47,835 bases of DNA from Bacteroidales bacterium (lineage in GTDB: Bacteria > Bacteroidota > Bacteroidia > Bacteroidales > F082): NCBI GenBank assembly GCA_017530365.1, contig JAFXMK010000048.1, positions 1 to 47,835 of the forward strand, written 5' to 3'. The position numbers and the translations under genes were made by a program. The notes under the pieces were generated by a model. The model was given only the letters and a program-made list of their open reading frames with translations. It did not search any database and was not told the origin of the DNA. Shown piece by piece: positions 1-47,835 of the stretch. Within the stretch, counting starts at the first letter, position 1, and every line of letters starts with the position of its first letter.

Positions 1-114
1 AGGTACCAGCCATGACTGTTCTTTTTTATGAGAGCAGGAAGGTAGTCAGTTGCAAGCATTTTTTTTCTTTTCGCAATCCGGATCCGGGCGAAAAGAATTG
101 CCAATCTCTAAAAA

Positions 115-147
115 TTTTGTGCAGTTTTTTGTGCAGTTTTTGTGCAG
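115..147. repeat. Three near-tandem copies of T(4-6)GTGCAG
   Basis: Three successive copies of a short element (T-run followed by GTGCAG) start at 115, 125 and 137. They lie just beyond the terminator of the tRNA-Lys gene. No gene is visible in bases 1-156, and the small frame crossing this stretch has no recognisable product. Function unknown; integrase arm sites next to a tRNA attachment site are one possibility, not supported by any integrase in the window. Confidence 0.5.
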
Positions 148-156
148 ATTAAACCA

Positions 157-184
157 GAAAACCAGCCCTAAAAGGCTGGTTTTC
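157..184 (-). terminator. Rho-independent terminator of tRNA-Lys
   Basis: A perfect 11-bp inverted repeat (157-167 with 174-184, six-base loop) lies 9 bases past the tRNA 3' end. Read on the minus strand, the GGCTGG-containing stem closes into a T-rich stretch, as expected of an intrinsic terminator. Confidence 0.8.
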
Positions 185-192
185 AGCGCATG

Positions 193-265
193 TGACCCGG
201 CTGGGGCTCGAACCCAGGACCCCCACATTAAAAGTGTGATGCTCTACCTGCTGAGCTACCGAGTC
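193..265 (-). tRNA. tRNA-Lys (anticodon TTT)
   Basis: The minus strand folds into a complete 73-base cloverleaf. It has a 7-bp acceptor stem (GACTCGG with CCGGGTC, one T-G pair), a D arm closed by GCTC/GAGC, and a 5-bp anticodon stem with loop CTTTTAA, giving anticodon TTT for lysine AAA/AAG codons. The variable region has 5 bases, the T arm is CTGGG/CCCAG with a TTCGAGC loop, and the discriminator is A. The 3' CCA is not encoded. A TATTTTTG promoter box lies upstream and an intrinsic terminator downstream, so it is a single-gene unit. Confidence 0.96.
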
Positions 266-289
266 AACCGCTATTGCGATTTGCGGGTG

Positions 290-297
290 CAAAAATA
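290..297 (-). promoter_or_regulatory. -7 box for tRNA-Lys
   Basis: TATTTTTG on the minus strand, matching the Bacteroidota -7 consensus TAnnTTTG, 24 bases before the mature tRNA 5' end. Confidence 0.6.
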
Positions 298-345
298 CTT
301 CTTTTTTTTCAATAAGCAAGCATTATTTTCAAAAAACTTGCTCCA

Positions 346-960
346 TCACTCTAAAATGCCTTTACCTTGGCGCACAATCAAGGGCTCGTCTTCGGTGCAA
401 TCGACCACTGTACTGGCCACATGCTCGCCGGCGCCACCGTCGATAATGATATCGACCAAGTCTTTGTAACGCTCGTTGATCTCTTCAGGATCAGTGAGAT
501 AGCCGCCCATCTCGTCTTCCTCATCCACCAACGAAGTGGTCATGATGGGATGGCCGAGTTCCCTCACCAGATTAGTGATTATGGGTTGGTCGGGAATACG
601 GATACCCACCGTCTTCTTCTTGCTCTGGAAAATGCGCGGAATGTTGTTGTTGGCATTCAAGATAAAGGTGAAAGGCCCTGGAAGGTTGCGTTTCATCATC
701 TTGAACACCTCGTTGGTGATGGGTCTGGTGAACTCACTCAGCATGCTGAGGTCGTGGAAGATGAAAGAGAAATTGGCTTTTTCCTTTCTGATGCCTTTGA
801 TCTGACAGATGCGGTCCAGCACCTTCGGATTGTTGATGTCGCCCCCCATACCGTAGATCGTGTCGGTCGGAAAGATGATGATTCCGCCATCCTGAAGGCA
901 CTCCAGGATCATCTTCACATAACGCGGATTTGGGTTTGTCGAGTACAGCTTTAAAAACAT
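346..960 (-). CDS. YciO/YrdC/Sua5-family L-threonylcarbamoyladenylate synthase-like protein
   Basis: A 204-residue YrdC-fold protein. The family binds ATP, threonine and bicarbonate to make threonylcarbamoyl-AMP for the t6A modification of tRNAs. The opening motif GGIIIFPTDTIYGMG (about residues 26-40), the RICQIKGIR segment that follows, PGPFTFIL and the closing VVDCTEDEPLIVRQGKG region are visible. Overall layout is closest to the YciO branch: short, with no C-terminal Sua5 domain. The start at 960 was chosen because the longer frame (to 1041) would read through the TATTTTTG promoter at 980-987. It is divergently transcribed from the permease gene. Whether it is the cell's main t6A enzyme or a YciO paralogue cannot be decided without the rest of the genome. 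Confidence 0.88.
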   Translation of the reverse strand: MFLKLYSTNPNPRYVKMILECLQDGGIIIFPTDTIYGMGGDINNPKVLDRICQIKGIRKEKANFSFIFHDLSMLSEFTRPITNEVFKMMKRNLPGPFTFILNANNNIPRIFQSKKKTVGIRIPDQPIITNLVRELGHPIMTTSLVDEEDEMGGYLTDPEEINERYKDLVDIIIDGGAGEHVASTVVDCTEDEPLIVRQGKGILE

Positions 961-979
961 AGGCTCATTTTTTAGGCTG

Positions 980-987
980 CAAAAATA
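980..987 (-). promoter_or_regulatory. -7 box for the YciO/YrdC-type gene
   Basis: TATTTTTG on the minus strand, 19 bases before the ATG at 960. It lies back to back with the promoter of the permease gene, 19 bp away. Confidence 0.7.
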
Positions 988-1006
988 CAAAAAGCGATGA
1001 AAACTG

Positions 1007-1014
1007 TATCTTTG
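1007..1014 (+). promoter_or_regulatory. -7 box for the ArsB-like permease gene
   Basis: TATCTTTG, an exact match to TAnnTTTG, 20 bases before the ATG at 1035. Confidence 0.75.
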
Positions 1015-1034
1015 CAGCCCGAAAAAACACGGTG

Positions 1035-2324
1035 ATGGCATTAACCCTAACTATTTGTATTGCAACTTGCATGGTTATGATCCTGGGCGTGCTGTTCTTC
1101 CCGAAGATCCGTCTGGGACCCTTGCGGATGGGCAGCTATTGGCTGGTGGCCTTGATAGGTGCATTGCTGCTTCTGGCCACAGGACGGGTGCCATTGTCCA
1201 CTGTTTGGGAGGCGCTTGTCAGCGACACGGCCATCAACCCGCTGAAGATCCTGATCCTGTTCATCTCCATGACCATCCTATCGATCTACCTCGACGAGCT
1301 GGGTTTTTTCCGTTACCTCGCCAACAAGACACTGAAGAGGGCAGGAAAGAATCAGGTGAAGCTGTTTTTCTATCTCTATATGATCGTCTCAGTGTTGACG
1401 GTCTTCACTTCCAACGATGTCATCATCCTCTCGTTCACGCCTTTCATCTGTTATTTTGCCAGAAATGCCAAGATCAATGCCGTACCGTACCTCGCGGCCG
1501 AGTTCGTGGCGGCCAACACCTGGTCGATGGCGCTGATCATCGGAAATCCCACCAACATCTACTTGGGCACATCATACGGCATTGGCTTTGTGGAATACAT
1601 ACAGACGATGTGGCTGCCCACCTTGGGTGCCGGTGCCACAGCCTTTGCCATGCTGTACCTCATTTCAAGGAAGAAGCTCAACAAGCCCATCCATGGTGAG
1701 GCGGAGAGGGTGGTCATCAAAGACAAGCTGAGCTTGTGGGTGGGCATCGTCCATCTTGCGGTCTGCACGGTGTTGCTGGCGCTCTCATCTTATATAGGTG
1801 TGGAGATGTGGCTGGTCTCTGCCTTGGCGGTGTTGAGTCTTGTATTTTGGTGTCTGCTCATCGACTTGTGCCGTCGCCATGTTCCCGACGAGCTCGTCGC
1901 CTGTGCCATGCGCGCCCCTTGGCAGCTGATCCCCTTTGTGCTCTCCATGTTCGTCATGACCATTGTGCTTTCCGAGCAAGGGGTGACGGATGCCATCGGC
2001 AGATTTCTCGGATCGCAATATGCCGCCTTGAAATACGGCGTCACATCGTTCCTCACGGCGAACGTCGTCAACAACATTCCGATGAGCGTGCTGTTTTGCT
2101 CCATCATGAAGTCATGCGACCCCGCAGCGCTTCATGACGCCGTTTATGCCACCATCATCGGATCCAACATCGGGGCTTTCCTTACTCCGATAGGGGCACT
2201 GGCAGGTATCATGTGGAGCTCCATCCTTAACGATCACGGCATTCATTTCAGCTATCTGAGATTCCTAAAAATCGGCATCGCTGTCGCCTTCCCGACACTC
2301 TTGGTGGCCCTGCTGTTGATTTAA
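1035..2324 (+). CDS. ArsB/NhaD-type (ion transporter superfamily) inner-membrane permease
   Basis: A very hydrophobic 429-residue protein with about 11-12 predicted membrane segments. Two inverted re-entrant motifs are recognisable: TSNDVIILSFTPF with GNPTNIYLG in the first half, and NNIPMSVLF with FLTPIGALAGIMW in the second. These match the paired motifs of ArsB arsenite and NhaD/CitM-type anion or proton-coupled transporters. No arsR, arsA or arsC lies nearby, so the substrate is open and 'arsenite' would be over-calling. A GTG at 1032 could also start the frame; ATG 1035 is preferred. The gene stands alone between divergent and downstream promoters. Confidence 0.8.
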   Translation: MALTLTICIATCMVMILGVLFFPKIRLGPLRMGSYWLVALIGALLLLATGRVPLSTVWEALVSDTAINPLKILILFISMTILSIYLDELGFFRYLANKTLKRAGKNQVKLFFYLYMIVSVLTVFTSNDVIILSFTPFICYFARNAKINAVPYLAAEFVAANTWSMALIIGNPTNIYLGTSYGIGFVEYIQTMWLPTLGAGATAFAMLYLISRKKLNKPIHGEAERVVIKDKLSLWVGIVHLAVCTVLLALSSYIGVEMWLVSALAVLSLVFWCLLIDLCRRHVPDELVACAMRAPWQLIPFVLSMFVMTIVLSEQGVTDAIGRFLGSQYAALKYGVTSFLTANVVNNIPMSVLFCSIMKSCDPAALHDAVYATIIGSNIGAFLTPIGALAGIMWSSILNDHGIHFSYLRFLKIGIAVAFPTLLVALLLI

Positions 2325-2366
2325 TAAAATTGATCATAACTTTTGTTGGTAGTTTGGATTTTTTAT

Positions 2367-2374
2367 TAGTTTTG
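2367..2374 (+). promoter_or_regulatory. -7 box for the PurF-like gene
   Basis: TAGTTTTG, 23 bases before the ATG at 2398, in the 73-base gap after the permease gene. Confidence 0.65.
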
Positions 2375-2397
2375 CGCTTTCAAAACAAGCAGCAATC

Positions 2398-3807
2398 ATG
2401 GGAGGTATTTTCGGCACTGTTTCAAAGCATCCTTGTGTCAAGGATCTTTTCTACGGCATTGATTATCATTCACATCTAGGCACCAAACGCGCGGGTATGG
2501 TGACTTATGATGGGGAACTGTTTCACCGGTCCATCCACGACATCGAGAACTCGTATTTTCGCACCAAGTTCTGCGATGAGCTGGGCAAGTTCGAGGGCAA
2601 CATCGGGATCGGCGTCATCAGCGACACCGATGCACAACCCATCGTGGTCAATTCGCATTTGGGCAAGTTCGCCATCTGCACGGTGGCCAAGATCAACAAC
2701 CTGGATGAGTTGGTGAACCATTGTCTCGACCAGCGCCAGCACTTCGCTGAGCTGAGTTCGGGTGCAACGAATCCTACCGAGTTGGTGTCGTTGCTGATCA
2801 CCCAAGGCGAGGACTTCGTGGATGGCATCCGCAACGTGTATCAGAAGGTGAAAGGCTCCTGCTCGATGATCATCATGACCGATGATGGCATCATCGCCGC
2901 CCGCGACTACTATGGAAGAACACCCATCGTGATCGGCCAAGGGGAGGAGGGCTATGTCGTAGCCTCGGAGAGTCATAGTTTCATCAACCTCGACTACACG
3001 ACTTGTTACAATGTTGCCCCAGGTGAGATTGTCAAGGTGACCCTCGACGGCGTGCAGCAGCTGCTGGCACCCAATCCCAAGAAACAGGTCTGTTCCTTCC
3101 TCTGGATCTATTACGGCTATCCAGCGTCCGACTACGAAGGCGTCAACGTGGAGGAAGCCCGCTACAACGAAGGCCGCGAGATGGGCAAACAGGACTACAT
3201 CGACATCGACTATGTCTCTGCCATCCCTGATTCGGGCATCGGCATGGCCTTGGGCTATTCCAACATCCGTAAGATCCCATACAAGCGCGGCGTGGTGAAA
3301 TACACCCCCACCTGGTCGAGGAGCTTCATGCCAGTGAACCAAAGCCAAAGAGAGCATGTCGCCAAGATGAAGCTGATCCCGAACCGCGCCCAGCTGGAAG
3401 GAAAGAAGGTGGCCTTCTGCGACGACAGCATCGTACGCGGCACCCAGCTCAGGGATAATGTGAAGATGCTATACGACTACGGTGCCAAGGAGGTGCACGT
3501 GCGTATCAGCTGCCCGCCATTGCTCTTTGGCTGCCCCTTCCTCAACTTCTCCGCTTCCAAAAACGTGATGGAGCTGATCACGCGCCGTTGCATCGAGGAG
3601 TTGGAAGGCGATGACAACCGCAACATCGAAAAATACTGCGATCCGACCAGTCCCGAATACGCCAACCTCATCGAGATGCTTCGCAAACACGTTGGGGTGG
3701 ATTCGTTGAAATTCAACACTTTGGATAGCGTGGTAAATGCCATCGGCTTGCCCAAATGCGAGCTCTGCACACATTGCTTCGACGGCTCAAGCTACGGGCA
3801 CGAATAA
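2398..3807 (+). CDS. Amidophosphoribosyltransferase-like protein (PurF family) without the catalytic Cys
   Basis: 469 residues, full length for PurF, which makes phosphoribosylamine from PRPP and glutamine in purine synthesis. The N-terminal Ntn-hydrolase glutaminase domain (about 1-230) and the C-terminal phosphoribosyltransferase domain are both present. The PRPP loop FCDDSIVRGTQLRD is intact, and cysteines in the positions of the B. subtilis-type iron-sulfur ligands are visible (CSFLWIYY, GCPF, and C454/C457/C460). The striking point is the N-terminus, Met-Gly-Gly-Ile-Phe-Gly: the nucleophile that should be Cys after Met is Gly. Glutamine hydrolysis by the usual route should therefore be impossible. 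It may be an ammonia-dependent or repurposed paralogue, with a true PurF elsewhere. Single gene with its own promoter. Confidence 0.85.
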   Translation: MGGIFGTVSKHPCVKDLFYGIDYHSHLGTKRAGMVTYDGELFHRSIHDIENSYFRTKFCDELGKFEGNIGIGVISDTDAQPIVVNSHLGKFAICTVAKINNLDELVNHCLDQRQHFAELSSGATNPTELVSLLITQGEDFVDGIRNVYQKVKGSCSMIIMTDDGIIAARDYYGRTPIVIGQGEEGYVVASESHSFINLDYTTCYNVAPGEIVKVTLDGVQQLLAPNPKKQVCSFLWIYYGYPASDYEGVNVEEARYNEGREMGKQDYIDIDYVSAIPDSGIGMALGYSNIRKIPYKRGVVKYTPTWSRSFMPVNQSQREHVAKMKLIPNRAQLEGKKVAFCDDSIVRGTQLRDNVKMLYDYGAKEVHVRISCPPLLFGCPFLNFSASKNVMELITRRCIEELEGDDNRNIEKYCDPTSPEYANLIEMLRKHVGVDSLKFNTLDSVVNAIGLPKCELCTHCFDGSSYGHE

Positions 3808-3824
3808 AAAAGTTGGGTTTTCGC

Positions 3825-3854
3825 TTGCCAATCCGAGAAAAGATTGTACTTTTG
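3825..3854 (+). promoter_or_regulatory. Promoter of SRP RNA (-33 TTG, -7 TACTTTTG)
   Basis: TTG at 3825-3827 is followed after exactly 19 bases by TACTTTTG at 3847-3854. This is a textbook Bacteroidota -33/-7 pair, placed 5 bases before the SRP RNA 5' stem. Confidence 0.85.
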
Positions 3855-3858
3855 CATC

Positions 3859-3955
3859 GGGTAAGTCTTATACGACCAGCTCCTGCTGAAATCCCCCAGG
3901 ACCGGAAGGTAGCAAGGGTAGGTGGTTGTAGCGGTGCGATGTAAGTAGCTTACCC
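3859..3955 (+). ncRNA. ffs: Signal recognition particle RNA (4.5S type)
   Basis: The segment around 3897-3922 contains the hallmark SRP domain IV sequence, CCAGGACCGGAAGGTAGCAA, with its GGAA tetraloop and asymmetric internal loop that bind Ffh. The ends pair (GGGTAAG 3859-3865 with CTTACCC 3949-3955), giving a single rod of about 97 nt, typical of the short bacterial SRP RNA. It has a perfect promoter immediately upstream and ends in a T-run, and no protein frame in the interval is credible. Exact 5' and 3' ends are inferred from the pairing. Confidence 0.93.
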
Positions 3956-3964
3956 TTTTTTGTT
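3949..3964 (+). terminator. SRP RNA 3' T-tract terminator
   Basis: The 3' half of the closing SRP stem (CTTACCC) runs directly into six T residues (3956-3961), so the RNA's own terminal helix serves as the terminator stem. Confidence 0.6.
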
Positions 3965-3972
3965 TATCTTTG
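3965..3972 (+). promoter_or_regulatory. -7 box for the GT2 gene
   Basis: TATCTTTG immediately after the SRP RNA T-tract, 17 bases before the ATG at 3990. Its position rules out the longer frame starting at 3960. Confidence 0.75.
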
Positions 3973-3989
3973 CAAAAAAATACATGCGC

Positions 3990-4928
3990 ATGGACCTGTC
4001 AATCGTCATACCGCTGCTCAATGAAGCCGAGTCGCTTCCCGAGTTGGAAGCCTGGATTCGCCGTGTCGTCGAGAAGGAAAACTATAGCTATGAGATCGTC
4101 TTCGTTGACGACGGCTCCACCGACAACTCCTGGCATGTCATCCAGGAACTCGCCAAAAACAACCCCAACATCCATGCGCTGCGTTTCCGCAAGAACTATG
4201 GCAAGTCGCCCGCTTTGAACGAAGGCTTCAAGGTCGTCCAAGGCGACGTGGTCATCACCATGGATGCCGACTTGCAGGACAGCCCTGATGAGATCCCCGA
4301 GCTCTACCGCATGATCAAGGAAGACGGCTATGATCTGGTATCAGGTTGGAAGAAGGTCCGTTACGACTCCAAAGTGATGAAGAACATCCCTTCGAAGTTC
4401 TTCAACTGGACCACCCGCCGCATGTCGGGTATAAAACTACACGATTTCAACTGCGGCTTGAAGGCCTATCGCCAAGAAGTGGTGAAGAGCATCCAAGTCT
4501 ATGGCGAGATGCACCGTTACATTCCCGTCATCGCCAAGATGAATGGTTTCTCGAACATCGGGGAGAAGGTGGTGCACCACCAGAAGCGCCAATACGGCAA
4601 GAGCAAGTTCGGCATGAGCCGTTTCGTTCGCGGTTACCTCGACCTGATCACCATCAACTTCATCTCAAAGTTCAGCAACCGTCCCATGCATTTCTTCGGA
4701 GTGTTAGGCTCCCTGTCGTTCCTGGCCGGTTTCGTCATCACCATCTATCTGATCTGCACGAAGTATTTCGGACACATCTATATTTCCATGACCCGCCGTC
4801 CCTTATTCTACTTGGGCATGCTGGCCATGATCGTAGGCGTGCAGCTTTTCAGCACAGGTTTCCTCGCCGAGATGATCACCTCGACGCAGCGCGACAAGCG
4901 CGTTTATTCCATCTCTGAGAGATTGTAA
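3990..4928 (+). CDS. Membrane GT2 glycosyltransferase (DPM1/GtrB-like)
   Basis: 312 residues. The GT-A domain occupies about 1-225, with VVIPLLNE-type start, VDDGSTDNSW, TMDADLQDSPDE (metal and donor-binding Asp residues) and the DFNCGLKAYR segment typical of polyprenyl-phosphate hexosyltransferases. Two membrane helices follow (about 230-255 and 270-295). Enzymes of this group transfer a sugar from a nucleotide donor to undecaprenyl phosphate at the cytoplasmic membrane for lipid A, O-antigen or protein glycosylation; the sugar is not predictable here. The start is set by the promoter; ATG 3984 is the only close alternative. It ends against a cluster of hairpins and a convergent gene. Confidence 0.88.
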   Translation: MDLSIVIPLLNEAESLPELEAWIRRVVEKENYSYEIVFVDDGSTDNSWHVIQELAKNNPNIHALRFRKNYGKSPALNEGFKVVQGDVVITMDADLQDSPDEIPELYRMIKEDGYDLVSGWKKVRYDSKVMKNIPSKFFNWTTRRMSGIKLHDFNCGLKAYRQEVVKSIQVYGEMHRYIPVIAKMNGFSNIGEKVVHHQKRQYGKSKFGMSRFVRGYLDLITINFISKFSNRPMHFFGVLGSLSFLAGFVITIYLICTKYFGHIYISMTRRPLFYLGMLAMIVGVQLFSTGFLAEMITSTQRDKRVYSISERL

Positions 4929-4933
4929 TTGGG

Positions 4934-4986
4934 CATCCGCCAAAGGCGGATGTTAGCTCTATAGAGCTAGCATCCCTACGGGATGC
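4934..4986. repeat. Three contiguous perfect palindromes between convergent genes
   Basis: Three adjoining inverted repeats fill the gap: CATCCGCC/GGCGGATG (4934-4952), the 16-base perfect palindrome at 4954-4969 (TAGCTCTATAGAGCTA), and GCATCCC/GGGATGC with TAC loop (4970-4986). The gap separates convergent genes, so bidirectional termination is likely, but no long T-tract follows. The core CCCTACGGG recurs at about 33427-33435. Confidence 0.75.
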
Positions 4987-4990
4987 ATAT

Positions 4991-5434
4991 TTAGTAAAGG
5001 TCATCAATATTCCCGTCGAAGCTGTCGCCGCCGAAAGAATCGCCAAATTCGTCACCGAATTCATCGAATTCATCTTCGTCGAACTCGTCTTCGAACTCAT
5101 CGAACGGGCTGTCGTCGGGGATGTCGGCGTTGTCCCAGTCGAAGTCGTCTTCCAGCTTTTCCTCGCTGAACTCATCGCCTTCGTCCATGTGATGCATGAA
5201 CTCGTCGATCTCGTCATCGCTCATCTTGTCGAAGTCACGGTCCAGCAAGGCTGAGTCGCTCACGGCTCTTCCCAAGGACTTCAGGTCGCGTTTCAATGAA
5301 GGTGACACATAGAACTCGTCAATGTTCTCTTCGCAGTATTTGATGTATTTGGGGTCTTTTTCATAAACCTCAGCAATCGTCAGGCCTTCGTACTTGCCGA
5401 AGGTGAAGACGTCATCAAGATCATAGAATTTCAT
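4991..5434 (-). CDS. Small acidic protein with ExoX C-terminal-like motif
   Basis: 147 residues. The first 50 contain FTFGKYEGLTIAEVYEKDPKYIKYC, which resembles the small accessory domain at the C-terminus of exonuclease X-type proteins (pattern FGKyKG...DPgYL.W). From about residue 85 the protein is a low-complexity acidic tail made mostly of Asp, Glu and Phe, ending in DDLY. The start at 5434 is chosen because the frame up to 5497 would cross the promoter box at 5456-5463. It is divergent from gmhA. Function unknown; the acidic tail suggests a protein-protein contact or a DNA-mimic role, but that is inference. Confidence 0.7.
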   Translation of the reverse strand: MKFYDLDDVFTFGKYEGLTIAEVYEKDPKYIKYCEENIDEFYVSPSLKRDLKSLGRAVSDSALLDRDFDKMSDDEIDEFMHHMDEGDEFSEEKLEDDFDWDNADIPDDSPFDEFEDEFDEDEFDEFGDEFGDSFGGDSFDGNIDDLY

Positions 5435-5455
5435 AATGCCAATGATATTTTGCGG

Positions 5456-5463
5456 CAAATATA
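5456..5463 (-). promoter_or_regulatory. -7 box for the acidic protein gene
   Basis: TATATTTG on the minus strand, 21 bases before the ATG at 5434 and 14 bp from the opposing gmhA box. Confidence 0.7.
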
Positions 5464-5477
5464 AGTCTATTTTTTCA

Positions 5478-5485
5478 TATATTTG
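5478..5485 (+). promoter_or_regulatory. -7 box for gmhA
   Basis: TATATTTG, 14 bases before the ATG at 5500. The same octamer serves both sides of this divergent region. Confidence 0.75.
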
Positions 5486-5499
5486 CGAAAAATTCAATC

Positions 5500-6084
5500 A
5501 TGGAAAAACACCTTTTCGATATCAAGAGAGCCATCGACGACTCTATTGTCACGAAACAATTCATTCTCAACGACAAACTGTTTCTGGGCGGCATCGACAA
5601 TGCCATTGCTTTATGTGTGGATGCGTTGAGGAAAGGGGGAAAGATCTGGTTTGCCGGCAATGGGGGCAGTGCCGCCGATGCGCAGCATCTCGCCGCAGAG
5701 CTCAGCGGTCGGTTTTATCTCGATCGTCAATCCATCCCAGCCGAGGCGTTGCACGTCAACACCAGTTTTATGACGGCGGTGGCCAACGACTATGGCTACG
5801 AAAAGGTCTATTCCCGTCTGCTTCAAGGATGTGCTCGCCAAGGAGATGTGCTGGTGGCCATCAGCACGTCAGGCAACTCCAAGAACATTTTGGAGGCGGT
5901 CAAGACTGCCAACGCCATGCATCTCAGGGTTATCGCCCTTACAGGAAAGACAGGCGGTGCCCTGGAAGGCAAGTGCGACGTGCTGCTGAACGTGCCCAGC
6001 AACGACACCCCACGCATCCAGGAATGTCATATCCTGATCGGCCATATCCTTTGTGAGAACATCGAAAAGGAGCTCTTCGGATGA
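5500..6084 (+). CDS. gmhA: D-sedoheptulose-7-phosphate isomerase
   Basis: 194 residues, the normal GmhA length. It converts sedoheptulose 7-phosphate to D-glycero-D-manno-heptose 7-phosphate, the first step to nucleotide-activated heptose for LPS or S-layer glycans. The SIS fold shows FAGNGGSAADAQHLAAELSG (about 51-70, with the Zn-binding His), the phosphate loop VAISTSGNSKNI, and the downstream helix with QECHILIGH that carries the second set of Zn ligands. First gene of a three-gene unit: its stop overlaps the gmhB start by 4 bases (ATGA). Confidence 0.93.
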   Translation: MEKHLFDIKRAIDDSIVTKQFILNDKLFLGGIDNAIALCVDALRKGGKIWFAGNGGSAADAQHLAAELSGRFYLDRQSIPAEALHVNTSFMTAVANDYGYEKVYSRLLQGCARQGDVLVAISTSGNSKNILEAVKTANAMHLRVIALTGKTGGALEGKCDVLLNVPSNDTPRIQECHILIGHILCENIEKELFG

Positions 6085-6623
6085 AACCCGATTGGAAACA
6101 TAGTATCCAAGAAGGCTGGACGTTATTTTTGGACCGTGACGGTGTCATCAACCGGCGCATCATCGACGGCTATGTCACTTCTTGGGAAGAGTTCGAGTTT
6201 CTCCCTGGCGTGTTGGATGCCATGGAGCTTCTTGCTGGGAAATTCAGGTATATCATGGTGATCACCAACCAGCAGGGCGTAGGGAAGGGCTTGATGACCA
6301 TGGAGCAGGTCGATGCCATCCACGACAGGATGTGCCTTGAGATCGAAGCCCATGGCGGCCGCATCGACGGCATCTTGGTCTGTCCGCAGCTTGCTTCCGA
6401 GCCCGACAACTACCGCAAGCCCAGCCCCGAGATGGCCTATATGGCGCAGGAGTTTTATCCCAAGATCGACTTGGAGAAATGCGTCATGGTCGGCGACGGC
6501 CAGACCGACATCGAGTTTGGCCGCAATGCCGGTACCGTGACGGTTTTTATCGGCGAAGAAAACCCTGATGCCGACGACAGTTTTAACACCTTGTATGACT
6601 TTGCCAAATCATTGCACTCATGA
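6081..6623 (+). CDS. gmhB: HAD-IIIA phosphatase, D-glycero-D-manno-heptose 1,7-bisphosphate 7-phosphatase
   Basis: 180 residues. HAD motif I is LFLDRDGVINRR (nucleophile and acid/base Asp), motif II lies in VITNQQGVGKG, motif III is the Lys of RKPSPEMA, and motif IV is MVGDGQTDIEFG. Placement directly after gmhA with a 4-base overlap supports the heptose pathway. One oddity: the Cys/His zinc-binding loop of E. coli-type GmhB is reduced here to VCPQLASEPDNYRKPSP with a single Cys, so this is a zinc-free variant. Another small histidinol-phosphatase-like HAD activity is possible but less likely in this context. Confidence 0.85.
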   Translation: MKPDWKHSIQEGWTLFLDRDGVINRRIIDGYVTSWEEFEFLPGVLDAMELLAGKFRYIMVITNQQGVGKGLMTMEQVDAIHDRMCLEIEAHGGRIDGILVCPQLASEPDNYRKPSPEMAYMAQEFYPKIDLEKCVMVGDGQTDIEFGRNAGTVTVFIGEENPDADDSFNTLYDFAKSLHS

Positions 6624-8107
6624 CCCCAACCATCATATTCACTGTATTTGTCATCTATACCGCTTTATTGTTTGTCATTGCGCATTTCACCTCACGCAAG
6701 TCGAACAACGATGCTTTTTTCAAGGGCAACCGCAAATCCCCTTGGTTTGTGGTGGCCTACGGCATGATCGGCGCCTCCTTGTCGGGTGTGACCTTCATGT
6801 CGGTGCCTGGCGGCGTTTATACGGGACAGTTTACCTACATGGGCATTGTGTTGGGCTATGTGATCGGCTATGCTGTCATCGCCTTGGTGCTGCTGCCTTT
6901 GTATTACAAGCTGAACCTCACCTCGATTTACTCCTATTTGGAGATGCGTTTCGGTGCGCATTCCGAGCGGACGGGAGCGGCGTTTTTCATCCTCTCGAGG
7001 CTGTTGGGATCGGCACTTCGGATGTATCTGGTGGTCTTCGTGCTTTATGAATATGTGTTCAAAGCCTGGGACATCCCGTTTTGGGTGCCAGCCGTGGTGT
7101 TCATCGTCATCATCCTGCTTTACACTTTCAGAGGCGGCATCAAGACCGTGGTATGGACCGACACCTTGCAGACCACTTTCCTGATTTTGGCGGCAGTGCT
7201 GACGGTGGTGTATATCACTAGAAACCTCGGCATGGGCATCGGCGACATCCTGAAGGCTTCCGAAGAGAACGGTTACACCAAGCTCTTTGAGACCGACTGG
7301 ACCCACAACAAGTTCTGGCTAAAGCAGATCTTGAGCGGTGCCTTCATCACCATCACGATGACCGGTTTGGACCAGGACATGATGCAGAAGAACCTCACTT
7401 GCAAGAACCTTCGGGATGCACAAAAAAACGTGATGACTTCCAGCGGGTTGTTCATTGTGGTGAACATCATCTTCCTAAGCTTAGGTGCTGCGTTGATCTA
7501 TTACGCACAGCAGACGGGATTTGCGCTGCCAGTCAACGACAGTGGGGTAGTGGTGAACGACAAGATCTTCCCATCAGTGGCTTTCTCCTTGAGTTCGTTC
7601 ACTGCCGTGGTCTTTGTGTTGGGTTTGGTGGCGGCAGGTTATTCCAGTGCCGATGGCACCTTGACGGCCTTGACCACCACCTTCTGTTTCGACTTCCTGC
7701 ATTTCGAGAAGAAAGGCTTCAGCGAGCAGCAAGTCACCAAATACCGGAAATGGATCCACGTGGCATTTGCCTTGCTTTACCTGTTGGTAATCATCCTGTT
7801 CAGGCCCTTCCATAACGAGTCGTTGATCGACAAGGTGTTCGACATTGCCGGCTTGACTTACGGGCCGTTGTTGGGCCTTTATACCTTTGGCTTGTTCGTT
7901 AAAAACCGTAGAGTGAACGACAAGGCAGTGCCGTTCATCGCCATAGCTTCGCCCATTATCAGCTACCTGTTAAAGGCCTATTCCGCCGAGTTGCTGTGGG
8001 GCTATCATTTCGGTTTTGAAATCCTGATTGTGAACGGCTTGTTGACGTTTGTCGGGTTGATGATGGCATCCCGCCCTGCTCGACAAAACGGTTCATTTAT
8101 TGGATAG
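6620..8107 (+). CDS. Sodium:solute symporter family (SSS) transporter
   Basis: 495 residues with about 13 membrane helices. SSS hallmarks are visible: the early GASLSGVTFMSVPG (unwound TM1 region), LTSIYSYLEMRFG after the third helix, and the late SSFTAVVFVLGLVAAGYSSADG segment that carries the Na2-site Ser residues. The substrate cannot be read from sequence; the family carries sugars, amino acids, vitamins and sialic acid. Translation is coupled to gmhB (start 6620 inside the gmhB stop). The link to heptose synthesis is only positional. Confidence 0.87.
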   Translation: MTPTIIFTVFVIYTALLFVIAHFTSRKSNNDAFFKGNRKSPWFVVAYGMIGASLSGVTFMSVPGGVYTGQFTYMGIVLGYVIGYAVIALVLLPLYYKLNLTSIYSYLEMRFGAHSERTGAAFFILSRLLGSALRMYLVVFVLYEYVFKAWDIPFWVPAVVFIVIILLYTFRGGIKTVVWTDTLQTTFLILAAVLTVVYITRNLGMGIGDILKASEENGYTKLFETDWTHNKFWLKQILSGAFITITMTGLDQDMMQKNLTCKNLRDAQKNVMTSSGLFIVVNIIFLSLGAALIYYAQQTGFALPVNDSGVVVNDKIFPSVAFSLSSFTAVVFVLGLVAAGYSSADGTLTALTTTFCFDFLHFEKKGFSEQQVTKYRKWIHVAFALLYLLVIILFRPFHNESLIDKVFDIAGLTYGPLLGLYTFGLFVKNRRVNDKAVPFIAIASPIISYLLKAYSAELLWGYHFGFEILIVNGLLTFVGLMMASRPARQNGSFIG

Positions 8108-8143
8108 AACCAGCGATAAGATGCCCCAAAAACTACTAGTAAC

Positions 8144-9580
8144 CTAATACTGATATGCTCCCAGATCGGGTGTGCCCGTGCGACTCTTACCCTCGATGTC
8201 GAATGGTACCTGTGTGGCGATAAGTGGACTGCCGGCACCGACAGCAGGGGAGAGTGCGTCGCTCAGATGCATGTCGAAAGTCCGATAGTTTACAAACATG
8301 GGATCCTGGTTGAAGAGACAGCTGCTGAAACCTGGATCGTCGTTGCTATAGACCTCGGTCTTGAGCAGGCAATGATCGAAAAGATAGGTGGTATCGACCT
8401 CTTTGGCGCTGAATTTTGCACCAAATTCCTCCGTCAAAGCGCCATAGACGATGCTGTTGCCCATCTCGAAATGGAAGGGGAACTCGTATAACTCGCCATC
8501 CTGCTCGGCGGAGTTCGAGAAGAACAACGATGCGGTGGAGCGCCCGTCCTGCCACCAATAATTGCCGATGGTGGAATGCCTGACAAGATAATCGCCACCC
8601 AACTGCACCTCAAAGGCATAATGCTTGCAGTTGTCGATCACCATGTTGTTCGCTTCGATGGCAAAAGCCCTGGCTAAGATACCCCAACCCATGTGATTCT
8701 CGATCACCGTGTTGTTGATGCGCAAGGCACTCTGTGTGCCTTTGAGGAACGACTCGGCATGGATGCCGATGAAACCGTTCCGGATGATGGCGTGGTTGAA
8801 GATATTGTCGGCCCCGGGACGCCCGTCCATGATCCAGATGCGATCCCACTGGCCAGGCTGGTCCTTGAAGAAAGGCTCCAGCCGGTCGCCTTCGATGATC
8901 ACGGGATTCTCAGCTGTTCCGTCGATGATCAATTGTCCGTCACTCCACGACCAGAGGCCACCGCCACTATGCACATAGATATGCGTGCCTTCGTGGATGT
9001 GCAAGGTGCCATACGAATTGATCAGGGCATAGCCATAAACAACGTAAGGCAACTCGTTGGTCCAATGCGTCGTCTCCAGACTGTCGGCCACGATCTTGAA
9101 CGGCGGGAAACCCGTTATCGACTGGTCTGCAACGATATAACGCGCATTCTGGCCCCAGGCCACCAACTTCACCATCTGGGTGTTCCCATTCGTGACAAAC
9201 AGGATGCTGTCCTCCACAACAAAAGGCGTGGTGCGGTCGTCGGGATCAATCGTCACATTCATAAAGGTGTAAATGCTGTCGTTGGCCGGGACAACCTTGT
9301 CGTGAAACTCCGTACCGATCTCGCCATCGAAATTGATTTTGAAGCGCGAAGCCTCACCGCCCATGAGACGTATTTCACTGATGTTGAGATCGTCGTGATA
9401 GGGGTTGTATATCTTCAGGTGATGCGTGGAAGAGCCCAGCGTGGTAAAGACCGTGTCGAACAAGACGGTATCGACAGAAAAAACGAGCTTATGGCTGGGG
9501 TCGTTGCTGATGCTGTTCTCCTTACGGCAAGCCGCAAAAGCAAGCACAACACAACATATCAGGATGGAAAATTTCTTCAT
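8144..9580 (-). CDS. Lipoprotein with right-handed beta-helix repeats
   Basis: 478 residues with a lipoprotein signal (residues 1-17, lipobox AFAAC). An N-terminal beta-rich region (about 30-150) is followed by irregular repeats of the parallel beta-helix type (GTLHIHEGTHIYVHSGGG, IRNGFIGIHAE, RINNTVIENHMGWGI, NMVIDNCKHYAFEVQLGG). It ends with SPAVGAGSP...DLGAYQY, the end motif common in Bacteroidota beta-helix proteins. Likely an outer-membrane-anchored surface protein; polysaccharide binding or lysis is possible, but no catalytic motif is recognised. Own promoter at 9597-9604, divergent from the next gene. Confidence 0.8.
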   Translation of the reverse strand: MKKFSILICCVVLAFAACRKENSISNDPSHKLVFSVDTVLFDTVFTTLGSSTHHLKIYNPYHDDLNISEIRLMGGEASRFKINFDGEIGTEFHDKVVPANDSIYTFMNVTIDPDDRTTPFVVEDSILFVTNGNTQMVKLVAWGQNARYIVADQSITGFPPFKIVADSLETTHWTNELPYVVYGYALINSYGTLHIHEGTHIYVHSGGGLWSWSDGQLIIDGTAENPVIIEGDRLEPFFKDQPGQWDRIWIMDGRPGADNIFNHAIIRNGFIGIHAESFLKGTQSALRINNTVIENHMGWGILARAFAIEANNMVIDNCKHYAFEVQLGGDYLVRHSTIGNYWWQDGRSTASLFFSNSAEQDGELYEFPFHFEMGNSIVYGALTEEFGAKFSAKEVDTTYLFDHCLLKTEVYSNDDPGFSSCLFNQDPMFVNYRTFDMHLSDALSPAVGAGSPLIATQVPFDIEGKSRTGTPDLGAYQY

Positions 9581-9596
9581 GAAACAAAATTTGGTA

Positions 9597-9604
9597 CAAA
9601 ATTA
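9597..9604 (-). promoter_or_regulatory. -7 box for the beta-helix lipoprotein
   Basis: TAATTTTG on the minus strand, 16 bases before the ATG at 9580. Confidence 0.65.
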
Positions 9605-9636
9605 GCTATTTTTGGCTTACTTGGTATAATATTAAC

Positions 9637-9644
9637 TATCTTTG
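9637..9644 (+). promoter_or_regulatory. -7 box for the outer-membrane barrel gene
   Basis: TATCTTTG, 18 bases before the ATG at 9663. It excludes the upstream start at 9642. Confidence 0.7.
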
Positions 9645-9662
9645 CTTCAAAATAGTATTGTC

Positions 9663-10214
9663 ATGAAAAGAATTGTCACGATCGCAACACTCGCATTGCT
9701 CATGGGGATCCTGCCGATGACCGCCCAAGCCCAAACATGGGGCGCTCCTGATTACATGAAAGGCAAACTGGTGACAGGAGGCCAGATAGGAGCAGGGTTT
9801 TCTGGCAACACCCTCCACCTCGGAATTGCTCCTCAACTGGGCTTTCGACCGATAAGAAGCCTGGAAGTCGGCATCCGCCTCGGATACGATCTGGATTATC
9901 ATTTCCGTAGCTATTATAACCCTTACAGCGTATGCTATCATTATTTCTCAGGAGCCGTATATGCCAACTATGAGATTTTCAGAGGTATTTACGTCCATGC
10001 GGAAGATGAGGAGCTCTGCTGCCTGGTCAGAGGCCATGCCGATTGGTTCAATACCGTCTTTGCAGGCGTGGGTTACCGGCATTATTACAACACTTCATAC
10101 GTGTATTATGCCTTCCTTCTCAATCTTTCGTGGATCTTCAACGATTATGGCTATGCTACAAGTCCATACGCCAGCCCATACGTTGTCAGAATGGGCTATT
10201 GCTGGACATTATAG
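9663..10214 (+). CDS. Small outer-membrane beta-barrel protein
   Basis: 183 residues with a cleavable signal peptide (about 1-23, ending MTAQAQ). The mature part alternates polar and aromatic residues in short strands ([50 protein letters not shown]) and ends with an aromatic-flanked strand ([10 protein letters not shown]), as expected for a small outer-membrane barrel of the OmpA-like or PorT-like class. No enzymatic motif. smpB begins 11 bases downstream and may be cotranscribed. Confidence 0.72.
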
Positions 10215-10225
10215 GACGAATCAAA

Positions 10226-10693
10226 ATGGATAAGAAATCTAGCAACAACAATATCAATATCAAAAACAAACGCGCCGAACATGAGTATTTCCTGATGGAA
10301 ACGCTCACTGCCGGCATTGTCCTTACTGGCACTGAAATCAAGTCGATCCGCAACGGCAAAGCCAGCTTGGCTGAATCCTATTGCACCTATAAAGGAGATG
10401 AACTGTTTGTGGTAGGCATGCACATCGCTGAATACGACAAAGGCACCTACAACAACCACGATCCCAAACGCGACCGCAAGCTGCTGCTCACCGAACGCGA
10501 ACTGCGCAAATTGAAGACCAAAGTCCAAGAGAAAGGCTTGACCATCATCCCAGTGCTGCTTTTCATCAATGAGAAGGGCCTGGCCAAACTCAACATCGCC
10601 TTGGCACGAGGCAAGCATTATTACGACAAGCGCGAATCCTTGAAGAGCAAGGACTCTAAACGCGACGTGGAAAAACAAATCAAAGGATATTGA
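10226..10693 (+). CDS. smpB: SsrA-binding protein SmpB
   Basis: 155 residues, normal SmpB length. It binds tmRNA and delivers it to stalled ribosomes for trans-translation. Conserved blocks are visible: NKRAEHEYF at the start of the OB fold, [44 protein letters not shown], and the basic C-terminal tail [21 protein letters not shown] that enters the mRNA channel. The ATG at 10226 gives the standard N-terminus; the frame reading back to 10043 overlaps the barrel gene and is not real. No tmRNA gene was seen in the window. Confidence 0.95.
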
Positions 10694-10714
10694 GCCCGAA
10701 ACAAACTTTTTTTG

Positions 10715-10722
10715 TACTTTTG
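10715..10722 (+). promoter_or_regulatory. -7 box for the poly-Asn lipoprotein
   Basis: TACTTTTG, 15 bases before the ATG at 10738. Confidence 0.7.
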
Positions 10723-10737
10723 CAAAAAATCCTGAAC

Positions 10738-11127
10738 ATGAAAAGATTTTTGATGATAGCGGCATTGTCGGTCCTGTTGATAGGCCTCGGTTCCTGTCAG
10801 AAAAACAAGTACTGTCAATGCTACGCCTACGTTGAAGGCGAGGACATCTCTTTAGGTGAAGACCTTGATGTAGGTGCCATGACGGAAGAGCAGATTGAGG
10901 CTTGGGACGCACGCGACAACTATAACCTTTACATCATCGAACACGGCAACTGCAGCGACAAGGCAAGAGAGATTACCGGATGGGGACAGGTGACCTGTAG
11001 GGAAGTGGATCCTAAAGATCCCGAAGGCACTTGGTATGAGAGGTTGTTCAACCAATTGTTCGGCGGCAGTAACAACAACAATAATAATAACAACAATAAC
11101 AACTCCGGAAACGGCGGGAAACCGTGA
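10738..11127 (+). CDS. Small lipoprotein with poly-Asn tail
   Basis: 129 residues with a lipoprotein signal (lipobox GLGSC, about residue 20). The mature part is short and acidic with several Cys (KYCQCYAY, NCSDKA, VTCREVD) and no known domain. The C-terminus is a run of 11 Asn, encoded by a mixed AAC/AAT triplet tract (about 11071-11103), then SGNGGKP. The tract is a trinucleotide microsatellite and could vary in length in frame. The stop overlaps the GTG start of the next gene (GTGA), so the two are translationally coupled. Function unknown. Confidence 0.75.
   Translation: MKRFLMIAALSVLLIGLGSCQKNKYCQCYAYVEGEDISLGEDLDVGAMTEEQIEAWDARDNYNLYIIEHGNCSDKAREITGWGQVTCREVDPKDPEGTWYERLFNQLFGGSNNNNNNNNNNNSGNGGKP
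11071..11103 (+). repeat. AAC/AAT trinucleotide tract
   Basis: Eleven consecutive Asn codons (mix of AAC and AAT) in the 3' end of the lipoprotein gene. Triplet length keeps the frame. Confidence 0.85.
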
Positions 11128-12026
11128 GTAAAATCTTGAAAATCCTGCTCGGGATCCTGTTCATCGTCTCGGCCATCCTGAAGATCGCCGACATGGACAA
11201 GTTCGAGATTTATATCTACAGCTACCATTTCTTTAGTCTCAACATCTCATTCTTGGTTGCCAGAGCTGCCATCATTGCGGAATTGGTGTTGGGTATCGGT
11301 CTGGTCTCCAACTGCTTCCATAAATTGATGTGGTGGGGCAGTGTGTTGATGCTCCTCGGCTATACTGGCTTGCTTGCTTACGCCTTGGCATTGGGCCGGA
11401 CCGACAACTGCCATTGTTTTGGCGACTACCTGCAATTCAACCCATGGCAATCCATTATCAAGAATGGGGTACTGTTAGGCCTTTTCGCACTGGTTTACAA
11501 AGTAAAAGGATGGCGCTTCAAACGCGATTGGTTAGCCCTGGCTGGAGTGGTGGTGGTCTGTTGCGTCGCAGTTTTCATTGTTTCGCCACCCGACAATTAC
11601 ACTCCTTCGTACAACGACAGCCATGACCTGCAAGTGGAGCTTTTCAATCATGCCTTACAAGATCCGCCTTTGGACACTCTTAAACTTCAAGAAGGGAAGA
11701 AGGTGGTCGGCATCTTTTCAACGGGATGCGAGTATTGCAAGTTGGCTGCCCAGAAGCTGAGTCTGATGCAATCGTATTACGGCTTCCCCAAAGAGGATGT
11801 CCTGTACATTTTCATGGGAACGGAGGAAGGCGTGGAGCAATTCTTCAGCACTTCCGAATCGACACGTTATCCGTATGTAGTCTATGATGACGTGAAACGG
11901 TTGCTGAAGGTCAACAACGGCATTTTCCCGATCCTCGTGATGCTCGAAGATGGCCATCTGGTTCATGAATACGGGCTTCGGAACATGAGGGAAGAGGACA
12001 TAAAACTTTTTTTTCAAGAGAAATAA
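11124..12026 (+). CDS. MauE/DoxX-like membrane domain fused to a thioredoxin-like domain
   Basis: 300 residues. The N-terminal half (1-150) has four to five membrane helices in the MauE/DoxX arrangement, with the redox-type Cys pair DNCHCFGDY (about residues 93-96) facing a membrane edge. The C-terminal half (about 180-300) is thioredoxin-like, with active site GCEYC (CxxC) and a cis-Pro region (NGIFPILVML). The layout suggests a disulfide or electron relay between membrane and periplasm. It starts with GTG at 11124, inside the stop of the poly-Asn, Cys-containing lipoprotein, which may be its partner (inference). Confidence 0.8.
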   Translation: MSKILKILLGILFIVSAILKIADMDKFEIYIYSYHFFSLNISFLVARAAIIAELVLGIGLVSNCFHKLMWWGSVLMLLGYTGLLAYALALGRTDNCHCFGDYLQFNPWQSIIKNGVLLGLFALVYKVKGWRFKRDWLALAGVVVVCCVAVFIVSPPDNYTPSYNDSHDLQVELFNHALQDPPLDTLKLQEGKKVVGIFSTGCEYCKLAAQKLSLMQSYYGFPKEDVLYIFMGTEEGVEQFFSTSESTRYPYVVYDDVKRLLKVNNGIFPILVMLEDGHLVHEYGLRNMREEDIKLFFQEK

Positions 12027-12046
12027 AAAGCTATCCTAGAATACAT

Positions 12047-12054
12047 TAAATTTG
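12047..12054 (+). promoter_or_regulatory. -7 box for the UPF0371 gene
   Basis: TAAATTTG, only 9 bases before the ATG at 12064. The transcript must be almost leaderless, and a start at 12052 is excluded. Confidence 0.7.
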
Positions 12055-12063
12055 CAATCCGTT

Positions 12064-13527
12064 ATGAAAAACGGTTTTGACAACGAGAAGTATCTGAAGA
12101 TACAGTCCGAACACATCCGCGAGCGGATCGGACAGTTCGGCAACAAGCTTTACCTGGAACTGGGGGGTAAGCTCTTTGATGACCATCACGCCAGTCGTGT
12201 GTTACCCGGTTTCCAACCCGACAGCAAGCTACGCATGCTTCAAAACCTCAGCGACAGTGCCGAGATCATCATCGTCATCAGCGCTACCGACATTGAGAAG
12301 AACAAGATCCGCAACGACCTTGGCATCACCTACGATGTGGATGTGCTAAGACTGCGCAACGAGTTTATGAAACGCGGTTTCCTGGTGAGCGGCGTGGTCA
12401 TCACCCATTTTAACGGTCAAAGCAGTGCGGCGGCCTTCCACAACCGTCTGGAGCATCTCGGCATCAAAGCCTATTATCATTACCTCATCGACGGCTATCC
12501 GCACAACGTGGCGTTGATCGACTCCGACGAGGGCTTTGGCAAGAACGACTACGTGGAGACCACCAGGCCGTTGGTCATCGTCACGGCTCCCGGTCCCGGC
12601 AGCGGCAAGATGGCCGTGTGCCTCAGCCAGCTTTACAATGAGCAGAAACGTGGCATCAACGCCGGCTATGCCAAGTTCGAGACCTTCCCGGTATGGAGCT
12701 TGCCACTGAAGCACCCCGTCAACATGGCTTACGAGGCCGCTACCGCCGACCTCAACGACGTGAACATGATCGACCCGTTCCATCTGGATGCCTACGGCAA
12801 GATCGCCGTCAACTATAACCGCGACATCGAGATCTTCCCCGTGCTGAATGCCCTATTTGAAGGCATCTTCGGCAAGTGTCCCTACAAGTCGCCTACCGAC
12901 ATGGGGGTGAACATGGTTGGGTTCTGCATCAGCGACGACGAGGTGTGCTGCAAGGCCGCCAAAGACGAGATCATACGCCGTTATTTCACCGCCTTGAACA
13001 CCATGGCCGAAGGTGGCTGCAACGAGAGCGAGGTCAAGAAGATCAAGGTGCTGCTCAACCAAGCTAAGATCACCGTCGAGGACCGCAAGTGCGTCGTCGC
13101 CGCCAGGGAGCGCAAGGAGAGGAGCGGGGTGGACTGCTCTGCCATCGAGCTCGCCGACGGCACCATCATCACGGCTGAGACCAGCTCGCTGTTAGGACCC
13201 AGCGCCGCCTTGATCCTCAATGCCACGAAATACCTGGCCGGCATCGACCACGACCTGAAGCTCATTCCGCAATACATGATCGAACCCATTCAGAAGACGA
13301 AGGTCGATTATCTCAGAGGCAACAATCCCCGGCTCCATACCGACGAGGTGCTGATCGCCCTTTCGGTGCTCAGTCCCGAAAACGAAAACTGCAGGAGAGC
13401 TTTGGAAGTCCTCCCGCAGTTTGAAGGTTGTCAGGTGCATTCCACCGTGATGCTCAGCGAGGTCGATCGCAAGATCTTCAGCAAGCTCAAGGTGGGGCTG
13501 ACCTGTGATCCGGTGAGAAAGAAATGA
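12064..13527 (+). CDS. UPF0371/DUF1846 family protein
   Basis: 487 residues, the usual length of this conserved bacterial family, whose biochemical role is not established to my knowledge. The N-terminal FDNEKYLKIQSEHIRERI block is diagnostic. A P-loop-like glycine-rich segment, VTAPGPGSGKMAVCLSQLY (about 177-195), suggests nucleotide or phosphate binding, and the region TEDGxx-like SSLLGPSAALILNATK near 380 is conserved in the family. Transcribed alone, with a very short leader; convergent with the sugar permease gene 9 bases downstream. Confidence 0.88.
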   Translation: MKNGFDNEKYLKIQSEHIRERIGQFGNKLYLELGGKLFDDHHASRVLPGFQPDSKLRMLQNLSDSAEIIIVISATDIEKNKIRNDLGITYDVDVLRLRNEFMKRGFLVSGVVITHFNGQSSAAAFHNRLEHLGIKAYYHYLIDGYPHNVALIDSDEGFGKNDYVETTRPLVIVTAPGPGSGKMAVCLSQLYNEQKRGINAGYAKFETFPVWSLPLKHPVNMAYEAATADLNDVNMIDPFHLDAYGKIAVNYNRDIEIFPVLNALFEGIFGKCPYKSPTDMGVNMVGFCISDDEVCCKAAKDEIIRRYFTALNTMAEGGCNESEVKKIKVLLNQAKITVEDRKCVVAARERKERSGVDCSAIELADGTIITAETSSLLGPSAALILNATKYLAGIDHDLKLIPQYMIEPIQKTKVDYLRGNNPRLHTDEVLIALSVLSPENENCRRALEVLPQFEGCQVHSTVMLSEVDRKIFSKLKVGLTCDPVRKK

Positions 13528-13536
13528 TTCGCCGTT

Positions 13537-14829
13537 TTAATCGACCTTAATGTCTTTGTTAACGTTCTTGGAACCCCAGATGGCGTAGAACAACAGGAAG
13601 GCCAGTCCGACGACGATCACCCAGTAGCTTTGGAGGTAACCCGTACCGCCTAGACCATCGACGATGGCATTCTGGAGCAGAGGCAGGATGCCGCCACCGC
13701 AGACCAAAGCCATGAAGATGCCGGAGGCTTTCTCGGTGTATTTGCCCAATCCTTCAACAGCGAGGTTGAAGATGCCACCCCACATCACTGAAGTGCAAAG
13801 TCCGATGCAGACCAGGAAGGCAGCATTGAGCGGGATGCTTTCCATACCGAAGCCATGTGCACCGTTGAAAGCGGGGAACTTCACCATGGTCTGAGGTCCG
13901 AACATGGCCAACAGCGTCAGTACGATGCCGACCAGCGACACCACGGTAAGCATGGCCTTGGCGGACACCTTGTTACCGATGATACCACCGATCAGACGAC
14001 CGACCAGCATCAGGAACCAATAGGTGGCAGCCACGGAGCCAGCCACAGCTTCAGCATTGACGCCAGCACCCAACACGTTCAGTTCGGGATTCTGGAGCCA
14101 TTTGTTCAAGACGTTCGGGATGCCGACTTCCACGCCCACATAGATAAAGATGGCGATGGCACCCAACACGAAGTGACGGAAAGCCATGGGGCCTTTGCCT
14201 TTTTCGACCTGCGAGACGGCTTCCTGTTTCTGCTCGTTCTCAGGGATCTTGGTAAGCAAGATGACGAGGAAGGCGAAGGCGAAGATGCCCAAGGCGGTGT
14301 ACATCAACGGGAACACGTCGCTGATCTTGGCGTCCATGATGCTGGGGATCAGCAATCCCGTGATGATGATGACGGCCGTGCCGCACAAGGAGTTGAAGGT
14401 GCCGCCGATTTGGATCAGCTGGTTGCCTTTGTTGCCGCCGCCGCCCAGCTTGTTCAGCATCGGGTTGACGACCGTGTTGAGCAGGCACATGCTGAAGCCA
14501 GCCACAAAAGCGCCAAGGAGATAGATGCCGAAGCTTCCGAAGACACCGGAAAGGGTCTGGATGCCGACACCGACAAAGCCGACGATGACAGCGATCAAAG
14601 CCGTCTTCTTGTAGCCCCTTTTCTGCAAGAGGTTACCGGCAGGGATGCCCATTACGGCATATGCGATGAAGTTGGCGAAAACGCCCAAGGTACCTTGCCA
14701 GTTCGGGATGTTGAACTGGTTCTTAAGGATGTCGCCCATCGGAGATGCCAAGTTGGTCACGAAGGAAATCATGCCAAAAAGCAGGATCATCACGATGATA
14801 GGGATGGTGTAGTTTTTTTTGTTTTCCAT
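13537..14829 (-). CDS. FucP/GluP-type MFS sugar permease
   Basis: 430 residues, 12 membrane helices of the major facilitator superfamily, closest in layout to the fucose/glucose/galactose:H+ symporter group. Visible motifs include GIPAGNLLQKRGYKK after the second helix and VGRLIGGIIGNKVSAK after the eighth, the two pseudo-symmetric MFS loop signatures. It is the last gene of the operon galK - nucleotidyltransferase - galM - permease, 6 bases after galM, which points to galactose (or glucose/galactose) uptake across the inner membrane. Confidence 0.87.
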   Translation of the reverse strand: MENKKNYTIPIIVMILLFGMISFVTNLASPMGDILKNQFNIPNWQGTLGVFANFIAYAVMGIPAGNLLQKRGYKKTALIAVIVGFVGVGIQTLSGVFGSFGIYLLGAFVAGFSMCLLNTVVNPMLNKLGGGGNKGNQLIQIGGTFNSLCGTAVIIITGLLIPSIMDAKISDVFPLMYTALGIFAFAFLVILLTKIPENEQKQEAVSQVEKGKGPMAFRHFVLGAIAIFIYVGVEVGIPNVLNKWLQNPELNVLGAGVNAEAVAGSVAATYWFLMLVGRLIGGIIGNKVSAKAMLTVVSLVGIVLTLLAMFGPQTMVKFPAFNGAHGFGMESIPLNAAFLVCIGLCTSVMWGGIFNLAVEGLGKYTEKASGIFMALVCGGGILPLLQNAIVDGLGGTGYLQSYWVIVVGLAFLLFYAIWGSKNVNKDIKVD

Positions 14830-14835
14830 TTTTAG

Positions 14836-15888
14836 TCAGTTTATAAATTTGAAGATGATAATCTCTTTGTATTCGTCGCCAGCACGTAAGAAGGTGTTGG
14901 GGAAGTTGGGCTTGTTAGGCGAGTCGGGGAGGGCTTGACACTCCAAGGCGACGCCTGAATAGTCCTCATAGACATGGCCATTCTTGCCTTTGGGGCAGCC
15001 ACTGAGCCAGTTGCCAGTATAGACCTGCACGCCAGGTTGCGTGGTGTAGATCTTCACCATACGGCCAGACCCTTCATGGGATAGTTCGGCTGCCAGACAA
15101 AGCTTGTCCTTGGCGATGCCGTCGATGACCCAGCAGCTATCGTAGCCTTTGCCGTTGATCAAGTCCGGGAAGGGCTTTTTGATGTCTTGGCCGATGAGCT
15201 TGCCTTCGGTGAAATCCATCGGCGTATCGGCCACGGGAGCCATCTCACCTGTGGTGATCAGTTCGTTGGTGGCAGGAAGGAAACGCGAGGCGTTCAACTT
15301 CAACTTATGGTCAAGGATGTCACCATTGCCTTCGCCTTTTAAATTAAAGTAGGTATGATTGGTGAGGTTCACGATGGTCGTATCCGACGAATAGGCGCAG
15401 AGCCGGATGTTCAGCTCGTTTTCATCGTTGAGCGTGTAATACACCTTGGCCACCAACTCGGCTGGATAGCCCGCCTCGCCGTCAGCGCTGAGGTAGGTGA
15501 ACACCACGCTTTCACCGCTGATACGGCTGGCCCATTTCTGGTTGGCAAAACCGATGTTGCCACCATGGAGGTGGTGCTTGCCGTCACCGGTATTAATCTC
15601 TAGTTGGTATTCCTTGTCGTCGATCTTGAAACGGCCATTGGCGATGCGGTTGGCGAAGCGACCTGGGACCTTGCCGGCACAGGGACCATCGCCATAGTAA
15701 TCCGACGCGTTGGGGTAGCCCAGCACAATGTCGTCCAAATGGCCGTTACGGTCAGGCGTCATGATGCTGACGATGCCTGCGCCGATGTCGCTCAGCTGCA
15801 CCTTGATGCCGTTGGTGTTGGTCAAGGTATAGAGCTTGATGTCTTTGCCGTCAGGGGTTTTGCCCCAGACTTTCACGTCGATGTTCAT
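14836..15888 (-). CDS. galM: Aldose 1-epimerase (mutarotase)
   Basis: 350 residues. Interconverts alpha and beta anomers of galactose and glucose so that galactokinase receives the alpha form. Visible features: NTNGIKVQLSDIGAGIVSI at the start of the beta-sandwich, GRFANRIANGRFKID, the catalytic His in TNHTYFNLKGEGNGDILDH, and the catalytic Glu near the C-terminus in the VALECQALPDSPNKPNFPN block. No signal peptide, so cytoplasmic. In the gal operon between the nucleotidyltransferase and the permease. Confidence 0.93.
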   Translation of the reverse strand: MNIDVKVWGKTPDGKDIKLYTLTNTNGIKVQLSDIGAGIVSIMTPDRNGHLDDIVLGYPNASDYYGDGPCAGKVPGRFANRIANGRFKIDDKEYQLEINTGDGKHHLHGGNIGFANQKWASRISGESVVFTYLSADGEAGYPAELVAKVYYTLNDENELNIRLCAYSSDTTIVNLTNHTYFNLKGEGNGDILDHKLKLNASRFLPATNELITTGEMAPVADTPMDFTEGKLIGQDIKKPFPDLINGKGYDSCWVIDGIAKDKLCLAAELSHEGSGRMVKIYTTQPGVQVYTGNWLSGCPKGKNGHVYEDYSGVALECQALPDSPNKPNFPNTFLRAGDEYKEIIIFKFIN

Positions 15889-15901
15889 AGTTCAGGTATT
15901 T

Positions 15902-15970
15902 GACTCGGGACTCGAGACACGGGACACGGGACTGCGGGACACGCGTCTCGAAGTCTCGTGTCTCGAGTCC
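15902..15970. repeat. Heptamer array forming an 18-bp hairpin (gal operon)
   Basis: Seven-base units GACTCGG, GACTCGA, GACACGG, GACACGG, GACTGCG run from 15902. They are followed by the inverted units CGTCTCG, AAGTCTC, GTGTCTC, GAGTCC to 15970. Arms 15908-15925 and 15953-15970 pair over 18 bp with one G-U. It lies in the 90-base gap of the gal operon, 8 bases after the nucleotidyltransferase stop. Confidence 0.8.
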
Positions 15971-15978
15971 ATTAACAC

Positions 15979-16881
15979 TTACCATAGGTTATTTGGATAA
16001 ACGCCTTTGTCGATCAGCTCACGGATCTTGCGCATCACGTCGGGTTTGTCTTCCTTGTAGGTGACGCCAAACCAGGAGGCGTTGCTCGACAAGACTTTCA
16101 GCTTGGCTGAGCCATCGTGAATGCTTTGGTTGACCATCAGCGGGATGAAGAACTCGGCTTTGATGTTGGTCTGGGCAGGTCCCTTCAGGAACTCGACAAA
16201 GCCCTTCTCCGAATACTCAAAGAAGTCGGGCGTAAAGCCGAAGAAGTTCATCGAAACGAGAGAATCCATATCCAGCGGGTGAGAGCCAGTCTCGTCGGTG
16301 TAGGCCGCGCCGCCGTCTTCGGTATGACCGATGGCGGTGCGCTCGACGATGGTTTGAAGGTTGCCTTCATCGTCGGCGGTGCAGATGCCACGGCTCACCG
16401 TGCCGAAGTCCGACATGGTGTTGCGCAGCTTGTAGGCGACCATGCTGTAGGCGCCTTTCTTGCCTTCGCATTCCATGAGATATTTGGCCAGCACCTCGTA
16501 TGCTTCCTTGCCATAGAAGTCGTCGGCGTTGATGGCGGCGAAAGGCTCGTGAATCACGTCCTTGGCCATCAACACGGCATGGCAGGTGCCCCAGGGTTTC
16601 ACGCGCCCTTCAGGGACGCTGAAGCCTTCCGGCAATTTGTCGAGAGATTGATAGACATATTCAACGGGGATGCCGAATTTCTCGGTGTTGTTCACTTTCT
16701 TGAAAGCCTCGGCGAAGTCCTCGCGGATGACGAAGACCACCTTGCCAAAACCGGCGCGCTTGGCGTCGTAAATGGAATAATCGAGGATGGCTTCGTTGTT
16801 AGGGCCGACGCCGTCCATCTGCTTTAATGCGCCATATCTGGAACCCATTCCAGCGGCTAAAACTAATAAAGTTGGTTTCAT
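15979..16881 (-). CDS. Sugar-phosphate nucleotidyltransferase in the galactose operon
   Basis: 300 residues of the nucleotidyl transferase (GT-A) superfamily. The nucleotide-binding signature LAAGMGSRYGALKQMDGVGP is at residues 7-26, the PWGTCHAVLMAKD segment is near 95-107, and the metal-binding NADDFYG follows at about 118-124. Other conserved lysines lie downstream. The product should be an NDP-sugar made from a sugar 1-phosphate. Its place between galK and galM, with no galT visible, suggests it could convert galactose 1-phosphate (or glucose 1-phosphate) to the UDP sugar; this is inference. GlcNAc-1-P or mannose-1-P type activity is an alternative. Confidence 0.78.
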   Translation of the reverse strand: MKPTLLVLAAGMGSRYGALKQMDGVGPNNEAILDYSIYDAKRAGFGKVVFVIREDFAEAFKKVNNTEKFGIPVEYVYQSLDKLPEGFSVPEGRVKPWGTCHAVLMAKDVIHEPFAAINADDFYGKEAYEVLAKYLMECEGKKGAYSMVAYKLRNTMSDFGTVSRGICTADDEGNLQTIVERTAIGHTEDGGAAYTDETGSHPLDMDSLVSMNFFGFTPDFFEYSEKGFVEFLKGPAQTNIKAEFFIPLMVNQSIHDGSAKLKVLSSNASWFGVTYKEDKPDVMRKIRELIDKGVYPNNLW

Positions 16882-16895
16882 TTTATTAAGTTGTA

Positions 16896-16920
16896 AATTG
16901 TTCAGTTGATCAGTTGTTCA
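16896..16920. repeat. TTGTTCAG/TTGATCAG repeat spanning the galK stop
   Basis: Copies of TTGTTCAG, TTGATCAG, TTGTTCAG in tandem (period about 8) overlap the galK stop codon at 16910-16912. The galK C-terminal residues KLNN are encoded in it. The same words recur at 41343-41406. Confidence 0.7.
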
Positions 16921-18061
16921 GTTTTCTGGCGCCATCTGAGATGACCACATCATAGACTTTGGGGTCATGCCCGAATTTGGCGTTGAACTTTTCTTTGGCA
17001 GTTTTTATAAAGCTATCATAGAGCTCTTCCTTCACCAGGTTGATGGTGCAGCCACCGAAGCCGCCGCCCATCACGCGAGAACCAGTGACACCGCATTCCT
17101 TAGCGATGTCGTTGAGGAAATCCAATTCTTCGCAGCTTACCTCGTAGAGCTTGCTCATGCCGAAGTGGGTGCCGTACATACGGTCGCCAACGGTCTCGTA
17201 ATCACCTTTTTCAAGAGCTTCGCACACATCGAGGACGCGTTGCTTCTCGCCGATGACGTATGAGGCGCGAAGGTAGTCTTCCCCAGAGATCAAGGGGCGG
17301 ACCTCATCGAGCATGTCCTGGTTGGCATCGCTCAGGTATTTCACTTCGGGGTACTTGGCGGCAATATGAGCGCAGGCGTTCTCGCACGATTCACGGCGAC
17401 GGTTGTAGGCCGATGAAGCCAGCTCATGCTTCACCAACGTATCCAACAGCACCACCTTGTAGCCCTTGGGATTGAAAGGATAGTATTCAAACTCCATCGT
17501 GGCGCAGTTGAGGCGCATCAGATGACCCGCCTTGCCAAAGAGCGAGGCGAACTGGTCCATGATGCCGCATTTCACGCCGACGTAGTTATGTTCCGTGGCT
17601 TGACCGATACGTGCCAACTCGAACTTGTCGATGCCAAGATTCAGCAACTCATTGAGGGCAAAGGCGAAAGTGCTTTCCAAGGCTGCCGACGACGACATGC
17701 CTGCGCCAATCGGTACATTACCGTAGAACACGGTGTCGAAGCCTTGCAGTTTATAGCCTCGCTTGATGATCTCGCGGCATACGCCAAAGATGTAATTGGC
17801 CCAATGTAAATGAGGATGATCTTCCTCGTTCAGGCCAAACTCGCAGTAGTCCTCCTTGTCGATAGAGCAGGCACGGACTTTATCTGTCCCGTTAAGGCGG
17901 ATGCAAGCGTAGATGCCCGAGTCAATGGCGCCTGGGAAGACAAAACCGCCATTATAGTCAGTATGTTCGCCGATGAGGTTGATACGTCCTGGCGAAGTAT
18001 AGACAACGCCTTCCTGACCGAAACGGTCACGGAAAATGTTCTTGAGTTCAGTGATATCCAT
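16910..18061 (-). CDS. galK: Galactokinase
   Basis: 383 residues, standard for GalK, a GHMP kinase that phosphorylates alpha-D-galactose at C1. The galactokinase signature GRINLIGEHTDYNGGFV is at about 25-41, the GHMP phosphate loop PIGAGMSSSAALES at about 116-130, the catalytic Asp in CGIMDQFASLFG, and motif 3 GSRVMGGGFGGCTINLV near 330. First gene of the operon galK - nucleotidyltransferase - galM - permease. No perfect TAnnTTTG was found upstream; TAACTTG at about 18081-18087 is the nearest. The last codons lie in a short repeat. Confidence 0.96.
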   Translation of the reverse strand: MDITELKNIFRDRFGQEGVVYTSPGRINLIGEHTDYNGGFVFPGAIDSGIYACIRLNGTDKVRACSIDKEDYCEFGLNEEDHPHLHWANYIFGVCREIIKRGYKLQGFDTVFYGNVPIGAGMSSSAALESTFAFALNELLNLGIDKFELARIGQATEHNYVGVKCGIMDQFASLFGKAGHLMRLNCATMEFEYYPFNPKGYKVVLLDTLVKHELASSAYNRRRESCENACAHIAAKYPEVKYLSDANQDMLDEVRPLISGEDYLRASYVIGEKQRVLDVCEALEKGDYETVGDRMYGTHFGMSKLYEVSCEELDFLNDIAKECGVTGSRVMGGGFGGCTINLVKEELYDSFIKTAKEKFNAKFGHDPKVYDVVISDGARKLNN

Positions 18062-18120
18062 AGCTATTAGATTTAAGGGCGCAAGTTACTAAAAATAATC
18101 TCAGAAATTGCAAAAAATAG

Positions 18121-18128
18121 TATCTTTG
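18121..18128 (+). promoter_or_regulatory. -7 box for the FISUMP-like lipoprotein gene
   Basis: TATCTTTG, 13 bases before the ATG at 18142. Confidence 0.7.
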
Positions 18129-18141
18129 TGATTCAAATACA

Positions 18142-19128
18142 ATGAAAATGAAAAATACTAATCCTTTGGTAAAAACCAGTTATTTAACGGCAATGCTGTT
18201 GGCTATTCTTTCAGTTATGGCATCCTGTGTTTCATACACCCCCTTAAATACAGCGGTAGAGCCCACAAAACCAGCAGTAGAAGGCGTACTGCCAGGTGTG
18301 TTTACGGTTGCCGAAGGCAGACAAGTACGCTTTTCTCAAGGAAACCTACAATACCAAGCATCCACAAACACTTGGCGTTTTGCCGAGCATCAATGGGATA
18401 TAATCGGGGAAAAGAACAGCAACATTTCGCCCAGTTATGACGGTTGGATTGACCTTTTTGGATGGGCGACAAGCGGTTATCATGATACGCTCGATGACCT
18501 AAACATTAATTATCAACCGTGGTCAAATAGTACAAAACCGTTGACAAAGAGTAAAAACAATAACTTAATAAGGGTATCTGGATATGGACCATATAATAAT
18601 ATGTCAACGACACATTTAACCGGCAGTTGCGCCAACTACGACTGGGGCGTTTATAACGCCATCAGTAATGGAGGAAATCAGGCGGGATTATGGCGAACAT
18701 TGTTATTCGATGAGTGGATATATCTGATCAACCATAGGGTTACCCATTCTGGAGTACGCTTTGTTAAAGCTCAAGTAAACAATGTGAATGGTATGATACT
18801 GCTTCCTGACGACTGGGATGTCTCATATTTTAAGTTAAATAGAATAAATAAGTTTTGGGGAAGTTACAAATACAATAAAATCACTTCCAAGGAGTGGGTC
18901 AAGTTAGAAACACACGGAGCAGTTTTTCTTCCTGCTGCAGGTTACAGAAAAAAAACTTCTGTGAAACACCTTGGATCGCGTGGAGGATATTGGTCAGCAT
19001 CACCAGGTGCTTACAACACAGCATGGTCTTTTATGTATTATGGAAGAGGATTGCTTTTTTCAGACAATTTGAGTCCTTGTATTGGTCGCTCCTTAAGATT
19101 AGTCACCTCAGTTTCTAATGAAGAATAA
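18142..19128 (+). CDS. FISUMP-like lipoprotein
   Basis: 328 residues with a lipoprotein signal (lipobox MASC, near residue 29). The mature part opens with GVLPGVFTVAEGRQVRFSQGN and continues LQYQASTNTWRFAEHQWDIIG and GWIDLFGWATSGYHD. This is a multi-copy domain I recognise from gut and rumen Bacteroidales proteins, related to the Fibrobacter succinogenes major paralogous domain/C-type lectin-like fold. The C-terminal AAGYRKKTSVKHLGSRGGYWSA and SPCIGRSLRLV blocks fit that fold. The gene is visibly more AT-rich than its neighbours, suggesting later acquisition or a paralogous family. It overlaps the fucosidase start by 11 bases. Surface-exposed; ligand unknown. Confidence 0.78.
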   Translation: MKMKNTNPLVKTSYLTAMLLAILSVMASCVSYTPLNTAVEPTKPAVEGVLPGVFTVAEGRQVRFSQGNLQYQASTNTWRFAEHQWDIIGEKNSNISPSYDGWIDLFGWATSGYHDTLDDLNINYQPWSNSTKPLTKSKNNNLIRVSGYGPYNNMSTTHLTGSCANYDWGVYNAISNGGNQAGLWRTLLFDEWIYLINHRVTHSGVRFVKAQVNNVNGMILLPDDWDVSYFKLNRINKFWGSYKYNKITSKEWVKLETHGAVFLPAAGYRKKTSVKHLGSRGGYWSASPGAYNTAWSFMYYGRGLLFSDNLSPCIGRSLRLVTSVSNEE

Positions 19129-20557
19129 GGTATTATTATATAACGCCCTCATCATTTTGTTGGCTTCCGCCTGTGCCCATCGGCCCAGTCGGAGCTATCC
19201 CATCCCCACACAGCAGCAACTGAAATGGCAACAGATGGAGACCTACGCCTTCATCCACTTTGGGCTGAACACCTTTAACGACATGGAATGGGGCTATGGC
19301 GACACGCCAGCTGAGACCTTCAATCCATCCAACCTGGACTGCGAGCAATGGGTGCTGACCTTGAAAGCCGCCGGCATGAAAGGCGTCATCCTTACCGCGA
19401 AACACCACGACGGCTTCTGTCTCTGGCCAACCGAGACCACGGATTACTCCATCAAGAACTCACCTTATAAAGACGGTAGTGGCGACGTGGTCGGGGAGTT
19501 GTGCGAAGCCTGCCGTAAACATGGACTAAAGTTCGGGCTTTACCTGTCGCCTTGGGACCGGCATCAGGCGGAATACGGAAGGGAAGGGTATGTAGAGATT
19601 TATCACCGACAGATTCAAGAGCTGGTGGACCATTACGGACCGTTCTTCGAGTTCTGGTTCGACGGCGCCAACGGAGGCGACGGCTGGTATGGCGGTGCCA
19701 AGGAGACCAGGTCCATCGTAGCATCCGAGTATTACGACTATGAAAAAGCCCGCGACATCATCTGGAAACAAGATCCCAACACGATGATCTTCGGCGGCAC
19801 TGTGCCGACGTTACGTTGGATCGGCAATGAAGACGGCAGGGCAGAGGTCACGCAATGGTGTGCCTATTCACTTGATTTTGGCGACCTCAACAACACCAAG
19901 TTGCTATCCACAGGCATCGCCAATGGCGAAGTTTGGCTTCCCGCCGAGGTGGATGTCTCCATCCGTCCAGGGTGGTTCTTCCACGACAATGAAGTTCCCA
20001 AGTCACTGGAACAGCTTCTCGACATCTATTACCATAGTGTCGGCCGCAACGCCAACCTGCTCTTGAACTTTCCTGTAGATAAAAGCGGACGCATCAACGC
20101 CAGCGACTCGTTGAGAGCCGTTGAATGGCGTCGAACGATCCAAAACACCTTCTCCAACAATGTACTGAAAGATAGCAAGGTGACGGCCAGCAACACCCGT
20201 TCGCCAAGGTTCAGTCCCCAACATGTGCTGAACGACGATTACACCCAGTATTGGGCCACCGAGGACGGCATCAACAAGGCAGAGCTGGTCTTTGAATTTC
20301 ATGAACCGGCCAGCTTGAATACGGTGGTTCTTCAGGAATACATCCCGTTGGGACAAAACGTCAAGGCCTTCAGCATCTCCTATTACCGCAACGGGAAATG
20401 GCTTCCCGTGGAGACCGATGAACCCATGACCACCATAGGTTACAAGCGCATTGTCCGCTTCGAAACGGTCAACGCCGAGAAACTAAGAGTAAGATTCGTG
20501 ACAGCGAAAGGCACGTTATGCATCAACCAAGTTGGTGCATATAGGCGTCAATCTTAG
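19118..20557 (+). CDS. Alpha-L-fucosidase lipoprotein (GH29)
   Basis: 479 residues. The lipoprotein signal has lipobox LASAC (Cys 19). The GH29 barrel covers about 35-345: FIHFGLNTFNDMEWGYG, ILTAKHHDGFCLWPT and GLYLSPWDRH are typical, and the nucleophile is expected to be Asp 182 in FEFWFDGANGGD. After residue about 355, a discoidin/CBM32-like sandwich (STRSPRFSP-type start, DDYTQYWATEDG) completes the protein. It should release L-fucose from host or plant glycans at the cell surface or periplasm. Translationally coupled to the FISUMP-like lipoprotein; its 3' end overlaps the sirtuin gene by 35 bp. Confidence 0.92.
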   Translation: MKNKVLLYNALIILLASACAHRPSRSYPIPTQQQLKWQQMETYAFIHFGLNTFNDMEWGYGDTPAETFNPSNLDCEQWVLTLKAAGMKGVILTAKHHDGFCLWPTETTDYSIKNSPYKDGSGDVVGELCEACRKHGLKFGLYLSPWDRHQAEYGREGYVEIYHRQIQELVDHYGPFFEFWFDGANGGDGWYGGAKETRSIVASEYYDYEKARDIIWKQDPNTMIFGGTVPTLRWIGNEDGRAEVTQWCAYSLDFGDLNNTKLLSTGIANGEVWLPAEVDVSIRPGWFFHDNEVPKSLEQLLDIYYHSVGRNANLLLNFPVDKSGRINASDSLRAVEWRRTIQNTFSNNVLKDSKVTASNTRSPRFSPQHVLNDDYTQYWATEDGINKAELVFEFHEPASLNTVVLQEYIPLGQNVKAFSISYYRNGKWLPVETDEPMTTIGYKRIVRFETVNAEKLRVRFVTAKGTLCINQVGAYRRQS

Positions 20558-21275
20558 GCAGGATCTCGCCCGACTTACCTTGGAGATAGACATCCGTGAT
20601 ATAGCCTGTATAGGTCGAAGGCTCCATGTTGATCTCGATGATCTTGGCGCCATGGCGTTTGGCAATGCCTGGAATCATGTTGGCCGGGCTGACTTGTCCC
20701 GAAGTGCCGATGATGACAAAGGCATCGCAACCCTCGGCTGCTTTCACCGAGCCGTAATAGGCATCCTCGGGAATACCCTCGCCGAAGAAGATGAAATCAG
20801 GTTTCATCAAGCCACCGCAATGTTCACAATGCGGCGGAGTCTCTGTAAGTTTCATGGCTTTGGCATCCACCTTGCGTCCACATTCCGTGCAGACGAACCG
20901 CGACATGTTGCCATGGAACTCATACACTGTCTTGTTTCCTGCCACCGTATGCAAGTCATCGATATTCTGGGTGATCACGCAACTCAGACGGCCTTCCTTT
21001 TCCCACTTGGCAAGGATCTCGTGGCCTGGATTGGGCTTCACGTCCTTGCTATTGAAATAGTTGTAGAACACCTCGCGGATGATATTCCATGAATCTTGGG
21101 TGTGCCTGAAGTAATATTCAATATCAAGGGATTTCGGATCATATTGGTTCCAGATACCGCCTTCGCCTCTGAAAGGAGGGATGCCGCTTTCGGCTGAGGT
21201 ACCTGCACCCGTGAAACCTACAATTCTCTTGGCATTTGACAAAATACGCGCCGCTTCTTTGATTTTTTCTTCCAT
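20523..21275 (-). CDS. NAD-dependent protein deacylase (sirtuin, CobB type)
   Basis: 250 residues. The Rossmann signature GFTGAGTSAESGIPPFRG is at about 20-37, the catalytic segment TQNIDDLHTVAGN and EFHGN (catalytic His) follow, and the zinc ribbon is CTECG...CEHCG with four Cys. FIIGTSGQVSPAN-type NAD contact and the C-terminal NMEPSTYT are also present. It removes acyl groups from protein lysines at the cost of NAD. Second gene of an aat-sir2 unit, starting 1 base after the aat stop, with no promoter of its own visible. It is convergent and overlapping with the fucosidase gene. Confidence 0.93.
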   Translation of the reverse strand: MEEKIKEAARILSNAKRIVGFTGAGTSAESGIPPFRGEGGIWNQYDPKSLDIEYYFRHTQDSWNIIREVFYNYFNSKDVKPNPGHEILAKWEKEGRLSCVITQNIDDLHTVAGNKTVYEFHGNMSRFVCTECGRKVDAKAMKLTETPPHCEHCGGLMKPDFIFFGEGIPEDAYYGSVKAAEGCDAFVIIGTSGQVSPANMIPGIAKRHGAKIIEINMEPSTYTGYITDVYLQGKSGEILPKIDAYMHQLG

Positions 21276-21276
21276 G

Positions 21277-22062
21277 TTAGTCGTCAGAGTTTAGTGCCAG
21301 ATCGGCATCCAGGTTGTATGTCCTGAATCTCGCTGTCCCGGCTTGAGTTATGTTAATAAAATATTCTTCTGCCGTTCCATCACCCCAGTTGCCTTTCAAC
21401 GTGGGCTCCTTAACCAGTTTCCGAATCTCATCGAGATAATCTGCCCTGTCGATCAGATAGGCGCCAAGGCTGACGAGATGCTTGGTTTCTTGCTGACAAT
21501 CAATCAATTCGAAGCCATAATCGAGAAGAAAGGAGTGGAGGTTGTAAAATGCGACCTTGGAGGCGTCGCTCATGGTATGGAACATCGACTCACCGCAAAA
21601 CAGCTTGCCAAGCGCCACGCCATAGAGACCGCCAACCAGATCGCCTTCGAAATAGGTTTCAAACGAATGCGCCAATCCCATGCGATGCAGTTGAATGTAG
21701 GCCTCAATCATGTCATCGTTGAGCCAAGTCCCATCCTGTCCTTCACGAGTCATCTGGGCGCAATGCTTGATCACACCCTCAAAGTTGGTGTCGATCCTGC
21801 TCTCAAAACGACCCGAACGCAAGGTGTGCCGTAGTGATTTCGAAACTCTCATCTCACCGGGACGAATCACCAAGCGGGGATCTAGCGACCACCAAAGGAT
21901 AGCACTATTGTCGTTGAACCAAGGGAAAATGCCATTGGCGTAAGCGACGATGAGGCGAGAGGGCGACAAATCGCCGCCAAAAGCCAACAATCCCTCCTTG
22001 TTTGCCATAGAGGCAGGCGGGAAATTGTAATCATCGTCGTTCAGTTGAAAAATCCGATTCAT
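21277..22062 (-). CDS. aat: Leucyl/phenylalanyl-tRNA-protein transferase
   Basis: 261 residues. Transfers Leu or Phe from aminoacyl-tRNA to N-terminal Arg/Lys of proteins, marking them for ClpS/ClpAP degradation. Conserved blocks are visible: FPPASMANKEGLLAFGGDLS, LIVAYANGIFPWFND, ILWWSLDPRLVI, and the core GTWLNDDMIEAYIQLHRMGLAHSFE with GGLYGVALGKLFCGESMF. The start at 22062 gives the usual N-terminus; the longer frame to 22098 crosses the promoter box at 22072-22079. Upstream partner of the sirtuin gene. Confidence 0.94.
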   Translation of the reverse strand: MNRIFQLNDDDYNFPPASMANKEGLLAFGGDLSPSRLIVAYANGIFPWFNDNSAILWWSLDPRLVIRPGEMRVSKSLRHTLRSGRFESRIDTNFEGVIKHCAQMTREGQDGTWLNDDMIEAYIQLHRMGLAHSFETYFEGDLVGGLYGVALGKLFCGESMFHTMSDASKVAFYNLHSFLLDYGFELIDCQQETKHLVSLGAYLIDRADYLDEIRKLVKEPTLKGNWGDGTAEEYFINITQAGTARFRTYNLDADLALNSDD

Positions 22063-22071
22063 TGTTTGATG

Positions 22072-22079
22072 CAAAGATA
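22072..22079 (-). promoter_or_regulatory. -7 box for aat-sir2
   Basis: TATCTTTG on the minus strand, 9 bases before the aat ATG, so the leader is very short. Confidence 0.7.
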
Positions 22080-22129
22080 ATAAAAAAACAAAAATCATGT
22101 AAAAAAATGTATGAATAAATTAAATTTTA

Positions 22130-22137
22130 TATTTTTG
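22130..22137 (+). promoter_or_regulatory. -7 box for the EEP-family gene
   Basis: TATTTTTG, 20 bases before the ATG at 22158, in an AT-rich 95-base divergent gap. Confidence 0.7.
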
Positions 22138-22157
22138 TAGAGATAATTAATTTAAAT

Positions 22158-23168
22158 ATGAAAATTTGTATTTTATTGATAATGATGCTGGGAGCCCAGC
22201 CTCCCGACTCCATAATGGTCGCCTTTTGGAACCTGGAGAATTACTTTGATCCGTTTGTAGACTCCACAAAATCGTACAACGAATACACTGAAAATGGCAG
22301 TCAACACTGGACCAAATCGCGGTTTTACAAGAAGCGGAACAACCTGTACAAAGCCATCTTGGCTTTCTCACACAACAAACCCATAGGCATCATGGGCGTG
22401 TGCGAGGTGGAAAACGAGTTCTGCCTTCACGCTTTGTTTGCCCAAACACCTTTGAAAAAGCACAACTACCGATGGGTGCACTACGAAGGGCCAGACCGAA
22501 GGGGCATCGACCCAGCCATCATCTACTCGAAAGACTGTTTTCAGCTCATTTACAGCGAGGCCATACCTTACCGCGACCCTCAAAATCCCAAAGCCATTTC
22601 GCGCGACATACTCTATGCAAAACTCTTTGATTACCAAAGCGATACCATCCATTGTTTTGTCAACCATTGGCCATCGAAATACCGAGGGGAGCTGGAAACC
22701 GTTGAGTCCCGTAACTGCGCGGCAAGAATCGCAAGGCACAAGGTGGACTCGATCATGGCCGTCGTTCCCGATGCCAAGATCATCCTGATGGGCGACTTCA
22801 ACGACACTCCTGAGTCACCTTGCATCAGAGAGATATTGGGAGCCAAGCCTCTTTCAGAATGCAGTGAGCAAGATTTACTGGTAAACCTCTTTGCGGAGCC
22901 ATATAAACTTGGTTTCAAGGGGACCTTAAAGCATCAGGAGTCATGGACGGTATTTGACCAAATCATTGTAACCAAATCATTGATTGACAGCAATTCAATC
23001 TATTGCACTTCAAGTGACGCTAGAATAATTCACGAAGACTTTTTATTGACGGAAGATCCCACTTATCATGGACAAAAACTGAACCGGACGTTTCTTGGTC
23101 CCAAATATCTGGGAGGGTTTAGTGATCATCTGCCAGTTTCGATCCTATTACGGTATGGGCACAGATAG
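22158..23168 (+). CDS. Endonuclease/exonuclease/phosphatase family protein
   Basis: 336 residues of the EEP (DNase I-like) superfamily. Visible catalytic motifs: VAFWNLENYFDP near residue 22 (Asn), GVCEVEN (metal-binding Glu), VNHWPSK (His), ILMGDFNDTPES (Asp and Asn), and the terminal GGFSDHLPVS (Asp-His pair). A short hydrophobic N-terminus (about 1-12) may be a signal peptide, which would make it a periplasmic or surface hydrolase; the substrate (nucleic acid, phospholipid or inositol phosphate) is not predictable. The 3' end overlaps the convergent nuclease gene by 50 bp. Confidence 0.88.
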   Translation: MKICILLIMMLGAQPPDSIMVAFWNLENYFDPFVDSTKSYNEYTENGSQHWTKSRFYKKRNNLYKAILAFSHNKPIGIMGVCEVENEFCLHALFAQTPLKKHNYRWVHYEGPDRRGIDPAIIYSKDCFQLIYSEAIPYRDPQNPKAISRDILYAKLFDYQSDTIHCFVNHWPSKYRGELETVESRNCAARIARHKVDSIMAVVPDAKIILMGDFNDTPESPCIREILGAKPLSECSEQDLLVNLFAEPYKLGFKGTLKHQESWTVFDQIIVTKSLIDSNSIYCTSSDARIIHEDFLLTEDPTYHGQKLNRTFLGPKYLGGFSDHLPVSILLRYGHR

Positions 23169-25932
23169 CTTTGGCTGGACAGAAATGGCAAGGCTTAACT
23201 TTGGTGTCGCTGGGCTGTGAGAAAGGCTCCGAACGGTTCATCATGGCGGCCAACGTATCGGTCAGCATCGCCTCCATGTAGCCCATGAAGTCGTCATTCA
23301 AAGCCTGAAGTTCCACGTTCAAGTCGAAACACAGGTCTTGGTTCTTCAGTCCGAATAGGGCAGCGGTCACATCCTTTGGTTGGAGTTCAGGATGCTCTTT
23401 CAGATACAAGTACTTGTAGATCATCAGCTGCATGGCTTTTTCCGGGATATCCCTGACACTGCTGATCTTGGCGGGCACTTTCACCTCTGCATCTTTCAGC
23501 AAGCCCGTCTTGTAATCGATGATCCTTATCTTTCCGTCGTGGCTGTCGATACGGTCGGCCTTGCCCGCGATCGTGCATTGAATGCCATTCACTTGAAGTC
23601 GGGTGGAAAGGGTATGTTCCACTTGCAAGATCTTCAGCTCATGCTTCTCAACGTCTTCTTTCTCATACCGTATGTAGTTTTCCAACATCTTCCTGATCGC
23701 AATTTGGTCCAGGTAGTTGAATCCCACATCCGACAACTCGTGATCTATAACGATCGGATTGTCATAAACCGTTTTCTCAATCCGTTGATTGAGCCGGTTC
23801 GCATAAAACTGCTGGAGGGCATCATGCACAAGGCTTCCGACCACATTGCTTTGGGTCCTTTCCTCCAAACGCTCGTCTTTGACCTTCATGATATAATACA
23901 TGAAAAACCGCAACGGGCACTTGATATACACCGATATGGAAGTGGGCGCCAAAGCCTGCAGCACATCGTCAGTCTGCATCTTTTGCATCAAGGATGCCAT
24001 GACCTCATCCGTCTTATGGGCTACGAGAAAATCTGGTATGCGCTGCTTCTCAGTCTTATTGGGGAAGATCGCCTCGTGGATTATGACGTTGGGATTCTGC
24101 TTTGCCAGCTCATATTTGAGTTGAAGTAGGAATCGACTCGGCTCGCCATTGGCATCTCCAACGTTGCTGTTATAGATGAAATAGGCTTTTTTCGCACCTT
24201 GAAGCTGGCGATAAAAGTGATAGGCATACACCGCCTGTTTCTCTTGATAGTCAGGGAGATGACATTCTTTTCGAATAGGATAGGGGATGAAGCTTCCATC
24301 GGATTTTCCTGTCGGGAGGACGCCCTCGTTGACGCCAATCATATAATAGGTATCGAAGTCAAGGTTTCTCGCCTCCAGCAATCCCATGATTTGCACGCCT
24401 TCTTTGGCAGTGCTGTTGAGTTTGATCGTCGTGTTGACCGACACCAGACGATAGAGTACTTCCAAATCATCCAGACTATTCACGTAGTCCGGATAACGAT
24501 CCATGATGCCATTCAGACGGTTGATCACCTTGCCCATCTCACTGATTTGGTTAAGGAGGAAAAGCATTTTGTCCCCATTGCCCGAACCATGTATCTTGTT
24601 GGCCATGAAAGCCAGCAGTTTACCCAACAACTTCAGCACAGATTGCGGAGTGTCAACGGTTTCCACAGGCCCCAGCAAAAGTCCCATAAACTCCCTCAGA
24701 TCGGCGCTTTTGCAACAATTATTAAACTCGGCTTCATCAAACAGGAAGACCGAATAAGTTCGGATATACTTCTTGTATATATCCAACTCGCTGTTTTCCT
24801 GTGTGTTGAGAACTACTCTCATCAATTCCAGATCCAAAATCCTGATGACTGGCCAAAGATACCAACGCCAACTTCCGTTCCTTGCCTTGCGTCCCTTTCT
24901 TCTCAGCGTGAAGCATGCCGTAATGAAATCATACAAGGTAGTTTGCCGCATCGGATAGCCCATGGACACCTTCATCGAAGTGTAACGGGGATTGTCCGGA
25001 ATGGAGTTCAATACGGGAATCATCAAGTTTTCATCTGCCAATATGACCTTGGGGCTATCTTCAACCTCTACTTGAAGTAAACTCTGTAACGCTTTGGTTT
25101 GTATCGTATTGCCTTTTGTACTAATCAAATGAATCTCTTTGGGCTCCTGAAGGAAACTATCCGAAAACGCCTTGGGTTTCCAAGGCAAGTCCTGCTTCAG
25201 ATAGCGTCTGGCAAAAAGGCCGGCTTCGTTTTGAGGATCATCGACATAATAGCGGTCGAAATCCCATATCACTTCGGCGAGTTGATTCCGATAGAGTCTG
25301 TCGATGATCTTTTGTTCGGTAGGCGTCAAGGCATTGAAACCTGCAAAGATAACCCTCCGCCCTCCAGCCTTTTCCAACAGCGTGGCATCGTCAAGTTCCG
25401 ACAAATACCTTGTAATCATGCCATAATAGCCTTTCCCTTGACCCAACAAACGCTCGCGCAACAAACGATAGTAACTCTTCAAGCTCTCATAAAAGTGCAG
25501 ATATTTTTGCTCTTTCATGGTCATTTCCTGACCTGGATGCCATGTCCCCATCCGTTTCTCCTGTTCGATGTATGAAAACAGGTAGTCAGCGTCCACCGCA
25601 TACTGATCAATCTCGTCAAAATCATTGGCCATTTGTGCGGCCATGTTCCCGAACACATTGATATTGCTTTCCTTAGGAGACAGTTCCGAATCGATGGAAA
25701 TGAGCTCAAACAACATATCCACCGTATCGACCAGCTGCATACCGCTCCATTGTGTCATCGCTTCCTGGATGGAAAGCATCTGGGGCAGCCAGATGTTGTC
25801 GGTATAGATCTCCTTAAATACCGAACGCAGATAGAAAGCAGCACGCTTGTTGGGGAAGACCACAACAAGCTCCTCTTTGCGAAGATCGTAATGGTTCTGA
25901 ATATGTTGGGCAAGATCAGAGAGGAAAGACAT
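23119..25932 (-). CDS. AddB-type PD-(D/E)XK nuclease/helicase-like protein
   Basis: 937 residues. The N-terminus VVVFPNKRAAFYLRSVF corresponds to the inactivated Walker region of AddB-like helicase subunits. The C-terminal nuclease domain has GSLVHDALQ, GKADRID and IIDYKTG (the D...D-x-K active site). A probable iron-sulfur staple is formed by Cys in ISVYIKCPLRFF together with C915, C918 and C924. This fits the Bacteroidota version of the AddAB/RecBCD double-strand break end-processing nuclease; the AddA partner is not in the window. Last gene of the kinase-MurU-AddB unit; its ATG directly follows the heptamer array, so it has no recognisable leader of its own. Confidence 0.87.
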   Translation of the reverse strand: MSFLSDLAQHIQNHYDLRKEELVVVFPNKRAAFYLRSVFKEIYTDNIWLPQMLSIQEAMTQWSGMQLVDTVDMLFELISIDSELSPKESNINVFGNMAAQMANDFDEIDQYAVDADYLFSYIEQEKRMGTWHPGQEMTMKEQKYLHFYESLKSYYRLLRERLLGQGKGYYGMITRYLSELDDATLLEKAGGRRVIFAGFNALTPTEQKIIDRLYRNQLAEVIWDFDRYYVDDPQNEAGLFARRYLKQDLPWKPKAFSDSFLQEPKEIHLISTKGNTIQTKALQSLLQVEVEDSPKVILADENLMIPVLNSIPDNPRYTSMKVSMGYPMRQTTLYDFITACFTLRRKGRKARNGSWRWYLWPVIRILDLELMRVVLNTQENSELDIYKKYIRTYSVFLFDEAEFNNCCKSADLREFMGLLLGPVETVDTPQSVLKLLGKLLAFMANKIHGSGNGDKMLFLLNQISEMGKVINRLNGIMDRYPDYVNSLDDLEVLYRLVSVNTTIKLNSTAKEGVQIMGLLEARNLDFDTYYMIGVNEGVLPTGKSDGSFIPYPIRKECHLPDYQEKQAVYAYHFYRQLQGAKKAYFIYNSNVGDANGEPSRFLLQLKYELAKQNPNVIIHEAIFPNKTEKQRIPDFLVAHKTDEVMASLMQKMQTDDVLQALAPTSISVYIKCPLRFFMYYIMKVKDERLEERTQSNVVGSLVHDALQQFYANRLNQRIEKTVYDNPIVIDHELSDVGFNYLDQIAIRKMLENYIRYEKEDVEKHELKILQVEHTLSTRLQVNGIQCTIAGKADRIDSHDGKIRIIDYKTGLLKDAEVKVPAKISSVRDIPEKAMQLMIYKYLYLKEHPELQPKDVTAALFGLKNQDLCFDLNVELQALNDDFMGYMEAMLTDTLAAMMNRSEPFSQPSDTKVKPCHFCPAKAICAHTVIGSKLADDH

Positions 25933-25934
25933 GG

Positions 25935-26011
25935 GAGGTTAGAGGTGAGAGGTTAAAGGTTAAAGGTTAAAGGTTAAAGGTTAAAGGTTAAAGGTTAGAG
26001 GTTAGAGGTGA
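25935..26011. repeat. Eleven in-register heptamers (GAGGTTA / AAGGTTA)
   Basis: Exactly 11 contiguous 7-base units: GAGGTTA, GAGGTGA, GAGGTTA, six AAGGTTA, GAGGTTA, GAGGTGA. The array begins 2 bases upstream of the addB-like ATG (minus strand) and contains the stop and last codons (SPLTSNL) of the MurU-like gene. Perfect internal copies suggest length polymorphism by slippage. Confidence 0.95.
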
Positions 26012-26725
26012 GAGATGGGATTCGATACGGGCGAAATCTTCGGCTTTGCCGAGATCAAACCAGTAGGTGGGATTGATTTCGACAGAACGGATGTGGTGTG
26101 CACGGGCTTGTTGGAGATACAAGTCGATGATACTGTAGCGCTGCCAAGGGAATTCGGCAAACAACGATGGCCTGAAAACATGCATGCCATTGAAAGCCAG
26201 TTCCCTATACTGATCCCTAGCACCATCCACCCATTTGTAGGCACCGTCTTTCAAGTTTTTCCAGCCGATCAACAGACCTTGCTCATCAAAGAGCAACTTC
26301 CGGCTCGTAATCCGATCCTGAGTCAACAGCCAGGCGTCATCCTGAGATGCAACGAATTGGTCGTACTTGGTTTGGAGATCGACATCGCTGAGGATATCCA
26401 CATTGTGCACCAACACTGCCTGAGCATCATGGAAGAAGGGAAGCGCTTGGACGATGCCGCCCCCTGTATCCATCAAGGCACCGCGCTCGTCCGACACATA
26501 GATGTCCGCCTGAAAGTCATGCGACTCAAGAAATTGGATGATTTGTTCTCCAAAGTGATGTATGTTGACGATGATGGTATCGAAACCTTGCTGCTGAAGA
26601 TTCTCTAGATTGCGCTCCAGTAGGGTCTTTCCGGCCACTTCGACAAGGGCTTTGGGTCGGTCGTGGGTCAGTTCCTTGAGCCTGGTTCCCAGACCGGCAG
26701 CGAGAATCATGGCTGTTCTATTCAT
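25988..26725 (-). CDS. MurU-like nucleotidyltransferase (MurNAc-1-P uridylyltransferase family)
   Basis: 245 residues. Nucleotidyltransferase signature MILAAGLGTRLKELTHDRPKAL is at about 6-27, with GGGIVQALPFF and the metal-binding VHNVDILSDVD. The size and sequence layout fit MurU, which makes UDP-MurNAc from MurNAc 1-phosphate in the cell-wall recycling bypass described in Pseudomonas. It overlaps the preceding AmgK-like kinase gene by 8 bases, the same kinase-transferase pairing. ATG 26725 is preferred over TTG 26740; ATG 26710 is possible. The final residues SPLTSNL and stop are encoded in the heptamer array, so the natural C-terminus may be variable. Confidence 0.82.
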   Translation of the reverse strand: MNRTAMILAAGLGTRLKELTHDRPKALVEVAGKTLLERNLENLQQQGFDTIIVNIHHFGEQIIQFLESHDFQADIYVSDERGALMDTGGGIVQALPFFHDAQAVLVHNVDILSDVDLQTKYDQFVASQDDAWLLTQDRITSRKLLFDEQGLLIGWKNLKDGAYKWVDGARDQYRELAFNGMHVFRPSLFAEFPWQRYSIIDLYLQQARAHHIRSVEINPTYWFDLGKAEDFARIESHLSPLTSNL

Positions 26726-28166
26726 GGATTTTCTGTTCAATATGGTTCAACCTCACGTTTACAGTAGGGTAGGTCGCCTTGATCCAGTCGGCGATGCTTT
26801 GCGCGAAAAACACGGAACGATGCTGTCCGCCAGTACATCCAAAGGAGACCATCAAGTTGCTGAAATGCCGCTCCAGGTAATTGTTGATGCTTTGTCCGAC
26901 AATGCCTTTCACATGCTCCAAAAAGACATGTGTCTGGGGCTTCTCCGTCAGGTATTCCACCACTTCCCAGTCGCGGCCCGTCTTGGTCTTGAACTGAGGT
27001 TCACGTCCAGGATTGGGCAAGGCTCGGCAGTCGAACACAAAGCCGCCGCCATTGCCACTGAAATCGTCAGGATAGCCCTTCTTGAAGGAGAAGCTATTCA
27101 CTGTTACTGTGAGGGGGGAGGGAGGAGTGTGGAGGGAGGAGTGAGGAGTAAACTTATTAAGCAACGTGACGACTTGGAGGATCACGGATTGGAGTTCGGG
27201 ATAGGCATCGAGGGGGTGTTTTTCATTCCAAGTCTTGAGTTCCTTCAGGGCGTATGGGATGCTTTCGATGAAATGGGCTTTCTTCTGTATCAAGCCGCGG
27301 AAGCCGTAGGCACCCAACACTTGCAGCAGTCTCAGATAAACGAAATAGGGATAATATCTGTCGAAATCCACCGAATCGGGATCAAGGTAGGCCGTCAACG
27401 CTTGTTTATAATACCCCAGCAACTCATCGCGCAAGCTTTGTGGCATCTGTGCTTTCACTTGATAGAGCAACGACACCACATCGTATTGCAGAGGTCCCCG
27501 CCGTCCACCTTGATAATCAATGAAACAAGGCTTGTCTTGGTCGATCATCACATTCCGCGACTGGAAATCGCGATACATGAAGAAGTCGTTTTTTGCCTGA
27601 CAGACCACATCGGCAAAGGCATTGAACTCAGCCTTGAGCCGGGTCTCGTTAAAGACAATCTCGGCATGTGGCTTCACGAAATAATACTTGAAATAATCCA
27701 AGTCGTCCATCACCGAAGGCTTGTCGAAGCAAGGCACGGGATAGACCTTGGAATAGTCAAGGCAGCGATGCCCCTCGATCTGGAAACGCACCAGCTGCTC
27801 AAGCGTCTGCTTGAAAAGACCAACTGTGTGTTCATCATATTTCCCAGCCGCCAAAGCATGCTGGACATGACTGAAAAGGGTGTCGTCGCCATGGTCCGAC
27901 TGTAGATAGCAGGTGCGTTCCTTGTTGACAGCCAACAGTTTAGGAACGATCAAACACATCTTTCCAAAGTGTTCCGTCAGATAGAAAAACGCCTCGTTTT
28001 CCTCCACATTGGCGTTATAGGTGCCAATCACGGAAGCCTCGGAGGTCTTCACACGGTAGTATTTTCTGGAGGAACCCGACTCCGCGATCGGCAGGATGTC
28101 AACAGGCGTCATCCCAATGGAACGGACGAGTTCCGACAAGTCGTTTTGGATATCGTAATCAAGCAT
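26718..28166 (-). CDS. AmgK-like sugar kinase fused to a RapZ C-terminal domain
   Basis: 482 residues in two parts. Residues 1 to about 335 are an aminoglycoside-phosphotransferase-fold kinase like AmgK (anomeric MurNAc/GlcNAc kinase), with an N-terminal ATP loop around IAESGSSRKYYRV, the catalytic region DFFMYRDFQSRNVMI and the metal site CFIDYQGGRRG. Residues from about 355 are the C-terminal domain of RapZ/YvcJ: FSFKKGYPDDF, FDCRALPNPGREP and SFGCTGGQHRSVFFA. Between them is a Pro/Ser/Thr linker encoded by a heptamer array (27113-27150). RapZ normally binds GlcN6P and RNA and tunes amino-sugar synthesis, so the fusion could tie salvage to sensing (inference). First gene of the operon with murU-like and addB-like genes. 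Confidence 0.85.
   Translation of the reverse strand: MLDYDIQNDLSELVRSIGMTPVDILPIAESGSSRKYYRVKTSEASVIGTYNANVEENEAFFYLTEHFGKMCLIVPKLLAVNKERTCYLQSDHGDDTLFSHVQHALAAGKYDEHTVGLFKQTLEQLVRFQIEGHRCLDYSKVYPVPCFDKPSVMDDLDYFKYYFVKPHAEIVFNETRLKAEFNAFADVVCQAKNDFFMYRDFQSRNVMIDQDKPCFIDYQGGRRGPLQYDVVSLLYQVKAQMPQSLRDELLGYYKQALTAYLDPDSVDFDRYYPYFVYLRLLQVLGAYGFRGLIQKKAHFIESIPYALKELKTWNEKHPLDAYPELQSVILQVVTLLNKFTPHSSLHTPPSPLTVTVNSFSFKKGYPDDFSGNGGGFVFDCRALPNPGREPQFKTKTGRDWEVVEYLTEKPQTHVFLEHVKGIVGQSINNYLERHFSNLMVSFGCTGGQHRSVFFAQSIADWIKATYPTVNVRLNHIEQKIHE
27113..27150. repeat. Heptamer array inside a CDS at a domain junction
   Basis: Plus-strand units GGGGGGA, GGGAGGA, GTGTGGA, GGGAGGA, GTGAGGA and a trailing GTAAACT. 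It lies in the minus-strand kinase-RapZ gene and encodes linker residues about 339-352 (Thr/Pro/Ser/His-rich). Confidence 0.8.
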
Positions 28167-28190
28167 GATCTATCGTCATTATTCGGTTTA

Positions 28191-28198
28191 CAAAGGTA
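28191..28198 (-). promoter_or_regulatory. -7 box for the kinase-murU-addB operon
   Basis: TACCTTTG on the minus strand, 24 bases before the ATG at 28166. Confidence 0.7.
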
Positions 28199-28243
28199 CA
28201 AAACAAATTTTTCACAAAATAGATTGCATTACGTTTTTATTGC

Positions 28244-28251
28244 TAAATTTG
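28244..28251 (+). promoter_or_regulatory. -7 box for the DUF349 gene
   Basis: TAAATTTG with a TTG 17 bases upstream (28224-28226). The ATG is 59 bases downstream, one of the longest leaders in the window. Confidence 0.65.
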
Positions 28252-28310
28252 CACGTTTTTGTGAACTCATATCGGGACTTCGGTCTTGATAATACTTAAA
28301 ATGAATTAAA

Positions 28311-30257
28311 ATGGAAAATAAAGAGCTTAAGGCCATTGATGCCAATGAGAAAAAGAAAATCGTCAAATTGAACCAGTCTTCAGTCCTTCCGGGTAGTATC
28401 CGAATCAAAGTGGAAACCCTGATGGAGCAACCAGTTGAAGAAGAGGTCAAGCCGACGGAGATCATTCCTCAAGACGAAGTCCTTCCTGAGATCGTGACCA
28501 ACGAGGAGATGGAAGAGGCTGAAGAGGAAGAAGATGTTGTTGAGAAAGTTGATATTGAAGGGAAGACCAAGGAAGAGTTGGCCGCCATGCTCGAAGAGAT
28601 TGTCCAAGATCCTGACGTCATGAAGGAAAAGGACAATGTCACTGCCATTCGCGTTCGTTTTATGAAGCTCAACAAGGAAGACATGGACAAGGAAATGGAA
28701 GCCTTCCTGGAGAGCGGAGGAGACAAAGAAAGCTACCAGCACGTTATGGACGATGCCGAGAAGCGCTTCAACGCCGCCTTCGGCATCTACAAAGCCAACC
28801 GCGCCCGTCAGAACGAGTTGCTGGATGCCCAGAAAAACGAGAACCTGGCCCAGAAGCAAGGCATCCTCGAAGAGCTCAAGCAGCTCATCGCCTCCGAAGA
28901 GACCCTGAAGAAGACCTACGATGACTTCCGCGCCCTCCAAGAGAAGTGGAAGACCATCGGACAGGTGCCCGCCACCGAGAACGCCAACCTTTGGAACACC
29001 TACCACTTCCTGGTGGAGAAGTTCTTCGACAAAGTCAACATCAACCGCGAACTCCGCGACCTCGACATGAAGAAGAACCTCGACGCTAAGATCGTCCTTT
29101 GCGAAAAGGCCGAAGAGCTGCTCGACGAGAAGTCCATGTCGAAGGCCTTCAAGAGCCTCCAGCAACTCCATGAGGAATGGAAGGAAGTAGGGCCGGTGCC
29201 TCAGGACAAGAAAGACGAGATCTGGGAGCGCTTCAAAGCCGCCACCGACAAGATCAACGCCATCCGCCGCGAACATTATTCCAAGATCCAAGATGAGCAG
29301 AACGCCAACCTCGCCACCAAGACCGCTCTCTGCGAGAAGGCCGAGGAGCTGCTCAACGAAGAATACACCAGCATCAACGTCTGGCAAAAGAAATCCACCG
29401 ACCTCAGCGAGCTCTTCAAAGTGTGGAAGACCGTTGGTCCCGCCTCGAAGAAACAGAACGAGGAGATCTGGACCCGCTTCAAGACCGCCATGGACACCTT
29501 CTTCGCCAAGAAGAAAGAGTTCTTCGCAAACCTGAAAGACAGACAGACCGAGAACCTCGAGCGCAAGATCAACCTCTGCATCGAAGCCGAAGCACTTCAG
29601 GAATCCACCGAATGGAAGAAAGCCACCGAGCGATTCAAGAAGATCCAGGAAGAATGGAAGACCATCGGCCCCGTACCGAAACGTCATGCCGACAAGATCT
29701 GGAAGCGTTTCAGAGCTGCCTGCGACACCTTCTTCGGCCGCAAAGCCGAGCACTTCGGTGGACTGAAAGAAGAAGAGGCCGCCAACCTCACCGCCAAACA
29801 GGCCATCATCGAAGCCATCAAGAACTTCGAACTCAAGACGAACCGCGCTGAGAACATGGAAGCCATCAAGGCCCTGCAGAAACAATGGATCGAAATCGGC
29901 CATGTGCCGATCAAGGTCAAGGACAGCATCAACAGCGAATACCGCAAGGCTGTGGATGCCCTCTTCGACAAGATGAGAAGTAACCAGAACGAGATCACCA
30001 CCAACGAATACAAGGAGATGGTGGAACTTATGAAGGACGATCCGGAATCGAGCGACAAGATGAGGAGAGAGAAGAACAACCTGGCCAACAGGATCCAGAA
30101 ACTCCGCGACGAGATCGCCGTCCTCGAGAACAACATCGGATTCTTCTCCAACAGCAAGAACTCCGAGCTGATGAAGGCTGAGTACGAAAAGAAGATTAAC
30201 AAAGCCAAGAACGATCTGAAGGTCTTGGAAGCGAAGCTGAAGATCGTGAATGATTAG
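28311..30257 (+). CDS. DUF349 repeat protein
   Basis: 648 residues, soluble and strongly helical. At least five DUF349 repeats are visible in the middle and C-terminal part, each with a W-x-x-[IV]-G-x-[VA]-[PS] motif: WKTIGQVP, WKEVGPVP, WKTVGPAS, WKTIGPVP and WIEIGHVP. An acidic N-terminus (about 40-85) and a C-terminal coiled coil (about 560-648) flank them. The function of DUF349 proteins is not established. The gene has strong C/G-ending codon bias compared with its neighbours, suggesting high expression. Its TAG stop lies at the edge of a heptamer repeat that leads into aroC. Confidence 0.9.
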   Translation: MENKELKAIDANEKKKIVKLNQSSVLPGSIRIKVETLMEQPVEEEVKPTEIIPQDEVLPEIVTNEEMEEAEEEEDVVEKVDIEGKTKEELAAMLEEIVQDPDVMKEKDNVTAIRVRFMKLNKEDMDKEMEAFLESGGDKESYQHVMDDAEKRFNAAFGIYKANRARQNELLDAQKNENLAQKQGILEELKQLIASEETLKKTYDDFRALQEKWKTIGQVPATENANLWNTYHFLVEKFFDKVNINRELRDLDMKKNLDAKIVLCEKAEELLDEKSMSKAFKSLQQLHEEWKEVGPVPQDKKDEIWERFKAATDKINAIRREHYSKIQDEQNANLATKTALCEKAEELLNEEYTSINVWQKKSTDLSELFKVWKTVGPASKKQNEEIWTRFKTAMDTFFAKKKEFFANLKDRQTENLERKINLCIEAEALQESTEWKKATERFKKIQEEWKTIGPVPKRHADKIWKRFRAACDTFFGRKAEHFGGLKEEEAANLTAKQAIIEAIKNFELKTNRAENMEAIKALQKQWIEIGHVPIKVKDSINSEYRKAVDALFDKMRSNQNEITTNEYKEMVELMKDDPESSDKMRREKNNLANRIQKLRDEIAVLENNIGFFSNSKNSELMKAEYEKKINKAKNDLKVLEAKLKIVND

Positions 30258-30290
30258 TTGGCAGTTGGCAGTTAGCAGTTAGCAGTTGAA
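30256..30290. repeat. Five heptamers (AGTTGGC/AGTTAGC) between DUF349 gene and aroC
   Basis: AGTTGGC twice, AGTTAGC twice, then AGTTGAA. It overlaps the stop of the DUF349 gene (30255-30257) at one end and contains the TTG start of aroC (30286-30288) at the other. Confidence 0.9.
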
Positions 30291-31233
30291 TACGATAGGG
30301 GACATATTTCGGGTCACTACCTTCGGGGAATCCCACGGGGCTGCCGTTGGAGGTGTGATTGACGGATGTCCTTCTGGCGTTAAGATCGACAAGCAGCTGA
30401 TTTCGGCTGATTTGGCCCGCAGGGCTACAGGAACAACCTCATCGGCATCCCAACGCAGGGAAGCCGATGAGGTTGAGTTTTTGTCGGGACTGCTCGATGG
30501 CGTGACCCTTGGCACACCCATCGCCTTCATCATCCGTAACACCGACGCCCATCCCGAAGACTACCAATCGTTAAAAGACCTTTTCCGTCCCTCGCATGCC
30601 GACTACACCTATCAGGCGAAATACGGCATTCGCGACTGGAGGGGAGGAGGCAGAGCCTCGGCAAGGACCACCGCTCCTGTGGTGATTGCTGGCGCCATCG
30701 CCAAGCAGCTTCTTGAGCAACACGGCATTCACGTGCAAGCTCAGGTGAAAAGCATCGGCGGTGAGACGGATCCTGAAAAGATAGAAGCCTTGCTCCAGCA
30801 ATGCAGAGCTGTCGGTGATTCGGTCGGTGGCATCGCCCACGGCAGCATCACTGGGCTACCTGCAGGCCTTGGCGAGCCCATGTTCGACAAGTTCCAAGCC
30901 TGCCTGGCCAAAGCGATGTTCAGCATCCCCGCAGTCAAAGGCTTTGAGTATGGCGACGGCTTCGCCATAGCCGCCATGAAAGGTTCCGAAGCCAACGACA
31001 ATATGACAATTGAGGACAATGGCACGATGCACTTCTTGAGCAACCATTCCGGCGGCATCCAAGGCGGCATCACCAATGGCGAAGAAGTGTTCTTCAATGT
31101 GGCCTTCAAGCCCATCCCGACGATTGGAAAAAACAACCGCCATGACGTCTGCGCATTGCCGCGTGCTGCGGTTGTCGTAGAAGCCATGGCGGCATTGACC
31201 ACTCTCGATCTATTCTTGAAGAACCATCAATAG
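30286..31233 (+). CDS. aroC: Chorismate synthase, compact form
   Basis: Converts EPSP to chorismate, the last shared step of aromatic synthesis, with reduced FMN. The N-terminus NTIGDIFRVTTFGESHG is diagnostic, and RAGTTSS-like ATGTTSSASQRREADEV, GGGRASARTTAPVVIAGAIAK and the signature RHDVCALPRAAVVVEAMAA are present. The start must be TTG at 30286: an in-frame TAG lies two codons upstream and no ATG or GTG fits. At 315 residues it is about 40 shorter than common forms, with shortened segments after VKSIGGE and before NRHDVC. No promoter box is visible, so it may be cotranscribed with the DUF349 gene 28 bases upstream. Confidence 0.92.
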   Translation: MNTIGDIFRVTTFGESHGAAVGGVIDGCPSGVKIDKQLISADLARRATGTTSSASQRREADEVEFLSGLLDGVTLGTPIAFIIRNTDAHPEDYQSLKDLFRPSHADYTYQAKYGIRDWRGGGRASARTTAPVVIAGAIAKQLLEQHGIHVQAQVKSIGGETDPEKIEALLQQCRAVGDSVGGIAHGSITGLPAGLGEPMFDKFQACLAKAMFSIPAVKGFEYGDGFAIAAMKGSEANDNMTIEDNGTMHFLSNHSGGIQGGITNGEEVFFNVAFKPIPTIGKNNRHDVCALPRAAVVVEAMAALTTLDLFLKNHQ

Positions 31234-31236
31234 GTT

Positions 31237-31264
31237 CTTCTTACTTCTTACTTCTGTATTCTAC
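31237..31264. repeat. Heptamer array between convergent aroC and prolyl oligopeptidase gene
   Basis: CTTCTTA, CTTCTTA, CTTCTGT, ATTCTAC, starting 3 bases after the aroC stop. On the minus strand it encodes the last residues (EYRSKK) and the TAA stop of the peptidase gene. Confidence 0.85.
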
Positions 31265-33379
31265 CCCCATATTATACAGGATAAACGAATAGATATCCGC
31301 TTGTTCCTCCAGCACCTTGGCGATCGGCTTGCCACCGCCGTGACCGGCTTTGCTGTCGATGCGGATGATCTTCGGCTCATCGCCAGTCTGCGCGGCTTGC
31401 AGTGCGGCGGCATACTTGAAGCTGTGGGCAGGAACCACACGGTCGTCGTGATCGGCGGTGGTTACCATGATGGCAGGATAATGCACGTCGGCACCACTCT
31501 TGATGGTATGCAGCGGTGAATAGGCATACAAAGCCTTGAACATGGCTTCGTCGTCCTCGCTGGTGCCATAGTCGCTGGCCCAGTTCCAACCGATGGTGAA
31601 GAGATGGTAACGCAGCATATCCATCACACCCACCTGAGGCACGGCCACCTTGAAGAGGTCGGGGCGTTGGTTCACCACGGCACCCACCAGCAGTCCACCG
31701 TTCGATCCGCCGTTCAAGGCGAGATAATCGGGTGAGGTGTAGTTCTTCTGAATCAGGTATTCAGCGCAGGCGATGCAGTCGTCGAACACATTCTGCTTCT
31801 CGAGCTTGGTACCAGCCAGATGCCACTCTTCGCCATACTCATTGCCGCCGCGAAGGTTCATCTGGGCATAGATGCCGCCATTCTCCAAGAAGGGCAGGCG
31901 AGAGGTGCTGAAGCCTGGATTCAAGGTGATGTTAAAGCCGCCGTAGCCGTAAAGCAGGGTGGGGTTCTTGCCGTCCATCTTCAAGTCCTTCTTATAAGTC
32001 AGGAACATCGGCACCTTGGTACCGTCCTTGCTGATGACGAACACCTGTTCCGTGGCAAACGCCTCGGGGTCGAAATCGACGGCAGGAGCACGGAACACCG
32101 TGGATTCATTGGAGTCGATGTCATATTTGAAGATGGTGGTCGGATAGACAAATGAGGTGAAGCCGTAGTAAACCTCAGGCTCGTCGTAACGGCAGCTGAA
32201 GCCGACTTCGCCGTAGGTAGGCAGGGCGATCTCATGGAGTTGCTCGCCGTCCATGGTATAGACATAGGCATGGTTGGCTGCATCCTTGTCGTAGGTGACA
32301 ATCATCTTGCCATTGGCCAGTTGGGCCGAGACCAGTACGTTGTCCGACTCGGGGATGATGTCCTTCCAATTCTCCATCTGGGGAGCCTTGGCTGAAACCT
32401 TGACCACGCGACCCTTGGGTGCATCATAGTTGGTATAGATGTAGATCTCATCGTTGATGACATCGATAGGCATATACTGGTAATCCATGTTGTCTGCGAT
32501 TTGCACGAACTTGCCCTTAGGATCTTGCATATCACGGATCCATAAGGTGCTACCGGCGCCTTGGCCGCTCTCGAAGAGGAACATGTAATGTTCATCCTCC
32601 GTAAGATCGACCTGATGGAAATAGCGTGGCTGTGCAGGGTTGCTGTAGAACAGCTGGTCTTGGTCCTGCTTAGTGCCCAGCTTGTGGTAATAGATCTTAT
32701 GGTTTTCATTCACGTTGCTGAATTCCTTGCCGGCGACAGGTTTGTCGTAAGCGGCATAGAAGAAACCGTCCTTGTACCAAGAGGCACCGGTGAACTTGGC
32801 CCATTCGATATGGTCGGGAAGGAGCTCTTTAGTGGCGATGTCCATCACGTAGATCTCCACCCAGTCGGAGCCGCTGCGTTGGATCAGATAAGCATAATAC
32901 TTGCCGTCGTTCGACTGCGAACCGCCACCGAAGGCCACGGTGCCGTCGTCGGAGAGCTTGTTGGGATCCAGCAGCACCTCGGGTTCTTGGTCGGGATACT
33001 GAATGTAGATCACGCTCTGGTTCTGAAGACCGTCGTTCTTGCTGTAGATGTAACGGCCAAAACGTTTGTGGGGTGCGCTGTAACGCTCATAGTTCATCAG
33101 CGTTGTCAGGCGCTCCTTGATGGCGCCACGGAAGGGGATATGGCTGAGGTAGTCGTCCGTCACGGCACGCTGTGCGTTGACCCATGCTGTGGTCTGTTCC
33201 GACGTATCATTTTCGAGCCAACGATATGGATCGGCGACCTTGGTCCCGAAATAGTCGTCAACAACGGTTTCATCCCTGAAGGTCTCAGGATATTGTGCCA
33301 CCTGATAACGTGGCTGGGGCTTTTCTTGGCAAGCAGCCAAAGCAATTACGCTTCCCATGATTAAGATTGCTTTTTTCAT
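31241..33379 (-). CDS. Prolyl oligopeptidase family lipoprotein (S9A)
   Basis: 712 residues with a lipoprotein signal (lipobox LAAC, Cys 17), so periplasmic or membrane anchored. The beta-propeller spans about 80-430, opened by DDYFGTKVADPYRWLEND, typical of S9A. The alpha/beta-hydrolase domain follows, with nucleophile Ser in LALNGGSNGGLLVGA, Asp in DHDDRVVPAHS and His in SKAGHGGGKP. It cleaves short peptides after proline. No TAnnTTTG is seen in the 70-base gap upstream, which holds a CCCTACGGG hairpin and heptamers, so cotranscription with parE is possible. Confidence 0.93.
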   Translation of the reverse strand: MKKAILIMGSVIALAACQEKPQPRYQVAQYPETFRDETVVDDYFGTKVADPYRWLENDTSEQTTAWVNAQRAVTDDYLSHIPFRGAIKERLTTLMNYERYSAPHKRFGRYIYSKNDGLQNQSVIYIQYPDQEPEVLLDPNKLSDDGTVAFGGGSQSNDGKYYAYLIQRSGSDWVEIYVMDIATKELLPDHIEWAKFTGASWYKDGFFYAAYDKPVAGKEFSNVNENHKIYYHKLGTKQDQDQLFYSNPAQPRYFHQVDLTEDEHYMFLFESGQGAGSTLWIRDMQDPKGKFVQIADNMDYQYMPIDVINDEIYIYTNYDAPKGRVVKVSAKAPQMENWKDIIPESDNVLVSAQLANGKMIVTYDKDAANHAYVYTMDGEQLHEIALPTYGEVGFSCRYDEPEVYYGFTSFVYPTTIFKYDIDSNESTVFRAPAVDFDPEAFATEQVFVISKDGTKVPMFLTYKKDLKMDGKNPTLLYGYGGFNITLNPGFSTSRLPFLENGGIYAQMNLRGGNEYGEEWHLAGTKLEKQNVFDDCIACAEYLIQKNYTSPDYLALNGGSNGGLLVGAVVNQRPDLFKVAVPQVGVMDMLRYHLFTIGWNWASDYGTSEDDEAMFKALYAYSPLHTIKSGADVHYPAIMVTTADHDDRVVPAHSFKYAAALQAAQTGDEPKIIRIDSKAGHGGGKPIAKVLEEQADIYSFILYNMGVEYRSKK

Positions 33380-33424
33380 TTCATTTATTATTATTTGGTT
33401 TTTTAGCGAATCTACCGAGCTTTA

Positions 33425-33437
33425 AGCCCTACGGGCT
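33425..33437. repeat. AGCCC/GGGCT palindrome sharing the CCCTACGGG core
   Basis: A 5-bp hairpin with TAC loop (AGCCC TAC GGGCT), preceded by GAGCT. Same core and neighbouring GAGCT as the third palindrome at 4970-4986. Confidence 0.5.
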
Positions 33438-33457
33438 ACTCCTTACTCCTCACTCCA
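33437..33457. repeat. Three heptamers at the parE stop
   Basis: TACTCCT, TACTCCT, CACTCCA. On the minus strand the TGA stop of parE (33450-33452) lies inside the GGAGTGA unit. Confidence 0.8.
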
Positions 33458-35396
33458 CCTTGTCAATATAGGTATCATCCTCAATCCTCAGATTCTCAAT
33501 GATAAACCGTTGCCTTTCTGGCGTATTATTCCCCATGTAATACTTCAGCAGTTCTTTGATACCGAAGTCGTATTGGAGAATGACCGGCTCCAGCCGCATG
33601 TTGGGACCGATGAAGGCACGGAACTCGTCGGGAGAGATCTCACCGAGACCTTTGAATCGGGTGATCTCGGCCTGTTTGCCGCATTTCACGATGGAGTCGA
33701 TGCGTTCCTCCTCAGTATAGCAATAATAGGTCTCCTTCTTGTTTCGCACACGGAACAGGGGAGTCTGCAAGATATAGACATGGCCGTTCTTCACCAGATC
33801 GGGATAGAACTGAAGGAAGAAGGTGAGCATCAGCAGGCGGATATGCATGCCATCGACATCGGCATCGGTCGCGATCACGATGTTGTTGTAACGCAGGTTC
33901 TCGATGTCTTCATCGATATTCAAGGCGGCTTGCAGCAGGTTGAATTCTTCATTCTCATAGCAAACCTTCTTGGTCATGCCAAGACAGTTCAACGGTTTAC
34001 CGCGCAGGCTGAACACGGCTTGTGTCTGCACGTCGCGGCTCTTGGTGATGCTTCCCGAAGCGGAGTCGCCCTCGGTGATGAAGATGGTGCTTTCCAAGCG
34101 CTTCTCATGGTTGGTATTCAAGTGGATACGGCAGTCGCGGAGTTTCTTGTTGTTTAGGCTGACTTTCTTGGCACTCTCACGAGCCGCTTTCTTGATGCCG
34201 GCGATCTCCTTGCGTTCCTTCTCGTTGGCTTGAATCTTAGCTTGCAGGACCGACACCGTATCGGGATTTTTATGCAGGTAATTGTCGAGATGCCGTTTCA
34301 GGATGTCGAAGACGTAAGTCTTGAGGAAGGGGCTGTCGTTGGTGCCGTCGGGGTTGTTGGGAGCGAGGTGCGTAGAACCCAGCTTCGTCTTGGTCTGGGC
34401 TTCGAACACAGGCTCTTGGATCCTTACGCAGAGGGCGCATATCAAACCCTGCCGGATGTCGGCTGGCTCATATTCCTTTTGGAAGAACTCGCGCACCACG
34501 CGGGCATAACCTTCACGGAAAGCCGACTGGTGGGTGCCGCCTTCGGTGGTATGTTGGCCGTTGACGAAGGAGTAGAAGTAGTCGCTCGATTGGTTGTTGA
34601 CATGGGTGAATGCTGCCTCAAAGTCACCGTCTTTGATATGGATGATGGGGTAGAGGCCTTCGCCTTCCATATTATTCTGCAAGAGATCGAGCAGGCCATT
34701 TCTCGAGTAATAGCGCTTGTCGTTATAGACCATGGTTAAGCCACGGTTGAGGTAGGCATAGTTCCAGACCCTTTTCTCCACGTAGTCATCCACATAGTGG
34801 TAGTTGCCGAACAAGGCGCTGTCGGGGATAAACTCCACCAGCGTGCCAGTCTCATCTGGGTTATTGTAGGGGATGATGCCCGTGTCGCTGGTTTGTTTGC
34901 CTTGAGCGAATTCCACGATACGGGTCTTGCCGTCGCGGATGGACTGCACCTTGAAGTAGGAGGAGAGGGCGTTGACGGCCTTGGTACCCACGCCATTCAA
35001 ACCCACTGACTTTTGGAAGACCTTGCTGTCGTATTTGGCGCCGGTGTTGAGTTGCGACACGGCTTCCACCAGCTTTCCTTGCGGAATGCCGCGTCCATAG
35101 TCGCGGATGGAGACCTTTTTCTCTGCCTTATTGATGGTGAGTTCGATCTTTTTGCCATAGCCCGAGGTGAATTCATCGATCGAGTTGTCGATCACCTCTT
35201 TGATCAACACGTAGATGCCATCGTCCTGCGAGGCGCCGTCGCCCAGTTTGCCGATATACATGCCCGGACGGCGACGGATGTGCTCCATATCTTCCAGATG
35301 CACAATCTTGTCATCGCCGTAATCTTCTTTCACCACGGGAGCCTCTTCAGGCTGGTTGAATATATCCTGATTCTCTTCAAAAGGTTCGTTTGTCAT
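33450..35396 (-). CDS. parE: DNA topoisomerase IV subunit B-type (GyrB/ParE family)
   Basis: 648 residues. GHKL ATPase at about 30-230 with [16 protein letters not shown] and [14 protein letters not shown]; transducer domain to about 420; TOPRIM domain with ITEGDSASG and [12 protein letters not shown]; and the C-terminal FKGLGE and [14 protein letters not shown]. The length is that of ParE, lacking the insert of many GyrB proteins; a GyrB assignment is the alternative, since its gyrase A partner is also in the window but not adjacent. The ATG at 35396 is used (TTG 35399 is in frame). The promoter box lies within the end of the upstream flippase gene. The stop lies in heptamers. Confidence 0.86.
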
Positions 35397-35402
35397 CAAA
35401 TT

Positions 35403-36695
35403 CTATTTTTTTGCAAAGATAGCAAATAATTCCTCTTTGAACCAACTCCAATCCTCTTTCGTCAGCAACAATTCCTTTGCTTTCACGTTCGTGAGTCTCT
35501 TAAAGACTAACCACTGGTACAGGATGATAGCAAAATAAGTGCAAGAGAAAGAGATGGCTGCTCCTTGAATACCCATCCGTGGGATCAAGAGAAGGGTAGT
35601 GGGGATCGTCACGGCCAAGCCGACAAGTGATGCATACAGATTGTATTTCGGCTTGCCTGTTCCCATGAAATAATTGGCGAAGATCAGCTGCGCCGAAGCA
35701 AACAAAAGCCCTGGGGACATCAGCAGGATGATGAGCTTGACCTGGCCGAAAGCGTCAGAGAACAACCAAGTGAAGAAACCCACTGGCAGCAATGCAATGG
35801 CCACCAAGGCAACCAAGGTCAGCACTACAGTGATCTTCAAAAACTTAATGGTCAAGTTCACGATCTTTTCCTCATCGCTGAGGTTGCTCAGTTTGGAGAA
35901 CTGCACCATCGAGACACTCACTCCGAAAACCTTCACACCCTCGCCAACCTGCGACCCAGCGCCATACACGCCCACCGCAGCGTCGGTGCAATGCTGTCGC
36001 AAGAGATAAATACTCATACGACGGTTCAAGGTGCTCACCAACATGGATAACTGGATGACTGCGCCATATCGCAACATCTCCTTGGCAGTAAGGAAAAACG
36101 GATCATAACCGTCTTTGGAAACCATGGGGAGCATCGCTATGAAACCGACGACAAAAGCCGTCGAATAGCCACAGAGCAGCGAATAAACGAACGCATGCGC
36201 ATCATGGATATTGAATACGAAGATGAACAACGCCATCGAGCAAACCTGAACCATAATCTGCAAGAGGAAAACCCAATTATAGGTGCTTACCTTTTCCTTG
36301 CCCAGGAAAATATTCAGGTTAAACTCGTGGAAGCTATAAACCAACACCAATAACAAGGTGATGCCTTCATATCCCTTGGGAACGATACGGTCAAAAGTGG
36401 TTGGGAAATGGGAGAGAACCCAGAAAAGCAGTGCATACAAGGCAATCACCATGAAGATCCAAACGTACGACACTGCCATCAAGGTGGAGAGTCTCTTTCT
36501 TGGCGTGAAATATACCAGGCCATTCCCCGCGATCAACTCCACGCCGATCAACAGGAAGGTGAGGTCCGTCAACACCGTGAAGCCGATGCCCCATTCCGCG
36601 GCGCCAAGCACCTTCGTGCCCATCAGCATCGTGATGAAGCCGATCAGCAGGTTCAGCACCCTCGTGACGCCTGTGCCAAGTATCTTCTTAAACAT
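35403..36695 (-). CDS. Polysaccharide flippase (MOP/Wzx-like)
   Basis: 430 residues with about 12 membrane helices in the oligosaccharide-lipid flippase pattern. It begins FKKILGTGVTRVLNLLIGF, with the paired GAAEWGIG motif after the first helix and the pseudo-repeat AAVGVYGAGSQVGEGVKV near 240 at the start of the second half. It should move undecaprenyl-linked glycans across the inner membrane. The TATTTTTG box ends only 4 bases before the ATG, so the mRNA is probably leaderless. The last six residues AIFAKK are encoded over the parE promoter box. Divergent from the GT2 fusion gene, suggesting one glycan pathway. Confidence 0.85.
   Translation of the reverse strand: MFKKILGTGVTRVLNLLIGFITMLMGTKVLGAAEWGIGFTVLTDLTFLLIGVELIAGNGLVYFTPRKRLSTLMAVSYVWIFMVIALYALLFWVLSHFPTTFDRIVPKGYEGITLLLVLVYSFHEFNLNIFLGKEKVSTYNWVFLLQIMVQVCSMALFIFVFNIHDAHAFVYSLLCGYSTAFVVGFIAMLPMVSKDGYDPFFLTAKEMLRYGAVIQLSMLVSTLNRRMSIYLLRQHCTDAAVGVYGAGSQVGEGVKVFGVSVSMVQFSKLSNLSDEEKIVNLTIKFLKITVVLTLVALVAIALLPVGFFTWLFSDAFGQVKLIILLMSPGLLFASAQLIFANYFMGTGKPKYNLYASLVGLAVTIPTTLLLIPRMGIQGAAISFSCTYFAIILYQWLVFKRLTNVKAKELLLTKEDWSWFKEELFAIFAKK
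35414..35421 (-). promoter_or_regulatory. -7 box for parE inside the flippase 3' end
   Basis: TATCTTTG on the minus strand, 17 bases before the parE ATG. It is also part of the flippase coding sequence (Ala-Ile-Phe-Ala). Confidence 0.65.
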
Positions 36696-36699
36696 GCTT

Positions 36700-36707
36700 C
36701 AAAAATA
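36700..36707 (-). promoter_or_regulatory. -7 box for the flippase gene
   Basis: TATTTTTG on the minus strand, only 4 bases before the ATG at 36695. Confidence 0.65.
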
Positions 36708-36760
36708 CAATTCTTTTCGAGATTATTCGTTATTAAAAAGGTCCTTGTGAGAAAATTTCC

Positions 36761-36768
36761 TAATTTTG
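36761..36768 (+). promoter_or_regulatory. -7 box for the GT2 fusion gene
   Basis: TAATTTTG, 15 bases before the ATG at 36784; excludes the frame starting at 36766. Confidence 0.65.
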
Positions 36769-36783
36769 ACCGATTTTTCAACC

Positions 36784-38742
36784 ATGAAGCTATCCGTAGT
36801 CATCGTCAACTATAACGTGGAGTTGTTCTTGGAACAATGCCTCAACTCTGTCCGCCGAGCCATGCAAGGCATTGAGGGCGAGGTCTTTGTGGTTGACAAC
36901 AACTCCGTGGACGGCTCGCTGAAGATGCTTGCGGAGAAATTTCCTGAGGTGAAAGTCATTGCCAACAAGGAGAACGTTGGCTTCAGCCGCGCCAACAACC
37001 AGGCTATCAGGATATCCACGGGAGAGTACGTGCTTTTGCTCAACCCCGACACGGTGGTGGAAGACGACACCTTCTCGAAGTGCATCACCTTCATGGATGC
37101 CCATCCCGACGCAGGCGGCCTCGGCGTGAAGATGGTCGATGGAAAGGGCAACTTCCTTCCAGAATCCAAACGAGGACTGCCAACGCCGGCTGCTGCCTTC
37201 TACAAGATGTTCGGCCTTGCCAAGCTGTTTCCGCACTCCAAGCGCTTCGCACATTATTACATGGGTCACCTCTCCAACGATGAGACCAACGAGGTGGAGA
37301 TCCTGGCTGGAGCCTACATGCTGATGCGTCGGGAGACCTTGGATAAGGTGGGGCTCCTCGACGAGACTTTCTTCATGTACGGCGAGGACATCGACCTTTC
37401 TTATCGCATCACGCAAGGAGGCTACAAGAACTACTATTTCCCAGAGACCCGCATCATCCACTATAAAGGTGAGAGCACCAAGAAAACCAGCGTCAACTAC
37501 GTCTTTGTATTCTACAAGGCCATGGAGATCTTCGCCAAGAAACACTTCGGGCAGAAACGCGCCTTCTGGTTCTCCTTTTTCATCAACATGGCCATCTATT
37601 TCAAGGCTTTCCTGGCCTTGTTATCCCAGTTCTTCCACAAGATCGCTATCCCGTTCCTGGACGCCGTGCTTGGCTATGGCGGTTTGGCTGCCATCAGCTA
37701 TTTCTGGGGTAAGATGACCGTTTATGAGGGAACAGGGAGCTATCCCACCATACTCTTCGCTGTGGTGCTACCCGCCTATATCCTGATATGGCTGCTAAGC
37801 ACCTTCTTCGCTGGAGGATACGATAAGCCTTACAGCATTGGCAAGAGCGTATTCGGCGTGGCCATCGGCAGCGTCTTCGTACTCATGCTATATGCCTTGC
37901 TGCCCGAGTCGCTGCGTTTCTCACGTGCCCTGATCCTATTCGGCACCATCTGGCTCGCCTTGGAGATGAGCCTCATCCGTCTCATCGGCATTGCAATGGG
38001 GAAGGAGTCTTTCCTCTCGAAACGCAACGCCAAGAAACGTTTCCTCCTCATCGGCAGTCCAGAAGAGGCAAAACGCGTGGAGAACTTGATTCAAAGCACT
38101 TCCATCAAGCCCGACTTCATCGGTTTGGTCAGCTCAGAAGCCAAAGGGGAGACCCCCGAAGGGTTCATAGGGCGAATCAACCAAGTGCCTGACATCATCA
38201 ATATCTATAAGATCACAGAGGTCATTTTCTGTTCGAAGGATGTGCCACATCAGGTCATCATCGACAAGATGGTGGAATGGCACGCCTCCAACGTGGATTA
38301 CAAAATCGCACCGGAAGACAGCCTTTCCATTATCGGCAGCAACAGTATCAACACGAGGGGAGACCTCTATACGGTGGATATCAAAGCCATCGACACAGTA
38401 GCCAACCGCCGAAACAAGCGTTTACTCGATTTCATCCTTTCAGGATTCAGCATCTTGTTCTGGCTGCCACTGGCTTTGGTGGTGAAAAAGCCCGTCCGGT
38501 TCCTGAAAGACGCTATCTTAGTGTTGTTAGGCCGCCGCACCTGGGTGGGCTACTGCAACACTTCCGACGAGACCCAGAAGTTGCCAAAGATTCGTCGTGG
38601 GGTTTACAATCCAGCCACCCCATTGGAAAAACTCGGCACCGAGAATGGCACCGAGTTTTATAACCAATTGAATCTGCTGTACGCCCGCGATTACACAGTC
38701 TGGAAAGACGCGGAGATCTTTTTCAAGTCGATCTCGAGATAA
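36784..38742 (+). CDS. GT2 glycosyltransferase fused to a membrane/Rossmann region
   Basis: 652 residues. Residues 1-245 are a WbbL/rhamnosyltransferase-like GT2 domain: LSVVIVNYNVE, FVVDNNSVDGS, NVGFSRANNQAI, LLLNPDTVVE and LDETFFMYGEDIDLSYR. Several membrane helices follow (about 265-420). A Rossmann-like domain begins at RFLLIGSPEEAKRVENLI, as in the N-terminal half of WcaJ-type polyprenyl glycosylphosphotransferases. It ends KRLLDFILSGFSILFWLPLAL... without the catalytic part of that enzyme. The transferase sugar is unknown; role in surface polysaccharide. Divergent from a flippase. The stop TAA lies in the first unit of the palindromic heptamer array. Confidence 0.85.
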   Translation: MKLSVVIVNYNVELFLEQCLNSVRRAMQGIEGEVFVVDNNSVDGSLKMLAEKFPEVKVIANKENVGFSRANNQAIRISTGEYVLLLNPDTVVEDDTFSKCITFMDAHPDAGGLGVKMVDGKGNFLPESKRGLPTPAAAFYKMFGLAKLFPHSKRFAHYYMGHLSNDETNEVEILAGAYMLMRRETLDKVGLLDETFFMYGEDIDLSYRITQGGYKNYYFPETRIIHYKGESTKKTSVNYVFVFYKAMEIFAKKHFGQKRAFWFSFFINMAIYFKAFLALLSQFFHKIAIPFLDAVLGYGGLAAISYFWGKMTVYEGTGSYPTILFAVVLPAYILIWLLSTFFAGGYDKPYSIGKSVFGVAIGSVFVLMLYALLPESLRFSRALILFGTIWLALEMSLIRLIGIAMGKESFLSKRNAKKRFLLIGSPEEAKRVENLIQSTSIKPDFIGLVSSEAKGETPEGFIGRINQVPDIINIYKITEVIFCSKDVPHQVIIDKMVEWHASNVDYKIAPEDSLSIIGSNSINTRGDLYTVDIKAIDTVANRRNKRLLDFILSGFSILFWLPLALVVKKPVRFLKDAILVLLGRRTWVGYCNTSDETQKLPKIRRGVYNPATPLEKLGTENGTEFYNQLNLLYARDYTVWKDAEIFFKSISR

Positions 38743-38817
38743 GATAAAAGATAAGAGATAAAAGATAAAAGTTAGGGATGGTCAAAACTTTTATCTTTTA
38801 TCTCTTATCTTTTATCT
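38736..38817. repeat. Heptamer array as a perfect 32-bp palindrome
   Basis: Left arm 38742-38773 and right arm 38786-38817 are exact reverse complements over 32 bases with a 12-base loop. Each arm consists of GATAAAA/GATAAGA heptamers. The stop of the GT2 gene (38740-38742) and the stop of the convergent GH109 gene (38812-38814) both lie in the first heptamer of their arm. Probably a bidirectional terminator. Confidence 0.95.
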
Positions 38818-40224
38818 AACAGCATGCTTATACCCTTGTACCTTATTCCAATCGCCACGGGTGAAGTCGGGCATGGCCACTGGCAGGCCGCCGTGGGCAA
38901 TGGAGGCTGCAGTGAGCTCGCCAAGGCAAGACCACTCGGCGGCGTCATATACATCCTGGTCAAGCGGCAAACCATTGTGCAGGCAATAGATCAGGCGGTA
39001 ATCCATGATGAAATCCATGCCGCCATGGCCCCCCACTTCTTTGGCTTTCTCCTCAATTTCCACCGCAATGGGGTGGAGGTATTCCGTTAAGATCTTATCG
39101 CGCACCTCCGCAGGCACAAAACCATGGGGATTCAGGTGCTGTCCTTCGCTCAAGAAGCCAGCAGGAAGTTTCTCTTCAAGTAAGGTAAAACCTTGGATGG
39201 GATACTTGTTGGCGAACCCATCCGTACCAGTAAGCTGATAGAGACGGTTGTAAGGGCGATAGGTATAGACATTATGCTCGATCAGCAAGGTTTTGCCCTT
39301 CTCCGTTTGGATCATCGTTGTGGTCATGTCGCCATTGGCGAAGTCATCTACGCCCATCAGCTCCTTGGCAATCTTCTTGCCGTTGTACGATGGCGTACTC
39401 ATCGAGGTGAGGGTCTTCATGCGGTCGCCGCGGTGAATGTTGAAAGCCTGGCAGAGAGGTCCGAGACCATGAGTAGGATACACGTCGCCCGCATGGCTTT
39501 GGTTGAACTCCAAACGCCAATTTTCGTAGTATTCGCGCCAATAGGGTTCGAGATTATGGATGTAGGCGCCCTCGCCGTGGACGAGTTCGCCGAACATACC
39601 TTGCTGTGCCATATTCAAAGCCGTTAGCTCGAAGAAATCGTAGCAGCAGTTCTCGAGCATCATGCAATGACGCTGGGTCTGCTCCGCCACGTCAACGAGT
39701 TGCCAACATTCCTCCAGACTGGTGGCGGCTGGCACCTCCAAGGCAACATGCTTGCCGCACTGCATGGCGTAAGTGGCCATCATCACATGGGTCTGCCAAT
39801 TGGTACAGATATAAACCAAGTCGATATCATCACGCTCGACCAACTCCTTCCAGCCATCACGGCCGGTATAAGCAGCGGCACGAGGGAGCCCCTTGGCTTC
39901 CAGGATGTTTTTCTGGACGGCCTCCACACGATCGGGCTCGATGTCGCACAAAGCGACCACCGTAACACCATCGATATAAGTCATGCGGTCCACGGCATCT
40001 GGACCGCGCATGCCCAGGCCAATAAAGCCGATACGGACATTCTCAATAGGATCGACAGCAAACTGCAGCACGCTTTTTTGACCTTCTTGGCGTTGAGGCT
40101 CGTCAAAAACGATGGTGTTGTCCTTGATGACATAGTTGCCGTGCCGATCCTCTTGAGGTTTTGTTGTACAAGCCGAGAGGAAGCAAGCCGCGACGGTTAA
40201 GATGAGTAAAAGTTTCGTTTTCAT
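38812..40224 (-). CDS. GH109 lipoprotein (Gfo/Idh/MocA family alpha-N-acetylgalactosaminidase)
   Basis: 470 residues with a lipoprotein signal (lipobox LSAC, near residue 19). The NAD-binding start VRIGFIGLGMRGPDAVD is followed by LCDIEPDRVEAVQKN, VYICTNWQTHVMMATYAMQ, GKHVALEVPA and MLENCCYDFFELTALNM. The DVYPTHGLGPLCQAFNIHRGD block with its Tyr/His is characteristic of GH109. These enzymes remove alpha-linked GalNAc, using tightly bound NAD. The start at 40224 is used; upstream codons cross the promoter. Divergent from the NahK-like kinase with back-to-back promoters. Confidence 0.87.
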   Translation of the reverse strand: MKTKLLLILTVAACFLSACTTKPQEDRHGNYVIKDNTIVFDEPQRQEGQKSVLQFAVDPIENVRIGFIGLGMRGPDAVDRMTYIDGVTVVALCDIEPDRVEAVQKNILEAKGLPRAAAYTGRDGWKELVERDDIDLVYICTNWQTHVMMATYAMQCGKHVALEVPAATSLEECWQLVDVAEQTQRHCMMLENCCYDFFELTALNMAQQGMFGELVHGEGAYIHNLEPYWREYYENWRLEFNQSHAGDVYPTHGLGPLCQAFNIHRGDRMKTLTSMSTPSYNGKKIAKELMGVDDFANGDMTTTMIQTEKGKTLLIEHNVYTYRPYNRLYQLTGTDGFANKYPIQGFTLLEEKLPAGFLSEGQHLNPHGFVPAEVRDKILTEYLHPIAVEIEEKAKEVGGHGGMDFIMDYRLIYCLHNGLPLDQDVYDAAEWSCLGELTAASIAHGGLPVAMPDFTRGDWNKVQGYKHAVR

Positions 40225-40250
40225 AGGTTTTGTTTTGCAATTTTGACCGA

Positions 40251-40258
40251 CAAATTTA
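40251..40258 (-). promoter_or_regulatory. -7 box for the GH109 gene
   Basis: TAAATTTG on the minus strand, 26 bases before the ATG at 40224 and 11 bp from the opposite box. Confidence 0.7.
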
Positions 40259-40269
40259 GGAAAGTTTCT

Positions 40270-40277
40270 TAACTTTG
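40270..40277 (+). promoter_or_regulatory. -7 box for the NahK-like kinase gene
   Basis: TAACTTTG, 17 bases before the ATG at 40295. Confidence 0.7.
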
Positions 40278-40294
40278 TCAAAAATAAACTGACT

Positions 40295-41374
40295 ATGAGC
40301 GAAATAAACACTCTTCACTCCATCGCTGGGCATTTCATCGATGCGTCCCGAATCGAAAGCATTCAGCCTTTGGGCAACGGCCTGATCAACGACACTTTCA
40401 AGATCATGATGAAAGGGCAGGAGCAGCCCAAGTTTGTCTTGCAGCACATCAACGATAAGGTTTTCACCGATGTGGAGATGCTGCAACACAACATCAAGAC
40501 GGTCACCGACCACATCCGTCACAAGTACGAAGCTAATGGAATGTCCGACATCAGCCGTCGAGTGTTGCATTTCCTGAAGGCCGACACGGGAAAGACCTAC
40601 GTGAAGGTGGGAGAGGAGTACTGGCGGGTGATGGACTTCATCGCCGACAGCGTGACCCAGGAGGCCGTCACGCCACAATCCGCTTACGATGCCGGAATCT
40701 CCTTCGGCGACTTCGAGGCATTGCTGGCCGACCTGAGAGAACCGATAGGGGAGATCATCCCAAATTTCCACAATATCGAATTCCGACTGAAGCAGCTGAA
40801 CGATGCCATCGCTGCCGATCCCATTGGACGGATGGCTGACCATGAAGTTCAAGATTATGCCAAGAAAATCAAAGACTTGGCATACGATATGAGTCTTGGT
40901 GAACGCTTATATCGCGAGGGCAAGTTACCGAAACGCATCTGCCATTGCGACACCAAAGTCAACAATATGCTCTTTGACAAAGAAGACAAAGTACTGTGCA
41001 TCATCGACTTAGATACGGTCATGCCCAGTTTTGTGTTCTCTGATTTTGGTGATTTCCTGCGTTCGGCCGCCAACACCGGAGCCGAGGACGACCCCGACCT
41101 TGGAAACATCCATTTCAACATGGAGATTTACGACGCTTTCTTGGAAGGCTACCTGGAAGGCACCAAATCTTTCTTAACGCCCGTTGAACGTGACCATCTG
41201 CCGTATGCGGCATGCTTGTTCCCATACATGCAGGCCGTCAGGTTCTTTGCCGATTATATCAATGGCGACACCTATTATAAGGTGAAATATCCCGAACACA
41301 ACATGGTGCGGACCCGAGCGCAGTGGAAATTGTTTGAAAGTTGTCAGTTGGAAGTTGATCAGTTGTTCAGTTAA
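40295..41374 (+). CDS. Aminoglycoside-phosphotransferase-fold sugar kinase (NahK-like)
   Basis: 359 residues, the size and layout of N-acetylhexosamine 1-kinases (NahK/LnpB). Visible: the N-lobe IQPLGNGLINDTFKI and KFVLQHINDKVF, the catalytic loop RICHCDTKVNNMLFD and the metal site CIIDLDTVMPSFVFSDFGD. The likely reaction is ATP-dependent C1 phosphorylation of GalNAc or GlcNAc. The divergent GH109 neighbour would supply GalNAc, which supports the call; choline or other APH-type substrates are alternatives. The last 11 residues (SCQLEVDQLFS) and the stop are encoded in a repeat that forms a 19-bp palindrome. Confidence 0.8.
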   Translation: MSEINTLHSIAGHFIDASRIESIQPLGNGLINDTFKIMMKGQEQPKFVLQHINDKVFTDVEMLQHNIKTVTDHIRHKYEANGMSDISRRVLHFLKADTGKTYVKVGEEYWRVMDFIADSVTQEAVTPQSAYDAGISFGDFEALLADLREPIGEIIPNFHNIEFRLKQLNDAIAADPIGRMADHEVQDYAKKIKDLAYDMSLGERLYREGKLPKRICHCDTKVNNMLFDKEDKVLCIIDLDTVMPSFVFSDFGDFLRSAANTGAEDDPDLGNIHFNMEIYDAFLEGYLEGTKSFLTPVERDHLPYAACLFPYMQAVRFFADYINGDTYYKVKYPEHNMVRTRAQWKLFESCQLEVDQLFS

Positions 41375-41406
41375 CTTCTAACTGAACAACTGATCAATTG
41401 ATCAAC
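41343..41406. repeat. Repeat palindrome between convergent kinase and DUF3127 genes
   Basis: CAGTTG-type units of 7-8 bases; arms 41355-41373 and 41379-41397 are exact reverse complements over 19 bases with a 5-base loop. The kinase stop (41372-41374) lies in the left arm, and the DUF3127 stop begins at 41407. The words match the galK-stop repeat at 16896-16920. Confidence 0.85.
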
Positions 41407-41811
41407 TTAAAACGGAAGGTCGTCGCCGTTGTTGCTGTCGTTGCCGAAATAGTCTTCAGGGCCGCCAGTGGGAGCCGCTGGAGGTGTTTGATGCATGGCT
41501 TGTGGTACAGCCTGAGGAGCGGCTTGCTGCACAGGAGCTTGGGCGTTGATGGGATCAAAACGCCACACACGCACGTCGGTGTACCATTTGCCGTTGAATT
41601 CTCTGGAAGAGATATCGATCTGCGCTTTGATGAGTTGTCCAGGCACCATGCTTTGGATTTCATTGATTTGGTTAGTCCAGCACGTCAAGCAAACGGTTTT
41701 GGGGTATTGTTCATCCGTTTCGATGATCAGGTCCTGTTTACGCCAAGGACCTTTGGCGCTTGTTCCTTCGGTAAGACCGCCGAGTCTCACCACTTTACCT
41801 GTGATTTCCAT
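41407..41811 (-). CDS. DUF3127 OB-fold protein with SSB-like C-terminal tip
   Basis: 134 residues. The first 90 (MEITGKVVRLGG, KQDLIIETDEQYPKTVCL, GQLIKAQIDISSREFNGKWYTDVRVW) match DUF3127, a Bacteroidota OB-fold family. The rest is a Gln/Pro/Ala-rich linker that ends NGDDLPF, the acidic-hydrophobic tip by which single-stranded DNA-binding proteins recruit partners. A role in single-stranded DNA metabolism is therefore plausible, though SSB homology is not clear. The start at 41811 is dictated by the promoter at 41838-41845; upstream in-frame Met codons precede the expected transcription start. Confidence 0.85.
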   Translation of the reverse strand: MEITGKVVRLGGLTEGTSAKGPWRKQDLIIETDEQYPKTVCLTCWTNQINEIQSMVPGQLIKAQIDISSREFNGKWYTDVRVWRFDPINAQAPVQQAAPQAVPQAMHQTPPAAPTGGPEDYFGNDSNNGDDLPF

Positions 41812-41837
41812 ATTTGTATAAGTTTTAGATTTCATTG

Positions 41838-41845
41838 CAAAGATA
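41838..41845 (-). promoter_or_regulatory. -7 box for the DUF3127 gene
   Basis: TATCTTTG on the minus strand, 26 bases before the ATG at 41811. Confidence 0.65.
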
Positions 41846-41960
41846 AGGTTCAAAACCTCAAAAATGTTCACTTTGTAGAATATTCTTCCAATGTTTTTCG
41901 CAACTTCTTCACTTCCTTTTTGTTATCCCTTTTCAAATATAATCAATATTATGTTAAATA

Positions 41961-41995
41961 GAAGTAAGAAGAAAGAAGCAAGGAGGAAGAATGAT
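41961..41995. repeat. Heptamer array, left arm around the TPR gene terminator
   Basis: GAAGTAA, GAAGAAA, GAAGCAA, GGAGGAA, GAATGAT. It is an imperfect reverse complement of the array at 42033-42060, with the terminator hairpin between them. The 146 bases between the DUF3127 start and this array hold no convincing gene. Confidence 0.75.
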
Positions 41996-41997
41996 AC

Positions 41998-42030
41998 AAA
42001 AAAAGACCCTGGGTTGGCTCACCCAGGGTC
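41998..42030 (-). terminator. Rho-independent terminator of the TPR gene
   Basis: A perfect 10-bp stem GACCCTGGGT (42005-42014) with ACCCAGGGTC (42021-42030). On the minus strand it is followed by seven T residues (41998-42004), 28 bases after the TPR stop. Confidence 0.88.
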
Positions 42031-42032
42031 CC

Positions 42033-42060
42033 CTTCTTACTTCTTGCTTCTTACTTCTTA
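42033..42060. repeat. Four heptamers (CTTCTTA) at the TPR gene stop
   Basis: CTTCTTA, CTTCTTG, CTTCTTA, CTTCTTA. The TAA stop of the minus-strand TPR gene (42058-42060) is the first three bases of the first unit TAAGAAG. Confidence 0.9.
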
Positions 42061-43221
42061 CTCAGCATCCAAAGCCTTCGCCTCGTCCATCATCTTCAGC
42101 TGGACATACATGGTCTTCAGCACGTGCTTCAGATCATCGGAAGGTTGAGCTCTGTAAGCTTCTTCAGCATACGGCAGACCCGTACGGAGAATCTCTTCAG
42201 CTTCAGCAACCAAGGCATTGTAACGCTCGATTTCTTTCTTCGAGAAACCGGTGATCTCGTTGGCTTCAGCCTTCTTCTTGTTAGAAAGGTTGATGTACAA
42301 AGCAGCCAGGTTGTAATCGGCATCGTAGAACTTAGGATTCACATTCAGAGCCTCCTTGTAATAACCGATGGCCTTGTCAGCATCAAAGATCTCATGCGTG
42401 TCATCACCGTAGATCGTACCAAGGATGAAGAGAATCGAAGCATTATTCGGATCCATCTCGTGGAGCTTGTTGAGGTCTGCAATGGCTTCCTCACCTTTAC
42501 CGTTTTTCAGATAGATATTCACCTTTTCAATGATCATGGAAGCGTCGCCGGGATTTCTCTCAAGACCAGCTTGGATCATTTCAAAGCTCTTTTCTTCATT
42601 GCCAAGACCATTGTAGCAGATAGCCATGTTCTTGTAGAGGTCAACATTCTTGTAACCCAGGTTCTTCAGCTCTTCGTAGTTGGTCAGAGCCTCGTTGAAC
42701 ATACCACCTTTTTGATAAGCAAGAGCGGTATTGACCAAAGCGGAAGTGTCAGGATTGGCACCGCTTAAAGAAATCTCATACGACTTGCGGAAACTTGTGG
42801 CAGCCTGAGGATAAGCCTGATTGTTGAAGTTCTCAACACCATCCTGGAAGAAATTCACGGCGATGGCAGCAATTCTCGGATAGATGTCCTGAGCATTGTC
42901 CTTGGCATAGTTGGCATCAGCCTTAACGCAGTTTTCAAGAGCCTCGTATGCTTTTTCAAGGCAATCCGGATACTTGGCGGCAAATTCAGGGTTCTGGTGA
43001 ATGTTGAGGTAGATCATGCCACGATACAGCCATGCCTGAGCCTGATCTTTCGGTTTCATGCCAAGGAAACCTTCGTGATGCACGCACTTCTCAATAGATT
43101 CAACAGCCTTGTCATACTGACCGTTCTTATTGTACATGTATGCGTTCGTACGGTCGGTTTTCTGAGCCATCATCACATTCGCGGAAAGAATGACAGCCAA
43201 TAAAATCACTAATTTTTTCAT
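42058..43221 (-). CDS. Periplasmic tetratricopeptide repeat protein
   Basis: 387 residues with a cleavable signal peptide (1-19, MKKLVILLAVILSANVMMAQ). Helical TPR units cover most of the mature chain, for example YDKAVESIEKCVHH, TALAYQKGGMFNEALTNYEEL, MAICYNGLGNEEKSFEMIQAGL, GEEAIADLNKLHEMDPNNASILFILG and DADKAIGYYKEALNVNP. A lysine-rich helical segment (NKKKAEANEITGFSKKE) near 320 interrupts them. It is a protein-protein scaffold; partner unknown. Ends at a heptamer array and an intrinsic terminator. No promoter box was found in the 63-base gap from gyrA, so it may be cotranscribed with it. Confidence 0.9.
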   Translation of the reverse strand: MKKLVILLAVILSANVMMAQKTDRTNAYMYNKNGQYDKAVESIEKCVHHEGFLGMKPKDQAQAWLYRGMIYLNIHQNPEFAAKYPDCLEKAYEALENCVKADANYAKDNAQDIYPRIAAIAVNFFQDGVENFNNQAYPQAATSFRKSYEISLSGANPDTSALVNTALAYQKGGMFNEALTNYEELKNLGYKNVDLYKNMAICYNGLGNEEKSFEMIQAGLERNPGDASMIIEKVNIYLKNGKGEEAIADLNKLHEMDPNNASILFILGTIYGDDTHEIFDADKAIGYYKEALNVNPKFYDADYNLAALYINLSNKKKAEANEITGFSKKEIERYNALVAEAEEILRTGLPYAEEAYRAQPSDDLKHVLKTMYVQLKMMDEAKALDAE

Positions 43222-43248
43222 TTTCTTTCAGTTTATTAGTTATACAAC

Positions 43249-43276
43249 TTTTATCTCCTATCTTTTATCTCTTATC
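43249..43276. repeat. Four heptamers after gyrA
   Basis: TTTTATC, TCCTATC, TTTTATC, TCTTATC, ending 8 bases beyond the gyrA TGA (43285-43287). Same unit (GATAAAA) as the palindrome at 38736-38817. Confidence 0.85.
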
Positions 43277-43284
43277 TACAACAA

Positions 43285-45852
43285 TCATTCCACATCCTTC
43301 TCCCCTGCCTCTTCTGGCTCACTGGGCTCCACAGGAATCGGATTACCATCCTCATCGTATTGCACCTCACCTTCTTCCTCTTCGTCTTCTCTCTTCACCT
43401 TGGTGACCGCAGCAATCTCGTCGTTACCTCTCAAGTCGATGAGCTTCACGCCTTGGGTGGCACGACCCATGACTCTCAAGGTGTCGGCACCGATTCTGAT
43501 CAGGATACCGGACTTATTGATGATGATGAGATCGTCTTCGTCGGTGACATCCTTGATGGCAATCAGATCGCCAGTCTTTTCCGTGATGTTCAAGGTCTTA
43601 ACACCCTTACCGCCACGGTTGGTGATGCGGTAGTCTTCGATGCCACTGCGTTTTCCGAAGCCCTTCTCAGAGACCACCAAGACGGTCTGTTCAGAACTAT
43701 GGATGCAGATCATGCCGATGACCTCGTCATTCTCCGAAGCCAAGGTGATGCCCTTCACGCCGGAGGCGTTACGGCCCATCGGGCGAACAGTCTTTTCATT
43801 AAAACGGACTGCCTTTCCTGAACGAAGTGCCATCAGCACCTCGTCTTCGCCGCTGGTCATGTTGGCGGTCAGCAGCTCATCTCCCTCACGGATGTTGATG
43901 GCGTTGATACCGGCCTTACGCGGACGTGAATAAGCCTCGAGGGTGGTCTTTTTGATGACGCCCTTCTTCGTGCAAAGGATCACGTAGTGGTTGTTGATGA
44001 ACTCTTCGTCCTTCAAATCCCTTACGTTCAGCACGGTGATCACCTTGTTGTCCTTATCGACATTCAGCAGGTTCTGGATGGCCCTACCCTTGCTGTTCTT
44101 GCCCTCTTCGGGAATCTCGAAAGCACGCAGCCAGTAGCACTTGCCTTGTTCGGTAAAGAACAGCAGGTAGTTGTGGTTGGTGCAGGTGAAGATATGCTCG
44201 ATGAAGTCGGTGTCGCGGGTCGAAGAGCCTTTGGAGCCCTTGCCTCCCCTGCTCTGGCGGCGGTATTCACGCAACGGGGTACGTTTCACATAGCCGAGAT
44301 GCGAGATGGTGACCACCACGGTGTCGTCGGCGATCATATCCTCGATGCGGAACTCGCCAGCAGCGGGAACGATCTTGGTGCGGCGCTCGTCACCATATTT
44401 ATTTTTGATTTCGGTAAGTTCGTCTTTGATAATCTGGAATTGCATGTCCACATTTTGTAGAACATCGTGGAAATGGCGGATCTTTTCCTCAAGGTCTTCC
44501 AACTCGTCCATGATCTTCTTGATCTCCAGTCCGGCCAACTGACCGAGGCGGTAGGCCACGATGGCGGAAGCCTGAGGATCGTCAAATCCGAAGCGTTCCA
44601 TGATGGCTTGCTTGGCTTCGGCGGAGCCGCCCTTACAGGCACGGATGGTGGCGATGATCTCATCGACGATGTCGATGGCACGGGCCAGACCTTCCAGGAT
44701 ATGGGCACGTTCCTCAGCCTTCTTGAGGTCGAATTGGGTACGGCGGATGACTACCTGATGGCGGTGATCCACGAAATGCTTGATGAGGTCTTTCAGGTTC
44801 AGCGTGTAGGGACGACCGTTGACCAGGGCCACGTTGTTCACGTTGAACGAGCTCTGCAGGGCGGTCATCTGATACAGCTTGTTCAGCACCACCTCGGCAT
44901 TGGCATCGCGTTTCAGTTCATAGACGATGCGGATGCCCTTACGGTCGGATTCGTCACGGATGTCGGCGATGCCGTCCAACTTCTTGTCGTTGACCAGGTC
45001 GGCCGTCTTCTTGATCATGTCGGCTTTATTGACCTGATAAGGTATAGAGGTGGCGATGATGCGCTCGTGGCCGTTGTGTTCCTCGATGGTAGCTTCGCCA
45101 CGGACCACGATACGTCCCCTACCCGTCTCAAATGCCTCTCGGACGCCTTCGTAGCCGTAGATCACGCCAGCCGTCGGGAAATCGGGAGCCTTGATGAACT
45201 CCATGAGTTCCTGGACGGTAATGTCGTTGTTGTCGATATAGGCGATGATGCCGTCAACGCATTCGCTGAGGTTGTGCGGAGCCATGTTGGTGGCCATACC
45301 GACGGCGATACCGTTGGAGCCGTTGACCAGCAAGGCGGGGATCTGTGTCGGGAGCACCGTGGGTTCCTGAAGTGAGTCGTCGAAGTTGTTCTGGAAATCG
45401 ACCGTATCCTTGTCGAGGTCGTCCAGCATCTCTTCTGCGATCTTCTTCAGGCGGGCCTCAGTGTAACGCATGGCAGCCGGGCTGTCGCCGTCAACACTGC
45501 CGAAGTTACCCTGTCCATCCACCAAAGGATAGCGCAGCGACCAGTTCTGGGCCATACGCACCATGGCGTCATATACTGAGGCATCGCCGTGAGGATGGTA
45601 TTTACCGAGGACCTCACCGACGATTCTCGCCGATTTCTTGTAACCACTATGGGATGTCACACCCAAACCCAGCATGCCGTACAACACGCGACGGTGCACA
45701 GGTTTCAATCCGTCCCTCACGTCAGGCAAGGCACGGGAAATGATGACCGACATCGAGTAGTCAATATATGCTGATTTCATCTGGTTCTCAAGGTTTACCT
45801 TGATGATTTTTTCACCAGACTGAAGTTCTTCGTTCTGATTGTTCTCTTCCAT
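43285..45852 (-). CDS. gyrA: DNA gyrase subunit A
   Basis: 855 residues. The winged-helix/tower core has active-site Tyr 130 in [12 protein letters not shown]. The GyrA box is present as QSRGGKG in the C-terminal beta-pinwheel, which identifies gyrase rather than topoisomerase IV subunit A. The last 35 residues are an acidic tail ([15 protein letters not shown]). In the quinolone-resistance region the sequence is [16 protein letters not shown]: the residue matching E. coli Ser83 is Ala 91, and Asp87 is kept as Asp 95. Own promoter at 45879-45886, divergent from clpC. Partner subunit not adjacent. Confidence 0.96.
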
Positions 45853-45878
45853 TTTAAGGCCGTTTTTTTAAGCAGGTG

Positions 45879-45886
45879 CAAAGGTA
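45879..45886 (-). promoter_or_regulatory. -7 box for gyrA
   Basis: TACCTTTG on the minus strand, 26 bases before the ATG at 45852. Confidence 0.7.
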
Positions 45887-45979
45887 CAAAATTTTCCTTT
45901 ACCAACCACGGGAAAGACGTTTTTTCATGAAAAATTGTCAATTTGGCCTAAAAAACAAGCGAGGAGCGATTTTTGTTAT

Positions 45980-45987
45980 TAAATTTG
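45980..45987 (+). promoter_or_regulatory. -7 box for clpC
   Basis: TAAATTTG, 49 bases before the ATG. The heptamer array lies between it and the start codon, i.e. in the 5' leader. Confidence 0.65.
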
Positions 45988-45996
45988 CATCTTGAA

Positions 45997-46031
45997 ATTC
46001 TTACTACTTACTTCTGAATTCTAAATTCTTT
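45997..46031. repeat. Five degenerate heptamers in the clpC leader
   Basis: ATTCTTA, CTACTTA, CTTCTGA, ATTCTAA, ATTCTTT, close in sequence to the array at 31237-31264. The only array in the window that is not next to a gene 3' end; it ends 5 bases before the clpC ATG. Confidence 0.7.
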
Positions 46032-46036
46032 TAAAT

Positions 46037-47835
46037 ATGGATGCAAAGTTTTCCCCCAGGGTTCGTGACATTATGTCATACAGCCATAACGAAGCGACAA
46101 GGCTGGGGAATGCCTATATCGGACTGGAGCATTTGTTTTTGGGCATGCTGAAAGACGGCGGTAGCTGCGCCATCCAGCTTTTGGGCAACCTCAACTTGAA
46201 CCTCGAGGTGTTTCAACAGAAGCTGGAGGCCTCCATCCGGGTGGTCAGCCCCGTGAAGATAACCAACGAAAGCCTTCCCTTGACCAAACAAGCCGAAAGG
46301 GTCCTGAAATATACCTATATCATTGCCAAGGAATTCCACAGCGAGATGGTGAGGTCGGAACACCTCATGCTTGCCATACTGCACGAGAGGAACAACATCA
46401 TCTCCCAAAACCTGGAGTTTGAAGGCATCACCTACGAGAATTTCCGCGAGGAGCTGATCAAATACAACGCGGCCATGGGACGGGATCTTCCGAAAGACGC
46501 CTCCCCTGCCGAGGATACACCTCAGAACATCTTCGGTGACGATGACGACGACGTCGAAGATGACATCAAACCCCGTCAGGAGAAGCCCAAGAAGACCAGC
46601 AGCATCAAGAGCAAAACGCCTGTGCTGGACAACTTCGGGCGCGACCTGACCCGTGCCGCTGAAGAGAACCGCCTCGACCCCATCGTGGGCCGCGACAAAG
46701 AGCTGGAACGCATCGCGCAGATCCTGAGCCGCAGGAAAAAGAACAACCCCATCCTCATCGGAGAACCCGGCGTGGGTAAGTCGGCCATCGCCGAAGGCCT
46801 GGCCATCCGCATCATACAGCACAAAGTCTCGCGTACGCTGTTCAACAAGCGCATCGTCATGCTTGACATCGGCAGCGTGGTGGCTGGAACAAAGTACCGT
46901 GGCCAGTTCGAGGAACGTATCAAGGCCATCCTCAACGAGCTGGAGAAGAACCCCGACATCATCCTCTTCATCGACGAGATCCACACCTTGGTCGGTGCCG
47001 GCAACGCCAACGGCTCGCTTGACGCATCCAACATGTTCAAGCCCGCCTTGGCCCGTGGCGAGCTGCAATGCATCGGCTCCACCACCCTCGACGAATACCG
47101 CCAGTATATCGAGAAAGACGGCGCCTTGGAACGCCGCTTCCAGAAAGTGCTGGTCGATCCCACCACTCCTGAAGAGACCATCGAAATCCTCAACAACATC
47201 AAGACAAAATACGAGGAACACCATACGGTAAGTTACACCCCCGAAGCCATCGAGGCCTGTGTGAAGCTTACCAACCGCTATATGTCGGACCGCTACCTCC
47301 CCGACAAAGCCATCGACGCTTTGGACGAAGCTGGCGCCAGGGTACACATCCGCAACATCAATGTGCCCAATGAGATCACCCAACTTGAACAGGAGATCGA
47401 AGAGGTCCGCAAACAAAAGAAAGCGGCCATCACCGAACAGAAATTCGAGGATGCCGGGAAGTACCGCGACACGGAAGTGAAGCTGATGGACAAGCTTGAG
47501 AAAGCCAAGCAAGAATGGGATCGCGACACCCTCTCCCATAAGATGCCTGTGACAGAACAGGACGTCGCCGAAGTCATCGCCATGATGACAGGCGTGCCCG
47601 TGCAACGCATCGCTCAAAACGAGGGCGCTCGCCTGATGAACATGGAGAAAGAACTTGCAGGCACCGTCATCGGACAAGACGACGCCATCAGCAAGGTGAC
47701 CAAGGCCATCCGCCGCAACCGCGCCGGACTGAAAGACCCCAACCGCCCCATCGGCTCGTTCATCTTCGTGGGCCACACCGGCGTTGGCAAGACTTACCTC
47801 ACCAAGGTGTTAGCCAAATACCTCTTCGACAGCGA
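46037..47835 (+). CDS. clpC: ClpC-type AAA+ unfoldase, 5' part (runs off the window)
   Basis: 599 codons are present and the frame is open at the window end. The Clp N-domain (two repeats, 1-150) includes [15 protein letters not shown] and [11 protein letters not shown]. An acidic linker (about 160-190) leads to the first AAA+ ring, with Walker [10 protein letters not shown], Walker [11 protein letters not shown] and the arginine-finger region RRFQK. The middle domain has a UVR-like helix pair ([14 protein letters not shown]). The second AAA+ domain begins with Walker A GHTGVGKT near the end. ClpC unfolds proteins for ClpP, using ATP. The start at 46037 follows the heptamer-bearing leader. 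Confidence 0.94.

Follow-up and report, generated by a model that had tools for sequence, protein, structure and literature searches.

STRR is the name given to the older heptamer repeats of Calothrix and Nostoc, and heptamer repeats have been noted in several phyla. In Xanthomonas, GGGAATC / GGGANTN heptamers are found near stop codons with inverted pairs, and inverted neighbours number 70 in one species and 75 in another (PMC4692102). TAACTGA heptamer repeats have been described in Beggiatoaceae, cyanobacteria and five Bacteroidetes (PMC4679880), and the remark in an earlier note on the present DNA that no description was known in Bacteroidota therefore does not hold. We analysed such arrays in a 47,835-nt contig of a Bacteroidales bacterium (JAFXMK010000048.1, the window), in a larger sample of its genome and in related genomes. 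They resemble those of Xanthomonas (PMC4692102) in their heptamer period with five conserved positions, their mostly intergenic location, their preference for the coding strand, overlapping the stop codon or within 50 bp of it, their under-representation between divergent genes, their inverted neighbours, and the variation of length and sequence between sister species. They are also dispersed, like the GGGGAYT repeats of Nostoc PCC 7120 and the older Calothrix/Nostoc heptamers covered in the same text (PMC4692102). However, Xanthomonas is described there as having one G-rich unit, proposed to form quadruplexes, whereas the Bacteroidales arrays fall into eight or more unit families, the majority of them free of GGG, that differ between species at one site, and they have long predicted stems at many convergent junctions; the fixed letters of the common units AGAAGNN, AGTTNNN, AGGAGNN and AGATAAR contain no run of at least three G. 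The TAACTGA repeats are likewise intergenic heptamer direct repeats in Bacteroidota, some of them mixed with other heptamers, but PMC4679880 describes a single defined unit that, in a Beggiatoaceae genome and in Flexibacter litoralis, lies mostly just upstream of start codons, whereas the Bacteroidales arrays lie at stops. Heptamers near stops with inverted pairs are already published, and the novelty here is the turnover of letters under a kept hairpin. This is our main new result: at the junction 41374|41407 the unit family changes between species and the hairpin stays. With natural replacements of this kind at a single junction, selection for structure can be told apart from selection for sequence, and the question becomes testable within one genus.

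Arrays were detected with Tandem Repeats Finder and a run scorer, and genes were called with a home-made codon scorer. At one threshold throughout, the window holds 12 period-7 runs compared with 0.1 expected in order-1 Markov shuffles; the remaining periods from 4 to 13 gave 0-3 runs each at the identical threshold, and the multiples 14 and 21 gave 8 and 4. In the 841-kb genome sample that includes the window (G000), periods 5 to 11 were represented by 0, 2, 71, 26, 8, 0 and 0 arrays, respectively. Period 12 gave 10 arrays in 741 kb of genome, and three Markov shuffles of a 741-kb sample contained no period-7 array. Head-to-tail 7-base units are thus far above chance, as in STRR repeats, with a minor related set of period 8. 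The arrays are also STRR-like in being dispersed and mostly outside genes: 171 of the 206 arrays pooled across the genus, a count that includes orthologous arrays, are not wholly within a called gene, although many overlap a gene end. When AGAAG cores were located at free spacing in G000, 7-7 spacing was found in 12 of the 13 places listed (112 in all), where neighbouring places can share one array. The only Rfam matches in the window at gathering thresholds were a tRNA and the Bacteroidales small SRP.

The arrays of the window are collected in the table below. For each of the ten loci that the earlier note had listed, the two detection methods recovered a period-7 array at the stated position or a few bases from it, and the two further sites for which it had reported mixed 7- and 8-base units (16896 and 41343), half noting their nature, have period 8. 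Its statement that all but two of the ten abut gene 3' ends is correct, the exceptions being 27111-27149 and the divergent, 5'-end array at 46000..46029. Its count of seven loci with the stop codon in the first unit was only roughly right: a stop is present at six of the ten, and two of these, 25935-26014 and 31237-31255, have it in a later unit. Together with both period-8 sites, these six make up the 9 of 15 array segments in the window that contain a stop codon wholly or partly. Four of the 12 period-7 segments are weak (score 10-11), namely 33437-33456, 41960-41989, 43252-43277 and 46000-46029.

Table. Heptamer and period-8 arrays of the window and their neighbouring genes.
Position	Strand	Array	Context
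15902..15970	.	GACWCGG-family heptamers and partly complementary second arm	8 nt past stop of 15979-16881 (-, NTP transferase)
16898..16923	-	period-8 array TTGTTCAG/TTGATCAG	includes TGA stop of galactokinase-like 16910-18061 (-)
25935..26014	-	AGGTTAA, about 11 units	includes TAA stop of 25988-26740 (-, NTP transferase)
27111..27149	-	GGAGKGA array	within gene 26718-28166 (-), between APH-like and RapZ C-terminal domains
30256..30287	+	AGTTGGC/AGTTAGC array	starts within TAG stop of DUF349 gene 28311-30257
31237..31255	-	CTTCTTA array (TAAGAAG in gene sense)	includes TAA stop of 31241-33379 (-); junction convergent with chorismate synthase
33437..33456	-	ACTCCTN array, weak (score 10)	includes TGA stop of gyrase/topoisomerase-B-like 33450-35399 (-)
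38741..38771	+	AGATAAR array, 5' arm of convergent hairpin	overlaps stop of 36784-38742
38788..38817	-	CTTTTATCT array, matching arm (30-nt exact complement)	includes stop of 38812-40224 (-)
41334..41407	.	period-8 CAGTTGAT palindrome	between convergent 40295-41374 (APH-like) and 41407-41811 (DUF3127, -)
41960..42062	.	AGAAGNN array pair (longest exact complement 12 nt)	downstream of TPR gene 42058-43173 (-)
43252..43277	-	AGATAAR-family array, weak (score 10)	7 nt past stop of gyrase-A-like 43285-45852 (-)
46000..46029	.	irregular TTCTTAC/TTCTAAA array (score 11)	7 nt upstream of Clp-like 46037-47833 (+) start

The enrichment at stop codons extends beyond the window, as 61 of 93 arrays in G000 are located between -40 and +15 nt relative to a stop codon. 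Among these stop-side arrays 52 of 61 are purine-rich in the sense direction, and 18 of 21 among those clear of the stop, against a baseline of 52% of 618 gene ends. In the genus pool, 129 of 206 arrays are at stops and 85% of these are purine-sense; a purine content of at least 70% is found in 69% of stop-side arrays compared with 7% of 519 array-free ends, and the strand bias persists for arrays that do not overlap the gene (31/37, p 4e-4). The array at 25935..26014, whose coding strand is the pyrimidine strand, is an exception to this rule. Arrays occupy 13/94 convergent, 46/469 tandem and 4/90 divergent junctions in G000. A count that takes period 7 and 8 together and spans more junctions gives 32/180 convergent, 124/784 tandem and 9/179 divergent. 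Of 206 arrays, 35 lie wholly inside called genes; the sense unit contains a stop in 8 of these and the antisense unit in 15.

Paired arrays can form long hairpins between facing genes. In G000 an inverted partner was found for 9 of 20 convergent arrays compared with 1 of 48 tandem ones. Of the 32 arrays that lie in convergent spacers at least 35 nt long, 21 have an exact complement of at least 13 nt within 130 nt, as opposed to 10/99 tandem and 0/11 divergent arrays and a null of 1.2% (Fisher 2e-9). At junction 41374|41407 a strong hairpin is predicted in 9 of 13 testable genomes, built from six unit families (folding z -3.5 to -7.3), and the other four genomes have z values of -0.4 to 1.0. 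At junction 41811|42058 of G022 both arms are of a different family, yet an exact complement of 11 nt remains between them. Convergent junctions with (n=32) and without (n=66) arrays have an equal predicted folding energy per base, -0.275 each.

In this group of uncultured Bacteroidales, where arrays stand at the ends of many genes, comparison of relatives shows units of different sequence from one species to the next. Their location and strand are often kept, as is the hairpin shape at one well-studied convergent spot. The GACWCGG family recurs in the sister genome G021 at the junction matching 15902..15970. Orthologs of the junction 25935..26014 carry different heptamers or no array, and orthologs of 27111..27149 have heptamer arrays of differing unit in 9 of 11 looked at (8 by the scorer, L015 by eye). 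A conserved ancestral array sequence is excluded at several junctions by such differing units. Sites are often lost: paired arms stand at 38742 in 2 of 7 genomes, and 3 of 7 carry an array at 43173. At junctions with arrays shared with G021, 7 of 14 length changes are multiples of 7 compared with 3 of 26 at array-free ones, which indicates STRR-like change of copy number in whole units; against the more distant G022 the figure is 2/9, which is not significant. Overall, junction length had changed at 16 of 20 junctions with arrays in both sisters versus 29 of 95 empty ones.

The reading that we favour, and to which we give about an even chance, is that these are fast-evolving STRR-like heptamer arrays that selection would confine largely to gene 3' ends, and of which facing pairs would act as a bidirectional terminator or insulator. 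Whole 7-nt units would be gained and lost, as the close sisters support, presumably by slippage, and arrays may perhaps also be copied between loci. An array beside a gene end would survive when the purine-rich strand is the one that matches the transcript, and one running into the gene would also have to bring a stop codon. Between facing genes two arrays would often be kept complementary, so that a long stem would form at the end of each transcript, a putative bidirectional terminator or insulator between the facing transcripts. Selection would then keep shape and strand bias, not letters. A more radical version, possible but short of probable in our judgement, is a sequence-free 3'-end module, a purine-sense heptad array at gene ends and a heptad hairpin between facing genes, in which units would be replaced wholesale, both arms together, with site, strand and stem kept, and which would terminate transcription by period and pairing alone.

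Judged from sequence, it is plausible that paired arrays are terminators, and a bidirectional terminator or insulator role is our best guess for the arrays. They mostly lack the stem followed by a U-tract of intrinsic (Rho-independent) terminators: at 14 paired convergent junctions, which give 28 directions, only 6 directions have at least 5 T among the 8 nt that follow the stem. A consensus terminator scan of window positions 28000-47835 gave 14 sites versus 20.1 in shuffles, and one of them touches an array (31218-31240); the scan is a weak one that missed the T-run hairpin in 41960-42062, where the arms flank, by eye, a GC-rich hairpin of the classical type with a T-run on the - strand. Should the arrays terminate or insulate transcription, they would be a class of terminator that tends to escape consensus searches. 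Reading the pyrimidine strand as rut sites (Rho) was unconvincing, as 106 of 129 arrays have YC-bearing units compared with 101.6 in letter shuffles (p 0.076). An array that stands alone between genes of the same direction is unable to form a paired stem, which counts against the hairpin explanation, as do the equal folding energies of convergent junctions with and without arrays and the frequent loss of sites.

The other explanations considered are not mutually exclusive. It is rather unlikely in our assessment that neutral slippage accounts for everything, with heptamers arising anywhere by replication slippage and persisting only where they disturb nothing, in 3' spacers and loose protein linkers, and with hairpins produced by template switching and not by selection. 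The arrays in one protein linker in 9/11 orthologs, the unit-wise length changes against G021 and the greater length variation of junctions arrayed in both sisters all agree with slippage, but the strand bias seen even in arrays clear of the gene and the concentration of inverted partners at convergent junctions (21/32 vs 10/99 tandem) do not. Copied palindromic cassettes (REP or MITE-like), that is, array hairpins moving as units between gene ends, are a doubtful source. G000 loci have 24-mers in common in 24 pairs compared with 9.6 for unit-shuffled arrays (maximum of 100 shuffles 18), and pieces about 80-100% identical to the period-8 arm 41339-41374 recur widely in G000, G003, G010, G012 and others. 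But sharing falls within the shuffle range at 21 nt (33 vs 20.9, maximum 36) and 28 nt (3 vs 1.2, maximum 5), and the conserved element sequence of REPs or MITEs is lacking, since orthologous sites differ in unit family and a single genome has many unit types. Whole-array copying is thus rejected as the sole source.

R-loop or H-DNA formation would be the physical basis on which purine-rich RNA may stall RNA polymerase. Orientation-dependent stalling of this kind at gene ends, with no hairpin, would account for the purine-sense rule as well as for arrays that stand alone between genes of the same direction, but common families (AGTTNNN, AATTNNN) are often only mildly purine-rich, and we consider it quite improbable as the explanation. 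The earlier note had interpreted the arrays as universal translation stops, which we judge very improbable. Among 129 stop-side arrays, 59 close every one of the three frames and a further 44 close two. Units with a stop are, however, in excess of letter shuffles only where the array overlaps a gene end (72/92 vs 60.8, with none of 2000 shuffles reaching 72), and arrays 0-15 nt beyond the stop show no excess (24/37 vs 22.4, p 0.29). This restriction points to a filter, in that an array entering a gene end must supply the stop, and not to a purpose; selection for stop codons is unsupported, as units beyond the gene end match letter shuffles. Of that overall interpretation the period, the 3'-end placement, the embedded stops and the paired hairpins stand, and the universal translation stops do not.

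Seven stretches sampled in other families of the order (G013, G014, G015, G016, G018, G019 and G020; 133.6 kb) had no period-7 array at a score of at least 12, and one at score 10. In the wider Bacteroidota the arrays are patchy: none were found in short samples of G029, G153, G127 and G239, G058 has 1 in a stretch picked for its array, G185 has 1, G067 has 3, and G041 and G036 have many. In L032, L039 and L083, where gene-calling training sets were small, only 5 of 24 arrays are at stops and 1 of these 5 is purine-sense. In G041 and G036 together only 18 of 51 arrays are at stops, 1 of 9 convergent arrays is paired and divergent junctions are not clearly depleted (5/44 vs 6/48 convergent), and 17 of the 18 stop-side arrays are purine-sense.

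The period-7 arrays that the earlier note had observed in the window are a strong signal and were rightly observed, with 12 runs against 0.1 expected and only 0-3 for the remaining periods from 4 to 13. All ten of its listed heptamer sites are real, and 4 of the 12 period-7 segments are weak. In the window's own genome (G000, 2.67 Mb, the window being contig C45), 841 kb at a score of at least 12 gave 0, 2, 71, 26, 8, 0 and 0 arrays for periods 5 to 11, and 741 kb gave 10 arrays of period 12; the period-8 runs belong mostly to one related family, CAGTTGWT and similar units. A genus pool of 1.57 Mb, in which orthologs are counted and some stretches were chosen because of known arrays, yielded 163 period-7 arrays, and 133.6 kb sampled in seven stretches from families elsewhere in the order yielded none at the pool's score and one at score 10. 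The nearest named relative, by chorismate synthase (92% protein identity), is RUG14627, a genome recovered from a metagenome and belonging to an uncultured member of the Bacteroidia; the match is locus L006, within the sister genome G021.

Eight unit families, defined by eye on the purine strand (AGAAGNN, AGTTNNN, AGGAGNN, RAGGTNA, AGATAAR, AATTNNN, AACGGAR and GACNCGR), cover 161 of the 178 arrays of at least 24 nt, the other 17 including AAAGTGG-like and CTAAAGN-like units. Mismatches inside arrays concentrate at two adjacent positions (share 0.77 vs 0.60 under random placement), with 66/78 arrays exceeding their own null.

Placement at gene 3' ends is established. At a score of at least 10, 61 of 93 arrays in G000 lie near a stop codon (-40 to +15 nt), 40 of these overlapping it, and 21 lie within called genes; among 206 arrays of the pool, 35 are within called genes, 10 at a start only and 32 elsewhere. 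The strand bias is equally firm: the purine-rich strand is the transcript strand in 52/61 near-stop arrays of G000, compared with 52% of 618 array-free ends, and in those that do not overlap the stop (18/21 in G000, 31/37 in the pool). From 16 to 60 nt past the stop the bias is reversed (2/16 in the pool), some of these arrays being the second arm of a pair. Exceptions amount to 19/129 stop-side arrays, the window's array at 25935-26014 among them (Table). With period 8 counted in, arrays occupy 32/180 convergent, 124/784 tandem and 9/179 divergent junctions of the pool.

Inverted partners at convergent junctions are likewise established. When an array is counted as paired if 13 nt or more of exact complement lie no further than 130 nt away (206 period-7 and 37 period-8 arrays of the pool), 21/32 arrays in convergent and 10/99 in tandem spacers of at least 35 nt are paired, with 2/12 and 0/38, respectively, in shorter spacers, 0/11 in divergent spacers and 4/51 inside genes or at other places; the flanks of other arrays gave 1.2%. 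Restricted to G000 and period 7, pairing was found in 9/20 convergent and 1/48 tandem cases.

Between G000 and G021, arrays were present in both genomes at 20 of 124 junctions, in G000 only at 4, in G021 only at 5 and in neither at 95; for the more distant G022 the corresponding counts over 55 junctions were 10, 7, 3 and 35. At shared sites the unit family is often constant while copies vary, and sometimes the family itself differs. Unit-wise length change between close sisters is established (7/14 vs 3/26 with G021); with G022 the count was 2/9 and not significant. The clearest case of turnover is the convergent pair 41374/41407, where the units differ and the arms remain matched, folding at z -3.5 to -7.3 in all nine unit-bearing genomes. 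The same junction does not fold in G023, G007, G012 and G009 (z -0.4 to 1.0); G006 stops at a contig edge, and no ortholog was obtained from G001, G002 and G003. The other window junctions are less steady, counting G000 in. At 41811/42058 arrays occur in 6/7 genomes, G022 having another family in both arms with an exact complement of 11 nt. At 38742/38812 they are paired in G000 and G022 and G010 has a single AGTTGGG array, with no called array in G021, G004, G008 and G023; a short AGATAAG palindrome is still present in G021. Arrays were found in 3/7 genomes at 43173/43285 and in 3/5 at 45852/46037.

Positions of arrays and other elements (junctions as end/start positions of the gene pair, with units by genome or locus)
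Feature	Sequence	Position	Detail
Array junction	Window	25932/25988	Array in 5/11 genomes: AGGTTAA (G000), TAGCAAT (G021), GTTGAGA (G022), GATAAAA (L011), GAGTTAG (L013)
Array junction	Window	33379/33450	Array in 4/6 genomes: ACTCCT types (G000, G008), TTCTTAC (G004), TTCTGTC (G010)
Array junction, convergent	Window	41374/41407	CAGTTGAT, period 8 (G000, G021); AACGGAR (G022, G008); AAAGGTK (G004); AAAGTGG (G010, G025); AGATAAN (G011); CTAANNT (G005; by eye, under array threshold)
Strand-rule exception	Window	25935-26014	
Array in protein linker	Window	27111-27149	
DUF3127 protein	Window	41407-41811 (-)	
Bacteroidales small SRP RNA	Window	3852-3959 (+)	Rfam RF04183
CATTGCGAGGAGCG palindrome	L006	10970-10983	Same place as L165 entry
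CATTGCGAGGAGCG palindrome	L165	2147-2160	Same place as L006 entry
CATTGCGAGGAGCG palindrome	L124	18369	
CATTGCGAGGAGCG palindrome	L126	16627	
CATTGCGAGGAGCG palindrome	L167	2766	
Dispersed repeat	L124	16867-16957	~90 bases

Slippage is the probable source of the arrays, and copying between loci may be one route of unit replacement: loci share 24-mers in 24 pairs vs 9.6 in shuffles, but shared 21-mers and 28-mers are inside the range of shuffles. The proposal that the arrays are universal translation stops is unsupported. Where an array runs into a gene, a stop codon seems to be a precondition rather than the purpose. The arrays may act as terminators or insulators, a reading weakened by the T-rich tail in only 6/28 directions (14 paired convergent junctions), by consensus terminators showing no enrichment, and by array-free convergent junctions folding equally well per base.

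In a different Bacteroidota family, two genomes (G041 and G036, 485 kb, selected for high AGAAG counts) have period 7 as their sole excess period (18 and 16 arrays; other periods 0-1). Their stop-side arrays are purine-sense in 17/18 cases, just 18/51 arrays are at stops, the share of junctions with arrays is similar for divergent and convergent pairs (5/44 and 6/48), and 1/9 convergent arrays are paired. In three dense loci from other Bacteroidales (L032, L039 and L083), where the gene calls had little training sequence, 5/24 arrays are at stops, 1 of the 5 purine-sense. The period is therefore widespread; two lineages follow the strand rule, and this genus alone has so far shown the hairpin rule. 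These three contigs, titled Bacteroidaceae and Prevotellaceae, hold 5-8 heptamer arrays per 16-21 kb, and the genome of L083 has 191 matches of GGAGNNAGGAGNNAGGAG, overlapping matches included.

The arrays are a variant of known heptamer repeats. As described by Rehm and colleagues (PMC4692102), the GGGANTN heptamers of Xanthomonas similarly prefer the coding strand near stops, are scarce between divergent genes, have inverted neighbours and vary between sisters; transcript starts and stops are commoner at quadruplex-forming heptamers, the authors leaving the role open. They also cite earlier work on heptamers being over-represented in bacteria and an explanation of slippage by polymerase contact. 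MacGregor (PMC4679880) reports TAACTGA repeats in five Bacteroidetes, and a 2025 survey places Bacteroidota among phyla of high tandem-repeat density (PMC12699852). For interchangeable heptamer families at one junction we recognised no description among the papers listed by searches of the open literature, subscription papers being mostly outside our scope. The natural unit replacements make the function of the arrays testable.

Other elements were seen in addition to the arrays. The intergenic palindromic repeat with CATTGCGAGGAGCG recurs in 5/263 loci; at the chorismate synthase junction it lies between the gene ends in G021 and has a variant form in G022, where the window has a heptamer array only. 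The L124 dispersed repeat, palindrome-like and possibly a separate element, has numerous matches on either strand of G021 and G022. One window array lies in the linker between the APH-like and RapZ C-terminal domains of a protein. Because orthologs have different units there, a wholesale change of the linker peptide is expected. The DUF3127 protein ends, as read by eye, in DDLPF, which may resemble the acidic tail found in single-strand DNA-binding proteins.
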